Shown piece by piece: positions 1 to 64,000 of a stretch of DNA of 64,000 nucleotides. The position numbers and the translations under genes are program-made. The notes beneath the pieces were generated by a model that saw nothing but the letters and a program-made list of their open reading frames with translations, made no database searches and had not been told where the DNA came from. The DNA lies in the NCBI GenBank assembly GCA_902551985.1, contig CACDFI010000003.1:1-64000 (forward strand). Direction: 5' to 3'. Each line of letters starts with the position of its first letter. Within the stretch, counting starts at the first letter, position 1. Origin of the DNA: an uncultured Pelagibacteraceae bacterium. GTDB taxonomy: Bacteria > Pseudomonadota > Alphaproteobacteria > Pelagibacterales > Pelagibacteraceae.

Positions 1-1231
1 GGCCTAAGAAACTTTTAGGACCTTTGCTCCAAAATTTAGATAAATTTATACCTTTTTTGCCGGTTATATTAAGTTTTAAAATTGATCCAGTTAATGCATC
101 AAAACCTGTTGCAAAAATAATTTTATCCAAAATGTATTCACCTTTATTAGTTTTAATGCCTCTTTTAGTTATTTTAACTATTGGACTCTGCTTTAAGTCA
201 ACTAATTCGACATTTTTTTTATTAAACATCTCATAATAATTTGTATTTAAAGTAGGTCTTTTAGCTGTAAAAGGATGATCAAAATTAGTTAATATATCAG
301 CATATTTTTTATTTTTTACTGTTGAATATATTTTACTTTTTATAAAGTTAACTGCTGTTTGATTAGCTTTGATATTTTTTACTATATCATTAAATGTTGC
401 CCTAAAAGATAGAGTTCCATATTGCCAAGATTTTTCATAAAGTAAATTTCTTTTTGTCGCGTTAAAATCAAAAGCAGATTTTTTAGGAAATTCAAAGGGA
501 TGTCCTCCTGGTGTTCTATTTATAAAATTTCTGAGTTTTTTGAAATTTTGTTTATAATTTTGAATATTTTTTTTAGTCAGTTTTCTATTTCTTGCAGGAA
601 TACTAAAGTTTGGTGATCTTTGAAATAAAATTAATTTTTTGGCTTTCTTTGCAATTTCAGGTGCTATCTGGATTCCAGTAGAACCAGTCCCTACTTGTCC
701 TACAATTTTGTTTTTAAAGTTTATTTTTTTTCTTGGCCATCTTCCGCTATGATGTAATTGACCTTTAAACTGATTAATTCCTTTTATTTTTGGAAGATTT
801 ATAGATGACAATGATCCAACAGCACATATTAAATATTTGGTGTAATATTTTTTTTTATTATTTGTTTGAACTTTCCACAAATTTTTTTTTTCTATATATT
901 TTGCTGAAATTACTTTTTCGTTAAAAACTATATTTTTATTTAATTTTAGTTCATTTGAAAAATATTTTAAATATTTTAAAATTACATTTTGCTTTGGATA
1001 TCTTTCTTTCCACGTCCAATTTTTAAAAATTTTTTCAGAAAAAGTAAAACCGTAGGTAAAACTTTCAGAGTCACAACGAGCTCCTGGATACGTATTCCAA
1101 TACCATGTACCCCCAATATCTTTACCCTCCTCGACAACTAAAGTATTTAATTTTAATTTATCTCTCAAACAGTGAAGCTGATATAAACCTGAAAATCCAG
1201 CACCAATAATTAATGCGTCTAAATATTTCAT
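1..1231 (-). CDS. Type I Baeyer-Villiger flavin monooxygenase (partial, C-terminus beyond window)
   Basis: The minus-strand frame opens with ATG at 1231 and stays open to the window edge, giving the first 410 or so residues. The N-terminal FAD Rossmann motif is GAGFSG (10-15), followed by GGTWYWNTYPG (40-50), which matches the secondary BVMO motif. The diagnostic FxGxxxHxxxWP fingerprint is present as FKGQLHHSGRWP (155-166), and a second dinucleotide motif GTGSTG follows at 181-186. Family knowledge: these NADPH/FAD enzymes insert oxygen next to a ketone, giving esters or lactones. The substrate cannot be told from sequence. It is divergent from the GMC oxidoreductase at 1314 with an 82-base gap that must hold both promoters. 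Related N-hydroxylating or flavin-containing monooxygenases are the alternative, but the fingerprint favours BVMO. Confidence 0.85.
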   Translation of the reverse strand, partial: MKYLDALIIGAGFSGLYQLHCLRDKLKLNTLVVEEGKDIGGTWYWNTYPGARCDSESFTYGFTFSEKIFKNWTWKERYPKQNVILKYLKYFSNELKLNKNIVFNEKVISAKYIEKKNLWKVQTNNKKKYYTKYLICAVGSLSSINLPKIKGINQFKGQLHHSGRWPRKKINFKNKIVGQVGTGSTGIQIAPEIAKKAKKLILFQRSPNFSIPARNRKLTKKNIQNYKQNFKKLRNFINRTPGGHPFEFPKKSAFDFNATKRNLLYEKSWQYGTLSFRATFNDIVKNIKANQTAVNFIKSKIYSTVKNKKYADILTNFDHPFTAKRPTLNTNYYEMFNKKNVELVDLKQSPIVKITKRGIKTNKGEYILDKIIFATGFDALTGSILKLNITGKKGINLSKFWSKGPKSFLG

Positions 1232-1313
1232 ATTAAACTACCTAATCTTATTATTTAATTTATAAAGTATATGTTAAAAGATTTTTAAAAAAATTTAATT
1301 ATTTTTAATTAAT

Positions 1314-2915
1314 ATGGAAAACTTTGATTATATTATTTTAGGTGCAGGATCTGCAGGCTGTGTCTTAGCTAACAGATTGAGTGCTAACCCTAATCACAAG
1401 GTATTATTAATCGAAGCAGGAAGCAAAGATACCAATCCATGGATACATATTCCAGGTGGATATTTTAAGACAATGCTGAACCCTAAAACAGATTGGTGTT
1501 TTCAAACAGAAAGAGAGAAATATTGTGATAATAGAGAAATGGTTTATCCAAGAGGCAAAACATTGGGTGGAAGTTCCTCTATCAATGGAATGCTTTATAT
1601 AAGAGGCCAGTCTAATGATTTTAATTACTGGAGACAGCTTGGTAACGTTGGTTGGTCTTGGGAAGATGTTCTTCCATATTTTAAAAAATCTGAAGATTTC
1701 CAATTTGGTGAAAATGAATTTCATGGATCTGGAGGCCCTTTAGCTGTTCAAGAAATAAGAGGAACATTTAAAGTTTGTGATCTTTTTATGGATGCAGCAG
1801 AAGAGTTCGGCCATAAAAGAACTGATGATTTTAATAATGGAGATAACGAGGGCATGGGTTATTTTCCTTTTACGGTTAGAAATGGACTGAGATGTAGCAC
1901 AGCAGTTGGATATCTAAATCCTGTAAAAAAAAGAAGGAATTTAAAAGTTGTTACAAATGCTCATGTTAAGAATATTGAGTTCGATAATAAAAAAGCAGAC
2001 AAAGTAAATTACTGGATTGGCAACAATGTAATTTCTGTAAAAGCAAATAAGGAAGTGATTTTAAGTTCTGGAACAATTGGTTCTCCTCATATTCTTCAAG
2101 CCTCAGGTATTGGTCCAGGTGAATTGTTAAAAAAAAATAACGTAAATGTTGTTAAAGATCACCCTGGAGTAGGAATGAATTTAACTGACCATTTAATGCT
2201 CAGACCAGTTTACAAAGTCAAAAATTTAGAGAGTTTAAATGATATTTATTACAGTATGACTAAAAAATTTATGACAGGACTTAAATATCTTTTATTTAGA
2301 AAAGGACCACTTACTGTTGGGGCTAGTTATTTATGTGGCTTTGTCAAAAGTGATCCACACTTGGCAACTCCTAATTTACAGTTTCACGTTTCTCCTGCTA
2401 GTACAGATGTATTAGGCAAAGGATCTCTTCATAAATTTACAGCATTTACTCCTAGTATAACGAATGTAAGACCCACTAGCAGAGGTTCTATTGAACTAAA
2501 ATCTTCAGATACAAGAGTGTCCCCAAAAATTAAAATGAATTATTTGTCTACAGATGAAGACAGAGAAATTGCAGGTAAAGCATTAAAAATTACAAGAAAC
2601 ATTGTAATGAATTCTAAAGCATACAAAAAATATGAACCAGAAGAATATAGGCCTGGTATTCATATCACAGATAATGAGGAATTAGCTAAAGAGGCAGGAA
2701 AATTTTGCAGTACTATTTTTCACCCTGTAAGTACTTGTAGGATGGGTTCAGATGAAAATGCAGTCGTATCTGATAGATTAGTGGCTCATGGCTTGAAAAA
2801 TTTAAGAATTGTTGATGCATCTGTTATGCCATCGATAACCTCAGGAAATACTAATGCACCTACTATTATGATTGCTGAAAAAGCAGCAGATATGATAATA
2901 GAAGATGCTAGATGA
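1314..2915 (+). CDS. GMC-family FAD oxidoreductase (choline dehydrogenase-like)
   Basis: A 533-residue protein with the GMC hallmarks: the N-terminal FAD motif GAGSAGCVLANRLS (11-24), the GGSSSINGMLYIRG signature near residue 85, SSGTIGSPHILQASGIGP (the second GMC signature) in the middle, and a C-terminal block with FHPVSTCRMG followed by SGNTNAPTIMIAEKAADMI carrying the usual catalytic His/Asn pair. Family members oxidise alcohols to aldehydes; choline dehydrogenase, PEG dehydrogenase and other alcohol dehydrogenases are all similar, so the substrate stays open. It starts the plus-strand run and its stop overlaps the next start (ATGA at 2912-2915), indicating translational coupling with the membrane protein. 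Confidence 0.88.
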   Translation: MENFDYIILGAGSAGCVLANRLSANPNHKVLLIEAGSKDTNPWIHIPGGYFKTMLNPKTDWCFQTEREKYCDNREMVYPRGKTLGGSSSINGMLYIRGQSNDFNYWRQLGNVGWSWEDVLPYFKKSEDFQFGENEFHGSGGPLAVQEIRGTFKVCDLFMDAAEEFGHKRTDDFNNGDNEGMGYFPFTVRNGLRCSTAVGYLNPVKKRRNLKVVTNAHVKNIEFDNKKADKVNYWIGNNVISVKANKEVILSSGTIGSPHILQASGIGPGELLKKNNVNVVKDHPGVGMNLTDHLMLRPVYKVKNLESLNDIYYSMTKKFMTGLKYLLFRKGPLTVGASYLCGFVKSDPHLATPNLQFHVSPASTDVLGKGSLHKFTAFTPSITNVRPTSRGSIELKSSDTRVSPKIKMNYLSTDEDREIAGKALKITRNIVMNSKAYKKYEPEEYRPGIHITDNEELAKEAGKFCSTIFHPVSTCRMGSDENAVVSDRLVAHGLKNLRIVDASVMPSITSGNTNAPTIMIAEKAADMIIEDAR

Positions 2916-3487
2916 CAGAAGAAATTACAATTTTTTTTCAAATAATATTTATTGATTTAATTCTTGCTGGAGATAATGCCATTATTATAGGAATGGTTGC
3001 TTCGAAATTTCCTCCAGAACAAAGAAAAAAAATAATTTTCTGGGGAATTGGTGGAGCAGTAATATTAAGAATTTTATTAACGCTCATAACTGCTTACCTT
3101 TTACAAATAACAGGACTAAGACTCTTAGGAGGTTTGTTATTGTTATACATAGTTTACAAGCTTTATGTTGATGTAATTAAAAATTCACAAAATGACGAGG
3201 AAAATATCAAAGTAGACAGTTCATCAATGCTTAAAGCAATTTGGACTGTTTTGTTAGCTGATTTTACTATGAGTTTAGATAATGTATTGGGTGTAGCAGG
3301 TGCTGCCAAAGATCATTACTATTTATTAGTTTTTGGTCTTGTTTTATCAATTATATTAATGGCAACTGCTGCAACATTAATTTCTCGATGGATTAAAGAG
3401 TACAAATGGATAGCTTGGGTTGGTTTATTTGCTATATTATTTGTTGCAATTGATTTAATTTATACGGACATCAAGTTATTTATTTAA
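2912..3487 (+). CDS. TerC/YjbE-family integral membrane protein
   Basis: A 191-residue hydrophobic protein with about six predicted membrane segments. Two repeats carry the conserved acidic motifs of the TerC family: LILAGDNAIIIGM near residue 17 and FTMSLDNVLGVAGAA near residue 118. The Asp residues inside the membrane are typical for this family, which is linked to metal ion (especially manganese) export or to protection of secreted proteins. The transported ion is inferred from the family only. It overlaps the GMC gene by four bases and its stop touches the next start (3487/3488), so it is part of one transcription unit. Confidence 0.82.
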   Translation: MTEEITIFFQIIFIDLILAGDNAIIIGMVASKFPPEQRKKIIFWGIGGAVILRILLTLITAYLLQITGLRLLGGLLLLYIVYKLYVDVIKNSQNDEENIKVDSSSMLKAIWTVLLADFTMSLDNVLGVAGAAKDHYYLLVFGLVLSIILMATAATLISRWIKEYKWIAWVGLFAILFVAIDLIYTDIKLFI

Positions 3488-4246
3488 ATGTATTTAAAAA
3501 AAATTAATCTTAAAGGGAAATATGCTCTTGTAACAGGAGCTGGTAAAGGCTTAGGACGCGCTTGTTCAATTGCGCTAGCTGAAGCAGGGGCAACGATTAT
3601 TGGTTTGAGTAGAACATCGTCTGATCTTGATAAATTAGAAAAGGACATAAAAAAAGTCAAAAGTAAATTAATCAAAATTCATTGTGATGTAATGAACTAT
3701 AGCGAATTACAGGAAAAATTAAAAAAAATAAAAATTATTGATATCCTTGTAAATAATGCAGGGACCAATATCCCAGAACCATTTGAGAAGATAAAACAGC
3801 AAAGTATGAATTATTTAGTAGATCTAAACTTAAAAGCTGCATTTAATGTTGCACAGTTAGTTGTAAAGAAAATGATTAAAAATAAAAAAAGAGCTGGATC
3901 AATTATAAATATGTCATCTCAACTTGGTCATGTAGGTATGCCTGGTAGAAATATTTATAATATGACTAAATTTGGAATCGAAGGTTTAACAAAGGGTATG
4001 GGTGTAGAGTTAGCAACAAAAAATATCAGAGTAAATACAGTTGCTCCGACATTTGTTGAAACTCCTATGGTAAAAAAATTTTTTAAAAATAAAAAGTTCA
4101 AAAATTTGGCTTTAGGTAATATTCCTATGGGCAAAGCAGCTAAAGAGAGTGATGTAGCTACAGCTGTATGTTTTTTAGCATCAGATGCTGCTGCAATGAT
4201 AACTGGATCATCTATTCTAATAGATGGAGGATGGACAGCAAAATAA
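3488..4246 (+). CDS. SDR-family NAD(P)-dependent oxidoreductase
   Basis: A 252-residue classical short-chain dehydrogenase. The TGAGKGLG nucleotide motif lies near residues 16-23, NNAG near 88, the catalytic Ser in INMSSQLGHVG, and the YxxxK catalytic pair in YNMTK. The C-terminus GSSILIDGGWTAK is typical of the gluconate 5-dehydrogenase / 3-oxoacyl-ACP reductase-like branch. Reaction class: reversible oxidation of a hydroxyl group; the substrate is unknown. It begins immediately after the TerC-like gene, and its TAA shares a base with the ATG of the M23 peptidase (TAATG at 4244-4248). Confidence 0.87.
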   Translation: MYLKKINLKGKYALVTGAGKGLGRACSIALAEAGATIIGLSRTSSDLDKLEKDIKKVKSKLIKIHCDVMNYSELQEKLKKIKIIDILVNNAGTNIPEPFEKIKQQSMNYLVDLNLKAAFNVAQLVVKKMIKNKKRAGSIINMSSQLGHVGMPGRNIYNMTKFGIEGLTKGMGVELATKNIRVNTVAPTFVETPMVKKFFKNKKFKNLALGNIPMGKAAKESDVATAVCFLASDAAAMITGSSILIDGGWTAK

Positions 4247-5034
4247 TGAAAAAACTGTTGCTAATACTAGCAATTTTTTTTCCAACAAATATTTTTGCAA
4301 TTGAATTTGATGGTAAATTTATTCAAGGTCATTTTATTTTAGGAAAAACAGATCCTAACTCAAAAATAATAATTGATAAAAAAGATGTCAAAGTATCAGA
4401 TGATGGTTATTTTGTTTTTGGAATTGATCGAGATAGGAAGTTTGATGTTTTGATAACAAAAATTACTAACGGTAAATCAGAAAAAATAATCAAAAAAGTT
4501 TTTAAACGTAAGTATAATATTCAAAGAATCGATGGATTGCCTGAAAATAAAGTAACACCACCTGAGTCTGTTTATAAAAGAATCAAAAAAGAAAATGGAA
4601 AAATTGGAGAAGCTAGAGCAATTAACTCAAATTTAACTTTTTTTTCTGAAAAATTTATTATGCCAGTTGAAGGTATAATTAGTGGAGTTTATGGAAGCCA
4701 AAGAATTCTCAATGGTAAACCAAGATGGCCTCATTACGGAATAGATATTGCAGCAAAAAAAGGAACAGAGATTAAATCCTCTGGTACTGGAATAGTTACC
4801 ATGGCTGAAAATGACCTTTATTACACTGGAGGTACTATTATTATGGATCATGGTCATGGTATATCAACAATTTATTCTCATCTTGAAAATGTGATGGTTG
4901 AAGTTGGAGATTTGATTAAAAAAGGAGATATAATAGGAACTGTTGGTTCAACAGGCAGATCAACTGGTCCACATTTAGATTTTAGAATAAATTGGTTTCA
5001 AACAAGGCTTGATCCAATGACAGTTCTTCAATAG
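4246..5034 (+). CDS. Secreted M23-family (LytM-like) peptidase
   Basis: The start at 4246 is chosen because it overlaps the preceding stop (TAATG) and gives a clean signal peptide (MKKLLLILAIFFPTNIFA). An upstream in-frame ATG at 4168 would lie inside the SDR gene. The mature part has a beta-rich N-terminal region and a C-terminal M23 domain: HYGID (His163, Asp167), IYSHLE (His212) and GPHLDF (His243). M23 enzymes cut peptidoglycan cross-bridge peptides or, when degenerate, activate amidases. The usual HxH motif reads HLD here, so one zinc-ligand position is Asp245. The same Asp in independent relatives would show a subfamily trait rather than an error. Confidence 0.85.
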   Translation: MKKLLLILAIFFPTNIFAIEFDGKFIQGHFILGKTDPNSKIIIDKKDVKVSDDGYFVFGIDRDRKFDVLITKITNGKSEKIIKKVFKRKYNIQRIDGLPENKVTPPESVYKRIKKENGKIGEARAINSNLTFFSEKFIMPVEGIISGVYGSQRILNGKPRWPHYGIDIAAKKGTEIKSSGTGIVTMAENDLYYTGGTIIMDHGHGISTIYSHLENVMVEVGDLIKKGDIIGTVGSTGRSTGPHLDFRINWFQTRLDPMTVLQ

Positions 5035-5037
5035 GCT

Positions 5038-5814
5038 ATGCGTATGAAAAATGATATACAATCAGTGTCAAAAAAATTAGTTAAAGCTTATAATAGCAAT
5101 AAACTAATCAATCCAATTCCTGAAAAATTCTGTAGGAATATAAAATTAGCACATAAACTAAGATTATTATGTGAAAGTAAAATTAAGGATACAAAAGTTG
5201 GTTTTAAAGCAGGGGGTACAATAATTGCTCTCTTAAAAAAATTAAAAGAAAAAGAACCATTTCATTCGACTGTATTTGGAAAAAATTTAATTAAATCTGG
5301 AGGAAAAGTAAAAATTAATAAATATGCTTTAGGTACTGAAGTGGAGGTTTACTATATAATTAAAAAAAAATTTTTTGACTTTAAAGGAAAATTAAATTCA
5401 AAGAATATAACAAAATTTATCACTCATATGGGTCCTTGCATTGAGGTTGTTGGATTTAGACAGAAAAAAAAAGGTATTAAATATTTAGGTGACTTATGTA
5501 GTGATTTTGGTGTGAATATTAAATTTATAGTTGGAGCCAAGAAAAAATTTAAAAAAATAAATTTCAGCAATTTAAAAACAAATTTAAAAAATAAAAAAGG
5601 ATTAAACGTAAACGGTAATACAAATACTGTTTATGTAAACCCACTAAATTCTTTAAAATTTGTTCTTAACAAAATAAGAAAAGAGAAAGTTTCTTTAGAT
5701 AAAGATTTTTATGTATTTACTGGCTCTACAGTTGGTGTTGTGCCAATTAAAAGCAAAGGTGAATATATAGGCAAAGTAGACAAACTTGGTACTGTTAGAA
5801 CAACTATCAATTAA
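5038..5814 (+). CDS. 2-keto-4-pentenoate hydratase-like protein (FAH/MhpD fold)
   Basis: A 258-residue lysine-rich protein. The region KVGFKAGGT, the hydrophobic segment with GTEVEVYYII, and the C-terminal VFTGSTVGVVPIKSKGEYIGKVDKLGTVRTTIN resemble the MhpD/HpaH hydratase and oxalocrotonate decarboxylase family, where the C-terminal strand and Gly-rich turn form the active-site wall. Those enzymes hydrate or decarboxylate 2-oxo-4-enoates. Overall similarity as judged by eye is weak, so the activity is not certain. The start could also be the ATG at 5044 (MKNDIQ). The stop overlaps the next start (TAATG at 5812). Confidence 0.6.
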   Translation: MRMKNDIQSVSKKLVKAYNSNKLINPIPEKFCRNIKLAHKLRLLCESKIKDTKVGFKAGGTIIALLKKLKEKEPFHSTVFGKNLIKSGGKVKINKYALGTEVEVYYIIKKKFFDFKGKLNSKNITKFITHMGPCIEVVGFRQKKKGIKYLGDLCSDFGVNIKFIVGAKKKFKKINFSNLKTNLKNKKGLNVNGNTNTVYVNPLNSLKFVLNKIRKEKVSLDKDFYVFTGSTVGVVPIKSKGEYIGKVDKLGTVRTTIN

Positions 5815-6965
5815 TGGGTCTTCATTTTTCTGTAGAAGAATTCAAAAGTAGAAAAGATAAAATAATTAAACTTTTAAAAGAGGAAAAATTGGATGCTCTC
5901 CTTATGTTTAGACAGGAGTCGATGTATTGGCTCACTGGATATGACACATTTGGGTATGTTTTTTTTCAAACATTAGTTTTGGATCAAAAAGGTAATATAA
6001 TTTTATTAACAAGAGCTCCAGATTTAAGACAAGCACAAAACACATCAAATATTAGTGATATAAGAATATGGGTTGATAAAAATGGATCAAACCCAACTGA
6101 AGATCTTAAAGTTATTTTAGATGAATTAAATTTAAAGGGTAAAAAAATTGGAATTGAATATGAAGCGTACGGATTAACTGGTCGAAATGCTTTAAGGCTA
6201 AATAAATCTTTAGAAAATTACTGCTTAATAGAAGATACTTCTGAGTTAGTTAGCAAATTAAGAGTTATAAAATCCAATGAGGAAATTGATTATGTAAAAA
6301 AGGCGGCAAATTTAGCTGACAAAGCTTTAACTGAGGTTTGGAAACATACAAAAGCAGGTGTAAGCGAGTCTAAAATTTTAGCTGAAATGAATAAAGTCAT
6401 ATTTGAGGGAGGTGGTGATTATCCTGCAAATGAATTTATAATTGGATCTGGTAAAAATGCACTTCTTTGTCGATACCAAGCTGAAAAACAAATATTAAAT
6501 TCACAAGATCAACTGACTATAGAATGGGCTGGAACATACAGACATTATCACTCTGCAATGTTTCGGACTATTCCAATTGGAAAAGCTGATCCAAAACATT
6601 TTAAAATGCATGAAGCTTGTATTGAGGCTTTAAATAATTGTGAAAATAAATTGAAACCAGGAAACAAAGTTGGTGAAGTATATGATATTCATGCAAAAAC
6701 TTTTGATGATTTAGGTTATAAAAATTCTAGAATGAATGCATGTGGCTATTCTTTAGGGGCAACCTTTTCACCTAATTGGATGGATTGGCCAATGTTATAC
6801 ACTGGAAATCCATATGTAATTAAACCAGGAAATGTATTTTTTATGCATATGATATTAATGGATTCTGAAAATAATTTAGCAATGAACTTAGGTGAAACTT
6901 ACCTAGTTACAGAAAGTGGTAACGAAAGACTTGGGAATCAGAAACTTGATTTAGTCGTTATTTGA
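5814..6965 (+). CDS. M24-fold (creatinase/aminopeptidase P-like) protein with degenerate metal site
   Basis: A 383-residue protein with the two-domain architecture of creatinase/prolidase: an N-terminal creatinase domain (SMYWLTGYDTFGYVFF near residues 37-52) and a C-terminal pita-bread domain starting near KLRVIKSNEEIDYVKKAA. Metal peptidases of this fold have two Asp in the central strands and a GHGxG His. Here those positions read LTIEWAGTYRHYHSAMFRT and GYSLGATF, so the Asp/Asp/His ligands are missing. Creatinase itself works without metal, so a C-N hydrolase of a small molecule (creatinase-type or ectoine-hydrolase-type) is more plausible than a peptidase. It ends the plus-strand operon, 12 bases from the convergent DhaK gene. 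Confidence 0.75.
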   Translation: MGLHFSVEEFKSRKDKIIKLLKEEKLDALLMFRQESMYWLTGYDTFGYVFFQTLVLDQKGNIILLTRAPDLRQAQNTSNISDIRIWVDKNGSNPTEDLKVILDELNLKGKKIGIEYEAYGLTGRNALRLNKSLENYCLIEDTSELVSKLRVIKSNEEIDYVKKAANLADKALTEVWKHTKAGVSESKILAEMNKVIFEGGGDYPANEFIIGSGKNALLCRYQAEKQILNSQDQLTIEWAGTYRHYHSAMFRTIPIGKADPKHFKMHEACIEALNNCENKLKPGNKVGEVYDIHAKTFDDLGYKNSRMNACGYSLGATFSPNWMDWPMLYTGNPYVIKPGNVFFMHMILMDSENNLAMNLGETYLVTESGNERLGNQKLDLVVI

Positions 6966-6977
6966 TCAAAAAAAGTT

Positions 6978-7970
6978 TTACATTCCCCATCTCATTGCCG
7001 CTGTATGAACTGGAGAGTCCCAATGCTTTAAGATTTCATCATCACATTTGAGAAGAGTAATTGAAGCACCTTGCATTTCAAGTGATGTACAATAATTTCC
7101 AACTAAACTTTTTGTTACTTGAATACCCTTTGATTGCAAAATTTGACATGCATCCTCGTAAACTAAATATAATTCTGTTAAAGGAGTGCCTCCCATTCCA
7201 TTTACGAAAAGTAAATTCTTCTCATTTTTTTCTGGTTTTAAATTATCTAAAATAGCTTCAAGAATATTTCCTACAATCGTTTTTGAGGCTTGAATTTTTT
7301 CTCTTTTTCTCCCTGGCTCACCGTGTATCCCTACACCAAACTCCATTTCATCATCGCCTATATCAAAAGTAGGTTTTCCTGCAGCAGGAACAGTGCAGCT
7401 TGTAAATGCAACTCCCATCGTACCAGCGTTTTTATTTACTTTTTCACCAAGTTTTTTACATTCTTCGAGTGATCCGCCGTGTTCAGCTAAAGATCCAACT
7501 ATTTTTTCTACTAATACTGTTGCTGCAACACCTCTTCTTCCAGTTGTAAATGTAGAGTCTTCAACAGCAACATCATCGTTAGTAACAATACTATCATTTT
7601 TGCCAGAGTACATTTCAGCACCCATTTGAAAGTTCATTATGTCTCCAGAATAATTTTTAACAATAAATAAAACCCCTGCACCACTATCAACATGTTCTGC
7701 TGCTGCTTGCATTTGATCAGGTGTTGGTGCTGAAAATACAAAACCTGGGCATGCAGCATCTAACATTCCATGACCAACAAATCCTCCATGCATTGGTTCA
7801 TGACCACTTCCGCCACCTGAAATTAGGGAGACTTTTCCATCTTTGGTTTTATTTTTTCTTGAAACAAAACTTGGGTCTAGATTGACGTTTATAATGTCGC
7901 TATGTGCCTTACCAAAACCTGTAAGACTCTCTTTTAAAAAATCATCGTTATTGTTAATAAATTTTTTCAT
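6978..7970 (-). CDS. dhaK: Dihydroxyacetone kinase-like subunit K
   Basis: A 330-residue protein with all DhaK landmarks: GGGSGHEPMHGGFVG (52-66), KNYSGD (Asp110), and GVGIHGEPG with His216, the residue that in DhaK binds the ketose covalently as a hemiaminal. The family phosphorylates dihydroxyacetone or related ketoses such as erythrulose. It lies eight bases after DhaL at the end of the minus-strand transporter operon. No DhaM phosphocarrier gene is seen in the window. Phosphate donation by PEP-PTS therefore cannot be assumed, and an ATP-linked or non-DHA ketose kinase is possible. Confidence 0.92.
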   Translation of the reverse strand: MKKFINNNDDFLKESLTGFGKAHSDIINVNLDPSFVSRKNKTKDGKVSLISGGGSGHEPMHGGFVGHGMLDAACPGFVFSAPTPDQMQAAAEHVDSGAGVLFIVKNYSGDIMNFQMGAEMYSGKNDSIVTNDDVAVEDSTFTTGRRGVAATVLVEKIVGSLAEHGGSLEECKKLGEKVNKNAGTMGVAFTSCTVPAAGKPTFDIGDDEMEFGVGIHGEPGRKREKIQASKTIVGNILEAILDNLKPEKNEKNLLFVNGMGGTPLTELYLVYEDACQILQSKGIQVTKSLVGNYCTSLEMQGASITLLKCDDEILKHWDSPVHTAAMRWGM

Positions 7971-7978
7971 TTTCCCTC

Positions 7979-8605
7979 CTAATTATTAATTACTGATTTA
8001 CAAATTGTATCGATTATAAGCTGTGAAGAACGGGCTCCAGGATCTATATGTCCTTTTGCGCGTTCACCTAAAAAAGAAGCTCTACCTTTTGTGGCTAACA
8101 TATCTTTTGTGGATAACATTCTTTCTTCAGCAATTTTAATTACTTCATTTAAACCTGATTTAAATTCACTTTCATTTTTTAATTCGTTAAGTTTTTCTGA
8201 AACTGGTATTAAAACATCCATCATAGTCTTTTCTCCAACATCGGCTTTTCCTCTTTCTTTCATGGCTTTAATTCCACTAATAATCATTTCACATGCTTTA
8301 TTAAAATCAACATCTTTATCTAGGTCAGGAGATTTAGCCATGGTCATAAAAAAAGTTCCAAATAATGCGCCTGATGATCCACCGATACCTGACAGAACTT
8401 TCATTGCTATCATGTTTAAAGCTTTGGCTAATGGTAAATCTTTGATTGAATCTTCAAGTTCAACAACTAACTTTAAACCTCGTTGAATGTTAAAAATATG
8501 GTCTCCATCTCCAATTTTTTGATCAAGAACCTCTATTTCAGCAGAATTTTCATCTATAACTTTTTGTACACTTTTTGCTTGAGAAATTAAAAAACTAACG
8601 CTCAT
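7979..8605 (-). CDS. dhaL: Dihydroxyacetone kinase-like subunit L
   Basis: The start chosen is ATG at 8605 (MSVSFLIS), preceded by GAAGGAAA at a good distance. A longer reading from a TTG at 8629 is unlikely. The resulting 208 residues match DhaL in size. The ADP-Mg binding loop is seen as KIGDGDHIFNIQRG, and GIGGSSGALFGTFF and KGHIDPGARSSQ near the C-terminus are family landmarks. DhaL supplies the nucleotide for DhaK. The start overlaps the end of the ATPase gene at 8595 by 11 bases, so uptake and phosphorylation are co-expressed. Confidence 0.9.
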   Translation of the reverse strand: MSVSFLISQAKSVQKVIDENSAEIEVLDQKIGDGDHIFNIQRGLKLVVELEDSIKDLPLAKALNMIAMKVLSGIGGSSGALFGTFFMTMAKSPDLDKDVDFNKACEMIISGIKAMKERGKADVGEKTMMDVLIPVSEKLNELKNESEFKSGLNEVIKIAEERMLSTKDMLATKGRASFLGERAKGHIDPGARSSQLIIDTICKSVINN

Positions 8606-9602
8606 AAATTCTGTTTCCTTCTTTATCAAATTTTAAAACTTTTTTATTGTTGATGTCAAAATTAATTGTCTCATTTATTGATGATTTATAATTACCTTGA
8701 ATTGACACAAGTATTTCTTGGTCTTTAAAATTTAAAGCAACTACTGTTTCAGAGCCTAGATTTTCAATTGAGATAATTTTGGCTGAGTGGTTACCATTTC
8801 CTATTGTAATATTCTCAGGTCTTATACCAAAAGTAGGTACATCATTCATTCCAAGTAAAGTTCCAGGCAGAATATTGATTTTTGGCGAACCCAATCTTTG
8901 CGAAACATATATAGAATTTGGATTTTCATATATCTCTTCAGGAGTACCTATTTGCACCAAATGGCCTTCTTTTAAAACTCCAATTTTATCTGCTAAAGTA
9001 GTGGCTTCTGCTTGATCATGTGTAACATAAAGTATTGTTGCATTTAGATTAGTTTGAATGTTTTTTAATTCAACCCTTAAACTCTCTCTTAATTTAGCAT
9101 CTAGAGAGGATAACGGTTCATCCATCAAGTATAAATTTGGCTCACGAACTAGCGCACGTCCAATTGCAACTCTTTGCATCTCGCCACCAGATAATTGTGT
9201 GGCTTTATTATTTAGCTTATTTGAAATCTTTAACATATTTGCAATATTCTCAACCTTAGTTTTAATTTCATCCTCAGGTAATTTTCTCATTGGAGATCTT
9301 AAAGGGAATGCTAAATTTTCATAAACACTATAGTGAGGATATAAAGAGTATTGTTGAAACACAAAACAAACATCTCTTGATGCTGGTTGATCTTCGGTTA
9401 CGGACTCATCGTTAAATAGAATACTTCCATTATCTATTTTCTCTAATCCAGCAATACATCTTAATGTAGTAGTTTTTCCAGCACCTGAGGGGCCTAATAA
9501 AACAAAAAACTGACCATCCTCAATGGTAAAATTTATATCATGTAAGGCCTCAATTTTTTTATTATAGGTTTTAGATAAATTTTTTAATTCTATTTTTGCC
9601 AT
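8595..9602 (-). CDS. Carbohydrate (CUT1-type) ABC transporter ATPase, GlpT-like
   Basis: A 335-residue ATPase with Walker A GPSGAGKTT, Q-loop VFQQYSLYPHY, signature LSGGEMQRVAIGRALV, Walker B LYLMDEPLSSLDA, H-loop VTHDQAEA, and a C-terminal TOBE/MalK-type regulatory region (FGIRPENITIG). It is the second of two adjacent ATPases, an arrangement known from the rhizobial glycerol transporter GlpSTPQV, where the two form a heterodimer. It overlaps the preceding ATPase by one base and DhaL by 11. Substrate assignment to glycerol or a related polyol rests on gene order. Confidence 0.9.
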   Translation of the reverse strand: MAKIELKNLSKTYNKKIEALHDINFTIEDGQFFVLLGPSGAGKTTTLRCIAGLEKIDNGSILFNDESVTEDQPASRDVCFVFQQYSLYPHYSVYENLAFPLRSPMRKLPEDEIKTKVENIANMLKISNKLNNKATQLSGGEMQRVAIGRALVREPNLYLMDEPLSSLDAKLRESLRVELKNIQTNLNATILYVTHDQAEATTLADKIGVLKEGHLVQIGTPEEIYENPNSIYVSQRLGSPKINILPGTLLGMNDVPTFGIRPENITIGNGNHSAKIISIENLGSETVVALNFKDQEILVSIQGNYKSSINETINFDINNKKVLKFDKEGNRIYER

Positions 9603-10684
9603 TAATTCATAAACTCACTTTTAAGAGATTTATCAGTCTCACCATCAAAAATAATTATGTTATCATTTGAGGGTTTTACTTGAACGTTTTCATTGATTTT
9701 AACACTTGTTGAAATATCAGTTTTTACTTTGATTTCTCCAAAATTAGTTTTAACAGTAACAATTTTTCTTGAGCCTAAATATTCAACTCCAAATACTGAA
9801 CCTTTAAGACCACCTTCGTTAGTAAGAGATAAATTTTCAGGACGAATACCAAATGAGTTTTTTTTGCCTTTTGATATCTCATACTGTTTAGGTATACTAA
9901 AATCTGTTCCTTCTATATTTAAAGTCGACTGTTCATTGGAAATTCCTTGATCAATACTTATAAAATTCATTCCAGGGGAGCCAATAAATGATGCTACAAA
10001 TTTGGTAGCAGGTTTATTGTAGATTACTGAAGGTTCATCAGCTTGTAAAATTTCACCACCATCCATTACGGCAATACGATCAGCTAATGACATTGCCTCT
10101 AATTGATCGTGTGTTACATAAACAGTGGTGGCGCCAATATCGATGTGTAATTTCTTAAGTTCTAAACACATTAATTCTCTAAATTCTGCATCCAAAGTAC
10201 CTAAAGGCTCATCCATTAAAAATGCTTTTGGTCTTCTCACTAAAGCTCTACCAAGAGCTACACGTTGTCTATCTCCACCCGATAAAGAGGAAATGTTGGA
10301 GTTTAAAATATGATCAATTCTTAAAAGTTTTGCTGCATCTTCAACTCTAGCTTTAATTTCACTTCTACTATAACCTTGCATTTTAAGTGGAAAAGAAAGG
10401 TTATTTTTTACATTCATATGTGGATAGAGGGCAAACAATTGAAAAACGAAGGCAATATCTCTCTCAGATGCTCTTAACATTCCAACTTCTTCATCTCCTA
10501 AATAAATTTCTCCTGATGTTGGTAATTCTAATCCAGCAATCATTCTCAGAGTTGTTGTTTTTCCACATCCAGATGGGCCAAGCAAAACAAAAAACTCTTT
10601 ATCATTAATTGTTAAATTAGAATTTTTAACTGCAGTGAAATCTCCAAATGATTTTTGTAAATTTACAATTTTAATTTTAGACAT
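9602..10684 (-). CDS. Carbohydrate (CUT1-type) ABC transporter ATPase, GlpS-like
   Basis: A 360-residue ATPase. Walker A is GPSGCGKTT, Q-loop VFQLFALYPHM, signature LSGGDRQRVALGRALV (Asp where LSGGQ normally has Gln), Walker B AFLMDEPLGTLDA, and H-loop VTHDQLEAMSLADR. The C-terminal regulatory domain shows FGIRPENLSLT. Family knowledge: pairs of non-identical ATPases occur in GlpSTPQV-type polyol transporters. It starts two bases after the small membrane protein and overlaps the second ATPase by one base. The substrate is inferred from neighbours, namely DhaKL and the binding protein. Confidence 0.9.
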   Translation of the reverse strand: MSKIKIVNLQKSFGDFTAVKNSNLTINDKEFFVLLGPSGCGKTTTLRMIAGLELPTSGEIYLGDEEVGMLRASERDIAFVFQLFALYPHMNVKNNLSFPLKMQGYSRSEIKARVEDAAKLLRIDHILNSNISSLSGGDRQRVALGRALVRRPKAFLMDEPLGTLDAEFRELMCLELKKLHIDIGATTVYVTHDQLEAMSLADRIAVMDGGEILQADEPSVIYNKPATKFVASFIGSPGMNFISIDQGISNEQSTLNIEGTDFSIPKQYEISKGKKNSFGIRPENLSLTNEGGLKGSVFGVEYLGSRKIVTVKTNFGEIKVKTDISTSVKINENVQVKPSNDNIIIFDGETDKSLKSEFMN

Positions 10685-10685
10685 A

Positions 10686-10877
10686 TTAATCCGGAAAGTG
10701 ACTTGTGATTACGAAACCTATAGTTCCAACTAAAATTACAATAAATGAGTAAGTATACATCCACATTGCAAATGGTTGTAACAACATGAAAACTCCTAAT
10801 AAAATTAATACTGTAGAAAAATTTTCCCAGTAAACCCTTCTAAATATTTTTCTCATTAATGATTTTTCTTCTTGCAT
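10686..10877 (-). CDS. Small two-helix membrane protein of the polyol ABC transporter (DUF2160-like)
   Basis: A 63-residue protein starting at ATG 10877, which overlaps the TAA of the permease by one base. Longer readings run into the permease gene. After a basic N-terminus (KSLMRKIFRRVYWENFS) two hydrophobic segments follow, around residues 20-36 and 40-57. A small membrane protein of this kind is known between the permease and ATPase genes of GlpSTPQV-type loci (DUF2160 family). Its role is unknown; an accessory or assembly subunit of the transporter is a reasonable inference from strict operon position. Confidence 0.75.
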   Translation of the reverse strand: MQEEKSLMRKIFRRVYWENFSTVLILLGVFMLLQPFAMWMYTYSFIVILVGTIGFVITSHFPD

Positions 10878-11821
10878 TATTTTCTCACTGCTCCAAATGT
10901 AATACCTCTTAAAAGGTGTTTTCTTAAAATAATTGTAAAAATCATCACTGGTAATAAAAATAAAGTTGTACCAGCCCCAATAGCAGGCCAATCCAAACCT
11001 CCTTCTCCTATAATTGTCGGGATGAATGGTGGAGCAGTTTGTGCATTAAATTGAGTGAGGAGAACAGCGAATGCATATTCGTTCCAAGAAAAAATCATGC
11101 AAAAGATTGCTGTTGCAGCAATACCGGTCATCGCTTGTGGAAGAACAACTTTAAAAAACGCTTGAAGTCTAGAATATCCATCAATCATAGCTGCTTCTTC
11201 GTATTCTTTGGGAATTTCATCCATAAATCCTTTTAATAGCCATACTGCTAAACTTAAATTTACGACTGTGTATAATATGATCATTCCAAGGTGAGTATCC
11301 CCTAATCCTAATTTTCTATACATAATGAATATTGGAACAGCCACCGCTATTGGTGGAAACATCCTGGTGGAAAGAATAAAAAATAATAAATCATCTTTTA
11401 ATGGAACTCTAAATCTCGAGAAAGCATACGCTGCTAATGCACCCAAAAATACGGATGCAAAAGTTGACCCAAAGCCAATTATCATTGAATTTGAGTATCT
11501 ACCTAAAAATTTTGATGGCCCTGTTATAACCATTTCTCTACTTCTAACTAATTCTTCATACCAAGTTTCTGGAGCCGGCAAAGAGTCAAGATATTCCTGA
11601 GATTGCCTTGATCTATTAGTAAACAAGTTAACATATCCCTCTAAAGATGGTTCAAACAGTACTTCAGGTGGATAAGAAATTGCACTATTAACATTCTTAA
11701 AACTTGTCATTACCATCCAAGAAATAGGTATCAATGTTATTACTGTGTAAACAATAATAATTGTTGCAGCAAGTTTCTTTGAAAACGATGAAGGTTCTAA
11801 ATATGATCTGGATGTATCCAT
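10877..11821 (-). CDS. Carbohydrate ABC transporter permease, MalG/GlpQ-like
   Basis: A 314-residue inner-membrane permease with about six helices. The EAA loop that contacts the ATPase is seen as EYEEAAMIDGYSRLQAFFKVVLP, the CUT1 pattern for the MalG-side subunit. An N-terminal helix (residues 15-36) precedes a long periplasmic segment (about 40-105). It shares one base with the upstream permease gene and one with the downstream small protein, so the transporter subunits are translationally linked. A glycerol or polyol substrate is likely from context. Confidence 0.9.
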   Translation of the reverse strand: MDTSRSYLEPSSFSKKLAATIIIVYTVITLIPISWMVMTSFKNVNSAISYPPEVLFEPSLEGYVNLFTNRSRQSQEYLDSLPAPETWYEELVRSREMVITGPSKFLGRYSNSMIIGFGSTFASVFLGALAAYAFSRFRVPLKDDLLFFILSTRMFPPIAVAVPIFIMYRKLGLGDTHLGMIILYTVVNLSLAVWLLKGFMDEIPKEYEEAAMIDGYSRLQAFFKVVLPQAMTGIAATAIFCMIFSWNEYAFAVLLTQFNAQTAPPFIPTIIGEGGLDWPAIGAGTTLFLLPVMIFTIILRKHLLRGITFGAVRK

Positions 11822-12720
11822 CAGCGTTCCTTTATTTTATTCATTACTTTTACATAAACATTTCCAAAACCAAAAATAGTTACAAATAAAATGACAGCAA
11901 AAGCTGAACTGTAACCAGTTTTCCATTTTTCAAATGCTTCTCTTTTTAAATTGATTGAGGCGAGTTCTGTAGCTGAACCTGGACCGCCAGATGTAAGTTC
12001 AACGACCATGTCGAACATTTTGAAATTCTCAATCCCTCTAAATAATAAAGCCAATAATAAAAATGGTAATACAGATGGTAGTGTGATGTATATAAATTGT
12101 TGCCATTTACTAGCTCTGTCAACTTCAGCAGCCTCATATAAATAATTTGGAACTGATCTTAGACCGGCTAAACAAATCAACATTGTAAAAGGTGTCCACA
12201 TCCAAGTATCAACTATAACTATCGACCAAGGTGCGAGTTCACTTGAACCAATCATATCAAAGCTTCCAAAATCGTAAAAAAAGTTTACTACATAATTAAA
12301 TAAACCTACTTGAGGATTATAAAGATAAGTCCAAAAAACACCCACAACAGCAGGCGATAACATCATTGGTAATACTATTAGTGTGGTTAATAATTCATTA
12401 CCTTTAAATTTCCTGTTTAATAATAAAGCCAAACCTAATCCTATTACTGCCTGAAGTAACAAAGTCCAAAACATAAAGTTTGCAGTAACCTGCATTTTTT
12501 CCCATATGGCCTCTTTATTGAGAACTTTTATATAATTTTTTAAACCAACAAACTGTGGTTCTCTGCCAATTTTATTTGCATAAAAATTTGTAAAAGACAT
12601 TCTGATTGCATAAATCAATGGATAAATATTTATCGCCAATAAAAGAAAAACAGATGGTCCAATGAAAAGCCATGCTACAGCCTTATCAGAAAGTCCTTTA
12701 AATTTTTTTTTTACGCTCAT
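11821..12720 (-). CDS. Carbohydrate ABC transporter permease, MalF/GlpP-like
   Basis: A 299-residue protein of six predicted membrane helices, first helix WLFIGPSVFLLLAINIYPLIY. The EAA loop reads YEAAEVDRASKWQQFIYITLPS, typical of the MalF-side CUT1 permease. It follows the binding-protein gene after a 67-base gap that holds a strong hairpin, so transcription into this gene is probably reduced relative to the binding protein. Its stop shares one base with the partner permease start. Confidence 0.9.
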   Translation of the reverse strand: MSVKKKFKGLSDKAVAWLFIGPSVFLLLAINIYPLIYAIRMSFTNFYANKIGREPQFVGLKNYIKVLNKEAIWEKMQVTANFMFWTLLLQAVIGLGLALLLNRKFKGNELLTTLIVLPMMLSPAVVGVFWTYLYNPQVGLFNYVVNFFYDFGSFDMIGSSELAPWSIVIVDTWMWTPFTMLICLAGLRSVPNYLYEAAEVDRASKWQQFIYITLPSVLPFLLLALLFRGIENFKMFDMVVELTSGGPGSATELASINLKREAFEKWKTGYSSAFAVILFVTIFGFGNVYVKVMNKIKER

Positions 12721-12731
12721 ATGATTTTTTT

Positions 12732-12767
12732 AAAAAAAAGGGGAGATATTACCCCCCCCTTTTTTTT
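12732..12767 (-). terminator. Intrinsic terminator/attenuator between binding protein and permease genes
   Basis: A 12-bp stem (A8G4 at 12732-12743 paired with C4T8 at 12756-12767 on the plus strand) closes a 12-base loop. Read on the minus strand it is followed by a run of U. It lies in the 67-base gap after the solute-binding protein gene. Partial termination here would explain excess binding protein over membrane subunits, a common arrangement. An eight-C run (12752-12759) stands out in this AT-rich sequence. Confidence 0.8.
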
Positions 12768-12787
12768 TTTATTTTTAAATATTAATG

Positions 12788-14092
12788 TTAAAGTTTTCCG
12801 TCTGCTTCAAATACTTCAACCCACTCTTCGATAATTTTATCTAGAGCGCCTTTAGCAGTTCCTTTTCCATTAACAACGTAATCATGAATAGCTTCCTGCA
12901 TAGGTAACATTAACTCAACAAATGTTGGTTCTTGCCAAAAATCTTTAACAATTCCCATTGAGTCTAAGAAACCTTGTGCATAAACTGTAGATGTAGGGAA
13001 CGATGGTGAATTTAATACATCATTATGACATGAATATCCGCCTAAATCCCACCATTTTTGCTGTACATCTGGTCTTGCAAACCATTTAATATATTCTAAT
13101 GCAAGATCTTGTTTATCTGAATATTTAACAACAGATATACCTTGTCCACCTAATGTTGCAGCAGCTACGTTTTGTTTTGGATTTGCAAAGAAACCACTAA
13201 CTCTGCCGTCGCTATCTTCTTTAGAAACACCTGGCCAAAAAGCATACCAGTTCATTTGGAATGCTACTTGTCCTGATTTATATGCATCTAAGTTTGCTAC
13301 CATATAAGCATCAGAGTGTCCTGGAGGAGCACAGTCCTCATATAATTTTCTATAGAACTCTACAGCTTCTACTGCTTGTGGAGAATTGAAATAACCTTCC
13401 ATATCGTATGGTTTGTTTGGATTTTCATACTCCATACCCCATGCATACATAGCAGCAGTTACACCCATTGTAATACCTTCAGATCCACGCTCTGTATTTA
13501 TAGCAGCACCGTATCTTTTTTGACCATCAATTTCTCTTCCTTGGAAAAAAGTACACATGTCATATAGCTGATCCCAACTAGCAGGTACACCTAAATCATA
13601 ACCATGTTTCTTTTTGAATTCAGATTTAAGCTCAGGTCTATCAAACCAGTCTTTTCTATAAGCCCATGCTAATGCATCTCCCATAGCTGGTAGTGCATAA
13701 TAGTTTTCACTTCCTTTTGGCCATGTTGAATACGCATAAACTGTTGCAGGTGAGAAATCGTTCATTGAAATTCCTTCTTTATCAAAAAAGTCATTCAATT
13801 TTACGTAATGTCCATACACTGCACCAGCACCGATCCATTGTGAGTCACCAATTAACAAGTCAAAAGTTTTACCTTTGTTGTTAAGTTCGTTCAACATACG
13901 ATCAGCAAAATTTGGCCAAGGTACGAATTCGAAGTTAACATCTATTCCTGTTTCTGCTGTAAACTCTTTAGTAAGTTCTTGTAATGCGTTAGCAGGGTCC
14001 CATGCGGCCCATCCTAATGTTATTGACTTAGCATTTGAATTTGCAGAAAAAGTAAATAGAGAAACAAACAATAAAATCATTATTTTTTTCAT
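12788..14092 (-). CDS. Extracellular solute-binding protein, family 1 (polyol/sugar ABC uptake)
   Basis: The start is placed at ATG 14092 (MKKIMILLFVSLF), with AGGAG a few bases upstream and a classical signal peptide ending near NSNA. An upstream in-frame start at 14137 lacks these. The mature protein of about 410 residues has the type of CUT1 binding proteins: ITLGWAAWDPANALQELTKEFTAETGIDVNFEF split over residues 24-56, FDLLIGDSQW, and an aromatic-rich middle (NWYAFWPG). It is shorter than rhizobial GlpV as I remember it, so the ligand may differ. It heads the operon that runs through permeases and ATPases to DhaLK. Confidence 0.88.
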   Translation of the reverse strand: MKKIMILLFVSLFTFSANSNAKSITLGWAAWDPANALQELTKEFTAETGIDVNFEFVPWPNFADRMLNELNNKGKTFDLLIGDSQWIGAGAVYGHYVKLNDFFDKEGISMNDFSPATVYAYSTWPKGSENYYALPAMGDALAWAYRKDWFDRPELKSEFKKKHGYDLGVPASWDQLYDMCTFFQGREIDGQKRYGAAINTERGSEGITMGVTAAMYAWGMEYENPNKPYDMEGYFNSPQAVEAVEFYRKLYEDCAPPGHSDAYMVANLDAYKSGQVAFQMNWYAFWPGVSKEDSDGRVSGFFANPKQNVAAATLGGQGISVVKYSDKQDLALEYIKWFARPDVQQKWWDLGGYSCHNDVLNSPSFPTSTVYAQGFLDSMGIVKDFWQEPTFVELMLPMQEAIHDYVVNGKGTAKGALDKIIEEWVEVFEADGKL

Positions 14093-14208
14093 TTTATCTC
14101 CTATTAATTTAATTATTCTTAATAATAGTCTATCCAAGAAGACTTGTGCCTGCTAGTATTTTTTTTGTAAAAAATAGTTGGGTAAAAAAATAAAGAGAAA
14201 GGGGAATT
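14093..14208. promoter_or_regulatory. Divergent promoter region of the polyol transport and isomerase/dehydrogenase units
   Basis: This 116-base gap separates the minus-strand transporter operon from the plus-strand isomerase operon and must carry both promoters and ribosome binding sites: AGGAG before 14092 and AAAGGGG before 14209. I see no clear palindromic operator, and no regulator gene is adjacent, so control is unknown. Shared induction of both units is likely from the divergent arrangement. Confidence 0.55.
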
Positions 14209-15264
14209 ATGAACAAAATAAAAGGTCCTGCAATTTTCCTAGCACAATTTGTAGGCGAAGATGCACCGTTTAATTCTTTAGATAATATTTGTAAATGGGC
14301 ATCATCTCTTGGTTACGAAGGTATACAAATTCCAAGTTGGGACGGTAGATTAATTGATTTAAAAAAAGCATCTGAAAGTAAAGATTATTGTGATGAGATT
14401 AAAGGAATTGCTAGATCACACAATTTAGAAATTACAGAATTATCAACTCACCTGCAAGGTCAACTTGTTGCAGTGCATCCTGCTTATGACACTGCTTTTG
14501 ATGGTTTTGCTGCACCTGAAGTAAGAGGAAATCCCAAAGCAAGACAAGAGTGGGCCGTAAATCAATTAATGATGGCTGGAAAGGCATCAAACAGTCTTGG
14601 AATAGATAAACATGTAACTTTTTCAGGAGCACTTGCTTGGCCTTATGTTTACCCTTGGCCACAAAGACCTGAAGGGTTAATTGAAAATGCATTTGATGAA
14701 TTATCAAAAAGATGGAAGCCCATTCTTGATCATTTTGATAATAATGGAGTTGATTTATGTTATGAGATACATCCAGGTGAAGATCTTCATGATGGTGTAA
14801 CTTTTGAAATGTTCTTAGAAAGAGTTGGTAATCACAAAAGATGTAATATGCTTTTTGATCCAAGTCATTATGTTCTGCAACATTTAGATTATTTAGCTCA
14901 TATTGATATTTATCATGAGAAGATAAAAATGTTTCACGTTAAAGATGCTGAATTAAATCCATCTGGAAAACAAGGTGTGTATGGTGGATTTCAATCATGG
15001 GTAAATAGAGCTGGTAGATTTAGATCGCTTGGCGATGGACAAGTTGATTTTAAATCCATATTTTCAAAACTAACTTCATATGATTACGATGGTTGGGCAG
15101 TTCTTGAATGGGAATGCTGTCTTAAGCATCCCGAAGATGGAGCAAGAGAGGGAGCAGAATTTATTAAAAATCATATAATTAATACAACAGAAAAAGCTTT
15201 TGATGATTTTGCAGGTAGCGGAGCAGACCATGAAGCAAACAAAAAAATGCTTGGCATTAATTAA
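14209..15264 (+). CDS. Sugar phosphate isomerase/epimerase-like TIM-barrel protein
   Basis: A 351-residue member of the xylose-isomerase-like TIM-barrel superfamily. Likely metal ligands sit at strand ends: CYEIHPGED (Glu186), MLFDPSH (Asp217), MFHVKDAE (His243), and WAVLEWEC (Glu around 304). The opening ICKWASSLGYEGIQIPSW is the usual first-barrel signature. Such proteins isomerise or epimerise sugars, inositols or sugar phosphates. It overlaps the Gfo/Idh/MocA gene by one base and faces the ABC/DhaKL unit, so the two sets probably handle the same carbohydrate. The start has a strong AAAGGGGAATT ribosome site. Confidence 0.85.
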   Translation: MNKIKGPAIFLAQFVGEDAPFNSLDNICKWASSLGYEGIQIPSWDGRLIDLKKASESKDYCDEIKGIARSHNLEITELSTHLQGQLVAVHPAYDTAFDGFAAPEVRGNPKARQEWAVNQLMMAGKASNSLGIDKHVTFSGALAWPYVYPWPQRPEGLIENAFDELSKRWKPILDHFDNNGVDLCYEIHPGEDLHDGVTFEMFLERVGNHKRCNMLFDPSHYVLQHLDYLAHIDIYHEKIKMFHVKDAELNPSGKQGVYGGFQSWVNRAGRFRSLGDGQVDFKSIFSKLTSYDYDGWAVLEWECCLKHPEDGAREGAEFIKNHIINTTEKAFDDFAGSGADHEANKKMLGIN

Positions 15265-16418
15265 TGAGTAGAAAAATACGCATCGGTATGGTCGGGGGTG
15301 GTAAAGATGCTTTTATTGGAAGTGTTCATAGAATAGCTTTAAGACTTGATGGGTATTATGAATTAGTTGCAGGGTCATTCTCGTCTGACTTTGAAAATTC
15401 AAAAGAAACTGGAAAAGATCTTGGTCTAGAAAATGATAGGATCTATAAAACCTATCAAGAGATGTCAGAAAAAGAGTCAACTAGACCTGATGGAATTGAT
15501 GTAGTTTCAATAGTAACACCAAATCATTTACATGTGCCTATTGCAAAAATTTTTGCAGAAAAAGGGATACATATTATTTGTGATAAGCCGATTGGTATGT
15601 CTAGTGAGGAAGCAATAGATCTTAAAAAGGTAATTGAAAGCAAAAAATTAATATTTGCTTTGACGCATAATTACACTGGATATCCTATGGTTCGACATGC
15701 AAGATCTTTAGTCCAAAAAGGGGACTTGGGTTCTTTAAGAGTTATTCAAGCTGAATATCCACAAGATTGGTTAACAACAAAAGTAGAGGATAGTGGATTA
15801 AAGCAAGCTGAATGGAGAACTGATCCAAATAGATCCGGCGCTGGTGGTTGTATAGGAGATATTGGAACTCATGCTTACAATTTGATTAGGTTTATAACTG
15901 GATTGGAAGTAGATGAAATTTCAGCTGATATTCATACATTTGTTGAAGGGAGAAAAGTAGATGATAATGCACAAATAATGCTTAGATTCAAAGAGGGAGC
16001 AAAAGGATCAATATGGTCAAGCCAAGTAGCGGTTGGAAATGAAAATAATCTCAAAATAAGAATATATGGAGAAAATGCTGGAATTGAGTGGAGACAAGAA
16101 GATCCAAATTACTTGAGTTATACTAAATTTGGCAGCCCTTCTGAAAACATTACAAGAGGAAGCAATATTACTAGTGATGAAGCTAAAAATGTAACAAGAA
16201 TTCCTCAAGGTCATCCAGAAGGTTATTTGGAAGGTTTTGCTAATATTTATAGTGATGTTTCTAAAGAGCTATCAGCTAAAATAGATAGACAAGAATATGA
16301 TAAGTCAAATAATTGTTACCCTACGATTGATGATGGAATTGATGGAATGAAGTTTATAGAAAACGTTATCAAGTCAAGTAAGAACAATAGTAAATGGATC
16401 AAATTTAATTCTAATTAA
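15264..16418 (+). CDS. Gfo/Idh/MocA-family oxidoreductase
   Basis: A 384-residue protein with an N-terminal Rossmann motif IGMVGGGKDAFIGSVHR, VSIVTPNHLHVPIA, and CDKPIGM in place of the common EKP motif, with the conserved Lys. The C-terminal beta-sheet domain has GGCIGDIGTHAYNLIRFITG with the catalytic His. These enzymes oxidise sugars, inositols or their derivatives with NAD(P). Pairing with a TIM-barrel isomerase is typical for inositol- and glycoside-type catabolism. The start overlaps the isomerase stop. It is the last gene of the unit; an AT-rich stretch with several T runs follows. Confidence 0.9.
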   Translation: MSRKIRIGMVGGGKDAFIGSVHRIALRLDGYYELVAGSFSSDFENSKETGKDLGLENDRIYKTYQEMSEKESTRPDGIDVVSIVTPNHLHVPIAKIFAEKGIHIICDKPIGMSSEEAIDLKKVIESKKLIFALTHNYTGYPMVRHARSLVQKGDLGSLRVIQAEYPQDWLTTKVEDSGLKQAEWRTDPNRSGAGGCIGDIGTHAYNLIRFITGLEVDEISADIHTFVEGRKVDDNAQIMLRFKEGAKGSIWSSQVAVGNENNLKIRIYGENAGIEWRQEDPNYLSYTKFGSPSENITRGSNITSDEAKNVTRIPQGHPEGYLEGFANIYSDVSKELSAKIDRQEYDKSNNCYPTIDDGIDGMKFIENVIKSSKNNSKWIKFNSN

Positions 16419-16496
16419 ATTTTGTTGATAAATATAATTAATAAAACCCATTTTGATCTTTTATTTTTTTTAATAATTTGAAATCAATTTTCTAAA

Positions 16497-16553
16497 ATGG
16501 TAAATTACGTTTACCATATCTCATGGTAAAAAAGAGACCGATATCGCATCGGT
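16497..16553 (+). promoter_or_regulatory. Structured leader with two mutually exclusive hairpins (candidate cis-regulatory RNA)
   Basis: The 8-base word ATGGTAAA occurs at 16497-16504 and again at 16523-16530. Its exact complement TTTACCAT lies between them at 16510-16517. The middle copy can pair with either flank, each time leaving a 5-base loop, so the two hairpins exclude each other. A third hairpin, ACCGAT-ATCGC-ATCGGT, follows at 16537-16553. About 20 bases later comes an AAGGAGAG ribosome site and the ATG at 16591. If transcribed, this is the shape of a two-state RNA switch. If not, the inverted repeats could be operator sites. No known riboswitch class was recognised. Confidence 0.55.
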
Positions 16554-16590
16554 TAAAAGCGAGTTTTGGAAAAACAAACAAGGAGAGTGT

Positions 16591-16782
16591 ATGAAAAGAA
16601 TGCACAGAGTGTTAAGTTCGTTTAGCCGAGGCTCAAAGAACGCTAGGCTAAATCAACTTATGTTTCGAAACTTGAAAACTGTGGAAACTAATGCAAATGG
16701 CACAAGTGGATACGTTATCAAATCTGGAAAAAATTCAGGAGAAACATTAGGTCACTTAAAGAAAGAGGCTAAAAAGTTTTAG
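16591..16782 (+). CDS. Small basic protein of unknown function (63 aa)
   Basis: I do not recognise this protein. It is strongly basic (many Lys/Arg, N-terminus MKRMHRVLSSFSRGSKNARL), without a signal peptide, membrane segment or cysteine, and ends GHLKKEAKKF. Support for it being real: a very good AAGGAGAG ribosome site 7-8 bases upstream, its own structured leader, and a strong terminator 14 bases downstream, making it a single-gene unit. Base composition is less AT-rich than neighbouring genes in the first 80 bases. The complementary words TTTAGCC (16620-16626) and GGCTAAA (about 16645-16651) could fold the mRNA further, so a structured RNA with a coding part is an alternative. Confidence 0.65.
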   Translation: MKRMHRVLSSFSRGSKNARLNQLMFRNLKTVETNANGTSGYVIKSGKNSGETLGHLKKEAKKF

Positions 16783-16795
16783 CTTAAAGAATGAG

Positions 16796-16837
16796 ATATG
16801 GGGCAATCATATTTATATGCCCCATATTTTTTCTTTA
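16796..16837 (+). terminator. Rho-independent terminator of the 63-aa gene
   Basis: A perfect 10-bp stem, ATATGGGGCA (16796-16805) with TGCCCCATAT (16818-16827), closes a 12-base loop and is followed by a T-rich tract (16828-16837). The U tract is only on the plus-strand side, so it serves the small gene and not the convergent cupin gene, whose stop is at 16839. Confidence 0.9.
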
Positions 16838-16838
16838 C

Positions 16839-17240
16839 CTATTTTACTGGTGTCATAATTTTTTGACCTTCAACTCCCATCGCAACAACAATCGCTTTAA
16901 CAGGAACATCTCCAATATTTTTTGATTCATGGACTACACCTACATCCTCTACAAATGCATCTCCAGCTTTATAGATATAACTTTTACCACCTTGTGTAAG
17001 TTCGATCTCTCCTTGCTGAATCATTATTAATACGGGAAAAGAGTGGGTGTGAGGAACAACTGGACCTCCAACGGGAACATTAAACTCAAAAGCAGTTATC
17101 TTTGCTTTACCTGAAGGAAATACTATATCGTTACCCATTCCAGTTTGACTTGTAGATATAATTCTCTTTACATGTCCATCAGCTAAAACTGAATTATTTA
17201 AAACAAATATTGAAAATAGAGTGATTATTATTTTTTTCAT
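16839..17240 (-). CDS. Secreted cupin-domain protein
   Basis: A 133-residue protein with an N-terminal signal peptide (MKKIIITLFSIFVLNNSVLADG). The cupin motifs are clear: PHTHSFPVLIMIQQGEIEL (motif 1, with His and Glu-type metal ligands) and GDAFVEDVGVVHESKN (motif 2, with His). Single-domain cupins bind a metal and range from storage or sensing roles to dioxygenases, so no reaction can be given. Export to the periplasm is predicted from the signal. It is a monocistronic gene with a 76-base gap downstream to the SOUL gene and a terminator from the opposite strand at its 3' end. Confidence 0.82.
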   Translation of the reverse strand: MKKIIITLFSIFVLNNSVLADGHVKRIISTSQTGMGNDIVFPSGKAKITAFEFNVPVGGPVVPHTHSFPVLIMIQQGEIELTQGGKSYIYKAGDAFVEDVGVVHESKNIGDVPVKAIVVAMGVEGQKIMTPVK

Positions 17241-17316
17241 ACAGTACCTTTCTGATTAAGAGACGATAAAACACAGATATTGTTTTTATACGATATGACA
17301 AAAAGGTTTTTAAAAA

Positions 17317-17883
17317 TTATTTATTCCAGGAGACTTTAAACATTACTTCATTTCTTCTCATCATAGGTAATGTAAAGGGACCATTATATGTCGCTCTTAT
17401 TGCAGGTCCGTTAATATTTATATTATCTTTAAGAAGCTTTTGATTAAGAATATCTCTGTGTTTTAAAAAATTATTATCAGATGCTCTTCCAGAATATTGA
17501 ATAACTGCAAAATGACCTTCTTTAATTATTGAAATTTTTATATCTGGGTTATTTGGAAGAGGAGCATTATCTTTTGTAAATTTAGATGGTAAATAGAATT
17601 GCATATAATAACCTTCATCTTTTTCACCTTGAGTTACTGGAACTGTCATTTTAATTTCTTCAGATTTATTGTTTTGTCCTGAGATGTAACTAAAGAGTTT
17701 TCTAAAACTATTATCATCATTTTTATTAATAACTTCTACAACCAACCTATCTTTATAGTGTCTTATCTCATAAGTATCAGTTGAATGAACTACATTATAT
17801 GAAGCTTCTTCGTATGCCATTGATGAAGAATATTGGAAATTAAAAGATAAACAAATTAAAAAAAATATAATTATTTTTCTCAT
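17317..17883 (-). CDS. SOUL-family heme-binding-like protein, secreted
   Basis: A 188-residue protein with a signal peptide (first 22-24 residues, MRKIIIFFLICLSFNFQYSSS). SOUL features: YNVVHSTDTYEIRHYKDRLVVEV at the mature start, FRKLFSYISGQNNKSEEIKMTVPVTQG in the middle, YYMQFYLPSKFT, and a C-terminal TYNGPFTLPMMRRNEVMF. Eukaryotic and bacterial SOUL/HBP proteins bind heme or porphyrin weakly; the physiological role in bacteria is unclear. It starts five bases after the aminotransferase stop and is probably co-transcribed with it. Confidence 0.85.
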   Translation of the reverse strand: MRKIIIFFLICLSFNFQYSSSMAYEEASYNVVHSTDTYEIRHYKDRLVVEVINKNDDNSFRKLFSYISGQNNKSEEIKMTVPVTQGEKDEGYYMQFYLPSKFTKDNAPLPNNPDIKISIIKEGHFAVIQYSGRASDNNFLKHRDILNQKLLKDNININGPAIRATYNGPFTLPMMRRNEVMFKVSWNK

Positions 17884-17888
17884 ATTAC

Positions 17889-19037
17889 TTACAAGTAATT
17901 TTCATTCATGAATAAGTTAATTCTTTTCATGCCCTCAACAATATCATCGGTACTTCTAGCGTAAGAAAATCGTATCGTAGAATTACCTCTTTTTTGATCA
18001 AAGTCTAATCCAGGAGTTATTGCAACTCCGGCTTTATCTAGCACTTCTTTACAAAAATTGAGGCTTTCATTAGAGTATTTAGAAATATCAACATAAATAT
18101 AAAATGCACCATCAGGAGGAGAAAATTTTCCTAATCCGGCTTTAGGTAATTCTTCTAAAAGTATTTCTCTATTTTTTTTATAAACATTTACATTTTCATT
18201 TAATTCAATATCAGCGTCCATTGCCGATAACGCTGTTAATTGGCTTACATGTGGTGGACATATAAATAAATTTTGTGATAATCTTTCTACTTGCCTTACA
18301 TGATCTTCTGGAACAATCATCCAGCCTATTCGCCAACCTGTCATTGAAAAATATTTAGAAAAAGAATTTATAACATAACATCTGTCTGTTATTTCTAACG
18401 CAGTTGTGGGATTATTTTCATATTGAATACCGTGGTATATTTCATCACTTATAAAGCTTACATTATTCTCATGTGCAGCGTTTATTAAATTTTTTAGAGT
18501 TTCCTTGTCAACCATCGATCCAGTAGGATTTGCAGGAGATGCAACAAGGATACCGTTTAAATTATTTTTTTTTATATCATCAGGTATTGGCTGAAATTTA
18601 TTTTGTATTTCAGTTTGAATATCTACTGGAATTAAATCTTGAGCTTTTAAAATTTGTCGGTAACTAGGATAGCCAGGTGCTGCTATACCCACTCTATCAC
18701 CAATATTAAACAAAGAAGTAAAAGATAAAATAAAAGCTCCAGATGAACCTACGGTTATTACAACTCTATTTGGATTTAAATCAATGTTGTACCAATCTCC
18801 ATATAACTTGGAAATACGTTCTCTCAAAGCGGGAAGTCCAAGTGATACTGTATAGCCTAAGTTATTATTAGATATTTCTTTAGTGATAAATTTTTTTGCT
18901 AATTTTGGAACTGGGGTACCTGGCTGCCCTACTTCCATATGTATAATATGTTTGCCATTTTTCTCAGCTATTCTAGCAGACTCCATTACATCCATTACAA
19001 TAAAGGGATCAACATTGCTTCTTTTTGAATTCTTCAT
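17889..19037 (-). CDS. Class I/II PLP-dependent aminotransferase
   Basis: A 382-residue fold-type I aminotransferase. The PLP lysine lies in SFSKYFSMTGWRIGW. Other conserved elements are VASPANPTGSMVDKE (Asn/Pro cofactor contacts), ISDEIYHG (Asp and Tyr) and the substrate-carboxylate Arg near TIRFSYARS. This is the aspartate/aromatic-type family; the specific amino donor cannot be read from sequence. A 23-base gap separates it from the upstream small gene. Confidence 0.9.
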   Translation of the reverse strand: MKNSKRSNVDPFIVMDVMESARIAEKNGKHIIHMEVGQPGTPVPKLAKKFITKEISNNNLGYTVSLGLPALRERISKLYGDWYNIDLNPNRVVITVGSSGAFILSFTSLFNIGDRVGIAAPGYPSYRQILKAQDLIPVDIQTEIQNKFQPIPDDIKKNNLNGILVASPANPTGSMVDKETLKNLINAAHENNVSFISDEIYHGIQYENNPTTALEITDRCYVINSFSKYFSMTGWRIGWMIVPEDHVRQVERLSQNLFICPPHVSQLTALSAMDADIELNENVNVYKKNREILLEELPKAGLGKFSPPDGAFYIYVDISKYSNESLNFCKEVLDKAGVAITPGLDFDQKRGNSTIRFSYARSTDDIVEGMKRINLFMNENYL

Positions 19038-19060
19038 TTTCTATTTGATTTTAAAAAAAT

Positions 19061-19252
19061 TTATAAATTAATTTTAAAAGTTCTTGCAGATTTTTCTTCG
19101 GAAACTTTAATAATTTTGAATTTAGATGTTTTCTCTAATTTTTGACCCTTGTTTGTCACAAATGATTTCATTTTTTTTACTTCTCCTTCTGGCATTTTTC
19201 TTGTGTACTTAAGTGTATGTTTTTTGGAGCCTATAACAAAGATCGTTTTCAT
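19061..19252 (-). CDS. Small basic hypothetical protein (63 aa)
   Basis: Not recognised. A lysine-rich protein without cysteines or a membrane segment, starting MKTIFVIGSKKHTLKYTRKMP and ending ARTFKINL. It fits exactly between two same-strand genes, 12 bases after the histidine phosphatase stop and 23 bases before the aminotransferase start, which supports it being real. There is no strong ribosome site in front of 19252. Confidence 0.55.
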   Translation of the reverse strand: MKTIFVIGSKKHTLKYTRKMPEGEVKKMKSFVTNKGQKLEKTSKFKIIKVSEEKSARTFKINL

Positions 19253-19264
19253 AATTTATATATA

Positions 19265-19813
19265 TTATAAAGTATCGATTGATCCAATAATATTCAAGTT
19301 TTTATCTGTCACAACTATTTCACCAGAAGATGTTCCAATATTTAAAATTGCCCCAATAACTACGTAGTGCGTAACAAATACAATATTATTTTTACTATCT
19401 ATGCTGTCTATAAATTCATAAAAATCTTTTATCTGTTTATCCTCATTAGCTGCAAATCTTGTATCGTAGAATGAATTTAGAGCGTCAAATGTCTCAAATT
19501 CATCAAAAGCATATTTTGCAGTATCTTTACATCTGCACCACTCGCTAGAATAAATATTATCAATTTTAATCTCATTTTCTTTTAAAATTAATCCAATTTT
19601 TTTTGATTGCTGAATTCCTATTTCATTTAAATTTCTTTGAGTAGAACAGTTTTGCAATTCAAAATTTTCTGGATCACCACTACCTGGGGCAAGTGCATGT
19701 CTTATAAATATAAGTTTGCCTCCCTCTTTTAAAGACTCAATAACTTTATCATTGGCAAATGAATAATTTAATTGGAACAATAAAACTGAAAAAATTAAAA
19801 TTAATTTTTTCAT
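19265..19813 (-). CDS. Secreted histidine phosphatase (phosphoglycerate mutase-like) superfamily protein
   Basis: A 182-residue protein with a signal peptide (MKKLILIFSVLLFQLNYSFAN). The RHG-type motif appears as LIFIRHALAPG with the catalytic His, the second Arg in SSEWCRCKDTA, and a C-terminal His in VFVTHYVVIG. The family removes phosphate from diverse small molecules; periplasmic members scavenge phosphate or dephosphorylate lipopolysaccharide sugars. The start is one base after the TPR gene stop, so it belongs to the same transcription unit as the TPR protein and TldD/PmbA. Confidence 0.83.
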   Translation of the reverse strand: MKKLILIFSVLLFQLNYSFANDKVIESLKEGGKLIFIRHALAPGSGDPENFELQNCSTQRNLNEIGIQQSKKIGLILKENEIKIDNIYSSEWCRCKDTAKYAFDEFETFDALNSFYDTRFAANEDKQIKDFYEFIDSIDSKNNIVFVTHYVVIGAILNIGTSSGEIVVTDKNLNIIGSIDTL

Positions 19814-19814
19814 T

Positions 19815-20360
19815 TTAAACCGATTGATCTTTAATTAGTTCCTTTATTTGAGGTATCATTATTTTTGGAGACCTCATTGATGGATAAATTTTTTTTACTC
19901 TTTCATAGCTGCTTAAAGCTTTTTCATAGTTTTTTAATTTCATTTGCACTAAGCCTTGACCTGATAAAGCTCCAAAATGTCTTTTTTCTAATTTTAAAAC
20001 TTCATCAATGTCGTCTTGTGACGCTTGATACTGACCCATCAAATAAAGAACTGTAGCTCGTTTATTCCATGCTTCAGCCCATTTTGGATCCAGTTCGATA
20101 ACAGTTGTAAATATATCTTCAGCTTTTTGGTATTCTTGACTGTTCATAAATGATGTTCCTCTAGATAATAAACTGGTTAAGTTTTGATCTTTTGGATGAG
20201 TTGTCCAAATACCCCAAATTTTCATTTCAGTTTCCCTTGCTGAGATTTCGCCATCTTCTAAAAGTTTTTCAAAAAGTTTATCTAATTGATTATTATCTGC
20301 TGAAAAGACTGGATTAAAAAATAAAGTTAATACTATTAAGCTTTTTAAAATAATTTTCAT
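19815..20360 (-). CDS. Secreted tetratricopeptide-repeat protein
   Basis: A 181-residue protein with a signal peptide (about MKIILKSLIVLTLFFNPVFSA). Roughly three TPR units are visible: LLSRGTSFMNSQEYQKAEDIF, AWNKRATVLYLMGQYQASQDD, and GLVQMKLKNYEKALSSYERVK, each with the W/L-G-Y-A-P spacing. TPRs mediate protein contacts; the partner is unknown. It sits between PmbA and the histidine phosphatase on the same strand with gaps of 1-6 bases, so all are probably co-transcribed. Confidence 0.83.
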   Translation of the reverse strand: MKIILKSLIVLTLFFNPVFSADNNQLDKLFEKLLEDGEISARETEMKIWGIWTTHPKDQNLTSLLSRGTSFMNSQEYQKAEDIFTTVIELDPKWAEAWNKRATVLYLMGQYQASQDDIDEVLKLEKRHFGALSGQGLVQMKLKNYEKALSSYERVKKIYPSMRSPKIMIPQIKELIKDQSV

Positions 20361-20366
20361 TAATTC

Positions 20367-21686
20367 TTATTTTCCCCCAACAATCATACCTTCAACATGC
20401 ATTGTTGGTGAATTAGTAGAATAATTAAATTCTAGATCGTCAGCTAGAGTTATATTTTGAAAAATATTATTTAAATTTCCAGCGATTGTTATTTCACTCA
20501 CCGGATATGAAAATTCACCATTCTCAATCATTATACCACTTGCACCTACGGAATAATCTCCATTAATAATATTTGTGCCGTGACCGATAGTTTCTTTTAT
20601 GTAAAGAAGTTTTTTTTCTGATTTTATCAACTCACTAAAAGTTTTAGATCCGTTTTCAAAATACAGATTTGTTGTACCGCTTGCTCTGCCATTAGACTTT
20701 CTGTTTATTTTTTTTCCATTGTAAGTGTCAATCAAATAATCCTGAAGTATTCCATTTTTAATTAAATCTAAATTAATTATACCTATACCTTCACTGTCAA
20801 AGTAACGTGATCCATTAGCTTTTTTGATATCACCACGGTCATTAATATTTATTTCAGTGTTGAATACTTTTTGGTTTAATTTGTCCTTTAAAAAAGTAGT
20901 GCCTTTTGCAATGGCACTTGATGAAATGGCGCTAGCAAAGATTGAAAGAAAGTTTTTTGATATTCTTTTGTCAAATATAAGGCTAATTTTTTCACTTTTA
21001 ATCTTTTTTGGATTTAATTTTTTCACAGCATGATCCGCTGCGATAGATCCAAGCTCTTTTGGTTTTAAAATGTCATTATAAAATCTTTTACTAGTATATT
21101 CATAATCTCTTTCCATGCTTCCATTGCTTTTAGAAACAACTTCACAATAAGCTGTAAATTGAGAAGTTTTATATCCATCAGAAAATCCATTTGAATTAGC
21201 TAATAAAAAATTTGATTTATTTTCCCCAAATCCTGAACCATTGGTATTTACAATTTTATTATTTGAAAAAGCCTCATCTTCTGCTTCTTTTATATAATTA
21301 ATTTTATCTTCATTACTCAAATGAGTTTCATCGTATAAATCTAAATCTTTCAAACCGCTAAAATGAAGATCTTTATCTGGCAGTGAATTATATTCATCTT
21401 CGGGCGTTATCTTCATTGTTTCAATACATCTATCAACTAATTCATTTAAGTTACTCTCTTTAAGGTTTGATGATGCAATTGAGGATTTTTTTTTTCCTAA
21501 ATATGTAGTAAGGACAACTCCAAGATTTTCTGATCTTTCAGAACCATCTAATTTTTTATTCCTAACATTAATATTTTCAGATACAGAACTCTGTACCAAA
21601 ATACTTGCATCAGTTGAGCCAAGTTTTTTTGATTTGCTAAGACAAATATCAGCAATTTTTTTTAGATAATCTTGATCTTTAATCAT
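20367..21686 (-). CDS. pmbA: TldE/PmbA metalloprotease subunit
   Basis: A 439-residue protein of the TldD/PmbA family. The N-terminal helical part (KSKKLGSTDASILVQSS) leads into the conserved core with EKISLIFDKRISKNFLSIFASAI and GRASGTTNLYF, and it ends with the family pattern GASGIMIENGEFSYPVSEITIAGNL. Unlike TldD it lacks the HExxxH zinc motif, as expected for the non-catalytic TldE partner. TldD/TldE heterodimers degrade unfolded peptides and mature certain peptide products. It lies five bases after TldD. Confidence 0.9.
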   Translation of the reverse strand: MIKDQDYLKKIADICLSKSKKLGSTDASILVQSSVSENINVRNKKLDGSERSENLGVVLTTYLGKKKSSIASSNLKESNLNELVDRCIETMKITPEDEYNSLPDKDLHFSGLKDLDLYDETHLSNEDKINYIKEAEDEAFSNNKIVNTNGSGFGENKSNFLLANSNGFSDGYKTSQFTAYCEVVSKSNGSMERDYEYTSKRFYNDILKPKELGSIAADHAVKKLNPKKIKSEKISLIFDKRISKNFLSIFASAISSSAIAKGTTFLKDKLNQKVFNTEININDRGDIKKANGSRYFDSEGIGIINLDLIKNGILQDYLIDTYNGKKINRKSNGRASGTTNLYFENGSKTFSELIKSEKKLLYIKETIGHGTNIINGDYSVGASGIMIENGEFSYPVSEITIAGNLNNIFQNITLADDLEFNYSTNSPTMHVEGMIVGGK

Positions 21687-21691
21687 TGAGA

Positions 21692-23104
21692 TTACAATTG
21701 AGTTCCACCCACTGTCATATTGTTTATCAACAAAGATGGTTGTCCAACACCAACCGGAACGCCTTGTCCTGCTTTTCCACAGGTGCCAATTCCTGGGTCT
21801 AACATCATATCATTTCCAACCATTAAAATTTCTTTTAATGATGATGGTCCATCACCTATTAAAGTTGCGCCTTTAATCGGAGCTCCTACTTTGCCATTAA
21901 TTATTTCATATGCCTCTGTACAATTGAAAACAAATTTTCCTGATGTTATATCCACTTGACCACCACCAAAACTTACCGCAAATATTCCCTTATCGACTGA
22001 TTTAATCATTTCCTCTTGAGTGTTTGTACCGCCTAACATGATTGTATTTCTCATCCTTGGCATTACGACATGTTTATAACTTTCTCTTCTTCCATTTCCT
22101 GTGGATTTTGTATTCATTAATCTGGCGTTTAATCTATCTTGCATAAAATTTTTTAGAATTCCGTCCTCTATTAAAACAGTTCTTTCGGTTGGAGTTCCTT
22201 CATCATCAATATTTAAACTACCTCTTCTATTATCTATTGTGCCATCATCTATTATTGTAACTCCTTTGCTTGCAACTTTTTTTCCTACCAAATCATGAAA
22301 CGCAGAAGTTTTTTTTCTATTAAAGTCTCCCTCTAAACCATGGCCAACAGCTTCATGAATTAAAATAGCAGGCCAGCCTGGTCCGAGTACAACTTTCATC
22401 TCTCCAGCTGGTGAGGGTTTACTTTCTATGTTTGTGTTTGCAATCCTAAAAGCTTCATCGCAAACTTTTTTCCAGTTATCGTTCTTTAAATATTCATCAT
22501 AATCTTGTCTTCCGCCAATTCCATAAACACCAGTTTCTTTTCTTCCATTTTTTTCAACCATCACTGACATGTTAATTCTTACCAATGGTCGATTATCTGA
22601 TAATAGCTCTCCACCAGATCTAATAATTTCAATATTTTTCTTCTCAGCTAAAAGACTAGCTGTAACTTGCTTTACACTACTATCTTTAGATCTGGCATAC
22701 TCATTCATATTATTTAGTAACTCTATTTTTGATTTCATTGATTTGCTTTCAATGGGATCAATGTCTTTGTAAAGTTTTTGATTAGTTTTTTTTATTTCTG
22801 AATTGTAAGTGCCACTATTGTTTTTTAAGGTTGATTTAAGATTATCACTTGAATTTTTTAACGATTTTTCTGAAATTTCATTTGAATGTGAGTAAGCCAC
22901 GGTATCACCTGTGACCGCTCTAAAACCATAGCCTAAATCAGAGGTATAGTTTGAACTTTTGATTTTATTATCATCTAAAACAATGGTTTCTGATTTTGTA
23001 TCTTCGACGTAAAGTTCACCATCATCACAACTATTTAAAGTCTCTGAAACAATTTTATCAGCTTTTTCTATAGATAATTCTGAGTTTTTTAGTAAAGAGG
23101 TCAT
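21692..23104 (-). CDS. tldD: TldD metalloprotease subunit
   Basis: A 470-residue protein with the zinc motif HEAVGHGLEGD (HExxxH plus a downstream acidic residue) in the middle and the C-terminal Gly-rich segment LDPGIGTCGKAGQGVPVGVGQPSLLINNMTVGG (read in parts). It is the catalytic subunit of the cytosolic TldD/TldE protease. The adjacent pmbA completes the pair. A 75-base gap upstream contains a small inverted repeat (AATGAT at 23140-23145, ATCATT at 23153-23158), which could belong to its promoter or to the end of the preceding unit. Confidence 0.93.
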   Translation of the reverse strand: MTSLLKNSELSIEKADKIVSETLNSCDDGELYVEDTKSETIVLDDNKIKSSNYTSDLGYGFRAVTGDTVAYSHSNEISEKSLKNSSDNLKSTLKNNSGTYNSEIKKTNQKLYKDIDPIESKSMKSKIELLNNMNEYARSKDSSVKQVTASLLAEKKNIEIIRSGGELLSDNRPLVRINMSVMVEKNGRKETGVYGIGGRQDYDEYLKNDNWKKVCDEAFRIANTNIESKPSPAGEMKVVLGPGWPAILIHEAVGHGLEGDFNRKKTSAFHDLVGKKVASKGVTIIDDGTIDNRRGSLNIDDEGTPTERTVLIEDGILKNFMQDRLNARLMNTKSTGNGRRESYKHVVMPRMRNTIMLGGTNTQEEMIKSVDKGIFAVSFGGGQVDITSGKFVFNCTEAYEIINGKVGAPIKGATLIGDGPSSLKEILMVGNDMMLDPGIGTCGKAGQGVPVGVGQPSLLINNMTVGGTQL

Positions 23105-23179
23105 AGATCATATTTAAGGGCGAATTATTTATAATCAAGAATGATATGCGCGATCATTGATCACATCAAAACACATAAA

Positions 23180-24058
23180 TTAGCTAATTTTATCTAAAAA
23201 AAAATTGGTTAAATATTTTACAGTTGCTTTTGGGTTTTGTTCTGGAATGAAATGACCTGAATTTATTGCATGTCCTTCAATTTTTTTAGTTGTATATTTC
23301 TGCCAAATTTTTACTGGTTTGAACTGTCTACCAATTACACCCTTTTTTCCCCACAATACTTGAATAGGAATATTTAGTTTTTTCTTTCTGTCTTTTTTAT
23401 CATGATCCAAGTCAATTGTTGCAGAAGCTCTATAATCTTCACATGATCCATGAATTCTTTTTGGTTGCTTAAAACATTTTAAATAACCTTCTTCAACTTT
23501 TCCAAATTTATGATTTCCAGACCATTTATCTAAGCAGTGTTTCATCCATTTTCTTGGATCACTCATAATCATTCTTTCAGGTAGCCACTTAGGTTGAATT
23601 AAAAAAAACCAATGAAAGTATGCTTTAGCAAAGTCTTTAGTTGTTAATTCATACATATCTAGTGTGGGGCAAATATCTAAAACACTCAAAGCTAATATAT
23701 TTTTTCTATGGTCCCTTGCTAATCTGTGAGCCACTCTTCCTCCTCTATCATGTCCAGCTACAAAGAATTTAGAATAACCTAATTTTATCATTATTTGTTT
23801 CATGTCACTTGCCATTTCTCTTTTGGAATAATTAAAATGATTTTTATCTGAGGGTGGAGCTAAACTATTACCATATCCCCTTAGGTCTGCAGCAATAACC
23901 GTAAATTTTTTCGATAATTCTAGTGCAGTCTTGTGCCACATTAAATGTGTTTGTGGATAACCATGAAGTAAAAGTAACGGTGGACCCTTACCTCCTACTC
24001 TACAGAAAATTTTACCTTTTCTAACTTTTATGTATTTTGACTTAAATCCTTTAAACAT
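23180..24058 (-). CDS. Alpha/beta hydrolase, fluoroacetate/haloacetate dehalogenase-like
   Basis: A 292-residue alpha/beta-hydrolase. The nucleophile elbow is GHDRGGR, with an Asp nucleophile and two Arg residues. That is the fluoroacetate dehalogenase pattern, in which both Arg bind the substrate carboxylate. LDICPT follows with the expected second Asp, FHWFF supplies the His-Trp pair that holds the halide in that family, and the catalytic His is in NSGHFIPEQNP. By family knowledge it would hydrolyse 2-haloacids via an ester intermediate. An epoxide hydrolase is less likely because of the RxxR pattern. It is monocistronic and divergent from guaC. Confidence 0.85.
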   Translation of the reverse strand: MFKGFKSKYIKVRKGKIFCRVGGKGPPLLLLHGYPQTHLMWHKTALELSKKFTVIAADLRGYGNSLAPPSDKNHFNYSKREMASDMKQIMIKLGYSKFFVAGHDRGGRVAHRLARDHRKNILALSVLDICPTLDMYELTTKDFAKAYFHWFFLIQPKWLPERMIMSDPRKWMKHCLDKWSGNHKFGKVEEGYLKCFKQPKRIHGSCEDYRASATIDLDHDKKDRKKKLNIPIQVLWGKKGVIGRQFKPVKIWQKYTTKKIEGHAINSGHFIPEQNPKATVKYLTNFFLDKIS

Positions 24059-24163
24059 GCTTAATAATATGAATTTTTGAAAGTATAACTAATGAAAGCT
24101 TAGTATCAATATTAATAATATTTAATTTGAATTTACTTTGTGCACCTGTATAAATTCGGATTT

Positions 24164-25198
24164 GTGAGAATTGAAGAAGAATTAAAACTAGATTATTCAG
24201 ACGTCCTTTTTAGACCTAAAAGAAGTACGCTACAAAGTCGTAAAGATGTAAATCTTCTAAGAACATACAGATTTAAATATAGTAAAAATGAGTGGTCGGG
24301 TATTCCTATAATGGCTGCAAATATGGATGGGGTCGGAGAGCTTGGAGTAGCTGAGAAATTATCTGAATATGGCATGATTACATGTTTAACTAAACAACAT
24401 GATATAAAAAAAATAAAACAATTTAAAAAAATTAAATCTATTTATAAAAATATAGCTATTAGCATTGGTACTAAAAAAGAAGATTTTGAAAATTTAAACA
24501 AAGTTTTAAGAGAATTTGGATTTATAAAGTTCATTTGTATTGATGTTGCTAATGGTTATTCTGAATACTTTAGTAAATTTCTTAAATCTGTAAGAGATAA
24601 ATATCCTACAAAAACTATTATAGCTGGAAATGTAGTTACTGCAGACATGACACAAGAACTTATTTTATCTGGTGCAGATATTGTAAAAGTTGGGATTGGT
24701 CCAGGAAGTGTTTGCACAACAAGAATTCAAACAGGAGTTGGCTACCCTCAATTAAGTGCTGTAATTGAATGTGCTGATGCAGCACATGGTTTAGGTGCTC
24801 ATATAATTGCAGATGGTGGATGTACATGTCCTGGAGATGTTGCAAAAGGTTTTGGGGGTGGTGCAGATTTTGTAATGTTAGGTGGAATGTTTGCAGGTCA
24901 CGACGAAGGCAAGGGTAAAATAGTTAAATCAAACGGCTCAAAATATATTGAATTTTATGGTTCAAGCTCTGAAACAGCAAATAAAAAGCATTATGGAGGA
25001 TTATCAAATTACAGAAGTAGTGAAGGAAGAACTGTAAGAATTAAATATAGAGGAAAAATAAAAGATACAATTCAAGATATTCTAGGTGGCGTTAGAAGTA
25101 GTTGCACTTATGTAGGTGCTCCTTCATTAAAACAATTAAGTAAATGTACTACTTTTGTAAGAGTTGCAAAACAATTTAACGATACTTTCACAAAATAA
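24164..25198 (+). CDS. guaC: GMP reductase
   Basis: The start is set at GTG 24164, because the reading VRIEEELKLDYSDVLFRPKRSTLQSR lines up with the beginning of E. coli GuaC (MRIEEDLKL). Upstream codons from 24140 have no counterpart. The 344 residues contain the IMPDH/GMPR TIM-barrel core: IAGNVVTADM, GADIVKVGIGPGSVCTTR with the catalytic Cys, ADGGCTCPGDVAKGFGGGADFVMLGGMFAGHDE, and YRSSEGRTVRIKYRGK. It reductively deaminates GMP to IMP with NADPH, linking guanine and adenine pools. It lies two bases before the dehydrogenase gene at 25201. Confidence 0.93.
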   Translation: MRIEEELKLDYSDVLFRPKRSTLQSRKDVNLLRTYRFKYSKNEWSGIPIMAANMDGVGELGVAEKLSEYGMITCLTKQHDIKKIKQFKKIKSIYKNIAISIGTKKEDFENLNKVLREFGFIKFICIDVANGYSEYFSKFLKSVRDKYPTKTIIAGNVVTADMTQELILSGADIVKVGIGPGSVCTTRIQTGVGYPQLSAVIECADAAHGLGAHIIADGGCTCPGDVAKGFGGGADFVMLGGMFAGHDEGKGKIVKSNGSKYIEFYGSSSETANKKHYGGLSNYRSSEGRTVRIKYRGKIKDTIQDILGGVRSSCTYVGAPSLKQLSKCTTFVRVAKQFNDTFTK

Positions 25199-25200
25199 AA

Positions 25201-26265
25201 ATGAAAGAGTATAAAATTGCATCCATTGCAGGAGATGGAATTGGTAAAGAAGTAGTTCCAGAAGCTCAAAAAATTTTAAAAGAGGTTGCCAATCAACATC
25301 AATTCAAATTACAAATTGATGAATTTGATTTTTCATCGTGTGATTATTATGAAAAACACGGAAAAATGTTGCCTGATGATTGGAAGGATAAAATTGGTAG
25401 CCATGATGCTATATTTTTTGGCGCTGTTGGAATGCCAGATCGATACCCAGATCATGTTACATTATGGGGATCACTACTTCAGTTTAGAAGAGAATTTGAT
25501 CAATTTATAAATCTAAGACCAGTAAAATTATTTGAAGGTGTTAATGCCCCATTAGCTAATAAGAAACCCGGCGATATTGACATGATGATAGTTCGAGAAA
25601 ATACAGAGGGAGAGTATTCTTCAGTTGGTGGAAAGATGTATCAAAATACTGAAAGAGAAATTGTAATTCAAGAAACTATTATGTCAAAACATGGGATAGA
25701 CAGAGTGCAAAAGTTTGCATTTGAATTAGCAAAAAAACGTAAAAGAAAAAAATTAACCAATGCTACAAAATCTAATGGTATATCAATAACTATGCCTTAC
25801 TGGGATGAAAGATTTAATGAAAATAAGAAAAGCTATCCTGAAATTGAAACTGATCAATTTCATATTGATATATTAACTGCTAGATTTGTTTTAACTCCTG
25901 AATGGTTTGATGTTGTCGTGGCTTCAAACTTATTTGGAGATATTTTATCAGATCTAGGTCCAGCATGTACTGGAACTATAGGCATTGCACCGTCTGGAAA
26001 TATTAACCCTACAAACAAATATCCATCATTATTTGAACCGGTACATGGTTCAGCCCCAGATATAGCAGGAAAAGGTATTGCTAATCCCGTGGGACAAATA
26101 TGGTCTGGTGCCATGATGTTAGATTACTTGGGAGAAAAAGAAGCTGCATCAAGAATAGTAAAATCAATCGAAAAGACTTTATTAGAAAAAAATAATAGAA
26201 CAAAAGATTTAGATGGTGATAGCAATACCACAGAATGTGCTAGTAAAGTTCTAAGCAACTTGTAG
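25201..26265 (+). CDS. Tartrate/D-malate dehydrogenase-type isopropylmalate dehydrogenase family enzyme
   Basis: A 354-residue beta-decarboxylating dehydrogenase. Motifs: IAGDGIGKEVVPEA at the N-terminus, LQFRREFDQFINLRPVK, VRENTEGEYSSVGG, the catalytic Asp/Lys region, NLFGDILSDLGP, and EPVHGSAPDIAGKGIANP. The spacing RREFDQFINLRP and TEGEYSSVGG is characteristic of the tartrate dehydrogenase / D-malate dehydrogenase (DmlA) branch rather than LeuB. It would convert D-malate or tartrate to an oxo acid and CO2 with NAD and a divalent metal. Its 3' end overlaps the convergent AEC gene by 15 bases. Confidence 0.87.
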   Translation: MKEYKIASIAGDGIGKEVVPEAQKILKEVANQHQFKLQIDEFDFSSCDYYEKHGKMLPDDWKDKIGSHDAIFFGAVGMPDRYPDHVTLWGSLLQFRREFDQFINLRPVKLFEGVNAPLANKKPGDIDMMIVRENTEGEYSSVGGKMYQNTEREIVIQETIMSKHGIDRVQKFAFELAKKRKRKKLTNATKSNGISITMPYWDERFNENKKSYPEIETDQFHIDILTARFVLTPEWFDVVVASNLFGDILSDLGPACTGTIGIAPSGNINPTNKYPSLFEPVHGSAPDIAGKGIANPVGQIWSGAMMLDYLGEKEAASRIVKSIEKTLLEKNNRTKDLDGDSNTTECASKVLSNL

Positions 26266-27180
26266 ATATTGAATTGCAAAAAAAATTGTGCCTATAGAGG
26301 CAAAAGTAGAAATAAATAGAGCTTTAATAATATTTTCAGGACTAACATTGTAAGCTGAACATAATACTACCGCAGTGTGTCCACAAGGTGCTACACTTAC
26401 AAAAAATGCACCTGGTATTTTTTCAGGTAATCCAGCATCAAAAAATATAAATGCTATAATTAATAAAATTAGAGGAGATATTACCAACTTTAAAATAGAG
26501 ATGGTTGAAGTTAATTTATTAATAACTTTGTGAGTATAAAAAGAAAGAGTAATACCAATTGCAAACAAACCAACAGGAGAAACACAGGCCGCTAAAACAG
26601 ATAGCACGAAATCAATCGGCGTATTATCAATTTTGTAGTTAAATATAAAAAGCAAAAGTCCAATTAAAATTGAAAATATCATTGGATTAAAAGTCACATT
26701 CCTTAGAAAAAACAGTAATTTAATATTTTTTTTTGTAGTTAATTCTAAGAAAAAAGTAATCACAGATAGTAATATAACTCCATCCATTAATATTATACTG
26801 GTAACTTGCGTTATAACTTCTGTTCCAAAATAAATTTTTGTAATTGGTAATAATAAAGTTACGTGGTTAGACAAGGAAACCATAAGTGACCATATAATTG
26901 ACTCAGGTATGGGTCTTTTAAAAAGTTTACTTGTTACAAAAAAAGTAAGTAAACCTAGACTAGCTTGCATTAAAAAATATGAAATTATTTGCTTAATGTC
27001 TACCTGGGCAATTTCACTCTGTGCAACAAATTTTATAATTAGTGCAGGTACTGCAACGTAGAATAAAAATAAGTTTAAAACTTTTGCATGGCTTAGATCA
27101 AATATTTTCAGTCTTCCAAATATAAATCCAAGCAAAGTTATAAAAATAAAAGGTGTTAACCCAAGAAAGATCGAATACAT
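26251..27180 (-). CDS. AEC-family (auxin efflux carrier-type) transporter
   Basis: A 309-residue membrane protein with about ten helices. The N-terminal LLGFIFGRLKIFD and the C-terminal PCGHTAVVLCSAYNVSPE plus ALFISTFASIGT match the AEC/BASS-like fold. Bacterial members move malate, malonate or other carboxylates, but substrate prediction is poor. It follows the dioxygenase gene by four bases on the same strand, and its end overlaps the end of the dehydrogenase at 25201 by 15 bases. A carboxylate substrate would fit that neighbour, which is inference. Confidence 0.83.
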   Translation of the reverse strand: MYSIFLGLTPFIFITLLGFIFGRLKIFDLSHAKVLNLFLFYVAVPALIIKFVAQSEIAQVDIKQIISYFLMQASLGLLTFFVTSKLFKRPIPESIIWSLMVSLSNHVTLLLPITKIYFGTEVITQVTSIILMDGVILLSVITFFLELTTKKNIKLLFFLRNVTFNPMIFSILIGLLLFIFNYKIDNTPIDFVLSVLAACVSPVGLFAIGITLSFYTHKVINKLTSTISILKLVISPLILLIIAFIFFDAGLPEKIPGAFFVSVAPCGHTAVVLCSAYNVSPENIIKALFISTFASIGTIFFAIQYLQVA

Positions 27181-27184
27181 TTGA

Positions 27185-27976
27185 TTATAATATTGTTATT
27201 CTGTGAAGAATTCTATTTCCTTTAAAAGGAGTAGCTTGATGAAGCATTGCTCTGTTATCCCAAATAGCAAGCTGGTCTTTTTCCCATTCTAAAGCATATT
27301 GAAATTTTTTTTTAGTCTGGTGACTGAATAAAAAATTCTTTAATTTGTTTTTTTGTTTAGTCATATTTGTGTTAAATTTTATAAAGTGTCCAGGGCTACA
27401 GTATATAGTTTTTTTATTATTAATAGTTTTAATAATCTTGTGACTGGCAATTAATTCTTTAGAAATTTTTCCTTTTTCTTTCTCTCTTTCAACTGTAGTA
27501 ATTGATATAGGTCCATGCGATGAGTAAATACCTTTTAATTTATTAAGTCTAATTTTGTGATTTTTAGTCAGATTTTCATATGCTAAATACTGTGAGGAAA
27601 ACTCAGTATTTGCAACACCTTTTTTAGGCACCAGTTTTGATAGCAACATAGTGTATCGTGGAGGTTTTTTTGTATATGAAGAGTCTGTATGAAATTGTTC
27701 ACCAAAGCTTGGTCCCTTGTCTGAAGATTTTCTTTGTACAACAGTAATTTGTGGGTATTTTTTATTTAATCCTCTTAACCTTGGATAGTTTGCAGGTTTC
27801 CCAAATTTTTGTGCAAAATTTAGATAATTTCTAGAATTTAGCTTTTGTTTTGGAAAATAAATCATACCATATTTATCAAGTGTAGATTTTATTTGTTTCA
27901 ATTCATTTTTATTAATTTTATTAAGATTACAAATAATCTCTGCTGCCTTATTTTTTTTGGGGATAATTTTAAACAT
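27185..27976 (-). CDS. TauD/TfdA-family 2-oxoglutarate-dependent dioxygenase
   Basis: A 263-residue member of the TauD family. The facial triad is seen as FHTDSSY (HxD) and the distal His in WDNRAMLHQATPF, followed by the 2-oxoglutarate-binding Arg in NRILHRITIL. Family members hydroxylate sulfonates, gamma-butyrobetaine, trimethyllysine or aryloxyalkanoates. The gene shares one base with the end of the dimethylglycine-dehydrogenase-like gene. A role in N-methyl compound breakdown is therefore a fair inference, but the substrate is not known. Confidence 0.87.
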   Translation of the reverse strand: MFKIIPKKNKAAEIICNLNKINKNELKQIKSTLDKYGMIYFPKQKLNSRNYLNFAQKFGKPANYPRLRGLNKKYPQITVVQRKSSDKGPSFGEQFHTDSSYTKKPPRYTMLLSKLVPKKGVANTEFSSQYLAYENLTKNHKIRLNKLKGIYSSHGPISITTVEREKEKGKISKELIASHKIIKTINNKKTIYCSPGHFIKFNTNMTKQKNKLKNFLFSHQTKKKFQYALEWEKDQLAIWDNRAMLHQATPFKGNRILHRITIL

Positions 27977-30420
27977 TAAGCATTTTTAATATTTTTTTGA
28001 TTAAGTGGCTTTTGAATTAATGAAACAGGATATTTTTTCTTTTCTATTTCAATAGACAAATTTTTATCAAGTAAATTTTCAATTGTATTTCCAGAATTTA
28101 CATAACCAAAAGATATATTTTTTTCAAAATTGAATGAATAATTACCTGAAGTTGTTCTACCAATTATTTTATCATCTAAGTAAATCGGTTCTTCATGAAG
28201 CAGTAGAGGTTGTCCTGGTTTATTATCTTTAAGAACCATCATTGCCAACAATTTTTTTTGTTTTTGATCTTTAATTTTTAGTAAAGCTTCTTTTCCAACA
28301 AAATTAATATTTTTTTTATAACTGATAGCAAATTGAAGTCCTGCTTGGTATTGATTCTCCTCGGGGGATATATCATGCCCCCAATGTAAAAACCCACTTT
28401 CCATTCTCATTATATCCATTGCGTGCGCCCCACATAGAGATAAATTATGATTTTTACCTTCATTGACTATGGTTAAGAAAAGTTTTTTGCTATCATCTAT
28501 TTTTACATATAATTCAAATCCAATTTCACCCACATATGACAATCTTTGAGCCCAAACATCAATTCCATCTATATTCACCTTTTTACCATGACTAAATTTT
28601 ATTCCTTCATTTGAAAAATCATCATCACTTATATTTGATAATAGTTTTCTAGTATTTGGTCCATACAATCCTAAGCATGCAAAATCCTCTGTTACATCTT
28701 TAAAGTTTATTTTTTCTGAGAGGTATTTTTTTATATGAAATTTATCGTGTTCTCTTGTTGCAGCTGGACCTATTATTCTAAAATGATTTTTAGTCAGGCA
28801 AGTTATAGTTACATCTGTCTCTATACCACCATCTTCATTTAGCATCTGGGTGTAAGTTGATCTACCCTCAACATCTTTTATGTTCGCTGTACACAATTTT
28901 TGTAATTCATCATGGACATTTTCTCCAGCAACATCAAATTTAGAAAAAGGTGTTAATTCGAATAAACCAACATTTTTTCTTGTATTTTTGGTCTCATATT
29001 CAGCAGATGGATACCAATTTTGATAACCAAAACTGTATTCATATTCAGCTTTTGCACCATTCAAAGAATACCACATAGGTCTCTCAAAACCGCCTGAAGA
29101 TCCAAAACAAGCACCTAATTTTTTTAGTTCTTCATGGTATGGTAAAGTAATTTGGTTTCTTGAAGTTTTATGTTGTTTATATGGCCAATGCATTCCATAT
29201 AAATCACCAAGAGTCTCTGTAACTCTTTCCATAATAAATTTTTTTGAAGAATGGAATTGTTGAAATCTTTTTATATCTACAGAGAATAAATCCTCATTAA
29301 TATGTCCATTGATCATCCATTCAGCAGTAACTCGACCTGCGCCACCTGAACTTGCTATACCAATGCTATTAAAACCACAACAGGTAAAAAAGTTTTTTAT
29401 CTCTGGAGTCTCTCCTAATAAATATTGTGTATCAGGTGTAAAAGATTCTGGGCCAGAGAAAAATTTTCTAATTCCAGCATTTTCTAACATTGGCAATCTA
29501 TGAAAAGATTTTTTTAAATAAGGTTCAAAATGATCAAAGTCATCTGGCAATTCTCCAAAAGAAAAATTTTCTGGTACAATACCAGTATCTTTAAAAGCAG
29601 GTTTGGCATTTGGTTCAAAAATTCCAACTAACATTTTCCCAGCATCTTCTTTTAGATAAAGACAATTATTATAATCTCTCAAAACTGGTAAATTTGTAGG
29701 TAGATCTTTCATCGGCTCCGTGATCACATAAAAATGTTCATTAGGATATAATGGAATACTCACATTCATTTTTTCACCAATTTGCCTAGACCACATACCG
29801 GTAGCTAGAACAACATATTCACAATCTATTTTTCCTTTTTCAGTCTCTACTCCAACTATAGATTTATTTTTGACTAAAATTTTTGTAACAGGTGTTTTTT
29901 CAAAAATTTTTGCACCTTCCATCCTAGCCGCTTTTGCTAAAACGTTAGTGACACCTACTGGATCAGCTTGTCCATCTTTAGGCATAAAAACACTTCCAAT
30001 AATATCCTCGTTATTTACTACTGGGTATAAATCTTTTGTTTGTTTTTTATCTAAAACTTGCACTTCAACATCTGATAATTGAGCTGTCGTTGCTTGTCTT
30101 AGTAACTCTTGCATTCTATCATTTGTTGTTGCAACTGTAATTGCACCATTTTGTTTTAATCCAATTGATAAACCAGTCTTTTTTTCTAAATCTTGGTAAA
30201 GATCTAAAGTATATTTTCTAAGTTTTGTTATAGTTGATGATGCTCCTAATTGGCCCATAAGACCGGCAGCGTGCCAAGTTGTTCCTGATGTCAATTGATC
30301 TCTTTCTAATAAAACGACATCTTTCCAGCCAAATTTAGCAAGATGGTATGCGCATGATGTGCCCGCAACACCGCCACCTATAATTACTACTTTAGTATTT
30401 TTTGGAATATTTTGATCCAT
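27976..30420 (-). CDS. Dimethylglycine/sarcosine dehydrogenase-like flavoprotein (paralogue 1)
   Basis: An 814-residue two-part protein. The N-terminal DAO domain (1-390) has VVIIGGGVAGTSCAYHL, and SGTTWHAAGL with His50 at the position that carries covalent FAD in dimethylglycine dehydrogenase. The C-terminal half is GcvT-like and folate-binding (SYVGEIGFELYVKI, LCGAHAMDIMRMESGFLHWGHD). Family members demethylate dimethylglycine or sarcosine, passing formaldehyde-level carbon to tetrahydrofolate and electrons to ETF. It is followed directly by a 2OG dioxygenase and a carboxylate transporter. Two paralogues lie at 44001 and 53265; the substrates probably differ. Confidence 0.9.
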   Translation of the reverse strand: MDQNIPKNTKVVIIGGGVAGTSCAYHLAKFGWKDVVLLERDQLTSGTTWHAAGLMGQLGASSTITKLRKYTLDLYQDLEKKTGLSIGLKQNGAITVATTNDRMQELLRQATTAQLSDVEVQVLDKKQTKDLYPVVNNEDIIGSVFMPKDGQADPVGVTNVLAKAARMEGAKIFEKTPVTKILVKNKSIVGVETEKGKIDCEYVVLATGMWSRQIGEKMNVSIPLYPNEHFYVITEPMKDLPTNLPVLRDYNNCLYLKEDAGKMLVGIFEPNAKPAFKDTGIVPENFSFGELPDDFDHFEPYLKKSFHRLPMLENAGIRKFFSGPESFTPDTQYLLGETPEIKNFFTCCGFNSIGIASSGGAGRVTAEWMINGHINEDLFSVDIKRFQQFHSSKKFIMERVTETLGDLYGMHWPYKQHKTSRNQITLPYHEELKKLGACFGSSGGFERPMWYSLNGAKAEYEYSFGYQNWYPSAEYETKNTRKNVGLFELTPFSKFDVAGENVHDELQKLCTANIKDVEGRSTYTQMLNEDGGIETDVTITCLTKNHFRIIGPAATREHDKFHIKKYLSEKINFKDVTEDFACLGLYGPNTRKLLSNISDDDFSNEGIKFSHGKKVNIDGIDVWAQRLSYVGEIGFELYVKIDDSKKLFLTIVNEGKNHNLSLCGAHAMDIMRMESGFLHWGHDISPEENQYQAGLQFAISYKKNINFVGKEALLKIKDQKQKKLLAMMVLKDNKPGQPLLLHEEPIYLDDKIIGRTTSGNYSFNFEKNISFGYVNSGNTIENLLDKNLSIEIEKKKYPVSLIQKPLNQKNIKNA

Positions 30421-30468
30421 GAAAAAACATATTATATTAATTTTTTTGAATATACTTTTTTTTTTAGG

Positions 30469-31326
30469 TTATTTTGAAGCTACCTTAAATTTTACTTTTC
30501 GATCTTTATTATCTTTACCTTGTCCAACCACTGTTCCATTATCTAAGTTCCAATCAAGTAAACCAGATGCATTCATGTCATCTTTATCACACCTCAATGA
30601 CCAAGTACCTTTACCCTTCGACAAAACATAAGTACCTAGACAAGATCCATCATTTTTAGGTAAATCAAAATTTATATTTCCTATTAGATTTTCTTCATTG
30701 AAAATTAAAGAACCTAAAATTAATTCTTCATATCCTTCCCAGGATAATGCAAAAGTTCTTTCACCAGATAGTTGATTGTTTGTTATAACATCTTTTTTTT
30801 TTTTATTTTCTTTTTCCAATATGATGTTTTCATTATTTTGAATTTTTAAAATTTTTTGATATTCAATTTTATTAATACTTTTGCATCTACCACTTGACTC
30901 ATATTCGTATTTTGTTTCAATTGAGGAATCGTTACTTGGATTCCAAAAAAATTCCTTACGAGTGAAAGCATACTCATTTCCAATTTCCAAAAAGGAATAA
31001 ACACTTTCTTGGATCATAGAATCATTATTTATTTTGTTTTCAACATCAAACCCTAAAGTGGTAACCTCAACATTTTTATTTTTAAAAATTTTATTAATTG
31101 AATTATTTTTAAAATTTAAAAAATGAATATCAATTTTAGAATTATAATTATCTTTATTTAATTTAATGATATTATCTCCTATTTTATTTCCTTGTGAGAA
31201 CAAATTATTTTCATCGCTAATTAGATTATTAATGACTTCCGGACATTTATAATAATATTCTTGTGAGTAAAGACTTGAGGTGAACATTAAAAATATTAAA
31301 ATTTTTAATAAAAAAATTTTTCTCAT
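30469..31326 (-). CDS. Secreted protein of unknown function (285 aa)
   Basis: I do not recognise a family. The start at ATG 31326 gives a signal peptide (MRKIFLLKILIFLMFTSSLYSQ), followed by an Asn/Lys-rich domain with two cysteine pairs (YKCPEV, SGRCKS, GSCLGTYVL, SLRCDK). The C-terminal third, beginning near GERTFALSWEGYEELILGSL and including GTWSLRCDKDDMNASGLL and GTVVGQGKDNKDRKVKFKV, looks like a beta-rich domain. It starts five bases after the stop of the alanine-rich protein gene and is the last of three secreted-protein genes. Confidence 0.7.
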   Translation of the reverse strand: MRKIFLLKILIFLMFTSSLYSQEYYYKCPEVINNLISDENNLFSQGNKIGDNIIKLNKDNYNSKIDIHFLNFKNNSINKIFKNKNVEVTTLGFDVENKINNDSMIQESVYSFLEIGNEYAFTRKEFFWNPSNDSSIETKYEYESSGRCKSINKIEYQKILKIQNNENIILEKENKKKKDVITNNQLSGERTFALSWEGYEELILGSLIFNEENLIGNINFDLPKNDGSCLGTYVLSKGKGTWSLRCDKDDMNASGLLDWNLDNGTVVGQGKDNKDRKVKFKVASK

Positions 31327-31330
31327 AATA

Positions 31331-32410
31331 TTAACATGCATCACCCGCATAGTATCTGCACGCCTCCATTGCGTCTGCGTCTGTGCCGCCCATAGCATAC
31401 ACCCAAATCATAGCTTCTATGGCTGCTGCTGCTGCAGCGGCTGAAACACCCATTTCTACTGCCTCAGCAATTGCAGCATCAACCTCATTTGCAACTTGTT
31501 CCTCGATTGCAGCATCTATTGCCATGCCAGAGGCTTCCTCAATTGCAACTATAAATGCATTTGCTATTTCTTCTCCAACAGTTCTCTCAATTTCTGCTTT
31601 TATTTCCTCATCTATTGCTTTACCAGCATATTTTTCTGTAAGTTCTTTAATAAGTTTTTCTTGCTCTTCACTAATTATTTTTTCAACTTCTTGATCAATT
31701 TTTTCTCGTTTTTTTTCTAATATATTATCTATATCTGAAACTGATAAATTGTATTTAATAGCAATTTCTTTTTTGGCTTTTGCTACAGCTTTATCAATCT
31801 TTGCTGAAAAATTATCAACATTCAATGCAATAGTTTTATTCATTGACTTGAGTTTAATATAAAAATGAAAAGGTAAATATCCCAATACCTGCATTTGATA
31901 AAATGTGGCCTGATGTTTTGAAACATATTTTCCTGTCCAGTTAATTAACATTTTGCCTTTATAGTTAAGCTGAGCAGTTAAATTATTTTCATCATATGTA
32001 AATTTAAATAATTTTTTTCCATTTGAGTTTAAAATTGCCTTAAAATTGTCTTTTATTACAACGTCTGTTTCGCCTGTAAGTAAATTATCAAATACAACAG
32101 AACCAGGTCTTAATGTGTATATTCTATAGTTATCTAAATAAAATTGCTTTCTTTCAAATTTTGTTCCAGATGGATCATCATCAAGTTTATTTAATTTAAT
32201 TCTACTTTTAGAAATTGTATTTTTATTTTGTTTTTCAGAAATAGATATTGCTTTTTTAAGTTCATCTTCAGTTATTAATCCTAAATTATATAAGTCCCTT
32301 AATTTTTTTATTTCATCGGAGAAGATTGGCGTGGAATAAATTAAAAAAAATAATAAAAATATAAATAAAAAGTTTTTTTCTTTTACGTATTTAAGACTAT
32401 TGACTATCAA
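31331..32410 (-). CDS. Secreted coiled-coil protein with SHOCT-like N-terminus and alanine-rich C-terminus
   Basis: A 359-residue protein, family not recognised. The only usable start is TTG at 32410; no ATG or GTG occurs before the hydrophobic segment NFLFIFLLFFLIYSTPIF. That start overlaps the upstream gene by 14 bases. After the signal comes LRDLYNLGLITEDELKKAI, a SHOCT-like short helix pair, then a beta-rich middle. A strongly charged helical region (KREKIDQEVEKIISEEQEKL) and an Ala-rich stretch with eight Ala/Ser in a row (SAAAAAAAIE) follow. It ends with a cysteine pair, CRYYAGDAC. It probably lies in the periplasm or on the outer membrane; function unknown. Confidence 0.65.
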   Translation of the reverse strand: MIVNSLKYVKEKNFLFIFLLFFLIYSTPIFSDEIKKLRDLYNLGLITEDELKKAISISEKQNKNTISKSRIKLNKLDDDPSGTKFERKQFYLDNYRIYTLRPGSVVFDNLLTGETDVVIKDNFKAILNSNGKKLFKFTYDENNLTAQLNYKGKMLINWTGKYVSKHQATFYQMQVLGYLPFHFYIKLKSMNKTIALNVDNFSAKIDKAVAKAKKEIAIKYNLSVSDIDNILEKKREKIDQEVEKIISEEQEKLIKELTEKYAGKAIDEEIKAEIERTVGEEIANAFIVAIEEASGMAIDAAIEEQVANEVDAAIAEAVEMGVSAAAAAAAIEAMIWVYAMGGTDADAMEACRYYAGDAC

Positions 32411-33065
32411 GTATTTTCTTTTTGGCTATATCGAACTCTTCTTTTGTTATAGATCCACTATCTAGTAATAATTTAAGATTAGTTAACTCTTTAACAATGT
32501 CAGATTCAGAACTGGTATCTTCAACGACTTTTGATTTATCTTCACCAGTAATTTTTATATTATTATCAATTCTACCAGTTTTCATATTGATACCTGATAA
32601 ACTTTCAATATCTCCATCAAAGAAACCTGCTTCTTGAAGTTTTTTAGCTATAACGTAGGGACTTTTCATATCTTTTTTTTTAATTTTCATTTTTTTGTTA
32701 CCATTTTTCCAAACAATTCTTTTTCCAATAGCAAATGTGTAACATTTGGCTCCTTTAGAACCTTTTTCACAACCCAAGTTTGCCTGATGTTGAATATTAG
32801 CGTCCTCTCTGCATCCTTCAACATATGGACAATAATAATAATTTGACCAGTCACCATTTTCAGAAACTGAAAATACTAGGGGATCAGATCTTTTATTCTT
32901 AGATAAATTTAATTTTTCACTACCACCACCATAAATATACTCTAAAAAATGATGAACAGTTTGTGTATTCATTTTAAGTTCACCTTTGCCCCATTTAGCT
33001 AGGGCTACTGTATTATTATTTAAAGTGAAAATAATTAAAAAAAAATAAACAAAAAACTTTTTCAT
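32397..33065 (-). CDS. Secreted protein with C-terminal SHOCT domain
   Basis: A 222-residue protein with a signal peptide (MKKFFVYFFLIIFTLNNNTVALA). The middle has WSNYYYCPYVEGCRE, LGCEKGSKGAKCYTFAIGKRIVW, a cysteine-containing region unlike any domain I can name. The last 35 residues (IVKELTNLKLLLDSGSITKE and EFDIAKKKILDSQ) are a classic SHOCT module, a short C-terminal helical domain thought to help oligomerisation. It is the first of three neighbouring genes for secreted proteins. Its end overlaps the next by 14 bases. The upstream gap of 71 bases probably holds the promoter. Confidence 0.72.
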   Translation of the reverse strand: MKKFFVYFFLIIFTLNNNTVALAKWGKGELKMNTQTVHHFLEYIYGGGSEKLNLSKNKRSDPLVFSVSENGDWSNYYYCPYVEGCREDANIQHQANLGCEKGSKGAKCYTFAIGKRIVWKNGNKKMKIKKKDMKSPYVIAKKLQEAGFFDGDIESLSGINMKTGRIDNNIKITGEDKSKVVEDTSSESDIVKELTNLKLLLDSGSITKEEFDIAKKKILDSQ

Positions 33066-33136
33066 GAATTAAATTAACATTTTTTAAATTTAAATTAAAT
33101 TAAAGTTTTTAAAAATTAAACTCAAGATTGAATTAT

Positions 33137-34195
33137 TTAAAAACAGACAATATGGTCGATGTGAATTGGTCTTTTAATACCAAATTTTTCATCTATTTCA
33201 TGTTGATGAATATGATGAGAGTGTACAAATACAGGAATTTGTAAATTACTTTCAGTCTTAAGGGTGTAGATAAAATTTGTTCCTCTGAATTTACGATCAA
33301 CTACTTCTAATTTTAAATTACTTTTGTCATCATGCTCAAGATCTTCAGGTTGCAGTAAAAGTTTAACATCAGATCCATTAGGGTAATGTTTTACAAAATT
33401 ACCTTGTATTGTTCCTAAATCTTTATTTTCTAAACTATTCTCACTTGTTACTTTAGCTGGAATTAAAATTCCTCTATTTAGGAAATTTACAACCTCTATT
33501 GAATTAGGAAAGTGATAAACATTATATGGATCATCAAACTGTTTTAATTGTTTATTTAAAATAATTCCACACTTACTTCCTAAATAAAAAGCTTCATATG
33601 AGTCATGAGTAACAATAATAGTTGTTATTTTAGATTTACTTAATAATTGTTTTAACTCAACTTGAATTTCTTCTTTAAAACTTTGATCAACATTTGAAAG
33701 TGGTTCATCTAGAAGTAGTAAATCTGGATTAGAAACTAATGATCTTGCTAACGATGCTCTTTGAGCTTCTCCAGCACTAATTTCATGGGGATATTTGTTT
33801 AATATTTTTTTTAGGTTTAAAAAACTAATTATTTCTTTTGGATTTATTTTCTTTTTTTTCTTACTTTTTTTTTCTGTCCCAATCAAAATATTTTTTTCGA
33901 CGTTATAATGTGGGAATAAACTATTTTCTTGAAATGCAAGTGAAATATTACGGTCTTCAGGTTCAATGTGTACTTTATTTGATGATACTATTTTATTATT
34001 TATAATTATTGCACCATTATTAACTTTTTCTAAACCAGCTATGGTTCTCAAAATTGTTGTTTTTCCAATTCCAGATGGGCCCAATAAACAAATAACATCC
34101 CCTTCGTTTTGAATGGAAAATGACACGTTTTTAACTTTAGTTTGACCACCAACTATAAAATCTACATTTTTGACTTCTAAAAAATTTTTACTCAT
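33137..34195 (-). CDS. fbpC: Ferric iron ABC transporter ATPase
   Basis: A 352-residue ATPase with Walker A GPSGIGKTT, Q-loop AFQENSLFPHY, signature ISAGEAQRASLARSLV (unusual in place of LSGGQ), Walker B LLLLDEPLSNVDQ and H-loop VTHDSYEAF. A C-terminal TOBE-type regulatory domain follows. It overlaps the permease gene by eight bases, so the two are translationally coupled. Iron specificity follows from the operon: an FbpA-type binding protein and an FbpB-type double-length permease. Confidence 0.9.
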   Translation of the reverse strand: MSKNFLEVKNVDFIVGGQTKVKNVSFSIQNEGDVICLLGPSGIGKTTILRTIAGLEKVNNGAIIINNKIVSSNKVHIEPEDRNISLAFQENSLFPHYNVEKNILIGTEKKSKKKKKINPKEIISFLNLKKILNKYPHEISAGEAQRASLARSLVSNPDLLLLDEPLSNVDQSFKEEIQVELKQLLSKSKITTIIVTHDSYEAFYLGSKCGIILNKQLKQFDDPYNVYHFPNSIEVVNFLNRGILIPAKVTSENSLENKDLGTIQGNFVKHYPNGSDVKLLLQPEDLEHDDKSNLKLEVVDRKFRGTNFIYTLKTESNLQIPVFVHSHHIHQHEIDEKFGIKRPIHIDHIVCF

Positions 34196-35816
34196 TATTA
34201 TCTTTTAAAATATATTTTGAAGATATTGTAATAAAAAAAGCTGCAATTAAAATTAAAAATAATGATGGCACTGCAGCTGCCTCAAGCATATCTTCGGAAG
34301 CTGAAATATAAGCTGTTGTTGCAAATGTCTCAAAATTAAAAGGCCTTAAAACAAGGGTAATTGGTAATTCCCTGATTATCTCTAGTGAAATTAGTATTAC
34401 AACGAAAAGAAGAGAGTTTCTCAAATAAGGAATATGAATATTAAGAAATGTCTTTCTCTTGGAATATCCAAGAAGATATGCGCTTTCATCAACAGAAAGA
34501 TTTATTTTTTCATAACCTGATTTAATTCCATTAAATGCTAATGAATAAAAACGAATGAAATAAACAATTATTAATCCTAAGATTGACCCAATAAATATTT
34601 TTTTAATAGATAAAAAACCAAGAGATTTAATTATATTATTATCAAACCATGCAATAAAAGTTATAAAGGCTACAGCTAATATTACACCTGGTATTGCATA
34701 TCCTGATATTGATAGTGTCGATAAAAAATTAAGAGTTTTATTTTTTGAAACACGGTTACCATAATTTGAAAGCAATGCAAAAAATATTAAAACAATACTG
34801 GATAGTGTCACTAAATATAAAGTATTTAATAAAAGGTTCATTACATTTACATCAAAAAAGTTTTCTGGAAATTTAATTGTCCAATAGACCATTTGACTTA
34901 ATGGAAATAAAAAACTAAAAAAAAATAATAGAAAACAAAACAAGAAAGCAAAAAAAGAATTTATGCCTGAGAGTTTTATTTTTTCTTTTTGTTTAAATCC
35001 ACCTCTAGAGTCCAAATGAAATTTTGCTTTTTTTCTAGATAGTTTTTCTGTTAAAAATAAAATAAATATGAATAATAGTAGAAAGAAAGATATTCTATTT
35101 GCAAAAGCTAAATCATCAAATGTTATCCATGCATTATAAATACCTGTTGTAAGAGTATTAACTGAAAAAAAGTCAACAGCTCCAAATTCTGCCAATGTTT
35201 CCATTGCAACTAAAGATAGACCTGCAACAATTGCAGGTCGTGAAGCAGGTAATATAATAAAAAAAAAAGATTTAAATTTGGAAAAACCTAAGTTTTTTCC
35301 AAGTTCAATTAAGTTTTGTGATTGATATAAAAATGAAGATCTTCCTAATATGTAAACATAAGCGTAAAGTGAAAATGAAATTGATAAAATTAATCCAAAC
35401 ATACCGTCAAATTTTGGTATATGTTGATTAAATTCGCCTTCACCAAATAAGGTCTTTAATATAGTAAATGCTGTTCCGTAATTATCAAAGAAGGCAAATA
35501 ACGAATATGCATATATATAAGGTGGAATTGCAAAAGATAAAATTAAAGCCCATTTAAAAAAATTAACTCCAAGAAATTCATAAAACGATACTAAATATGA
35601 TGCTCCTACTCCCAAGATAAAAGTTAAAATTAAAACACCAATCAAAAGCAATAAAGAATTAAGAATATACTCAAATAGAAAAGTGGATTTTAAAATTTCA
35701 AAATATCGAGAGGTTTCTTCAAAAAAACTAATTGAAACTGTTATAATTGGAATAATAACAAGTAATGAAACTAATAAAGAGCTTAGAAACCATATATTAA
35801 GTTTGTTTGAATTCAT
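34188..35816 (-). CDS. fbpB: Ferric iron ABC transporter permease (two fused permease domains)
   Basis: A 542-residue inner-membrane protein with about twelve helices and two EAA loops, IELGKNLGFSKFKSFFFIILPASRPA near residue 165 and DESAYLLGYSKRKTFLNIHIPYLRNS near 450 (read in parts). Such fused permeases are typical of the FbpABC/SfuABC class. It follows the small cysteine gene after a 91-base gap with a hairpin at 35864-35896, which may reduce expression relative to the binding protein. Confidence 0.9.
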   Translation of the reverse strand: MNSNKLNIWFLSSLLVSLLVIIPIITVSISFFEETSRYFEILKSTFLFEYILNSLLLLIGVLILTFILGVGASYLVSFYEFLGVNFFKWALILSFAIPPYIYAYSLFAFFDNYGTAFTILKTLFGEGEFNQHIPKFDGMFGLILSISFSLYAYVYILGRSSFLYQSQNLIELGKNLGFSKFKSFFFIILPASRPAIVAGLSLVAMETLAEFGAVDFFSVNTLTTGIYNAWITFDDLAFANRISFFLLLFIFILFLTEKLSRKKAKFHLDSRGGFKQKEKIKLSGINSFFAFLFCFLLFFFSFLFPLSQMVYWTIKFPENFFDVNVMNLLLNTLYLVTLSSIVLIFFALLSNYGNRVSKNKTLNFLSTLSISGYAIPGVILAVAFITFIAWFDNNIIKSLGFLSIKKIFIGSILGLIIVYFIRFYSLAFNGIKSGYEKINLSVDESAYLLGYSKRKTFLNIHIPYLRNSLLFVVILISLEIIRELPITLVLRPFNFETFATTAYISASEDMLEAAAVPSLFLILIAAFFITISSKYILKDNNE

Positions 35817-35863
35817 AAAAGTAATTTAATTTAATTTTAAATATAGTCTCAATTTAATAATTT

Positions 35864-35896
35864 AAAAGTGCATACGAAAGATACATAGGCACTTTT
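35864..35896 (-). terminator. Hairpin between binding-protein unit and permease (probable attenuator)
   Basis: AAAAGTGC at 35864-35871 pairs with GCACTTTT at 35889-35896 across a 17-base loop. On the minus strand a U/A-rich tract follows. It lies between the small cysteine gene and fbpB. This is the second binding-protein/permease boundary in the window with a hairpin, which supports a role in lowering permease expression. The loop is long, so it is weaker than the one at 12732. Confidence 0.5.
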
Positions 35897-35907
35897 ATTA
35901 AAAAAGG

Positions 35908-36057
35908 TCAGATATTGAATACTTTTAGAATGTGCGGAAAATCTTTAGTATTTATCTCTGATAACTTTCTTTTATTTATTCTTTTGTTAATTTTTTTACA
36001 CTCCTCAGCACATGGGATACATGGCTTGACTGATTTATTGTAATTAACATCAGACAT
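35908..36057 (-). CDS. Small CxxCxxxC protein in the ferric-iron operon (49 aa)
   Basis: Not recognised as a named family. ATG 36057 is the likely start (MSDVNYNKSV), with GAGGA some 16 bases upstream. A TTG at 36090 would extend it into the fbpA stop. The 49 residues carry three cysteines at 13, 16 and 20 (PCIPCAEECKK) and are then very basic (KRINKRKLSE). No signal peptide is seen, so it is probably cytoplasmic. Its position between fbpA and fbpB suggests a role in iron handling, for example metal or Fe-S binding, but that is inference. Confidence 0.6.
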   Translation of the reverse strand: MSDVNYNKSVKPCIPCAEECKKINKRINKRKLSEINTKDFPHILKVFNI

Positions 36058-36080
36058 AAATTTTTTTTTAGTCCTCAATG

Positions 36081-37109
36081 TTATTTCCAACCTGCAGCTG
36101 TCATTACTTCTAATGCATCCGCTTGCTTAGCTCCATAACTAGCAACGCTTGTGGTTAAATCTTGTTTAAAATCTAAACCTAAGTTGTTTACTACTAATGG
36201 GTTTGGTGAAACACCTGCAATCATCGGAAACTCAAAAGTATTATTAGTGAAATGTTCTTGTGCTTCTGGTGATAACAAATAATCTACAAGTGCAATTGCA
36301 TTAGCTTTATTTGGAGCACCTTTAACTAGAGCAGCACAACTAATATTCATATGTGTTCCTCTATCATTTTGATTAGGGAAAAATGCCTTTACTTTTCTAG
36401 CTGCTGCTTGTTGTTCTGCACCTTTGTTCCCGGATAACATCAAAGCTAAATAGTATGTGTTTGCAACTGCTATGTCTGCTTCTCCTGCGGCAACTGCCAT
36501 AATCTGAGCTCTGTCATTTCCTTTAGGATCTCTTGCCATATTGGCAACAACACCTTTTGCCCACTCTCTAGCAGCTTTTTTTCCATTATTTTTTACTAAT
36601 GATGCTACTAAAGATTTATTGTAAATATTACTAGATGCTCTTATTGCAATTCTACCTTTCCATTTAGGATCAGCCAGACTTTCATAAGTTAGTCCAGATA
36701 ATTCTGCTCCACTTACTCTTTCTGGAGCGTAATAGACTATTCTAGCTCTCTTAGCTACGCCAACCCAGTGAGTTGTTCTAAAGTTTTTTGGAACTGAAGA
36801 TTTGATAGTTGGTGAAACAAGTCCTGCTTGCGTCATACCTTTTGCTTTAAAAGCACCACATCTTCCTGCATCTGCTGTGATGTAAAGATCGGCAGCTGAG
36901 TCTGCACCTTCCTCGATCATTCTTTTCTCTAAAGCTCCAGCTTTACCATTAATTAAATTTACTTTAATTCCAGTTGCTGCAGTAAATTTGCTATAAAGTT
37001 CTGCGTCAGCTTTATAGTGTCTAGCATTGAATATATTCACCTCATTTGCTTTCGCAAAAGTTGAAACAAATAATGATAGAATTAATGCTGAAATTGATAT
37101 TTTTTTCAT
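36081..37109 (-). CDS. fbpA: Ferric iron-binding periplasmic protein
   Basis: A 342-residue class-C type binding protein with a signal peptide (MKKISISALILSLFVSTFAKA). The mature start EVNIFNARHYKADAELYSKF is typical of FbpA/FutA proteins, as is the twin tyrosine in ANTYYLALMLSG that coordinates Fe3+. It binds iron in the periplasm for FbpBC. It is the first gene of the operon, directly downstream of the palindromic operator at 37150-37181, and has an AGAGAG ribosome site. Confidence 0.93.
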   Translation of the reverse strand: MKKISISALILSLFVSTFAKANEVNIFNARHYKADAELYSKFTAATGIKVNLINGKAGALEKRMIEEGADSAADLYITADAGRCGAFKAKGMTQAGLVSPTIKSSVPKNFRTTHWVGVAKRARIVYYAPERVSGAELSGLTYESLADPKWKGRIAIRASSNIYNKSLVASLVKNNGKKAAREWAKGVVANMARDPKGNDRAQIMAVAAGEADIAVANTYYLALMLSGNKGAEQQAAARKVKAFFPNQNDRGTHMNISCAALVKGAPNKANAIALVDYLLSPEAQEHFTNNTFEFPMIAGVSPNPLVVNNLGLDFKQDLTTSVASYGAKQADALEVMTAAGWK

Positions 37110-37149
37110 TTATCTCTCTATGTTAATTGTTAATGTATTTATAATGATT

Positions 37150-37181
37150 TTGAGAACTATTCTCAATGATAATGATTATCA
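37150..37181. promoter_or_regulatory. Fur-type operator: two abutting perfect palindromes upstream of fbpA
   Basis: TGATAAT-G-ATTATCA (37167-37181) equals the classical 7-1-7 Fur box consensus. Directly next to it lies a second perfect repeat, TTGAGAA-CTA-TTCTCAA (37150-37166), and a further half-site TCTCAA follows at 37183-37187. The pair sits about 40 bases upstream of the fbpA start, where a repressor would block the promoter. The first palindrome suggests Fur/Mur. The second is closer to Irr- or RirA-like iron elements of alphaproteobacteria, an assignment I cannot prove. Confidence 0.8.
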
Positions 37182-37226
37182 ATCTCAATAGTGTCGCAGA
37201 TATAATTTATGTGATTTTTAGGGTTT

Positions 37227-38117
37227 TTAAGACTTAAACTCAGAAATTTTACTATAAAGAAAATTTCTGAAGGTTGTAACTCTAGCCACGTTTTTAAGAG
37301 ATTCTGGAAAAACGAAATGTGCTTCCGTAATTGGGCCTTCGACGTTAGGTAAAACTTTAATTACATTTCTTGATAATGATACCAAATAATCAGGCAAAGC
37401 AGCAAGACCTACTCCACTTTCAACTGCTAGCAATAATCCCATCACACTATTTACCTTCATAACAGTTTTTCTTTTTTTATTGTCCTTCACTCCTAATTTT
37501 AATGCCCAATCAGGGTTAAAAACAGGAGACGGTGCACCTCTTCCAAAAGATATAAATTTGTGTTTGCTTAAATCATTTATTGTTTTTGGTATTCCATATT
37601 TTTCTAAATATTTAGTAGACCCATAAATATGGTAATTAATATCCATCAATTTTCTTTGAATATAATTTAATTGTTTAGGTCTTCTCATAAAAATGCCAAT
37701 ATCAGCTTGTCTAGTACTTAGATCTAATTCTTTATCGTCAAAAATTAATTCTATTTCAATTTCTGGATTTAATTGCATAAATTCTTGAATCCTTGGTGTT
37801 AACCAGTGAGTGCCAAAACTTCTTACAGTAGTAATAGTCAATTTTCCTGTTGGTTTATGTTTTTGGTCCCCTAATGTTGTTTCAACCTCTTTAAGTTTAC
37901 TTATTACCTCATGAGCTGTTTTGTAAACGTATTCTCCATTTTCAGTTAAAGTTAAGCCTCTAGCATGTCTCTCAAATAATTTTACTTTCAAATCTTCTTC
38001 TAGTGACTGAATTTGTCTGCTTATAGCAGACTGACTTAGATTAAGTATAACTGTAGCACTGGTGAAACTACCTGCTTCAGCTACTGCATGAAAAATTTTT
38101 AATTTATCCCAATCCAT
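37227..38117 (-). CDS. LysR-family transcriptional regulator
   Basis: A 296-residue regulator. The N-terminal winged helix reads MDWDKLKIFHAVAEAGSFTSA and LNLSQSAISRQIQSLEEDLK, and the C-terminal effector domain has LTITTVRSFGTHWLTPRIQEF and the usual GVGLAALPDYLV near the end. It shares one base with the end of acuI, so it is co-transcribed with it rather than divergent, and it may control acuI or more distant genes. The effector is unknown. Confidence 0.9.
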   Translation of the reverse strand: MDWDKLKIFHAVAEAGSFTSATVILNLSQSAISRQIQSLEEDLKVKLFERHARGLTLTENGEYVYKTAHEVISKLKEVETTLGDQKHKPTGKLTITTVRSFGTHWLTPRIQEFMQLNPEIEIELIFDDKELDLSTRQADIGIFMRRPKQLNYIQRKLMDINYHIYGSTKYLEKYGIPKTINDLSKHKFISFGRGAPSPVFNPDWALKLGVKDNKKRKTVMKVNSVMGLLLAVESGVGLAALPDYLVSLSRNVIKVLPNVEGPITEAHFVFPESLKNVARVTTFRNFLYSKISEFKS

Positions 38118-39118
38118 TATTTATTTACATCAATTAATATTCTATTTTTTAATTTTCCTTCTAACATTTCAGGAAAAACATCTAAAAGTTCATTCAAACC
38201 CACAGTTTTGATTGATTTTTCCAAAATATTGAAATCTATATATTTGGGAACTTCGCCCCAAACAAACTCTTTTCTTTTATTACTAATATTTACTGAGTCG
38301 ATGCCCCATAATTTTACTGCTCTTAGAAAAAAAGGCACAACAGAGGTATTTAATTTATTGCTACTTGCGTTACCACAAATTGCTACTATTCCTTTTAATC
38401 TAGTTTGAGAAATTGCATTTGCTAAAATATTTCCACCAACGGTATCTACAACGCCATCCCAAGTACCTTTTCCAATTAAACTGGCTTCACCCTCAAATTC
38501 TTTACGATCTATAACGTTTTTTGCGCCTAATTCTCTCAAATATTCTGCTTTATCTGGTTTTCCTGTCAATGCAGTTACATTGCAACCCATTTTAGATAAT
38601 ACCATTACTGCAACCATTCCAACACCTCCAGTAGATCCGGTTACAAGTACATCGTTAACTTTGCTTTGTAAAAATAACTCCTCCTTAGCTTTTACAGCAA
38701 AGGCACATAACATTGCTGTTAAGCCAGCAGTTCCCATCATCATTGCATGTTTGCTATTTAGATTTGTTGGTCTTTTTATTAGATGTTCTGCTTTAACTCT
38801 TGCGTATTGTGAAAATCCACCGTGAAATAATTCACCAACTCTACAACCAGTAAGAATTACTTCATCTCCAACTTCAAATTCATCTGATTTACTCTCGCTA
38901 ACTGATCCAGAAAAATCAATCCCAGGAATTCTAGGAAACTCTTTAACTAACTTTGCACCATTTTTTAAAATTAAAGCGTCTTTATAATTTAAATCGGAGT
39001 AATCTACCTTTACTAGAACATCACCGTCTTTTAGAAAATCTAAATTTAAATCACTAACTACTCTAGTGAACTTTTCTCCCTCTTGGTTGATAACCAAGGC
39101 TTTAAAAGTATCAGGCAT
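38117..39118 (-). CDS. acuI: Acrylyl-CoA reductase-like zinc-free MDR (YhdH/AcuI family)
   Basis: A 333-residue medium-chain dehydrogenase of the YhdH/YhfP quinone-reductase group. It has DYSDLNYKDALILKNG, PRIPGIDFSGSV, VGELFHGGFSQYARV, the NADPH motif VTGSTGGVGMVAV, and GVVDTVGGNILANA, but no zinc-binding cysteines. AcuI reduces acryloyl-CoA to propionyl-CoA with NADPH. This removes the toxic product of DMSP cleavage, and the enzyme is known from SAR11 and roseobacters. It overlaps the LysR gene and lies 14 bases after folE. Confidence 0.85.
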   Translation of the reverse strand: MPDTFKALVINQEGEKFTRVVSDLNLDFLKDGDVLVKVDYSDLNYKDALILKNGAKLVKEFPRIPGIDFSGSVSESKSDEFEVGDEVILTGCRVGELFHGGFSQYARVKAEHLIKRPTNLNSKHAMMMGTAGLTAMLCAFAVKAKEELFLQSKVNDVLVTGSTGGVGMVAVMVLSKMGCNVTALTGKPDKAEYLRELGAKNVIDRKEFEGEASLIGKGTWDGVVDTVGGNILANAISQTRLKGIVAICGNASSNKLNTSVVPFFLRAVKLWGIDSVNISNKRKEFVWGEVPKYIDFNILEKSIKTVGLNELLDVFPEMLEGKLKNRILIDVNK

Positions 39119-39132
39119 TTTTTAATTAAACT

Positions 39133-39735
39133 CTATTTTGCTATAAATCTCAAATATCTATTTTGATAACTAAGATCATCTTTAAATTGACCCAGATAAA
39201 AGTTAGTAACTGTTGTAGCTTGTTCTTTTTTTATACCTCTCATAGTCATACACTGGTGAGTTGAGTCTATTGTTACAGCAACACCTTTTGCATCTAAAGA
39301 CTCCATCAATGTGTTTGCAATTTGTACTGTTAACCTTTCTTGAGTTTGAAGTCTTTTAGAAAATACTTCAACAACTCGTGCAATTTTACTCAAACCTACA
39401 ACTCTCTCATTTGGAATATAAGCAACGTGAGCGATACCAATAATTGGAGCCATATGATGTTCACAATGACTTTGAACAGATATGTTTTTTTGAACTACCA
39501 TATCACTATATCCTTCAACATCTCCAAACGTTTTACTTAAGATTTCTTTTGGATCTTCTTGGTAGCCTTTAAAATATTCTTTAAACGCTTTTGTTACTCT
39601 TTTAGGAGTTTCTAGTAAACCTTCCCTAGTAGGATCCTCTCCTATCCATCTTAAAATTTTAATAAATGCCTCTCTAGCCTCCTCATCGGAAACGCTTTCG
39701 GGCTTTCTGTTATTTTCATTTTTTACTAATTTCAT
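39133..39735 (-). CDS. folE: GTP cyclohydrolase I
   Basis: A 200-residue protein with the GTP cyclohydrolase I signatures: GYSDMVVQKNISVQSHCEHHM (first zinc Cys and His), PNERVVGLSKIARVVEVFSKR, QERLTVQIANTL, and STHQCMTMRGI (second zinc Cys). It makes dihydroneopterin triphosphate from GTP for tetrahydrofolate synthesis. Folate is used heavily by the dimethylglycine-dehydrogenase-like and GcvT-like enzymes of this window. It is divergent from hisI with an 80-base shared promoter gap. Confidence 0.95.
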   Translation of the reverse strand: MKLVKNENNRKPESVSDEEAREAFIKILRWIGEDPTREGLLETPKRVTKAFKEYFKGYQEDPKEILSKTFGDVEGYSDMVVQKNISVQSHCEHHMAPIIGIAHVAYIPNERVVGLSKIARVVEVFSKRLQTQERLTVQIANTLMESLDAKGVAVTIDSTHQCMTMRGIKKEQATTVTNFYLGQFKDDLSYQNRYLRFIAK

Positions 39736-39815
39736 GATGGGTTTTTATATATATAAATCGTCAAATTTAAAATATTTAATATATTCATTAATATGCTAGA
39801 TAATGCGGATTATAT

Positions 39816-40283
39816 ATGTTTAAAAAAAGAGAAAATGTCGCTGATATAGAGGAAGGTAACCTACTATCGCCAAAATTTGATAATGATGGTTTAATTCCTG
39901 TTATTACTACATGCAGTAAAACTAAAGAAATTCTAATGCATGGGTATATGAACGTTGAAGCATTAAAATTGACTATTGAAACAAAAGAAGCTCATTACTG
40001 GAGTAGATCTAGAAAGGCGATTTGGCATAAAGGAAAAACAAGTGGATTTACTCAAAAAGTAAAAGAAATAAGAATTGATGACGATCAAGATGCGGTATGG
40101 ATTACTGTTGATATTGGTGACGGATCTAGTTGCCATGTTGGCTATAGATCTTGCTTCTATAGATCGGTTCCAATGGGAAAAATTGAGAATGGTCGAAAAG
40201 TCGAAATGAAATTTGAAGAAGAAAATAAAAAATTTGATCCAGAAGTTGTTTATAAAGGACAACCAAATCCTACCAAAATTTAA
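39816..40283 (+). CDS. hisI: Phosphoribosyl-AMP cyclohydrolase
   Basis: A 155-residue stand-alone HisI (no HisE fusion). Motifs: ILMHGYMNVEAL, AHYWSRSRKAIWHKGKTSG and GSSCHVGYRSCFYRSV (Cys106 and Cys113). It opens the pyrimidine ring of PR-AMP in step 3 of histidine synthesis. Oddity: the conserved metal loop usually reads DCDxD, giving the third zinc Cys, but here it reads DDDQD (residues 88-92), so that Cys is Asp89. Codons at this place read GAT GAC GAT CAA GAT. It overlaps the following gene by one base. Confidence 0.92.
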   Translation: MFKKRENVADIEEGNLLSPKFDNDGLIPVITTCSKTKEILMHGYMNVEALKLTIETKEAHYWSRSRKAIWHKGKTSGFTQKVKEIRIDDDQDAVWITVDIGDGSSCHVGYRSCFYRSVPMGKIENGRKVEMKFEEENKKFDPEVVYKGQPNPTKI

Positions 40284-40657
40284 TGAGTGAAATTCAAAAA
40301 AATGTTCTTGGAGAAGATCTAGAAGAATGTTCAAAAAATCCTTTAACTGGTTGGTTTAGAGATGGTTGTTGCAATACAGATGAAAATGATCATGGGTTAC
40401 ATACAGTTTGTGTAAAAGTTAACGATGAATTTTTACAATGGTGTAAAGAAGCTGGTAATGATTTAATCACGCCTCACCCTGAGTTTGGTTTTCCCGGACT
40501 TAAAGATGGTGATAACTGGTGTGTATGTGCAGGTTGGATTGCTAGAGCCTTAGAAGCAGGAATTGGATGTTCTATTTATCTAAAAAAAACTCATATGAAC
40601 ACTTTAAAACTTGTACCAATTGAAACTTTAAAAAAATTTGCAATAGATCTTTCCTAA
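40283..40657 (+). CDS. DUF2237 family protein
   Basis: A 124-residue cysteine-rich protein with the DUF2237 pattern: CSKNPLTGWFRDGCCNTDENDHGLH (split over residues 12-36), GNDLITPHPEFGFPGLKDGDNWCVCAGWI, and THMNTLKLV near the end. The function is unknown; the conserved Cys and His residues suggest metal binding. It starts in the hisI stop (TAATG), so it is translated with hisI. Its stop lies next to that of the convergent ETF-QO gene with no gap. Confidence 0.85.
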   Translation: MSEIQKNVLGEDLEECSKNPLTGWFRDGCCNTDENDHGLHTVCVKVNDEFLQWCKEAGNDLITPHPEFGFPGLKDGDNWCVCAGWIARALEAGIGCSIYLKKTHMNTLKLVPIETLKKFAIDLS

Positions 40658-42277
40658 TCACATATTTCCATACTTAGGTCCGCCGCCACCTTCCGGGGTA
40701 ACCCATGTAATATTTTGTGATGGCTCTTTTATATCGCAAGTTTTGCAATGAATACAGTTTTGAGAATTTATAACAAACTTTTCAACTTCATTTTCTTTCT
40801 GTATTTCATAAACACCAACAGGACAATACCTTTGAGCAGGCTCATCATATTTTTCTAAGGTATATTTAATTGGCAAATCTTTATCTTTAAGTTGAAGATG
40901 AACAGGTTGATTATCTGTATGGTTTGTTCCTGTTAAGTAAACCGAACTAGTTTTATCAAATGTAATCACATTATCTGGTTTTGGATACTCTATTCTAGGC
41001 ATTTCATTAGCGGGCTTCAATGTTTCGTGATCAGCATGTTTATGTTTAAGAGTAAAAGGTAATTTTCCTTTAAATAAAATTTGATCAATTCCTGTAAATA
41101 TTATTCCCAAAATTAAACCCCAACTAAAACTTGGTTTAACATTTCTGGCTTCATACAATTCTTTAAAAACCCAACTATTTTTAAATTTTTCTGCATAAAC
41201 AGATAATTCTTTGTTTGAATTTAAATGATCTACGATAGTTTCAGCTGCAATCATTCCGCTCTTCATTGCCGTGTGAGAACCTTTTATTTTTGGCATATTT
41301 AAAGTACCAGCATCACAACCAACCAATAATGCACCTGGCATAAACATTTTAGGCAAACTTTGAAAACCACCCTCTATAAGTGCTCTTGCTCCATAGGATA
41401 TTCTTTTACCACCTTCCAACATTGATTTGATTGCAGGATGAGTTTTAAATCTTTGAAATTCATCAAAAGGTGATAGATGAGGATTTTTATAATCAAGCCC
41501 TATGACATAACCCAAAAAAATCTGTTTATTTTCAGCATGATAAACAAAGCTTCCTCCATAAGTATTATTATCTAAAGGCCAGCCCGCTGTATGCATTACT
41601 AAACCTTCTTCATGTTTTTCCTCTTTTAATTCCCAAATTTCTTTGAAACCAATTCCATATTGTTGTGGATCTTTTCCTTTATCTAATTCAAATTTTTTAA
41701 TTAATTCTTTTCCTAAGTGACCCCTACAACCTTCAGCGAAAACTGTTACCTTTCCATGGAGCTCCATTCCAGGTTCATAGCTGTCTTTTTTATTTCCATC
41801 TTTATCTAAACCCATATCTTGAGTTACAATACCTTTCACAGAACCATCTTCATTGTATAAAACCTCACTTGCAGGAAACCCTGGAAATATTTCAACACCT
41901 AAATTTTCAGCTTGCTCTGCTAACCATCTACATAAATTAGCAAGACTAATTATATAGTTATTATGATTTTGTTGAACTTTGGGTAATAACCAAGTTGGCC
42001 AACTAATTTTTTTTGTCTTTCCTAAAAATAAAAATTTTTCTTTAGTAACTTTTGTTTTAATTGGTGCATTAAGATCCTTCCAATTAGGTAATAGTTCATC
42101 TAAAGCTCGTGTTTCAAACACGTTCCCTGATAAAATATGTGCACCTATTTCAGATGCTTTTTCTAACAGGCAGACATTAATATCTGGATTTAACTGCTTT
42201 AATTTAATTGCAGTTGAAAGTCCTGATGGTCCGCCACCTACGATTACTACATCGTATTCCATCACTTCTCTGGACAT
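40658..42277 (-). CDS. etfD: Electron transfer flavoprotein-ubiquinone oxidoreductase
   Basis: A 539-residue protein. The N-terminal FAD motif is VVIVGGGPSGLSTAIKL, the quinone-binding region includes GALLVGCDAGTLNMPKIKGSHTAMKSG (read in parts), and the C-terminus has a 4Fe-4S cluster site: CPVGVYEI and CIHCKTCDIK. It passes electrons from reduced ETF to ubiquinone at the inner membrane. It is the distal gene after etfA/etfB and the dimethylglycine-dehydrogenase-like gene, giving a complete electron route in one cluster. Confidence 0.95.
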   Translation of the reverse strand: MSREVMEYDVVIVGGGPSGLSTAIKLKQLNPDINVCLLEKASEIGAHILSGNVFETRALDELLPNWKDLNAPIKTKVTKEKFLFLGKTKKISWPTWLLPKVQQNHNNYIISLANLCRWLAEQAENLGVEIFPGFPASEVLYNEDGSVKGIVTQDMGLDKDGNKKDSYEPGMELHGKVTVFAEGCRGHLGKELIKKFELDKGKDPQQYGIGFKEIWELKEEKHEEGLVMHTAGWPLDNNTYGGSFVYHAENKQIFLGYVIGLDYKNPHLSPFDEFQRFKTHPAIKSMLEGGKRISYGARALIEGGFQSLPKMFMPGALLVGCDAGTLNMPKIKGSHTAMKSGMIAAETIVDHLNSNKELSVYAEKFKNSWVFKELYEARNVKPSFSWGLILGIIFTGIDQILFKGKLPFTLKHKHADHETLKPANEMPRIEYPKPDNVITFDKTSSVYLTGTNHTDNQPVHLQLKDKDLPIKYTLEKYDEPAQRYCPVGVYEIQKENEVEKFVINSQNCIHCKTCDIKEPSQNITWVTPEGGGGPKYGNM

Positions 42278-42298
42278 ATTATTTTTTTACAGTATTTG

Positions 42299-43252
42299 TT
42301 ATTTTTGTATAGTGTTTAATTTGTTCAACTCCTCTAAGAATTGAGGAAGTGCTTCGAATAAATCAGCTTCTAAGCCGTAGTCTGCGACACTAAAAATTGG
42401 TGCCTCACCATCTTTATTTATAGCCACGATAACTTTACTTTCTTTCATGCCAGCTAAATGCTGGATAGCCCCAGAAATTCCAACTGCTATATATAAGTCT
42501 GGAACTACTACTTTACCTGTTTGTCCAACCTGATGTTCGTTTGTAATATAACCTGCATCAACTGCTGCTCTTGATGCCCCTATTGCAGCATTTAATTTGT
42601 CTGCAACATCAGTTATTAATTTGAAATTCTCACCACTTTGCAACCCTCTTCCTCCAGAAATAACAATTCTAGCTGTTCCTAATTCAGGTCTATCTGATTT
42701 AATTTCCTCTCTGTTTACAAATTTTGTATTTTCAGTTTTATCTGCTGCATCCACTTTCTCAATTTCTGCTGACCCACCTGTGGTTTCAGCCGCCTCAAAT
42801 GATGTTGGTCTTATTGTTATACACTTTTTCTCGTCATTACTTTTGACAGTAGCAAATGCGTTACCAGCATAAATTGGTCTTAGGAATGTATCTGGAGCAA
42901 TTACTTTTATTATATCACTCACTTGAGAAATATCTAATAATGCAGCAATTCTAGGCATTAGATTTTTTCCAAAGGTATTTGCTGAACAGACTATATGAGA
43001 ATATTTATCAGCATGTTTTAAAATTGCTGAAGTATAATTTTCAGCAATATAATTTTCATAAATTTCATTATCCATATGAAGTACTTTTTTTACCAAAGGT
43101 ACCTCAGATAAGGATTTTGCAACGTCATCTGCATTATGACCAATTAATAAAACATGTAAGTCTTGATCTATCTGAGATGCAGCTGTAATTGCATTTAATG
43201 TAAATGATTTGACTTCTTTATTGTTATGCTCTGCTATTAATAAAACTGACAT
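42299..43252 (-). CDS. etfA: Electron transfer flavoprotein alpha subunit
   Basis: A 317-residue protein with the C-terminal FAD-binding signature seen as [57 protein letters not shown] and [18 protein letters not shown]. With EtfB it forms the soluble carrier between flavin dehydrogenases and ETF-QO. It shares one base with the etfB stop, and a 21-base gap leads to the ETF-QO gene. Confidence 0.96.
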
Positions 43253-44001
43253 TATATTACCTTAGCCTCATTTTTTAATTTTTGCACCAACTCCTCAACA
43301 CTAGCAACCTTTATACCTGCTTTTCTTTTAGGTGGTTCCTCAATTTTAATATGTTCTATTCTAGGGTTAGTATCAACTCCTAGATCTGACGCATTAATTT
43401 GTTCAATAGGCTTTTTCTTTGCTTTCATAATATTTGGTAGTGATGCATATCTTGGTTCATTTAGTCTTAAGTCACATGTCACTATTGCAGGTGTATTAAC
43501 TTCAATAGTTTCTAAACCCTCATCAACCTCTCTAGTTACTTCTAATGAATTTTCTTTAACTTCAATTTTTGAGGCAAAAGTAGCTTGAGGCCAGTTTAAA
43601 TGTGCAGCCAACATTTGACCAGTTTGGTTGCAATCATCGTCAATTGCTTGTTTGCCCATGAAAACTAAATCTGGATTTTCTTTTTCAACAATTTTTTTAA
43701 GAATTTTAGAAACAGCAAGAGGTTCTAATACACTATCCACTTTTATATGAATTCCTCTATCCGCTCCAACTGCTAGTGCTTTTCTAACAGTCTCTTGGGC
43801 TTTTTCTTCTCCAACTGTTACAGCTATTATTTCTGAAGCTTTTCCAGCCTCTTTAATTTTAACAGCTTCCTCAATTGCATTATCATCTGGTGGATTAGTT
43901 GACATTTTAACATTGTCTGTCACAACGCCACTGCCATCCTCTTTTACTCTTATTTGGACGTTATAATCAATTACCCTTTTTACAGCGACTAAAATTTTCA
44001 T
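43252..44001 (-). CDS. etfB: Electron transfer flavoprotein beta subunit
   Basis: A 249-residue protein with [20 protein letters not shown] at the start, [18 protein letters not shown] and the beta-subunit signature region with [29 protein letters not shown] (read in parts). It binds AMP and partners with EtfA. Its start shares a base with the stop of the dimethylglycine-dehydrogenase-like gene at 44001, linking the electron donor and acceptor at translation level. Confidence 0.96.
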
Positions 44002-46436
44002 TATGCTCTTAATAATTTATTTTCTGCATCATAAGGACTCTCCTCTAAAATTGTTGCCTCATGCATCTTACCAAGTATATCAATCTTTAGTTTTTGTCCA
44101 ATATTAGCTAGCTCTGGTTTAACCATTCCTAGTGCGATAGATTTTCCTAGTCTAAAACCAAAATCACCTCCTGTTGCTCTACCGACAACACTACCGTTTT
44201 CATAAATAGGGTTATTTCCAAGCACGTCTGCATCACTTGTTTCATGAACTTCTAAAGTAACAAGTTTGTTATCAAAACCTTTCTCTCTCCATTTATTCAA
44301 AGCTTCTAAACCAATAAAACTTCCTTTATTTGGATGGACAAATCTATCTAAACCACTTTCATATGGTGAATATTCAATGGATAATTCGGTGCCAACCAAT
44401 TTATAAGATTTTTCAACTCTTAAACTGTTCATAGCTCTTATACCATATGGTTTTAAACCTAAATCTTGTCCTGCATCCATTAACTTATCAAAAATATGGT
44501 TTTGATATTCAATAGGATGATGTAGTTCCCAGCCTAACTCTCCTACAAAATTTACTCTCATTGCATTTACTGGTGCAAATCCTACATCTACTTGTTTTGC
44601 ACTTAACCATTTAAAATTTTCATTTGAAAAATCATCATTAGATACTCTTTGCATTAACTCTCTGGCTTTTGGTCCTGATACAACTAGAACACCTTTGCTG
44701 TTTGTTAAATTTTCAAATTGAACAGATCCATCTTTTGGCATCCAACCTAATATCCAGTCATGATCTAACCTTTGAAACGCTCCAGCAGAAACCAAATAAA
44801 AACTACTTTCTGATTCTCTCATTATTGTAAATTCTGAATGAACACCACCTTTAGTATTCAATGCATGACATAAATTTATTCTACCTATTTTTTTTGGAAG
44901 TTTGTTTGCGACCAACTTATCTAAAAATTCCTCAGCTCCAGGACCTTTTATTCTACATTTTGCAAATGCTGTCATATCTAGTAGACCAACATTTTCCTTT
45001 ACATTCTTGCACTCTTTCTCGATAGCCTTGAACCAATTTGATCTTCTAAAAGACCAATCGTCCTTTTGCTCCATCCCATCAGTTGCAAAAAAATTAGGTC
45101 TTTCCCATCCAAACTTTTGACCAAAAACTGCACCAAGATTTTTCATTCTGTCATAACAAGGAGCTGTTCTTAATGGTCTTGCAGCTGGTCTTTCTTCATC
45201 TGGAAAGTGAGTGATAAATACATGGCTGTAAGCTTCCTCATTTTTCTCTTTAAGATAAGATTTTGAGCAATAATCACCATATCTTCTTGGCTCAACACCT
45301 AACATATCTATTGTTGGCTCTCCATCTACAATCCACTCTGCTAATTGCCAACCTGCTCCACCAGCAGCAGTAATTCCAAAGCTATGACCTTCATTTATCC
45401 AAAAATTTTTTAAACCCCATGCTGGTCCAACAATGGGATTTCCATCGGGTGTATAACAGATAGCACCGTTGTAAACTTTTTTAACTCCTACTTCTCCAAA
45501 AGCAGGAACTCTATGTATCGCACCTTCAATATGTGGTGCTAGTCTATCCAAGTCTTCTTGGAATAATTCGTATTCAGACTCTTTGGAAGGTCCATTAACA
45601 TAACATGCTGGAGCTCCATCTTCATAGGGACCTAATATTAAACCACCAGCCTCTTCTCTCATATACCATCTACTATCACTATCTCTTAATACTCCCATCT
45701 CAGGTAATCCATCTTTTTTTCTTTTTTGAATTTCTGGATGTGGCTCTGTTACAATATATTGATGTTCAACAGGTATTACCGGAATATCCAAACCTACCAT
45801 TTTTCCAGTCTGTCTAGCAAAGTTTCCAGAGCAAGAGATTACATGTTCGCATTCTATTGACCCTTTATCTGTTTCAACAATCCAACCATCCTTATTTTGT
45901 CTCATCGCTAAAACTGTTGTATTTCTATATATCTCAGCTCCTCTATTTCTCGCCCCTGTTGCTAACGCTTGAGTTAGATCGGCAGGTTGAATGTAGCCAT
46001 CTTCAGGATGTTGTATTGCTCCAACTAGATCATCTGTATGACATAATGGCCAAATTTCTTTAACTTGTTCTGGAGTTAAAAATTTAACATCTACTCCGAT
46101 TGTTTTAGCAACACCCGCATACTGGTGGTATTCATCCATCCTGTCTTGATTGCTTGCTAATCTGATATTTGATACAACACTAAATCCAACATTCTTTCCA
46201 GTTTCCTCTTCTAAACTTTTATATAAATTGACGGCATACTTATGAAGTTGTCCTACTGAATAACTCATATTAAATAATGGAAGAAGTCCCGCAGCATGCC
46301 ATGTAGAACCTGAAGTTAATTCTTTTCGTTCAACTAATACAACATCAGACCAACCTTTTTTTGCTAAATGATAAAGTGCGCTGACACCAACAACACCTCC
46401 ACCAACTACTACGACTTTTGCTTTTGATTTCATCAT
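44001..46436 (-). CDS. Dimethylglycine/sarcosine dehydrogenase-like flavoprotein (paralogue 2)
   Basis: An 811-residue protein (or one codon shorter, ATG at 46433). The FAD domain opens with [20 protein letters not shown], and [12 protein letters not shown] places His47 at the covalent-flavin position. The C-terminal GcvT-like folate domain has [16 protein letters not shown] and [16 protein letters not shown]. It is probably a folate-linked N-demethylase feeding ETF, whose genes follow with an overlap. It is the best candidate in the window for the dimethylglycine or sarcosine dehydrogenase proper, although the three paralogues cannot be told apart by eye. Confidence 0.9.
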
Positions 46437-46476
46437 GCGATTTTTACCTAATTTTTCTTATAAACAAAACATAATT

Positions 46477-46692
46477 CTAGTAGTCATAATCGTCATCATC
46501 GTCATCTCTCCATCCCATTTGATACATTAGATAAGCTGCGGTTATTACACTAATGACACCTGCAACCATACCAAAATTTACCCCCATCTCTTGTCCAAAA
46601 TAGTACCATCCAATTTGGGTCGCGCCAATTGGCGGGATGCAAAGAATAGCCATTAATATTGCAATTCTAACTGGAAAACTTGGTTTTTTCAT
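46477..46692 (-). CDS. Small membrane protein with acidic tail (71 aa)
   Basis: Not recognised. The start at ATG 46692 (MKKPSFPVRIAIL) overlaps the TAA of the DUF4864-like gene (TAATG). A longer reading would run into that gene. Two hydrophobic segments (about residues 8-22 and 38-55) are followed by YQMGWRDDDDDDYDY, an acidic C-terminal tail of seven Asp and two Tyr that probably faces the cytoplasm. It is the last gene of the long minus-strand series before paralogue 2. Confidence 0.65.
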   Translation of the reverse strand: MKKPSFPVRIAILMAILCIPPIGATQIGWYYFGQEMGVNFGMVAGVISVITAAYLMYQMGWRDDDDDDYDY

Positions 46693-47174
46693 TAGATAGA
46701 TGAACCCATCGGCATAGGTTGAGAGACCGCAGTGGTAAGCCAACAATTTTTTAAAAATCCATCGAGCTCATATTTTTCAACTTGCCATTTAAATTTATAA
46801 TACTTTTTGTCTTTGTCCATAATTGTCACTTCAAAAGTCGATACGCCCTTTGATTTATATACCTCTACAATTTCATAGTTCTCATGGTTTAAAAGCATTG
46901 AGTAGGAATCTGTTTTGATCATATTTTTAAATCTCTCAATAGGTCCTGTTACTCTCTGATTATTTGGGTGCGCAAAAAACCATGTTTGAATTATCCCATG
47001 ATCTTTACTAGGAGTATCATTTTTCATCAAAGCATTAAGTTGAATTTCAATTACTTCTCTAGGTTCAATATCTGGATTTGGTTTTTTTATTTCTGCTTTT
47101 AATACATTTGTAGAAAAAATTAAAAATATAAATACAATAAAAATTCTATAAATGTCTGGCTGTATTTTTAACAT
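46692..47174 (-). CDS. DUF4864-like secreted or membrane-anchored protein
   Basis: About 160 residues when started at ATG 47174 (MLKIQPDIYRIFIVFIFLIFS), which gives a signal or anchor helix. Starts farther upstream (up to 47255) would overlap the reductase gene by more than 100 bases. The core EVIEIQLNALMKNDTP, IQTWFFAHPNNQRVTGPIERF, YSMLLNHENYEIVEVY and the C-terminal WLTTAVSQPMP follow the DUF4864 pattern as I know it. Function unknown. The ribosome site for 47174 is poorly placed, so the exact start is uncertain. Confidence 0.65.
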   Translation of the reverse strand: MLKIQPDIYRIFIVFIFLIFSTNVLKAEIKKPNPDIEPREVIEIQLNALMKNDTPSKDHGIIQTWFFAHPNNQRVTGPIERFKNMIKTDSYSMLLNHENYEIVEVYKSKGVSTFEVTIMDKDKKYYKFKWQVEKYELDGFLKNCWLTTAVSQPMPMGSSI

Positions 47175-47715
47175 CTTCCAAAAACTCAATTCTTTTTTCA
47201 TTTGATACAAATGGTACAGCAAAATATCGTTTATAGGTAATGTCATAAATACCACACTTATTAAAAATACCTTTTTTAATTCTTCTCAGGGGTAAATTTA
47301 AAAAAAAATCTGAAATTGAGAATCTGGGTGAACCATATGTGCAAAAAATCAAAGCCTTTTTGCTTTTTAGCTTCCCAACAGCATATCCATAATTACCAAA
47401 AAGTTTCTTAAATGAAAAAGCCCAAGGTGGCGCTAAAACCTTATCGATCCAACCTTCTACAATAGCAGGCATTCTATAATTCCATATAGGAGCAACTAGA
47501 ACAATTAAATCAGAATCGTCAATTTTTCTTCTGTGATCCAAGACAATATCATCAGCATTTTCACCAGCATATACTGGATCAAATTTTTCTTTATATAAAT
47601 CTACACATTCAACTAAATGACCATTTTCTCTAGCAGATTTTATGAAATTATCTTTTATAGCAGAATTAAAAGATTTATCGTTGTAATGCCCATATACCAA
47701 AAATACTTTTTTCAT
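47146..47715 (-). CDS. Flavodoxin-fold NAD(P)H-dependent oxidoreductase
   Basis: A 189-residue protein of the NQO1/KefF-type quinone reductase group. It has VFLVYGHYNDKSFNSAIKDNF (FMN-binding loop), DLYKEKFDPVY, DDSDLIVLVAPIWNYRMPAIVEGWIDKVL (flavin isoalloxazine contacts), and KALIFCTYGSPR. It reduces quinones or similar acceptors with two electrons. It shares one base with the CoA-binding protein stop and is part of the long minus-strand operon. Confidence 0.83.
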   Translation of the reverse strand: MKKVFLVYGHYNDKSFNSAIKDNFIKSARENGHLVECVDLYKEKFDPVYAGENADDIVLDHRRKIDDSDLIVLVAPIWNYRMPAIVEGWIDKVLAPPWAFSFKKLFGNYGYAVGKLKSKKALIFCTYGSPRFSISDFFLNLPLRRIKKGIFNKCGIYDITYKRYFAVPFVSNEKRIEFLEDVKNTARHL

Positions 47716-48182
47716 TAATCTTTAAGGACTGGAAAAACTGGATTAGATTTTTGAAAAAGTTTTTGGTACTCCTGTTTTATACATCTATTGGAAATAAATT
47801 GGATATTCTCTTTATCTGCTAAAACTTTTGCCTCCTCACTGTGAATTCCGTATTGTAACCATAAAACTTTTGTTCCTTTTTTAATTGCTTCTTTTGCAAT
47901 TCCTTCAGCCTCTTTTGAGGGTCTAAAAACATCAACTATGTCTATTTCTTCCTTTATCTTATCTAAACTTTCAATCATTTGTTCCCCATTTACAATCTCA
48001 CCAACTGCAAAAGGGTTAATAGGAATAACTTTATAACCAAAATTTTGCATATATTTCATAACAACATTTGCTGGTTTTCTCTTAAGATTTTTTCTATCCT
48101 CTCCTTTTTTTTCAGAGCTCACTCCAATCATTGCTATGGTTTTTGATTTTCTCAAAATAGATTTAATTTCATTATCGTTCAT
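47715..48182 (-). CDS. CoA-binding domain protein (YccU-like)
   Basis: A 155-residue protein with a single Rossmann CoA-binding domain: KTIAMIGVSSEKKGEDRKN, VVMKYMQNFGYKVIPINP, IDIVDVFRPSKEAEGIAKEAI and GTKVLWLQYGIHSEEA, ending with a typical CIKQEYQKL. Proteins of this size bind CoA or a related nucleotide; no reaction is known. It overlaps the reductase gene and lies 21 bases after the enoyl-CoA hydratase stop. Confidence 0.83.
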   Translation of the reverse strand: MNDNEIKSILRKSKTIAMIGVSSEKKGEDRKNLKRKPANVVMKYMQNFGYKVIPINPFAVGEIVNGEQMIESLDKIKEEIDIVDVFRPSKEAEGIAKEAIKKGTKVLWLQYGIHSEEAKVLADKENIQFISNRCIKQEYQKLFQKSNPVFPVLKD

Positions 48183-48203
48183 TATTTTCTTTCTGAATAA
48201 CTA

Positions 48204-48977
48204 TTATTTATTTTTCCAACTAGGTTTTCTTTTTTGTAAAAAAGCTGATATTCCCTCTTTTGCATCTTGCGAAGCCATATTTACAGTCATCATTTTACTT
48301 GTAAACTTATAAGCATCTCCAAGTGGCATCTCTAATTGTTTATAAAATGCTTGTTTTCCGATCTTAATTGTTAAATTTGATTTTGAAGAAATTTTTTTTG
48401 CAATTTTTAAAACTTCTATATTTAGTTTTTTGTTTGAAAAACAATCATTAATCAAACCAATTTCCTTAGCGTATTTTGCATTTATTGGATCTCCAGTCAG
48501 AAGCATCTTCATCATGATTTTACGAGTTACTTTTCTACTCACAGCAACCATCGGAGTACTGCAGAAAAGTCCTATATTTACTCCTGGTGTTGCAAAGGTG
48601 GCATTTGTTGTACTGTAAGCAAGGTCACAACTTGCGGCTAACTGACATCCAGCTGCATAAGCTGCACCATGTACTTTTGCAATAACAGGCTTCTTTCCTT
48701 CAACAATTTTCATCATTAATTTTGAGCAAAGATTAAATAATTTTAAGTGATTTAATCTATTTTTAATTCCACCAACCTCTTTAAGATTATGGCCGGCGCT
48801 GAATCCTTTACCTGATCCCTCTAATATTATTACTCTTGTATTATCATCCTTATCTAATCGAGTAAAAGTATTCAAAAGATCCCTTAAAGTTTTAAATGAA
48901 AGTGAATTATAAGTTTTAGGATCATTAATTATTACATTTGTAATTCCGTTTCCTAATTTTTTTGTTTTTACATTCAT
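48204..48977 (-). CDS. Enoyl-CoA hydratase/isomerase family protein
   Basis: A 257-residue crotonase-fold protein. The oxyanion-hole segments are GSGKGFSAGHNLKEV (first) and AKVHGAAYAAGCQLAASCDLAYSTTNATFATPGVNIGLF (second, read in parts). The usual catalytic Glu positions in the GxxE helix are not obvious, so isomerase or hydrolase activity is as likely as hydratase. It lies seven bases after the nucleotidyltransferase gene. Together with AcuI it could serve propionyl/acryloyl-CoA chemistry, which is inference. Confidence 0.85.
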   Translation of the reverse strand: MNVKTKKLGNGITNVIINDPKTYNSLSFKTLRDLLNTFTRLDKDDNTRVIILEGSGKGFSAGHNLKEVGGIKNRLNHLKLFNLCSKLMMKIVEGKKPVIAKVHGAAYAAGCQLAASCDLAYSTTNATFATPGVNIGLFCSTPMVAVSRKVTRKIMMKMLLTGDPINAKYAKEIGLINDCFSNKKLNIEVLKIAKKISSKSNLTIKIGKQAFYKQLEMPLGDAYKFTSKMMTVNMASQDAKEGISAFLQKRKPSWKNK

Positions 48978-48984
48978 ATTGTAA

Positions 48985-49359
48985 TTATTTTAACTCACCA
49001 TCTTCACGCATTTTAGCTCTAATTTTTGTGGCAGAAATTTTTTGTATTTCTTCAGACAATACTATCTCCTCAATTTTGTAACCAACTCCTCTCCCGTAAC
49101 AAATATTTGTAATATTTGGCACCATCATTATTTTAAATCTTCCTTCAAATTCAGGATTTAATTTATTTTCAATATTTTTTTTTACCGTTTCAAAGTCGAA
49201 TGGATTGTCATCAACTCCTTGAACGTCTCTTATTTGAATACACACTTGACCGGTCTTTTTGATGATCTCTTTAAATAAAGTATAGTGACCCTCATGAAAT
49301 GGCTGCCATCTTCCAAGCATTTGTGCTGTTGGTTTTTTATTATCCCATTCATAACTCAT
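48985..49359 (-). CDS. Small HxGH-type nucleotidyltransferase
   Basis: A 124-residue nucleotidyltransferase-fold protein. GRWQPFHEGHYTLF contains the HxGH nucleotide-binding motif, and ISATKIRAKM at the end is the ISxTxxR motif, as in NMN adenylyltransferases (NadM type) and cytidylyltransferases. It transfers an NMP group to a phosphate-bearing substrate that is not known. It overlaps the kinase gene by one base. The pairing suggests the kinase makes the phosphate and this enzyme activates it, or that the two form a small complex; both are inference. Confidence 0.78.
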   Translation of the reverse strand: MSYEWDNKKPTAQMLGRWQPFHEGHYTLFKEIIKKTGQVCIQIRDVQGVDDNPFDFETVKKNIENKLNPEFEGRFKIMMVPNITNICYGRGVGYKIEEIVLSEEIQKISATKIRAKMREDGELK

Positions 49360-49766
49360 TATGATATCTCCTTTATTATTTTATCCGCCCAAAACTTAGC
49401 ATCTTGAGTAGTTACATGAAAATCATATTTTTCTGGTTTGACAAACATTTGATTAGTATCGTCAAACCTTCCTTCTTTAATCGTGTCTACCCAAATAACA
49501 AAATCTGCAGGGAATAAACTTCTTGCTTCTGGAGTTGGGCAAATAAAATCTGCCACAACATAATTTCCTTGATTTTTCAGCTTTAAAGCAAAGTCTGCCA
49601 TTCTTTTAGCTTGTCTTTTTCTACCCTCCTCAGAAAAATCCCAATCATTTGCTTCTTTTCTAACTTCGTCAGCATTTAATCTTTTTGCATTCAGTTTTGG
49701 AGCAAGTTCTTCTGCCAATGTTGTTTTGCCAGCCCCAGGCAAACCCATAATTAAAACTATTTTCAT
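49359..49766 (-). CDS. Small P-loop kinase, adenylylsulfate-kinase (CysC)-like
   Basis: A 135-residue P-loop protein with Walker A GLPGAGKTT, LNADEVRKEANDWDFSEEGR, and VVADFICPTPEARSLFPADFVIWVDTIKEGRFDDTN (read in parts), which follows the CysC order ISAFISPYR...VDTPLEVCE. It is shorter than true CysC (about 200 residues). SAR11 cells are known to lack assimilatory sulfate reduction, so APS is an unlikely substrate; a different small alcohol or nucleotide is more plausible. It is coupled by one-base overlaps to the nucleotidyltransferase and the DddP-like gene. Confidence 0.75.
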   Translation of the reverse strand: MKIVLIMGLPGAGKTTLAEELAPKLNAKRLNADEVRKEANDWDFSEEGRKRQAKRMADFALKLKNQGNYVVADFICPTPEARSLFPADFVIWVDTIKEGRFDDTNQMFVKPEKYDFHVTTQDAKFWADKIIKEIS

Positions 49767-51001
49767 TAAATTTGTTCTAAAGGATGATGAGACATTAATT
49801 CTAATCCATTTTCGCCAACTAAATATTGTTGTTCTAATTTCACTCCCTCATGACCTCCAACTTCGCCGATATAACTTTCTAGGGTAATTGTCATATTTTT
49901 TTGAAATATACCGCTTCTTTCTCCACCATCAGTCGGATATCTAATTGCTGGCCACTCATCACATAAACCTATTCCATGAAGCATGACTGAATATCTATTT
50001 CCGTAATATTTTTCAGGAAGTATCCATGCCTTTTCAGTAAATTCTCTAAATGATACTCCATCTTTAATTAATCTTGAATTATAGTCAATCTGCTCAACTG
50101 CTGTTGAATAAATTTTTTTTTGATGTTCATTAAATTTGTTTCCACAAACAAAAGCTCTAGAAATATCTGCACAATATCCATAAGGGCCTACCATATCTGT
50201 ATCAAAGGATACGATCTCACCATCTTGAATAATCTTATTACTACTTTCTTGCATCCAAGGATTGGTTCTAGAGCCTGAAGATAATATTCTACACTCTATC
50301 CACTCTCCACCATTTTCAATGTTCGTTTTATGTAAAATCGACCATAACTCATCTTCAGTAATTCCTGATTTCAAATAATCTCTCATTTTAATTATTCCAA
50401 TATCAGCAACATCTAAAGCTGCTCGCATGCATTTAATTTCTTCAGACGATTTAATAACTCTAGCCTGTTCAAGTATTTTTTTCGCTTCTAAAACTTGAAT
50501 TCCTTTTTTATTAAGCTCATTTACGGCTGGACCATTGATTACATCAATTGCGATTTTTTTACTTTTAAAATAAGAGTTAGATAAATCATTTACTTCATTG
50601 ACCCATTTTTTAAGTTGCAACTCTGATTGGTCACCATTGCTAAAATAATCCCAAGTAATTGCTGGTCTTATTTCATCTATTAAATTGAGACCTTTAGATA
50701 ATATTTCACAGTTAAAATATTCATATAATATTGTTGGACCATCAACAGAGATAAAACAATATCTTGTAAGATTATGCATATTATAAACACTCATATTCAC
50801 AGTATCTAATGCATACCTTACATTTACTGGATCAAATAAAATACATGCCTCTATATTATTTTTCTTTAATTCATTTCTTAATCTATCAAGTCTATAAGAT
50901 CTAAGTTCGTCAAAATCTATTTCATCTTCTCTTAATCTTTTTTTTGAAATATATTTCTTAATTGGTTGGTTTTCTGAAAGAATTTTTCTGTTAAACTTCA
51001 T
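49766..51001 (-). CDS. DddP-like M24-family metalloenzyme (candidate DMSP lyase)
   Basis: A 411-residue protein close to DddP of Roseovarius/Ruegeria over its whole length. Matching blocks are FDPVNVRYALDTVNMSVYN, GGEWIECRILSSGSRTNPWMQE and IVSFDTDMVGPYGYCADISRAF. All metal ligands are kept (Asp267, Asp269, Asp279, His342, Glu375, Glu390), and LHGIGLCDEW supplies Asp348, equivalent to the DddP catalytic Asp377. DddP cleaves dimethylsulfoniopropionate to dimethyl sulfide and acrylate. The neighbours (BHMT, betaine-type transport, Rieske enzyme) also fit a different quaternary substrate, so the reaction is not proven. Confidence 0.8.
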   Translation of the reverse strand: MKFNRKILSENQPIKKYISKKRLREDEIDFDELRSYRLDRLRNELKKNNIEACILFDPVNVRYALDTVNMSVYNMHNLTRYCFISVDGPTILYEYFNCEILSKGLNLIDEIRPAITWDYFSNGDQSELQLKKWVNEVNDLSNSYFKSKKIAIDVINGPAVNELNKKGIQVLEAKKILEQARVIKSSEEIKCMRAALDVADIGIIKMRDYLKSGITEDELWSILHKTNIENGGEWIECRILSSGSRTNPWMQESSNKIIQDGEIVSFDTDMVGPYGYCADISRAFVCGNKFNEHQKKIYSTAVEQIDYNSRLIKDGVSFREFTEKAWILPEKYYGNRYSVMLHGIGLCDEWPAIRYPTDGGERSGIFQKNMTITLESYIGEVGGHEGVKLEQQYLVGENGLELMSHHPLEQI

Positions 51002-51003
51002 CT

Positions 51004-51444
51004 CTATAACATCTGTACACCAACTCCTGTTTTTGGATAGGTGTATAAATTATAATTTGCACAAAGCTCATCTCCTGGTTTCAAATCTTTTATTGAAACC
51101 ATAAAAAAATATTTTGCGTCTGGTTTCTCTCTTAAATTATAATACATGTTTTCTAAATTATCATCATTTTCGTTAAATTTTTTTGCTTTTGCGGTAGGAT
51201 CAATTGGATCACCAAACTTTAATGTAGGTAAAATATTTGATACCATTCTTTGAACTGTAGGATTGTCAGAATGATTATAAAAACCACCTAATGGAGTTCT
51301 TATATATTTATTTTCAAACTGCTCATCTCTTATGTGAGTAATTCCGATAAAAGTATTAGCTTTAATTTCTTTGGTTGCGAATAATCCCAAACCTTCGATT
51401 GGTGAACTTTTTATTGTTAATGCATCTGGTAAAGGTCTGTACAT
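51004..51444 (-). CDS. SET-domain protein (putative protein-lysine methyltransferase)
   Basis: The start at ATG 51444 (MYRPLPDALTIKSSP) leaves a 14-base gap after the Rieske stop. An upstream GTG at 51483 would overlap it. The 146 residues form a minimal SET domain: IEGLGLFATKEIKANTFIG (N-SET), GGFYNHSDNPTV with the NHS-type SAM contact, and KPGDELCANYNLYT near the C-terminus. SET proteins methylate lysine with SAM. It is two bases before the DddP-like gene, suggesting a small-molecule or protein methylation step in this pathway. Bacterial SET proteins of this size are rarely characterised. Confidence 0.78.
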   Translation of the reverse strand: MYRPLPDALTIKSSPIEGLGLFATKEIKANTFIGITHIRDEQFENKYIRTPLGGFYNHSDNPTVQRMVSNILPTLKFGDPIDPTAKAKKFNENDDNLENMYYNLREKPDAKYFFMVSIKDLKPGDELCANYNLYTYPKTGVGVQML

Positions 51445-51458
51445 ATATTTCGCACTTT

Positions 51459-52634
51459 CTACACAATGTGAGTTGCCACCCACTTGTGAAATTGATGTGT
51501 TGGATTATCCATATCAGGAGAAAAATTTCCACCATTATATGCATGTGAGTTGCGGCCTAATTGCATTCTTTGAATTATACCAACATCTTCTTTTTGAATA
51601 TCTTCCCACAATTTATGATTTTGTTTTCTTAATGATTTAAATTCTAATGATTTTGCGGCTTTTTCACCTACATAATATATTTCCATGTGCTCTAAAGTTT
51701 TTTTATGACTAATGGGTTCTAACCAATATGCGTAGAAATGATCTTTATGTATACCTAACATAACATTGGGAAACAAAGCTACATACTCTGCAATATTTTC
51801 TTTTTCTTTGGGCCAGTTAGGAAAGCAAGGAAATTTTTTCTTACCTTTAAATTTTGGATTGTAAACAACTGTGCCTTGGCCTGCAAAGCGGTTTGGTAAT
51901 CCTTGAATATGATAGTGATCTTCAATTTTTGAATAAGAATTTAAACCTGGATGAACCCATGGCAAATGATAACTTTCACAATAATTTTCAATTGCAAATT
52001 TCCAATTACATTTTGCATTTATTTTAAAATAACCAAAATCATTTGCATGATTAATTAATTTTCTATCTTTTTTTTTCCAAAATTTAGCCCACCTATCACT
52101 TAAGGGTTTAATATATTTTTCAAATGGAATTTCGTTGTTACTAATATTAATAAAAATTAAATCTAACCAAACACATGATCTTATTTCTTTTAAATTGTTT
52201 TTATTTTTTTTAAATTTTGGGCTACTATGTTGGTTCATCCCACCTATATGAGGTGTTGCAATTAGCTTTCCATCTGATGTGTATGACCATGAATGATAAG
52301 GACATCTGATAACATTTCTAATATTGCCTTTTTTGTTTACTAGCTTTACTCCTCTATGACTACAGACGTTATGAAAAACTTTTATCTGATCTTTTTTATT
52401 CCTTACTAAAAATAATGGCAGTCCTAACAAGTTAAATGGTTTTACATCGCCGATATTTGGCAAAGAACTTGCTACTCCTATTACAGTCCATTTATTTTCA
52501 AATATTTTCTCTCTTTCTATTAAAGTATAATCTTTACTTGTATAACATTCGTTGGGGAGTCCATGTGCTTTTGAAATTGGTTTCTTAACTATATCTAATT
52601 TTTTTTTATCTATAATTTTATAAATTGCTGACAT
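51459..52634 (-). CDS. Rieske non-heme iron oxygenase, alpha-subunit type
   Basis: A 391-residue oxygenase. The Rieske cluster is formed by Cys91, His93, Cys111 and His114 (CSHRG and CPYHSW). The mononuclear iron site is His223, His228 (ENYCESYHLPWVHPG) and Asp350, with the bridging acidic residue nearby. The arrangement is like choline monooxygenase, glycine betaine demethylase (GbcA) and stachydrine or carnitine oxygenases. Given BHMT and the dimethylglycine-dehydrogenase paralogue next door, oxidative N-demethylation is likely. No reductase subunit is seen in the window; the flavodoxin-fold reductase at 47146 is not of the usual type. Confidence 0.88.
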   Translation of the reverse strand: MSAIYKIIDKKKLDIVKKPISKAHGLPNECYTSKDYTLIEREKIFENKWTVIGVASSLPNIGDVKPFNLLGLPLFLVRNKKDQIKVFHNVCSHRGVKLVNKKGNIRNVIRCPYHSWSYTSDGKLIATPHIGGMNQHSSPKFKKNKNNLKEIRSCVWLDLIFINISNNEIPFEKYIKPLSDRWAKFWKKKDRKLINHANDFGYFKINAKCNWKFAIENYCESYHLPWVHPGLNSYSKIEDHYHIQGLPNRFAGQGTVVYNPKFKGKKKFPCFPNWPKEKENIAEYVALFPNVMLGIHKDHFYAYWLEPISHKKTLEHMEIYYVGEKAAKSLEFKSLRKQNHKLWEDIQKEDVGIIQRMQLGRNSHAYNGGNFSPDMDNPTHQFHKWVATHIV

Positions 52635-52635
52635 T

Positions 52636-53265
52636 TTATTTTGTCACTTCATATAGACCAAGCCATGCATTTACATCTTTACTAGCAATATAATCAGATT
52701 TAAAAAACTCTATTTCTTTCCATTTATTTTCATTTTTTAATTGTTTGATTTTTTTATCAAATCCATATTCCTCATATATTCCTTCGTTAATAGTGAAACA
52801 AATTAGACCTTTATTTTTAGTAATTCTAATAAACTCATCTAATGCAGGTGGTTTTACATGTCCAAAAGTAAATGTGCCCACACACATTAAAGCATCATAT
52901 TGATCATCCTTTTCCTTGATTGGTTTATTTAAATCTACTTTATCTAATTTTTTATAAAGGTTATTTGGAACCAAATCTAAAAGTTTTTGGGATAGATCGG
53001 CACCAAAAAAATTAGTGAAACCATACTTTTTCAATTCTACACCAACCAATCCAGTTCCACATCCAGCATCATAAATATTAATATCTTTTTCTTTTTGATG
53101 TTTATTGAAAACTTCTGCTGTTTCCTTTGGGCCAGTATAATTCCATTCAACCATATCTTTATCATATTTATTATCCAAACCCCATTCGTCATAAAAATCC
53201 ATCACCTCTTTTGTTTCTTTTAGTTTATAAATTGGAACTTTGTTACCTACATCTTTTTGGGCCAT
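52636..53265 (-). CDS. Class I SAM-dependent methyltransferase
   Basis: A 209-residue protein. The SAM motif I is INIYDAGCGTGLVGVELKKYG, followed by ADLSQKLLDLVPN, DLNKPIKEKDDQYDALMCVGTFTFGHVKP and a C-terminal strand WLGLYEVTK. The overall pattern is like the Williams-Beuren-type or methyltransferase-25-like group that acts on small molecules. The substrate is unknown. The start shares a base with the stop of paralogue 3, and the end is one base before the Rieske start, so the three are probably translated together. Confidence 0.85.
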   Translation of the reverse strand: MAQKDVGNKVPIYKLKETKEVMDFYDEWGLDNKYDKDMVEWNYTGPKETAEVFNKHQKEKDINIYDAGCGTGLVGVELKKYGFTNFFGADLSQKLLDLVPNNLYKKLDKVDLNKPIKEKDDQYDALMCVGTFTFGHVKPPALDEFIRITKNKGLICFTINEGIYEEYGFDKKIKQLKNENKWKEIEFFKSDYIASKDVNAWLGLYEVTK

Positions 53266-55670
53266 TACCCTCTCATTTTTTCTCCACTTGGATCATAAAG
53301 TGCTTCTTTGATAATTGAACAATTGAATAAATCACCATTAATTTCTACTTGTATTCCATCTTCAGATGATAAATTTTTTTGATCTAGATATGAAAAAGCA
53401 ACACTTTTATTTACAAAATGAGCAAATCCACCTGAAGTTATATACCCAATGCTATTATCTCCCTTCATTACTGCTTCATTGTTTGTGACATCTATGTCGT
53501 TTGTTTGAATTATTAAAGGAACTAATCTATTCGAGCTATTGTCTTGTTTTGCTTTTTCTTTACCAATAAATTCTTTGTTCCAATTAATGAAACTTTCTAA
53601 TCCAGTTTCTTTAGCAGTAAAATCAGGTCGATAGTCTAAAGTCCACGCACCCCAATTTTTCTCTAGTCTCATAGACATTAAAGCTCTTCCACCAAAAGGT
53701 TTAATACCAAATTCTTTTCCCGCCTCCATTAACTCCTCATAAAGTTTAATTTGGAAATGTGGCGCAACATATATTTCATAACCAAGTTCACCCGTGAATG
53801 AAATTCGGTTTATAATTGCTGGAACACCTCCAACAAACATTCTTCTTGAGTCTCTAAATCTAAATTTTTCATTAGATACATCGTCTCTAACTATTTTTTC
53901 TAAAACTTTTCTCGAATTAGGTCCTGCTATAGATATTCCATGAAATTCATCTGATCTATTTTTATATTCAACATTAAATTTATCTAAATGGCTTTCGAAC
54001 CAACGTCTATGCATTTCTTGAGCTGGACCTGAGCCAAAAACCATAAATTCGTTTTCATCAAGGCATGAAACTGTGAGATCGCCACATAATTTTCCTCTAT
54101 AGGATAACATAGGAGATAACGATATTCTTCCTGGATTTGGAAGTTTGCCTGCCATAACATGATCTAAAAATTTTCTTGCATCTTTTCCTTTAAATTGATG
54201 TTTTGAAAAATTAGCAACTTCAATATAACCAACATTTTCTCTTACATTAATAACTTCTTTGGAGACATAATTATGCGATCTAGATCTTTTAATAGTTGGC
54301 TCTTCGTATGCATCTTTTTTATCATTTGCAAACCACAAAACATTTTCCAAACCAAAGCTATCTCCCATAACTGCACCTTGATCTACAAACCGGTCATAAA
54401 GAGCTGTTGTTTTTTGTTTTCTTCCTTTTGGTAAAGTTTCATTTGGAAATGTCATAATAAATCTTCGTTCATAATTTTCAGAAGATTTAATTGTTCCGTA
54501 TTGAGGTGATGCATAATCTCCAAATCTTGCAACATCCATTGCCCAAACATCTATTGATGGTTCTCCGTCAATTATCCATTCAGCAATACATTTTCCAACT
54601 CCTCCTCCTTGACAAAAACCAGCCATTACACCCACTGCTACCCAATAATTTTTCATTCCGGGAACGGGACCAATTAATGGTGATCCATCAGGTCCAAAAG
54701 TAAAAGGCCCATTTACAATATTTTTAATTCCTGCTTTTTCTAATGCTGGCATTCTTTCAAAACCTATTGCTAATCTGTCTTGTATATTATCTAATTTTGG
54801 TTCTAGTAACTCATGACCAAAATTCATCGGTGTTCCTTCAACCTTCCATGGTGTTGATTTTGGTTCATAAGTTCCAAGAAGCATTCCTTTTCCTTCTTGT
54901 CTAAAATAAATGTTACCTTCAAAATCAGTTCCAATAGGAATTCTTTGATCGCCCATTGCTTCAATTTCTGGAATAGCTTCAGTAATTAAGTAGTGATGCT
55001 CCATTGGTTGAACTGGAAGATTAATTCCTGCAAGCTGTCCAACTTCTCTTGCCCATAAACCTCCAGCGTTAATAACTATTTCAGCTTTTATATTGCCCTT
55101 GTCAGTTATCACATCCCAACTTCCATCCTCTTTTTGTTTTGTGTCTTTTACAACTGTATGTGTATAATATTTTCCACCATGAACTTTTGCTGCTTTAGCA
55201 AAAGCATAAGTCACACCTGATGGGTCTACTTCCCCATCAATTGGATCCCACAATGCTAGAAGGTATCTTGATGGATCAATTAAAGGATTTTTCTTTTTTA
55301 CTTCCTCTAAAGAAACAAACTCTTGGTCAAGACCCATATATCTTGCTTTAGACCTCTCTCTTTTTAAATAATCCGCCCAAACATCATTTGAAGCCAAATA
55401 AAATCCCCCACTTGATTTGAATCCAACTGAATGGCCAGACTCTTTTTCAATTTCTTTGTACAATCCGATTGTATAAGCCATCATTCTAGAAATATTTGGG
55501 TCAGATGAAATCACATGTACATTTCCAGCTGCGTGCCAAGAGGATCCAGATGTGAGTTCATTTCTTTCAAGAAGAATACAATCTTTTAAACCAAACTTTG
55601 ATAAATGATAAAGAATGGAACAGCCTACTACGCCGCCACCTATGATGACTACTTTTGCATGATTTTGCAT
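53265..55670 (-). CDS. Dimethylglycine/sarcosine dehydrogenase-like flavoprotein (paralogue 3)
   Basis: An 801-residue protein with VVIIGGGVVGCSILYHLSKFG, and SGSSWHAAGNVH placing His46 at the covalent-flavin position. The C-terminal GcvT-like region shows SFTGELGYEIYVAPHF, and FGGRALMSMRLEKNWGAWTLDYRP near residue 680 (read in parts). It lies directly after bhmT (gap of one base), so the likely substrate is the dimethylglycine released by BHMT. It would pass its one-carbon unit to folate and its electrons to ETF. The gene ends in a one-base overlap with the methyltransferase. Confidence 0.92.
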   Translation of the reverse strand: MQNHAKVVIIGGGVVGCSILYHLSKFGLKDCILLERNELTSGSSWHAAGNVHVISSDPNISRMMAYTIGLYKEIEKESGHSVGFKSSGGFYLASNDVWADYLKRERSKARYMGLDQEFVSLEEVKKKNPLIDPSRYLLALWDPIDGEVDPSGVTYAFAKAAKVHGGKYYTHTVVKDTKQKEDGSWDVITDKGNIKAEIVINAGGLWAREVGQLAGINLPVQPMEHHYLITEAIPEIEAMGDQRIPIGTDFEGNIYFRQEGKGMLLGTYEPKSTPWKVEGTPMNFGHELLEPKLDNIQDRLAIGFERMPALEKAGIKNIVNGPFTFGPDGSPLIGPVPGMKNYWVAVGVMAGFCQGGGVGKCIAEWIIDGEPSIDVWAMDVARFGDYASPQYGTIKSSENYERRFIMTFPNETLPKGRKQKTTALYDRFVDQGAVMGDSFGLENVLWFANDKKDAYEEPTIKRSRSHNYVSKEVINVRENVGYIEVANFSKHQFKGKDARKFLDHVMAGKLPNPGRISLSPMLSYRGKLCGDLTVSCLDENEFMVFGSGPAQEMHRRWFESHLDKFNVEYKNRSDEFHGISIAGPNSRKVLEKIVRDDVSNEKFRFRDSRRMFVGGVPAIINRISFTGELGYEIYVAPHFQIKLYEELMEAGKEFGIKPFGGRALMSMRLEKNWGAWTLDYRPDFTAKETGLESFINWNKEFIGKEKAKQDNSSNRLVPLIIQTNDIDVTNNEAVMKGDNSIGYITSGGFAHFVNKSVAFSYLDQKNLSSEDGIQVEINGDLFNCSIIKEALYDPSGEKMRG

Positions 55671-55671
55671 G

Positions 55672-56712
55672 TTAGTATTTTATTTCTTTATTGACGTTTT
55701 TCAATGTCTTGTCTGTCCCATGGTGAAAATGTTTAGTCATATCTGGCATGTACTTCATGGCAATTGGTTTTTTACCAACCGCAACAGCCATTTCTCTAAC
55801 ATGATGAGCTTCAGCACCACAACAAATACCGATTAAATTAATTTTCTCTTTAAGACATTCTTTTGCAAATTCAGCCATTTCAAATCTGTTACAATATAAA
55901 TTATCTAAGGCAACAGGGAATGCATTTCCTCCAGGAATGCAGTCACATCCGTGATCTGTTTGATTCAAAAATCCTGGTTCTTCCTCTGTTGTTCTATATG
56001 GAACAGGAAGACCTGCAACATGACAGGAAACTTTTTTTCTTATTTTTTTTAAAAGTTTCATGGTCATTTCTGGACCTCTATAACAATTCAAACCAACAAC
56101 ATCAGCACCAAGATCTTCAATTATTTTACATGCGTCTTCAGCAGTGTGGCCATCTCTTGTCAAATCACCACGAGGTATTGCATAATTGGCAACTGCAATC
56201 AAACCTTCATCCTTAATTGCTTTTAAAGCTATCTTCATTTCATCTACCCAATTAATTGTTTCTGCAACTACAAAGTCAACTCCTGCCTCTTTGGCCCAAA
56301 GCACTTGCTCTTCGTACATCTTTTGACATTCTTTGAATGAGTTTTTGTCTTTTGGATCAAAAATATTTGTATTAGCAACATCTCCACAAACCATTAAGTC
56401 TAAATCTTTAAATTCTTTCGCAGCATCCTTTGCAATTTTAAGTGCATTTTTTTGCATCGGCTCTAGCAAATGTTCTTTTCCAATAATTCTTAATTTCTCT
56501 CTATGTCCATAATAGGTGAAAGCTTGAACAATATCTGAACCAGCTCTAATAAATTCTCTATGTAATTGTGTAACTACTTCTGGATGCTCTAAAACTACTT
56601 CTGGCACAAATGGACCTGCAGAAAGATATCCTCTCCTTTCCATCGCAAATAAATATCCCTCTGCGAATATTACGGGACCCTCATCTAATCTTGATAATAA
56701 ATTTTTATTCAT
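55672..56712 (-). CDS. bhmT: Betaine-homocysteine S-methyltransferase
   Basis: A 346-residue homocysteine S-methyltransferase-family enzyme. The zinc site is Cys210 (GLNCYRGP) with Cys297 and Cys298 (GICCGAEAHH). Further motifs are ADIVQAFTYYGHREKL-type substrate loop (SDIVQAFTYYGHREK) and VVAETINWVDEM. It transfers a methyl group from glycine betaine, or a similar onium compound, to homocysteine, giving methionine and dimethylglycine. It is the promoter-proximal gene of the long minus-strand operon. There is no clear Shine-Dalgarno sequence before 56712. Confidence 0.9.
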   Translation of the reverse strand: MNKNLLSRLDEGPVIFAEGYLFAMERRGYLSAGPFVPEVVLEHPEVVTQLHREFIRAGSDIVQAFTYYGHREKLRIIGKEHLLEPMQKNALKIAKDAAKEFKDLDLMVCGDVANTNIFDPKDKNSFKECQKMYEEQVLWAKEAGVDFVVAETINWVDEMKIALKAIKDEGLIAVANYAIPRGDLTRDGHTAEDACKIIEDLGADVVGLNCYRGPEMTMKLLKKIRKKVSCHVAGLPVPYRTTEEEPGFLNQTDHGCDCIPGGNAFPVALDNLYCNRFEMAEFAKECLKEKINLIGICCGAEAHHVREMAVAVGKKPIAMKYMPDMTKHFHHGTDKTLKNVNKEIKY

Positions 56713-56844
56713 ATTTATTTAATAATTTATTTCTAAATAAAGAGAGTATAAAGACAATTTTAACACAACTCAAGGTTGAAACTAGTTTGCAATTTTTCCA
56801 TCTATATGTTCTGATGATTTATAATTAATTAATTAGGAGAAATA
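56713..56844. promoter_or_regulatory. Divergent control region between bhmT operon and betaine transporter operon
   Basis: This 132-base gap must hold promoters for both the minus-strand pathway operon and the plus-strand transport operon. On the plus side TTAGGAGAAATA is a good ribosome site for 56845. On the minus side no Shine-Dalgarno is seen, and the bases just before the start form only an AT-rich weak hairpin (TTTATTT-AG-AAATAAA). The word AAACTAGTTT (56780-56789) is a perfect 10-base palindrome and a candidate operator. In Pelagibacter ubique bhmT is known to follow a SAM-V riboswitch. I could not recognise one here by eye, which is weak negative evidence. Confidence 0.5.
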
Positions 56845-57855
56845 ATGAAAATCAAAAAATTACTTCTATCTGCTGCTGTAATATTTGGACTAACTTCTTT
56901 TGGAAGTGTTGCCAACGCAGCTTGTGGGAACATAACTATCGCTAATATGAACTGGGCTTCAGCAAACTTCATGGCTGAAGTTGACAAAATCATATTAGAA
57001 GAAGGTTACGGATGTTCTGTTGAATTGGTGCCAGGTGCAACAATGCCTACATTTACATCTATGCAAGAAAAAGGTGAGCCAGATGTTGCTCCAGAATTTT
57101 GGGCTAACGCTGCAATCATTGCTTTAAATAAAGCAGTTGATGAAGGAAAAATGCACTCACTTAATAAAGCACCTATTACTGGTTTAGGTGAAGGATGGTG
57201 GGTGTTACCTGCTACTTTAGAAAAACATCCTGAACTTACAACTGCTGAAGCAATTTTGGCAAGACCGGATCTATTTCCTCATCCAGAGGATCCATCAAAA
57301 GGTGGGTTTCATATTTGTCCTCCAGGATGGAACTGTGAACTAAGTAATAGAAATCTTTACAAAGCTTTTGACATGGAAGCAAAAGGTTGGGCTATTGTTG
57401 AAACAGGTTCTGCTGCAGGATTAGATGGATCAATTGCTAAAGCTGCTGAAAGAGGTGAAAACTGGTTTGGTTACTATTGGTCACCAACAGCTATCATTGG
57501 TAAATATGATATGAGAGCTGTGGACATGGGAGCTTGGGGTGGAAAAGATAACTGGGATAAATGTATAGTTTTACCAGAACAAGAATGTGGAGACCCTAAA
57601 GCAACTTCATGGACAAAATCTGAAGTTTACACAATCGTAACTGACAATTTCAAAAATACAGCTGGAAGTGCTGGTATGGATTATTTCAAAAAAAGAACTT
57701 ATCCAGGTCCAGTAATGAACGGTATGTTAGTTTGGATGGGTGAAAACCAAGCAGAGGGTGCTGATGCTGCAATTGAATTCCTAACAAACCAAGAAGATGT
57801 TTGGTCTAAGTGGGTTTCAAGTGAAGCTGCTGCAAAAATAAAAAAAGCACTTTAA
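56845..57855 (+). CDS. proX: Glycine betaine/proline betaine-type periplasmic binding protein
   Basis: A 336-residue ProX/OpuAC-family protein with a signal peptide (MKIKKLLLSAAVIFGLTSFGS to near NAA). The ligand pocket of this family is an aromatic box; aromatic-rich stretches occur at NMNWASANF, APEFWANA, GEGWWVLP, GENWFGYYWSP and MDMGAWGGKDNW-like segments. Cys pairs (CPPGWNC, DKC..QEC) suggest disulfides. It binds quaternary ammonium or sulfonium compatible solutes for import. It is first in the operon, with a strong ribosome site, and is followed by a perfect hairpin before the permease gene. Confidence 0.88.
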   Translation: MKIKKLLLSAAVIFGLTSFGSVANAACGNITIANMNWASANFMAEVDKIILEEGYGCSVELVPGATMPTFTSMQEKGEPDVAPEFWANAAIIALNKAVDEGKMHSLNKAPITGLGEGWWVLPATLEKHPELTTAEAILARPDLFPHPEDPSKGGFHICPPGWNCELSNRNLYKAFDMEAKGWAIVETGSAAGLDGSIAKAAERGENWFGYYWSPTAIIGKYDMRAVDMGAWGGKDNWDKCIVLPEQECGDPKATSWTKSEVYTIVTDNFKNTAGSAGMDYFKKRTYPGPVMNGMLVWMGENQAEGADAAIEFLTNQEDVWSKWVSSEAAAKIKKAL

Positions 57856-57870
57856 TAAAATAAAATATTG

Positions 57871-57896
57871 CCAAACCCACTCTTTAGTGGGTTTGG
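57871..57896 (+). terminator. Perfect hairpin between binding protein and permease genes (attenuator)
   Basis: CCAAACCCACT (57871-57881) pairs perfectly with AGTGGGTTTGG (57886-57896) across a CTTT loop, 11 bp in all. Only two T bases and an A-rich run follow, so complete termination is unlikely. The hairpin may instead stabilise the upstream message or cause partial termination, giving more binding protein than permease. It is the third binding-protein/permease boundary in the window with such a structure. Confidence 0.75.
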
Positions 57897-57908
57897 TTAA
57901 GTAAAATT

Positions 57909-58793
57909 ATGGATTTCTTTAATAAAATTCCTGTAATGGATCGAACAGCTTTAAGAGAGCTTAAAAAAGGAATAGACTCTAGTTTTAAAGAATTTTCAAG
58001 AGCCTATGGAGATGGAATTGAAGGTTTTTTTGATCCACTTTTGCATTTTTTAATTTGGTTGGAAAAATTATTAGTCAATAGTCCTTGGCCATTAGTAATA
58101 GGTGTATTTGCTTTGTTGGCATGGATTGGATCAAGAAGTATTAAACTGGTAATAGGTACAATAATTTGTTTTATGATTATTGGTTATTTTGGAATGTGGA
58201 AAAACTGTATGGCTACTGTTGCTATAATTTCTGTTTCTACACTTGTCTGTATTGTTGTTGGAATACCTATTGGAGTATTAATGTCTAAATCAAGCAGAGC
58301 AGAAAAAGCAATTTTACCCGTTTTGGATATGATGCAAACTATTCCAAGTTTCGTTTACCTTATACCTATAATTATGCTTTTAGGTATTGGAAAAGTGCCT
58401 GGTTTATTGGCAGTTTGTATTTATGCTTTACCACCGGTAGTAAGGCTGACAAATCTTGGAATAAGAGAAGTAGATAAAGAAACACTTGAGGCAAGTGAGG
58501 CTTTTGGTGCAACTCCAATGCAAAAATTAAAATCTGTACAAATACCATTGTCGTTACCAACAATTTTTGCTGGAATTAACCAAACAATTATGATGGCTTT
58601 AGCTATGGTGGTAATTGCATCAATGATAGGCGTTAAAGGTCTTGGAGTACCTATTTTGCAGGCTATTTCTAATCAATATTTAGCACTTGGAATGATGAAT
58701 GGTTTAGCAATAGTGGCTCTAGCAATCATCTTTGACAGAGTTACACAGCAGTATGGTCAAAGAATTCAAAAACACAGAGGTCAGAAAAAGTAA
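57909..58793 (+). CDS. proW: Glycine betaine/proline betaine ABC transporter permease
   Basis: A 294-residue ProW-type permease. An N-terminal soluble segment (to about residue 50) precedes six or seven membrane helices. The core shows ISVSTLVCIVVGIPIGVLMS, LDMMQTIPSFVYLIPI and the EAA loop LEASEAFGATPMQKLKSVQIPLSLP. It forms the channel for ProX-delivered betaines. The partner ATPase (ProV) is not encoded in this window on either strand, so it must lie elsewhere. Confidence 0.92.
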   Translation: MDFFNKIPVMDRTALRELKKGIDSSFKEFSRAYGDGIEGFFDPLLHFLIWLEKLLVNSPWPLVIGVFALLAWIGSRSIKLVIGTIICFMIIGYFGMWKNCMATVAIISVSTLVCIVVGIPIGVLMSKSSRAEKAILPVLDMMQTIPSFVYLIPIIMLLGIGKVPGLLAVCIYALPPVVRLTNLGIREVDKETLEASEAFGATPMQKLKSVQIPLSLPTIFAGINQTIMMALAMVVIASMIGVKGLGVPILQAISNQYLALGMMNGLAIVALAIIFDRVTQQYGQRIQKHRGQKK

Positions 58794-58855
58794 CCCTGAC
58801 ACTTTGATCTAATATTTTTCTAGACAGTTATTTTAAAATAAATAATTATTCATTA

Positions 58856-59584
58856 ATGAATTTTTCATTAGAAATTGGACCTCACACTGATCTTGATACT
58901 TTGCCAAGTGTGAAAGATGTGTATGTCACAATGCTACCTGGAGGTGATTATAAGGAAACTGCTGACAAGTCTGGAGATTTGGTAAAAAAAGGTTTTAACC
59001 CAGTTCCTCATTTTCCAGCTAGATCAATTAATAGCGAAAGTGAATTAAAAGAGTATGTTTTAAGATGTAAAGATTTAGGTGTAAAACAAGTTCTTGTTAT
59101 TGGAGGTAGTCGTGAACCAATTGGAAAATTTGATAGCTCCTATCAGATATTAGAAACAGGATATTTTGATGGGATAAAGATCGGAATTGCTGGACATCCT
59201 GAGGGGAGTCCTGATATATCCGATTCAGATTTAGAAAAAGCTATGATAGATAAAAAGCCTTATGCTGATTATATAGTTACTCAATGGTTACTTGATGCTC
59301 AGCCTATCGTTGATTTTATTTCTAAACAAACGATACCAGTTCATGTTGGAATAACTGGGCCCATGAAAATTTCAAGCTTAATAAAGTTTGCAAATATTGT
59401 AGGGGCAAAAAATTCCATTAACTTTCTTAAATCTAATTTTACTAAGGCATTAGATTTATTGAAACCTAAAGACCCTAATGATCTAATTGGGAAAGTTAAA
59501 TCGCATACTGATTATTTTCACATTTATACATTCGGCGGCTTGAAGGAAACAAACAAGTGGTTGAAGGAGAATAACTATGTCTAA
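58856..59584 (+). CDS. Methylenetetrahydrofolate reductase-like protein (short form)
   Basis: A 242-residue protein of the MTHFR superfamily. The TIM-barrel pattern is visible as VYVTMLPGGDYKET, NPVPHFPARSI, GVKQVLVIGGSREPIG, IGIAGHPEGSPDI and DYIVTQWLLDA, with VGITGPMKISSLIKFA near the end. It is shorter than MetF (about 290). It probably handles methylene- or methyltetrahydrofolate produced by the GcvT-like protein, whose start it overlaps by eight bases. Direction and cofactor are not determinable here. Confidence 0.8.
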   Translation: MNFSLEIGPHTDLDTLPSVKDVYVTMLPGGDYKETADKSGDLVKKGFNPVPHFPARSINSESELKEYVLRCKDLGVKQVLVIGGSREPIGKFDSSYQILETGYFDGIKIGIAGHPEGSPDISDSDLEKAMIDKKPYADYIVTQWLLDAQPIVDFISKQTIPVHVGITGPMKISSLIKFANIVGAKNSINFLKSNFTKALDLLKPKDPNDLIGKVKSHTDYFHIYTFGGLKETNKWLKENNYV

Positions 59585-60935
59585 AGAATTTGACTATAGT
59601 AAGCTAAGACACGTAACATCAGTAGATCAATCTGATAGAAAAGTGCCTTATAATTTAAGACAAAGCGGACCAACAAAAGTTGAAATGTTAATTTCAACAC
59701 GTGTAAGAAAATCACCATACTGGCATTTATCAATGCAAGCTGGTTGTTGGAGAGCAACTGTATACAATCGTATTTATCATCCAAGAGGCTATGTAAAACC
59801 TGAAGATGGTGGTGCAATGGTCGAGTACGATGCAATTGTTAATCATGTAACAATGTGGAATGTTGCTGTTGAAAGACAAATTAGAGTAAAGGGTCCTGAT
59901 GCAGAAAAATTTGTAGACTATGTAATTACAAGAGATGCTACAAAAATCTCTCCAATGAGAGCAAGATATGTAATTCTTTGTAATGCATATGGCGGCGTAT
60001 TAAATGATCCTATACTTTTAAGAATATCGAAAGACGAATTTTGGTTCAGTTTATCTGATAGTGATATAGGACTTTATTTACAAGGGGTTAATTCTGATGA
60101 GAGATTTAATGTAGAAATAGATGAAATAGATGTAAGTCCGGTTCAAATTCAAGGACCAAAGTCAAAGGCATTAATGAAAGATTTATGTGGTGATCAAGTT
60201 GATTTCGATAATATGCCTTTCTATGGTTTAGCTGAAGCTAAGGTTGGGGGAAGAAGTTGCGTGATATCTCAATCAGGGTTTTCTGGTGAGGCCGGATATG
60301 AAATATATTTAAGAGAATGTACTTTATATGCAGAGGATATGTGGAATGCAGTTCTTGAAGCAGGAAAAAAGCATAACCTAATGGTTATTGCACCTGCACA
60401 CCACAGAAGAATTCAAGCTGGAATTCTTTCTTGGGGTCAAGATATGGACAATCAACACAATCCATTCCAATGTAATTTAGGTTATCAAGTTTCATTATCC
60501 GGTAAAGGTGAATGGAATAAAAAAGCTGACTATGTTGGAAAAAAAGCCCTTGAAAAAATGAAAGCTGATTTAAAAGCTGGGCATAAACCTTATAAACTTC
60601 AATTGGTTGGATTAGAATTAGGTGGAAAGCCAATTGAGGAATACGCTCCTGATTTTTGGTTAATTTCAGATGAAGGTGGTGGAGAGCCAATTGGGTTTAT
60701 TACTTCGCCTTGGTATCACCCTGAAAAAAAACAAAATATTGCAATGGGTTATGTACCATTCGATGGGACACTAAATGCTAATGGTTTTCCTAAAGGAAAG
60801 CTAGGAACTAAATTTAAGGTACACTTGCCTGAAAAATATTCTGAAACTCCAGGCAAACCTGTAGATGCAGTAGTTGTTGATATACCATTTAAAGAGTCTT
60901 ACAACGCGAATACAAGAGAAGTTGTAAAAGGTTAA
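59577..60935 (+). CDS. GcvT/DmdA-like folate-dependent demethylase or aminomethyltransferase
   Basis: A 452-residue GCV_T-family protein, longer than DmdA (about 370) and free-standing, without an FAD domain. The core reads YDAIVNHVTMWNVAVERQIRVKGPDAEKFVDYV (residues 80-112), RARYVILCNAYGGVLNDPILL, SPVQIQGPKSKALM, GEAGYEIYL, and a C-terminal GFITSPWYHPEKKQNIAMGYVPF (read in parts). Relatives move methyl or methylene groups from amines, sulfonium or aryl-O-methyl compounds to tetrahydrofolate. AAGGAG lies inside the end of the MTHFR-like gene. With ProXW and the MTHFR-like protein it forms an uptake-and-demethylation unit. Confidence 0.82.
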   Translation: MSKEFDYSKLRHVTSVDQSDRKVPYNLRQSGPTKVEMLISTRVRKSPYWHLSMQAGCWRATVYNRIYHPRGYVKPEDGGAMVEYDAIVNHVTMWNVAVERQIRVKGPDAEKFVDYVITRDATKISPMRARYVILCNAYGGVLNDPILLRISKDEFWFSLSDSDIGLYLQGVNSDERFNVEIDEIDVSPVQIQGPKSKALMKDLCGDQVDFDNMPFYGLAEAKVGGRSCVISQSGFSGEAGYEIYLRECTLYAEDMWNAVLEAGKKHNLMVIAPAHHRRIQAGILSWGQDMDNQHNPFQCNLGYQVSLSGKGEWNKKADYVGKKALEKMKADLKAGHKPYKLQLVGLELGGKPIEEYAPDFWLISDEGGGEPIGFITSPWYHPEKKQNIAMGYVPFDGTLNANGFPKGKLGTKFKVHLPEKYSETPGKPVDAVVVDIPFKESYNANTREVVKG

Positions 60936-60945
60936 ATAATTATGT

Positions 60946-60966
60946 GGGAGGAGATTAACTCCTCCC
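60946..60966 (+). terminator. GC-rich hairpin after the GcvT-like gene
   Basis: GGGAGGAG (60946-60953) pairs with CTCCTCCC (60959-60966) over a 5-base loop, ten bases after the stop at 60935 and nine before the ATG at 60976. No T run follows, so it is not a standard terminator. The 5' arm also looks like a Shine-Dalgarno sequence, so it may hide a ribosome site or shield the upstream message. Confidence 0.55.
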
Positions 60967-60975
60967 CTAAATCTG

Positions 60976-61521
60976 ATGCTAGCACAATTTCTAGAGATTT
61001 TTTTTAAATCGTTAAAATTAGATAGAAGCTTATACAAAGATAATAAATACTTTGGAGAAGCTGCAATATATTTTGCTGGTCTTGTAATGATACTTGATGG
61101 AGTTGCAGGAGCCGTAGCGGCAAATTCAATAATAAAAACATCAATAGGCATATCTGGTTTGACAGCTTTACTAACATGGTTTGTTTGGGCAATTTTTATT
61201 TTTGTAATAGGAGTAAAAATCTTTCCAGACAAAGGCAGCAGAGTTCCATTTAAAAAAGTATTAATTGCCGTAGGGTATGCTCACGCACCAGGTTTAATAA
61301 GATTTTTTGCAGTTACACCAGACTTAGTTTTGCCTATTATTTTTCTTACACAGTTTTGGATATTTGCTTCTTTAATTATATCTACAAAACAAATATTAAA
61401 TTTAAAGTCTAATTTAAAATCTTTTGGAGTAGTGTTTTTGTCTTTTCTTATAATTGCTTTTCTCTCAATAACATTCATTATAAATAGAATGAACTCAATT
61501 CCAGTTAGCAATATTAGTTAA
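60976..61521 (+). CDS. YIP1-family membrane protein
   Basis: A 181-residue protein with about five membrane helices, beginning MLAQFLEIFFKSLKLDRSLY and containing FGEAAIYFAGLVMILDGVAG, TWFVWAIFIFVIGVK, and IAVGYAHAPGLIRFFAVTP, the last resembling the YIP1 consensus. The function is unknown in bacteria. The start is the only good ATG; no clear ribosome site is free, because the GGAGGAG lies in the hairpin 23 bases upstream. The 3' end overlaps the convergent small zinc-ribbon gene by four bases. Confidence 0.75.
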   Translation: MLAQFLEIFFKSLKLDRSLYKDNKYFGEAAIYFAGLVMILDGVAGAVAANSIIKTSIGISGLTALLTWFVWAIFIFVIGVKIFPDKGSRVPFKKVLIAVGYAHAPGLIRFFAVTPDLVLPIIFLTQFWIFASLIISTKQILNLKSNLKSFGVVFLSFLIIAFLSITFIINRMNSIPVSNIS

Positions 61522-61685
61522 AGAGGAAACACAGTCTTTGAGATTCTGCAAGATTTACACAACTTATATCCTGTCATAATTAAATTTTGCGTAACGCTTT
61601 CATCTTCTTTATGACATTCTTCACAAATCTCGTCTAAATCTTTTAAATTTTTCCTTAAAAAATCATCTTTTATTTTATCAGTCAT
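61518..61685 (-). CDS. Small two-CxxC (zinc-ribbon-like) protein (55 aa)
   Basis: A short reading frame: ATG at 61685, TAA at 61518. The 55 residues carry two CxxC pairs: CEEC (21-24) and CKSC (43-46), 18 residues apart, typical of a zinc ribbon or rubredoxin-like knuckle. No signal peptide is present. The start lies inside the end of the DUF3726 gene (overlap of eight bases), so the two are translated together. It is the last gene of an uncharacterised three-gene set. Confidence 0.75.
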   Translation of the reverse strand: MTDKIKDDFLRKNLKDLDEICEECHKEDESVTQNLIMTGYKLCKSCRISKTVFPL

Positions 61686-62286
61686 TATCTGTTAAACCAG
61701 CTCCCGCCGTTCTTGATTTAGACTCCTCGCTTTCCTCAACATAAGTTTTAATTGAAAGTTTATGCATTTCTAACCAATCATCCTCGGAGAAGTTATTTTT
61801 ATTATCTAAAAATTTAATATTTATTTTGTCTGATTTTTCTAAAATATCTCCACTTAAATAATTAGAATAAATAGATTCATTAAAATTAAACAAAAACTCT
61901 TTATTGTCCATTTTTAAGAATATTCTTTTACCACTAATCTCTGACGCCCTACTCAAAAAAGATAAAAATATGAGAGGAAAAGCTATTTTATTAATTTCAA
62001 TTTCGTTAAATTTTAAAATTACAGGTGATTGATCATAAAAATTTAACCCACAAAGTATCGGACAATAATATCCTTTTGCTGTATTTGAAGGTGAAATTTC
62101 TCCAATATTTTCAAAGTTACTAATATTATAAATTTTAAAGTATTGGTTAAGATTTTTAAGTCCTGGCAAACCAAACATCTCAAGCAATCTTATATTTTTT
62201 CCAACTTCCTCAGAAATACCCCATGAAAAACCTTTAGCCTTAGTTGCTCTTTTAATTGTAGTTTCTATTTCGCTATAACTTCTCAT
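61678..62286 (-). CDS. DUF3726 family protein
   Basis: A 202-residue protein that I assign to DUF3726. The N-terminus SYSEIETTIKRATKAKGFSWGISEEVGKNIRLLEMFGLPGLKNL (read in parts) and a middle YYCPILCGLNFYDQS are the most conserved-looking blocks. In the C-terminal part, IFLKMDNKEFLFNF and WLEMHKLSIKTYVEESEESKS stand out. It is cytoplasmic, with no signal or membrane segments, and its function is not known. The start is six bases after the 550-residue protein stop and the end overlaps the two-CxxC gene. Confidence 0.75.
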   Translation of the reverse strand: MRSYSEIETTIKRATKAKGFSWGISEEVGKNIRLLEMFGLPGLKNLNQYFKIYNISNFENIGEISPSNTAKGYYCPILCGLNFYDQSPVILKFNEIEINKIAFPLIFLSFLSRASEISGKRIFLKMDNKEFLFNFNESIYSNYLSGDILEKSDKINIKFLDNKNNFSEDDWLEMHKLSIKTYVEESEESKSRTAGAGLTDND

Positions 62287-62292
62287 ACGAAA

Positions 62293-63945
62293 TTAACTAT
62301 ACATCCAATAATTATCAAAATTTGAGAGTTCTGATGGCAAAGGTGCGCCCTGAAACATGCAAATACGTAACCACTTGTCTGATCTAGGATCAAATTTTAT
62401 TGCACCAAAAAAAGACAACTTAAGTCTTAACATATCAATAGGCATTAATTTAGAACCAATTGTATTATCTTGAATTTCTGCATAAGGACATTTTTCAGAA
62501 ATAAATACTCTTCTTACTACATGTCTTAAATGATTATTATCCAATAAAAATTTTCCAATTTTGGAACTATTTTTTTTTGTGAATACTATGTCATAAAGCT
62601 TTTTGATATCCCTTGCGATTGCAAGTGGTTGTTCTAAATTTGATCCATCATCAATATACCTATCCCCTATTCTTGGCTCCTCTTTATTTTTTGAAATAAA
62701 CCAGAAATTTTTATTATTTTCTTCCTTACTAAAATCAATTTTCAAAATTTCAGAGTAATTCTTTTCAATTATATTTCTTAAATCCTCGATAGTTCTTTCA
62801 ACAGGAATATTGAAGTATTTTTCTTCATTTGAACTCATTTTAGATACTAAAGGATCTACTATTTTATCATATGGCTCCATCATCATAGAAACAATATACT
62901 CAATACACTCATCATTTAAATTCTCCTCAGCCCACATATAAATATTATTAAATTGATAAGAATTTTCAAATTTAAACTCATCTTTCATAAATTTTATAAA
63001 TTTTTTTAAATCAAATATTAAATTTTTAATTTTTTCTTTTTGAAATTCACTGTCAGTATGCCAGCTGGTAATATTTTTTAGTGATTTAATTAAACACTGA
63101 TAAAAAATATCTAAATCATTTTTAGAAACTTTTTCTATTTCTCTTATTTTTTTTAAAACTGTTTCTCTAGCAGTTATCCAGTTATTAAGTAAAGTGGGAT
63201 GGTTTACTATAAATGGTGCCATGCCAAGTCCTGTAGAATTTCCTATACCTAGAGTTCTGCTGATATTGTTATCCAGTTCAACAGCGTTTTTAGGACTTAT
63301 ACTTTTTGCAATATGGTTAACTTGGTCAAATGTAAATTGTCTAACTAAATAAACCAACATCATCTCTAGTCTAAATGGCCCACAAATTTCATCCCTATTT
63401 TTAATCCTAAATCTATCAGCTAAACCAAATTTACCAGATCCATATACTGCAGTGGTTCTATAAAGATAACCAACTTTAGATATAAATTCTTTATCTGGTT
63501 GTTGACCTTTCGATAAATTTTCAACTACATGATTAAACAACCTGACAGATTTATTAGCTCTTGATAGGGTTAGTTCTTTATAAGATAACCTTCCGACCTC
63601 TTGTTTAGGGACATTATTACTAAGTCTATCAACATCTTCTTTTGTTGGAATTCCATCAAATAGAGTAAATGCAGCATCCCATTTAGTGGCAATAACTCTA
63701 TCTGATCTTTCATCATCCTTAATTTCATTTGCAAAACAAATTAAAGAATAAGTTTTTTTTTCTTTAGTGAAAGAATAAATTGCTCTTCCAAATCCTTTGT
63801 CATTTAATTGAAATAGGTCTCTACTATATTTCCAATCTTTAAACTCTTTTAAGAAAGATCTCAAAAAAGAGAGTTTTGATTGATGAAAAGAACCAAGTTT
63901 AGATAACTTCATCAGGAATTTAGGGTCTCTTAACTTAATTTCCAT
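62293..63945 (-). CDS. Conserved hypothetical protein, large (550 aa)
   Basis: I do not recognise a domain. The protein is mostly helical in appearance, lysine-rich, with no signal peptide or membrane segment. Recurrent-looking blocks are YRTTAVYGSGKFGLADRFRI, GPFRLEMMLVYLVRQFTFDQV, GIGNSTGLGMAPFIVNHPTLL, and a C-terminal RHVVRRVFISEKCPYAEI followed by GAIKFDPRSDKWLRICMFQGAPLPSEL (read in parts). Gly-rich segments with Arg, such as GNSTGLGMAPF, could bind a nucleotide or phosphate. It is coupled at its start to the gene running off the right edge (TAATG) and leads into DUF3726. Confidence 0.7.
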   Translation of the reverse strand: MEIKLRDPKFLMKLSKLGSFHQSKLSFLRSFLKEFKDWKYSRDLFQLNDKGFGRAIYSFTKEKKTYSLICFANEIKDDERSDRVIATKWDAAFTLFDGIPTKEDVDRLSNNVPKQEVGRLSYKELTLSRANKSVRLFNHVVENLSKGQQPDKEFISKVGYLYRTTAVYGSGKFGLADRFRIKNRDEICGPFRLEMMLVYLVRQFTFDQVNHIAKSISPKNAVELDNNISRTLGIGNSTGLGMAPFIVNHPTLLNNWITARETVLKKIREIEKVSKNDLDIFYQCLIKSLKNITSWHTDSEFQKEKIKNLIFDLKKFIKFMKDEFKFENSYQFNNIYMWAEENLNDECIEYIVSMMMEPYDKIVDPLVSKMSSNEEKYFNIPVERTIEDLRNIIEKNYSEILKIDFSKEENNKNFWFISKNKEEPRIGDRYIDDGSNLEQPLAIARDIKKLYDIVFTKKNSSKIGKFLLDNNHLRHVVRRVFISEKCPYAEIQDNTIGSKLMPIDMLRLKLSFFGAIKFDPRSDKWLRICMFQGAPLPSELSNFDNYWMYS

Positions 63946-64000
63946 TAATTAATTCCTTTATAAAAATTAAACCAATTGTTTCCTAAAATATCATTTACTT
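63945..64000 (-). CDS. Last codons of an upstream gene (partial, C-terminus only)
   Basis: On the minus strand the frame reads VNDILGNNWFNFYKGIN and a TAA whose last base is the first base of the next ATG (TAATG). The other two frames are closed nearby. This shape is the usual overlap in this genome, which supports a real gene. The ending GNNWFNFY faintly recalls the C-terminus of amidohydrolase or M19-dipeptidase proteins (GGNWLRFF type), but 17 residues are too few to name it. Confidence 0.45.
   Translation of the reverse strand, partial: VNDILGNNWFNFYKGIN

Follow-up and report, generated by a model that had tools for sequence, protein, structure and literature searches.

The question raised by this locus is whether the genes at positions 46477-61521 of a 64,000-nucleotide stretch from an uncultured Pelagibacteraceae bacterium (hereafter the window) form a single pathway. 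The earlier note described a divergent locus for uptake and breakdown of quaternary-ammonium or sulfonium osmolytes, and its observation as a whole is confirmed: all the ORFs it named are in place (table 1) and its domain names hold in profile searches, with two weak labels, metF (below the MTHFR cut-off) and NTase (barely above its own). The junctions, said to be mostly overlaps or gaps under 25 bases, are so on the minus strand, where the ten from bhmT to the flavodoxin-like gene all overlap or leave no more than 21 bases between genes. The description does not fit the plus strand, because the proX-proW, proW-metF and amt-yip1 gaps measure 53, 62 and 40 bases, and metF-amt is the only overlapping pair. 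Nor are 46477 and 61521 natural limits, since the minus strand continues through dmgdhA into etfB.

Table 1. Positions of the slot and of the genes in and around it.
Feature	Coordinates	Strand	Evidence and remarks
etfB, electron-transfer flavoprotein subunit (backbone)	43252..44001	-	ETF 151 bits
dmgdhA, dimethylglycine/sarcosine-dehydrogenase-like (backbone)	44001..46436	-	90% identical in L160; outside 46477-61521
orf89, small protein of unknown function	46477..46746	-	no Pfam match; recurs in many loci
DUF4864 protein (backbone)	46692..47255	-	PF16156 38.9 bits; 23/24 added loci
Flavodoxin-fold NAD(P)H oxidoreductase-like protein (semi-variable)	47146..47715	-	Flavodoxin_2 113.7 bits
CoA-binding-domain protein (backbone)	47715..48182	-	CoA_binding_2 95.5 bits; 24/24 added loci
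ECH, enoyl-CoA hydratase family protein (backbone)	48204..48977	-	ECH_1 182 bits; 24/24 added loci
NTase, HxGH adenylyltransferase-like protein (backbone)	48985..49359	-	CTP_transf_like 21.3 bits, cut-off 21 (marginal)
kin, APS-kinase-like P-loop kinase, right slot edge (backbone)	49359..49766	-	APS_kinase (PF01583) 45.7 bits, cut-off 21.1
Cargo slot, metF-kin	49767..58855		about 9.1 kb filling here
M24 protein, DddP-like (cargo)	49766..51001	-	DddP 4rzy E 8.4e-81
SET-domain protein (cargo, often absent)	51004..51483	-	SET 38.6 bits, cut-off 22.4
Rieske non-heme oxygenase, CntA/GbcA-like (cargo)	51459..52634	-	Rieske and Ring_hydroxyl_A
MT, METTL27-like SAM methyltransferase (cargo)	52636..53265	-	Methyltransf_11/25; 7qcb E 5.7e-18
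dmgdhB, FAD/folate demethylating dehydrogenase paralogue (cargo)	53265..55670	-	DAO, FAO_M, GCV_T, GCV_T_C
bhmT, BHMT subfamily (cargo)	55672..56712	-	PF02574 143.7 bits, cut-off 22
proX, onium-binding protein (cargo)	56845..57855	+	OpuAC 159 bits
proW, onium ABC permease (cargo)	57909..58793	+	BPD_transp_1 90.8 bits
metF-like protein, left slot edge (backbone)	58856..59584	+	MTHFR 22.1 bits, cut-off 24
amt, GcvT/DmdA-like aminomethyltransferase (backbone)	59577..60935	+	GCV_T 136 bits

We compared gene neighbourhoods across 104 loci, 80 anchored on the Rieske gene and 24 added; the former cannot show absence of the Rieske gene, since they were retrieved with it. The two samples may share genomes, which are mostly single-cell drafts. 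Layouts were counted in the 72 loci that show both metF and kin. The gap between these two genes spans 9090 bp in the window versus 47-130 bp in L298, L306, L310 and L314, the slot being empty in 4/72 loci. Together with 11 filled kinds this gives 12 layouts, including Rieske alone (1.29 kb; 5/72), MT alone (2/72; L311 and L312), EgtB-EgtD as sole content (1/72), EgtB-EgtD-MT-Rieske (9/72), proXW-MT-Rieske-SET (7/72), the window's own arrangement (24/72) and five more. Empty and differently filled alleles occupy one fixed site between conserved flanks. The 12 layouts thus mark SET, Rieske and the methyltransferase as cargo that the slot may or may not carry, and the kinase-NTase pair as part of the backbone. 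L039-L041 lack bhmT, dmgdhB and M24, yet their amt is 98% and their NTase 96-97% identical to those of the window. In 20 NTase-anchored draws, hand-picked and all from the window's genus, kin, NTase, ECH and the CoA-binding gene are always present, and the cargo comprises MT in 12, Rieske in 11, M24 in 6, bhmT in 4 and SET in 1; SET is found in 2/24 added loci, and neither proW nor proX lies in the slot of the 17 added loci with both ends visible. As for the other 32 loci, the cargo reaches the end of the available sequence in 30, and two are exceptions to the slot pattern. L037 repeats the window's cargo order (proXW, bhmT to M24) amid GBBH-like and BKACE genes, without metF and kin, while L304 has kin, lacks metF and shows an adjoining O-antigen-ligase-like gene; the metF-kin slot is thus not the sole home of the cargo. 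Our literature search found no published account of this slot.

We read the stretch as two parts, a conserved backbone for C1 and electron transfer and, within it, a slot whose cargo can be exchanged, at a probability of about 0.7. The cargo lies between the divergent starts of metF and kin and differs among close relatives, presumably exchanged by recombination in the flanks. Methyl groups would exit as methionine and methylene-folate and electrons via ETF; since the backbone would supply both exits, new cargo could plug in. The earlier note had proposed a fuller catabolic route, perhaps for a substrate other than glycine betaine, taken here as one dedicated operon whose members catalyse successive steps on a single compound. 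The tight minus-strand junctions, across which the genes may be co-transcribed, would suit such an operon, as would the 24 loci repeating the full window layout and the bhmT-to-M24 block outside the slot in L037. Two cases outside the order point the same way: in the unrelated G504 the Rieske, ALDH, DapA-like, FAD oxidase and bhmT genes are consecutive with M24 nearby, and in G277 MT-M24 is divergent from two bhmT copies. The gene order is not due to chance: of the 55 Rieske-anchored loci with both ends visible, 24 repeat the complete cargo order. However, one and the same place can hold just Rieske, just MT, MT-Rieske lacking bhmT, or EgtB-EgtD; the Rieske, MT, SET, M24, bhmT-dmgdhB and proXW genes combine variously there, and the kinase, NTase, ECH and CoA-binding genes persist when all of these are missing. 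A single dedicated route is therefore quite unlikely, and what stands of the earlier interpretation is the theme of methylated onium uptake and breakdown, the presence of genes that the textbook betaine route does not include, and their linkage in relatives.

The backbone in Pelagibacteraceae consists of amt-metF in one direction and kin-NTase-ECH-CoA-binding...dmgdhA-etfB(-etfA-ETF-QO) in the opposite one, etfA (ETF_alpha) and ETF-QO coming after etfB in L040. The metF gene is kept where the slot is empty and adjoins amt in L160, which we take to be HTCC1062. All 24 added loci have kin with NTase (an N3 gene lies in between in 3), and NTase is found in 200/248 Pelagibacterales genomes. The amt product has 3tfh as its best PDB match (E 1e-45) and is GcvT/DmdA-like, but below the NCBIfam DmdA equivalog cut-off (240.5 of 410 bits). 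ECH scores 337.7 against PRK08139 of NCBIfam (cut-off 313), and the flavodoxin-like gene was not seen in several loci, e.g., L298 and L312; neither has a clear place in betaine demethylation.

The substrates and reactions assigned to the cargo are predictions. ProXW would import betaine or a sulfonium compound, bhmT would pass a methyl group to homocysteine, leaving dimethylglycine, and dmgdhB, which adjoins bhmT in every slot layout with either gene, would perform a folate-linked demethylation. BhmT carries the homocysteine S-methyltransferase domain and matches human BHMT (1lt7, E 8e-45). In the alignment Y77 and E159 are kept, while W44 is replaced by Phe and Y160 by Thr; we take these four to be the betaine-binding residues of the human enzyme. 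The protein is 86% identical to that of G013, 83% to G002, 50% to G011 and about 50% to that of the HTCC1062-like L285, whose type has Asn at position 77. In G002, from another SAR11 family, BKACE-, carnitine-dehydrogenase- and gamma-butyrobetaine-dioxygenase-like genes are followed by bhmT-dmgdhB, with proVWX adjoining on the opposite strand. Given such neighbours in another SAR11 family, the pair most likely serves betaine demethylation. A substrate other than glycine betaine may still apply to Rieske, M24 and MT, but for bhmT-dmgdhB its place among carnitine-to-betaine-like genes in L286 favours glycine betaine.

The genes bhmT, DMGDH, AMT, metF and an ABC transporter are shared with the SAR11 glycine betaine and C1 pathway. 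In that account (PMC3160333), metF (SAR11_1264) of HTCC1062 adjoins AMT (SAR11_1265) and bhmT (SAR11_1173) lies away from this locus, whereas the window has another BhmT subfamily (50% identical) and dmgdhB inside the metF-kin slot. Of the HTCC1062 tags SAR11_1260 to SAR11_1264, our literature search, supplements aside, found mention of 1264 alone and nothing on the adjoining Rieske and kinase genes. The HTCC1062 bhmT, which has SAM riboswitches, likewise encodes a betaine-homocysteine methyltransferase and was already noted as not close to that of HTCC7211 (PMC5069961). Riboswitch control of the window's bhmT was rejected: an Rfam search of 44000-64000 gave no match above gathering scores, and the L285 positive control worked (two SAM-V matches in L285, none in L161 or L286). 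The sole PDB match of proX at E 1e-5 is 7yle (E 3.5e-60), and our mapping on this alignment indicates that it keeps seven of the eight RnDmpX pocket residues listed in the report on the DMSP-binding protein DmpX (PMC10030565), A153 being replaced by Asn.

The remaining cargo is MT, the Rieske oxygenase, SET and the DddP-like M24. One might see these as hitch-hikers on a plain glycine betaine pathway, with import by proXW and demethylation by bhmT, dmgdhB and dmgdhA, which the L286 neighbourhood and the ETF backbone would suit. Yet Rieske and M24 share one stretch in 4/26 non-Pelagibacterales loci (raw count) and keep their active-site residues, which argues that these two are not bystanders and renders the reading unlikely. 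M24 keeps all eight DddP positions checked (D295, D297, D307, Y366, H371, D377, E406 and E421), presumably the metal and catalytic residues; its score against the NCBIfam DddP equivalog, 348.1 bits, is below the curated cut-off of 600. It is probably a DMSP/DMSOP-type lyase. Ectoine hydrolase was rejected, the DddP match being far better (348 vs 39 bits).

The Rieske protein aligns with CntA (6y8j, E 1.2e-29 over 23-369) and shows the CntA-type 2C2H ligands C91, H93, C111 and H114 and bridging E220. These motifs are common to the carnitine monooxygenase CntA and GbcA, but the score to the GbcA NCBIfam equivalog is low (124.8 of 670 bits), and an FNR-type reductase partner (PF00175) was found in 0/5 SAR11 genomes (control 10/14). 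The enzyme probably oxidises a C-N bond and so opens some other quaternary ammonium substrate. For homarine catabolism as a role of the Rieske gene, the literature search turned up no homarine operon paper. Proline- or hydroxyproline-betaine could be served by the Rieske enzyme and its partners, homologues lying near DapA-like, ALDH and FAD-oxidase genes, as in the gene order of L151, or with MR/MLE and DHDPS genes, as in L086; we take such neighbours to be linked to hydroxyproline betaine. This is improbable, given that the closest structure is the carnitine monooxygenase, ahead of 3vca (presumably stachydrine demethylase), and that visual inspection of the SAR11 loci revealed neither a DapA-like nor an MR/MLE gene.

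The kinase-NTase pair poses a separate problem. In marine phages the two are fused into one protein, which shares with PAPS synthetase (APS kinase plus ATP sulfurylase) the APS kinase fold and the domain order. Its kinase half is structurally nearest to APS kinases and PAPS synthetases (best VIA Z 18.8, rmsd 2.4, 139 residues); the first 30 VIA matches comprise APS kinases, PAPS synthetases, ATP sulfurylases, which align by their C-terminal part, and a single chain whose title is just APE1195, after which comes gluconate kinase (Z 15.9). For the window kinase the same fold is predicted from its PF01583 match. PAPSS1 aligns with the fused protein over 236-250 residues with its domains in matching order, though at rmsd 11-16. 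The pair might then be a miniature PAPS synthetase unrelated to osmolytes, supplying sulfotransferases in SAR11 and, when fused, in marine phages. In keeping with this, a sulfotransferase cluster (one member tested) lies at most three genes from kin/NTase in 11/30 kin-anchored viral loci, and PF00685 occurs in 5/5 SAR11 genomes, with PF01747 in 0/5. However, the window NTase has 124 aa and lacks an ATP-sulfurylase Pfam match, that sulfotransferase occurs in just 1/80 NTase-anchored viral loci, and PF13469 is missing from the window's genome. Moreover, PF00685 is as common in genomes without NTase (20/20, from 20 of 48 used for these counts) as with it (27/30); among the former, 12 lack any APS_kinase match, though one scoring above kin occurs in 6/20 versus 2/10 with NTase. 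Because these co-occurrence counts went against it, PAPS synthesis was dropped as the main reading of the pair and is kept as a rival, possible but less likely than not.

Taken by itself, NTase matches PPAT and NMNAT best, as well as NMNAT models. Its predicted structure (pLDDT 85.8) reaches its best VIA Z, 11.2, with phosphopantetheine adenylyltransferases and Z 10.5 with NMNAT structures at 24-25% identity; ATP sulfurylase appears only at Foldseek rank 47, and the fold, common to PPAT and NMNAT, does not separate sulfurylase from either. These NMNAT matches, a weak match of the kinase to the NadR kinase region and a NADAR gene adjoining the fused protein in one phage, which also speaks against PAPS synthesis, would fit a nucleotide salvage pair of the NadR type, in which a riboside kinase acts together with an NMN adenylyltransferase. 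This is doubtful, as the kinase half is closest to APS kinases and no NAD gene was recognised among the SAR11 neighbours of the pair; the absence of NadR among the structure matches listed for either model carries no weight. More tentatively than PAPS synthesis itself, the locus may be conceived as a C1/electron docking station with one slot for methylated-osmolyte enzymes, whose slot-edge gene would be part of a miniature PAPS synthetase also found in phages, letting sulfate-reduction-deficient SAR11 and phages activate sulfate.

Returning to the backbone with its exchangeable slot, the swappable insert may let very small SAR11 genomes change which compounds they eat. An exchange site for betaine, carnitine-like and sulfonium genes would explain strain differences in osmolyte use, and slot content would be a marker predicting who consumes what. 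Additionally, the locus singles out testable enzymes, the DddP-like M24 and a Rieske oxygenase for which no reductase is known, along with the kinase-NTase pair shared with marine phages.

In the window, an ORF and domain check recovers every gene and domain that the earlier note named, the metF-like protein scoring slightly below the MTHFR cut-off and the nucleotidyltransferase (NTase) barely above its own domain cut-off. The tight packing described there is found on the minus strand, where each of the ten adjacent gene pairs from bhmT through the flavodoxin-like gene either overlaps or is separated by no more than 21 bases, but not on the plus strand, where three of four gaps measure 40-62 bases. 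Position 46477 is not a natural end, since the minus strand runs on into dmgdhA and then etfB (electron-transfer flavoprotein).

The neighbourhood comparison across SAR11 genomes proposed in that note was carried out with a Rieske-protein scan, which gave 80 Pelagibacteraceae loci on 79 contigs, their gene order being established by tblastn and ORF clustering. Because this sample always contains Rieske, 20 NTase-anchored loci, all of the window's genus, were additionally picked by eye along the listed NTase matches; four fetched earlier were joined to them (genomes G011 and G013, which came from those NTase matches, and G003 and G005, originally met in the Rieske and kinase searches). The samples of 80 and 24 possibly have genomes in common. 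Two loci (L056, L057) share the 15 kb single-cell contig CACHTB010000021.1, which carries part of the locus twice, in mutually inverted orientation, and is perhaps an amplification chimera.

Both ends of the slot, the interval between metF and the kinase gene kin, are visible in 72 loci (55 of the 80 and 17 of the 24), and the slot shows twelve layouts while the flanking backbone is kept.

Contents of the slot in 72 loci
Layout	Loci	Remark
Window's own cargo	24	
Window cargo without SET	12	
EgtB-EgtD-MT-Rieske	9	5 + 4
proXW-MT-Rieske-SET	7	
Rieske alone	5	3 in the four genomes fetched earlier
Empty	4	metF-kin gap 47, 84, 106, 130 bp
bhmT-dmgdhB pair inverted	3	
Extra protein N17	2	weak arginine-deiminase-family match only
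Extra agmatinase-like gene N21	2	
Methyltransferase (MT) alone	2	
EgtB-EgtD alone	1	
Rieske-bhmT-dmgdhB-SET-M24	1	

In 30 of the remaining 32 loci the cargo reaches the end of the available sequence, and two are true exceptions. L037 carries proXW and bhmT-dmgdhB-MT-Rieske-SET-M24 outside the slot, without metF or kin, beside ProV-like, GBBH-like, BKACE and carnitine-dehydrogenase-like genes. In L304 kin is present but metF is replaced upstream of it by an O-antigen-ligase-like gene and unassigned ORFs, through either a rearrangement or an assembly error. In loci such as L039-L041, amt and NTase are 98% and 96-97% identical to those of the window, yet bhmT, dmgdhB and M24 are missing; such like flanks around unlike cargo suggest that cargo may have been swapped in place. 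EgtB and EgtD (ergothioneine synthesis) occupy the slot in L059-L061, L065, L081, L296, L297, L299, L300 and L313, and in L061, the one locus tested, both exceed their NCBIfam cut-offs (489 vs 360 and 349 vs 290.9).

All 20 NTase-anchored draws contain kin, NTase, enoyl-CoA hydratase (ECH) and the CoA-binding gene, while cargo varies (MT 12, Rieske 11, M24 6, bhmT 4, SET 1; over all 24 added loci, Rieske 15, MT 12, M24 7, bhmT 5, SET 2). Thus, among the genes previously left without a place (SET, kinase/NTase, methyltransferase, Rieske), kin and NTase prove to be backbone and stand outside the exchangeable set. NTase was found in 200/248 Pelagibacterales genomes, and an additional gene, N3, separates it from kin in L301, L310 and L313. 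The interval between NTase and the CoA-binding gene is a second variable place: seven kinds of content occur among the 24 added loci, 12 of which have ECH alone. Other genes met in or near the locus are listed with coordinates below.

Coordinates of features
Feature	Locus	Position
Region of the earlier note	window	46477-61521
Cargo outside slot	L037	1-20211
kin without metF	L304	9599-18001
Second variable place: methanethiol-oxidase-like protein (163 bits, cut-off 650) + 2Fe-2S ferredoxin	L061	12808-14519
Same pair, second variable place	L161	
HalD-family (PF23169, 45 bits) 2OG oxygenase-like gene, NTase/ECH interval; cluster N4, 20 members in 80 loci	L075	15545-16393
DUF3726 gene, 550-aa protein gene, M19 dipeptidase; recur near Rieske on a Pseudomonas plasmid (L085)	window	61678-63945

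Homologues of kin and NTase are fused (~245 aa) in the two Stenotrophomonas phages examined (L087, L088) and in many marine viral contigs (L163-L275), the viral NTase reaching 83% identity to the SAR11 protein when contigs at 91-92%, possibly host DNA, are excluded. In a model of the fused protein (pLDDT 80.8) the N-terminal half is predicted to be APS-kinase-like (Z 18.8), as a PAPS synthetase would require. In 11/30 kin-anchored viral loci a sulfotransferase-cluster gene (one cluster member tested) is also found no more than three genes away from kin/NTase, and PF00685 sulfotransferases in 5/5 SAR11 genomes, with PF01747 in 0/5, would suit that function; PF13469 is present in four of five SAR11 genomes searched and absent from the window's. 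However, such a neighbour occurs at that distance in only 1/80 NTase-anchored viral loci, sulfotransferases are as common without NTase (20/20 genomes) as with it (27/30), and among 20 NTase-free genomes an APS_kinase match is found in eight (six scoring above kin) and none in 12, so that a PAPS synthetase appears doubtful. An extra APS_kinase match occurs in 2/10 genomes with NTase. The NTase model alone is PPAT-like (Z 11.2) and NMNAT-like (Z 10.5); a NadR-like pair is unlikely.

BhmT comprises two subfamilies, the window type being 86% identical in G013, 83% in G002, a genome of a different family, and 50% to that of G011; both occur in G277. Passages of PMC5069961 already report bhmT of HTCC1062 and HTCC7211 as not close, and their listing of SAR11_1171-1173 shows the same neighbourhood as in G011, where bhmT adjoins OsmC-like and OrdL-like genes. 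The SAM-V riboswitch search gave matches at the G011 bhmT (L285) and none at the loci of G013 (L161) and G002 (L286) or in the window, which fits a catabolic role for the window type rather than methionine supply. In G002, bhmT-dmgdhB follows genes with L-carnitine dehydrogenase, gamma-butyrobetaine dioxygenase and a 3-keto-5-aminohexanoate cleavage relative as best NCBIfam matches (all under curated cut-offs), which proV, proW and proX adjoin on the opposite strand. Given these carnitine-to-betaine-like neighbours, glycine betaine is favoured as the probable substrate of bhmT-dmgdhB. Parts of Mausz et al. (PMC12478193) propose, with SAR11_1173 as query, that SAR11 betaine demethylation is coupled to methionine synthesis via Bhmt, and find gbcAB homologues at low abundance. 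ProX retains 7/8 RnDmpX DMSP-pocket residues, as mapped on an alignment. The window locus contains no proV; four ProV-like ATPases (45-56% identity) are encoded elsewhere in its genome.

The Rieske protein matches carnitine monooxygenase across most of its length, retains the Rieske ligands and bridging Glu, and scores well under the GbcA cut-off. No PF00175 (FNR-type NAD-binding) reductase was detected in five SAR11 genomes with Rieske at this locus (G000, G003, G005, G011, G013). In the M24 protein the eight metal and catalytic positions of DddP that were compared are all conserved, but its score falls below the DddP equivalog cut-off; a survey (PMC8520302) has counted DddP-like sequences from Pelagibacterales. 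Outside Pelagibacterales, 26 of 28 Rieske loci were used (stretches of 5.7-19 kb; in two the Rieske ORF was not retained), with M24 in four, aldehyde dehydrogenase in six and LysR-like genes in 12, as raw counts, and none of the sought genes in nine. Rieske, aldehyde dehydrogenase, DapA-like, FAD oxidase and bhmT genes are consecutive in G504, with M24 close by, and MT-M24 is divergent from two bhmT copies in G277. Rieske, M24, bhmT and MT thus associate also outside SAR11.

The observation in the earlier note holds up; its inference of a single, fuller catabolic route does not, and one dedicated operon is very improbable. The best-supported account, at a probability of roughly 70%, is that the locus is a backbone with an exchangeable slot, whose cargo would serve methylated-onium chemistry.
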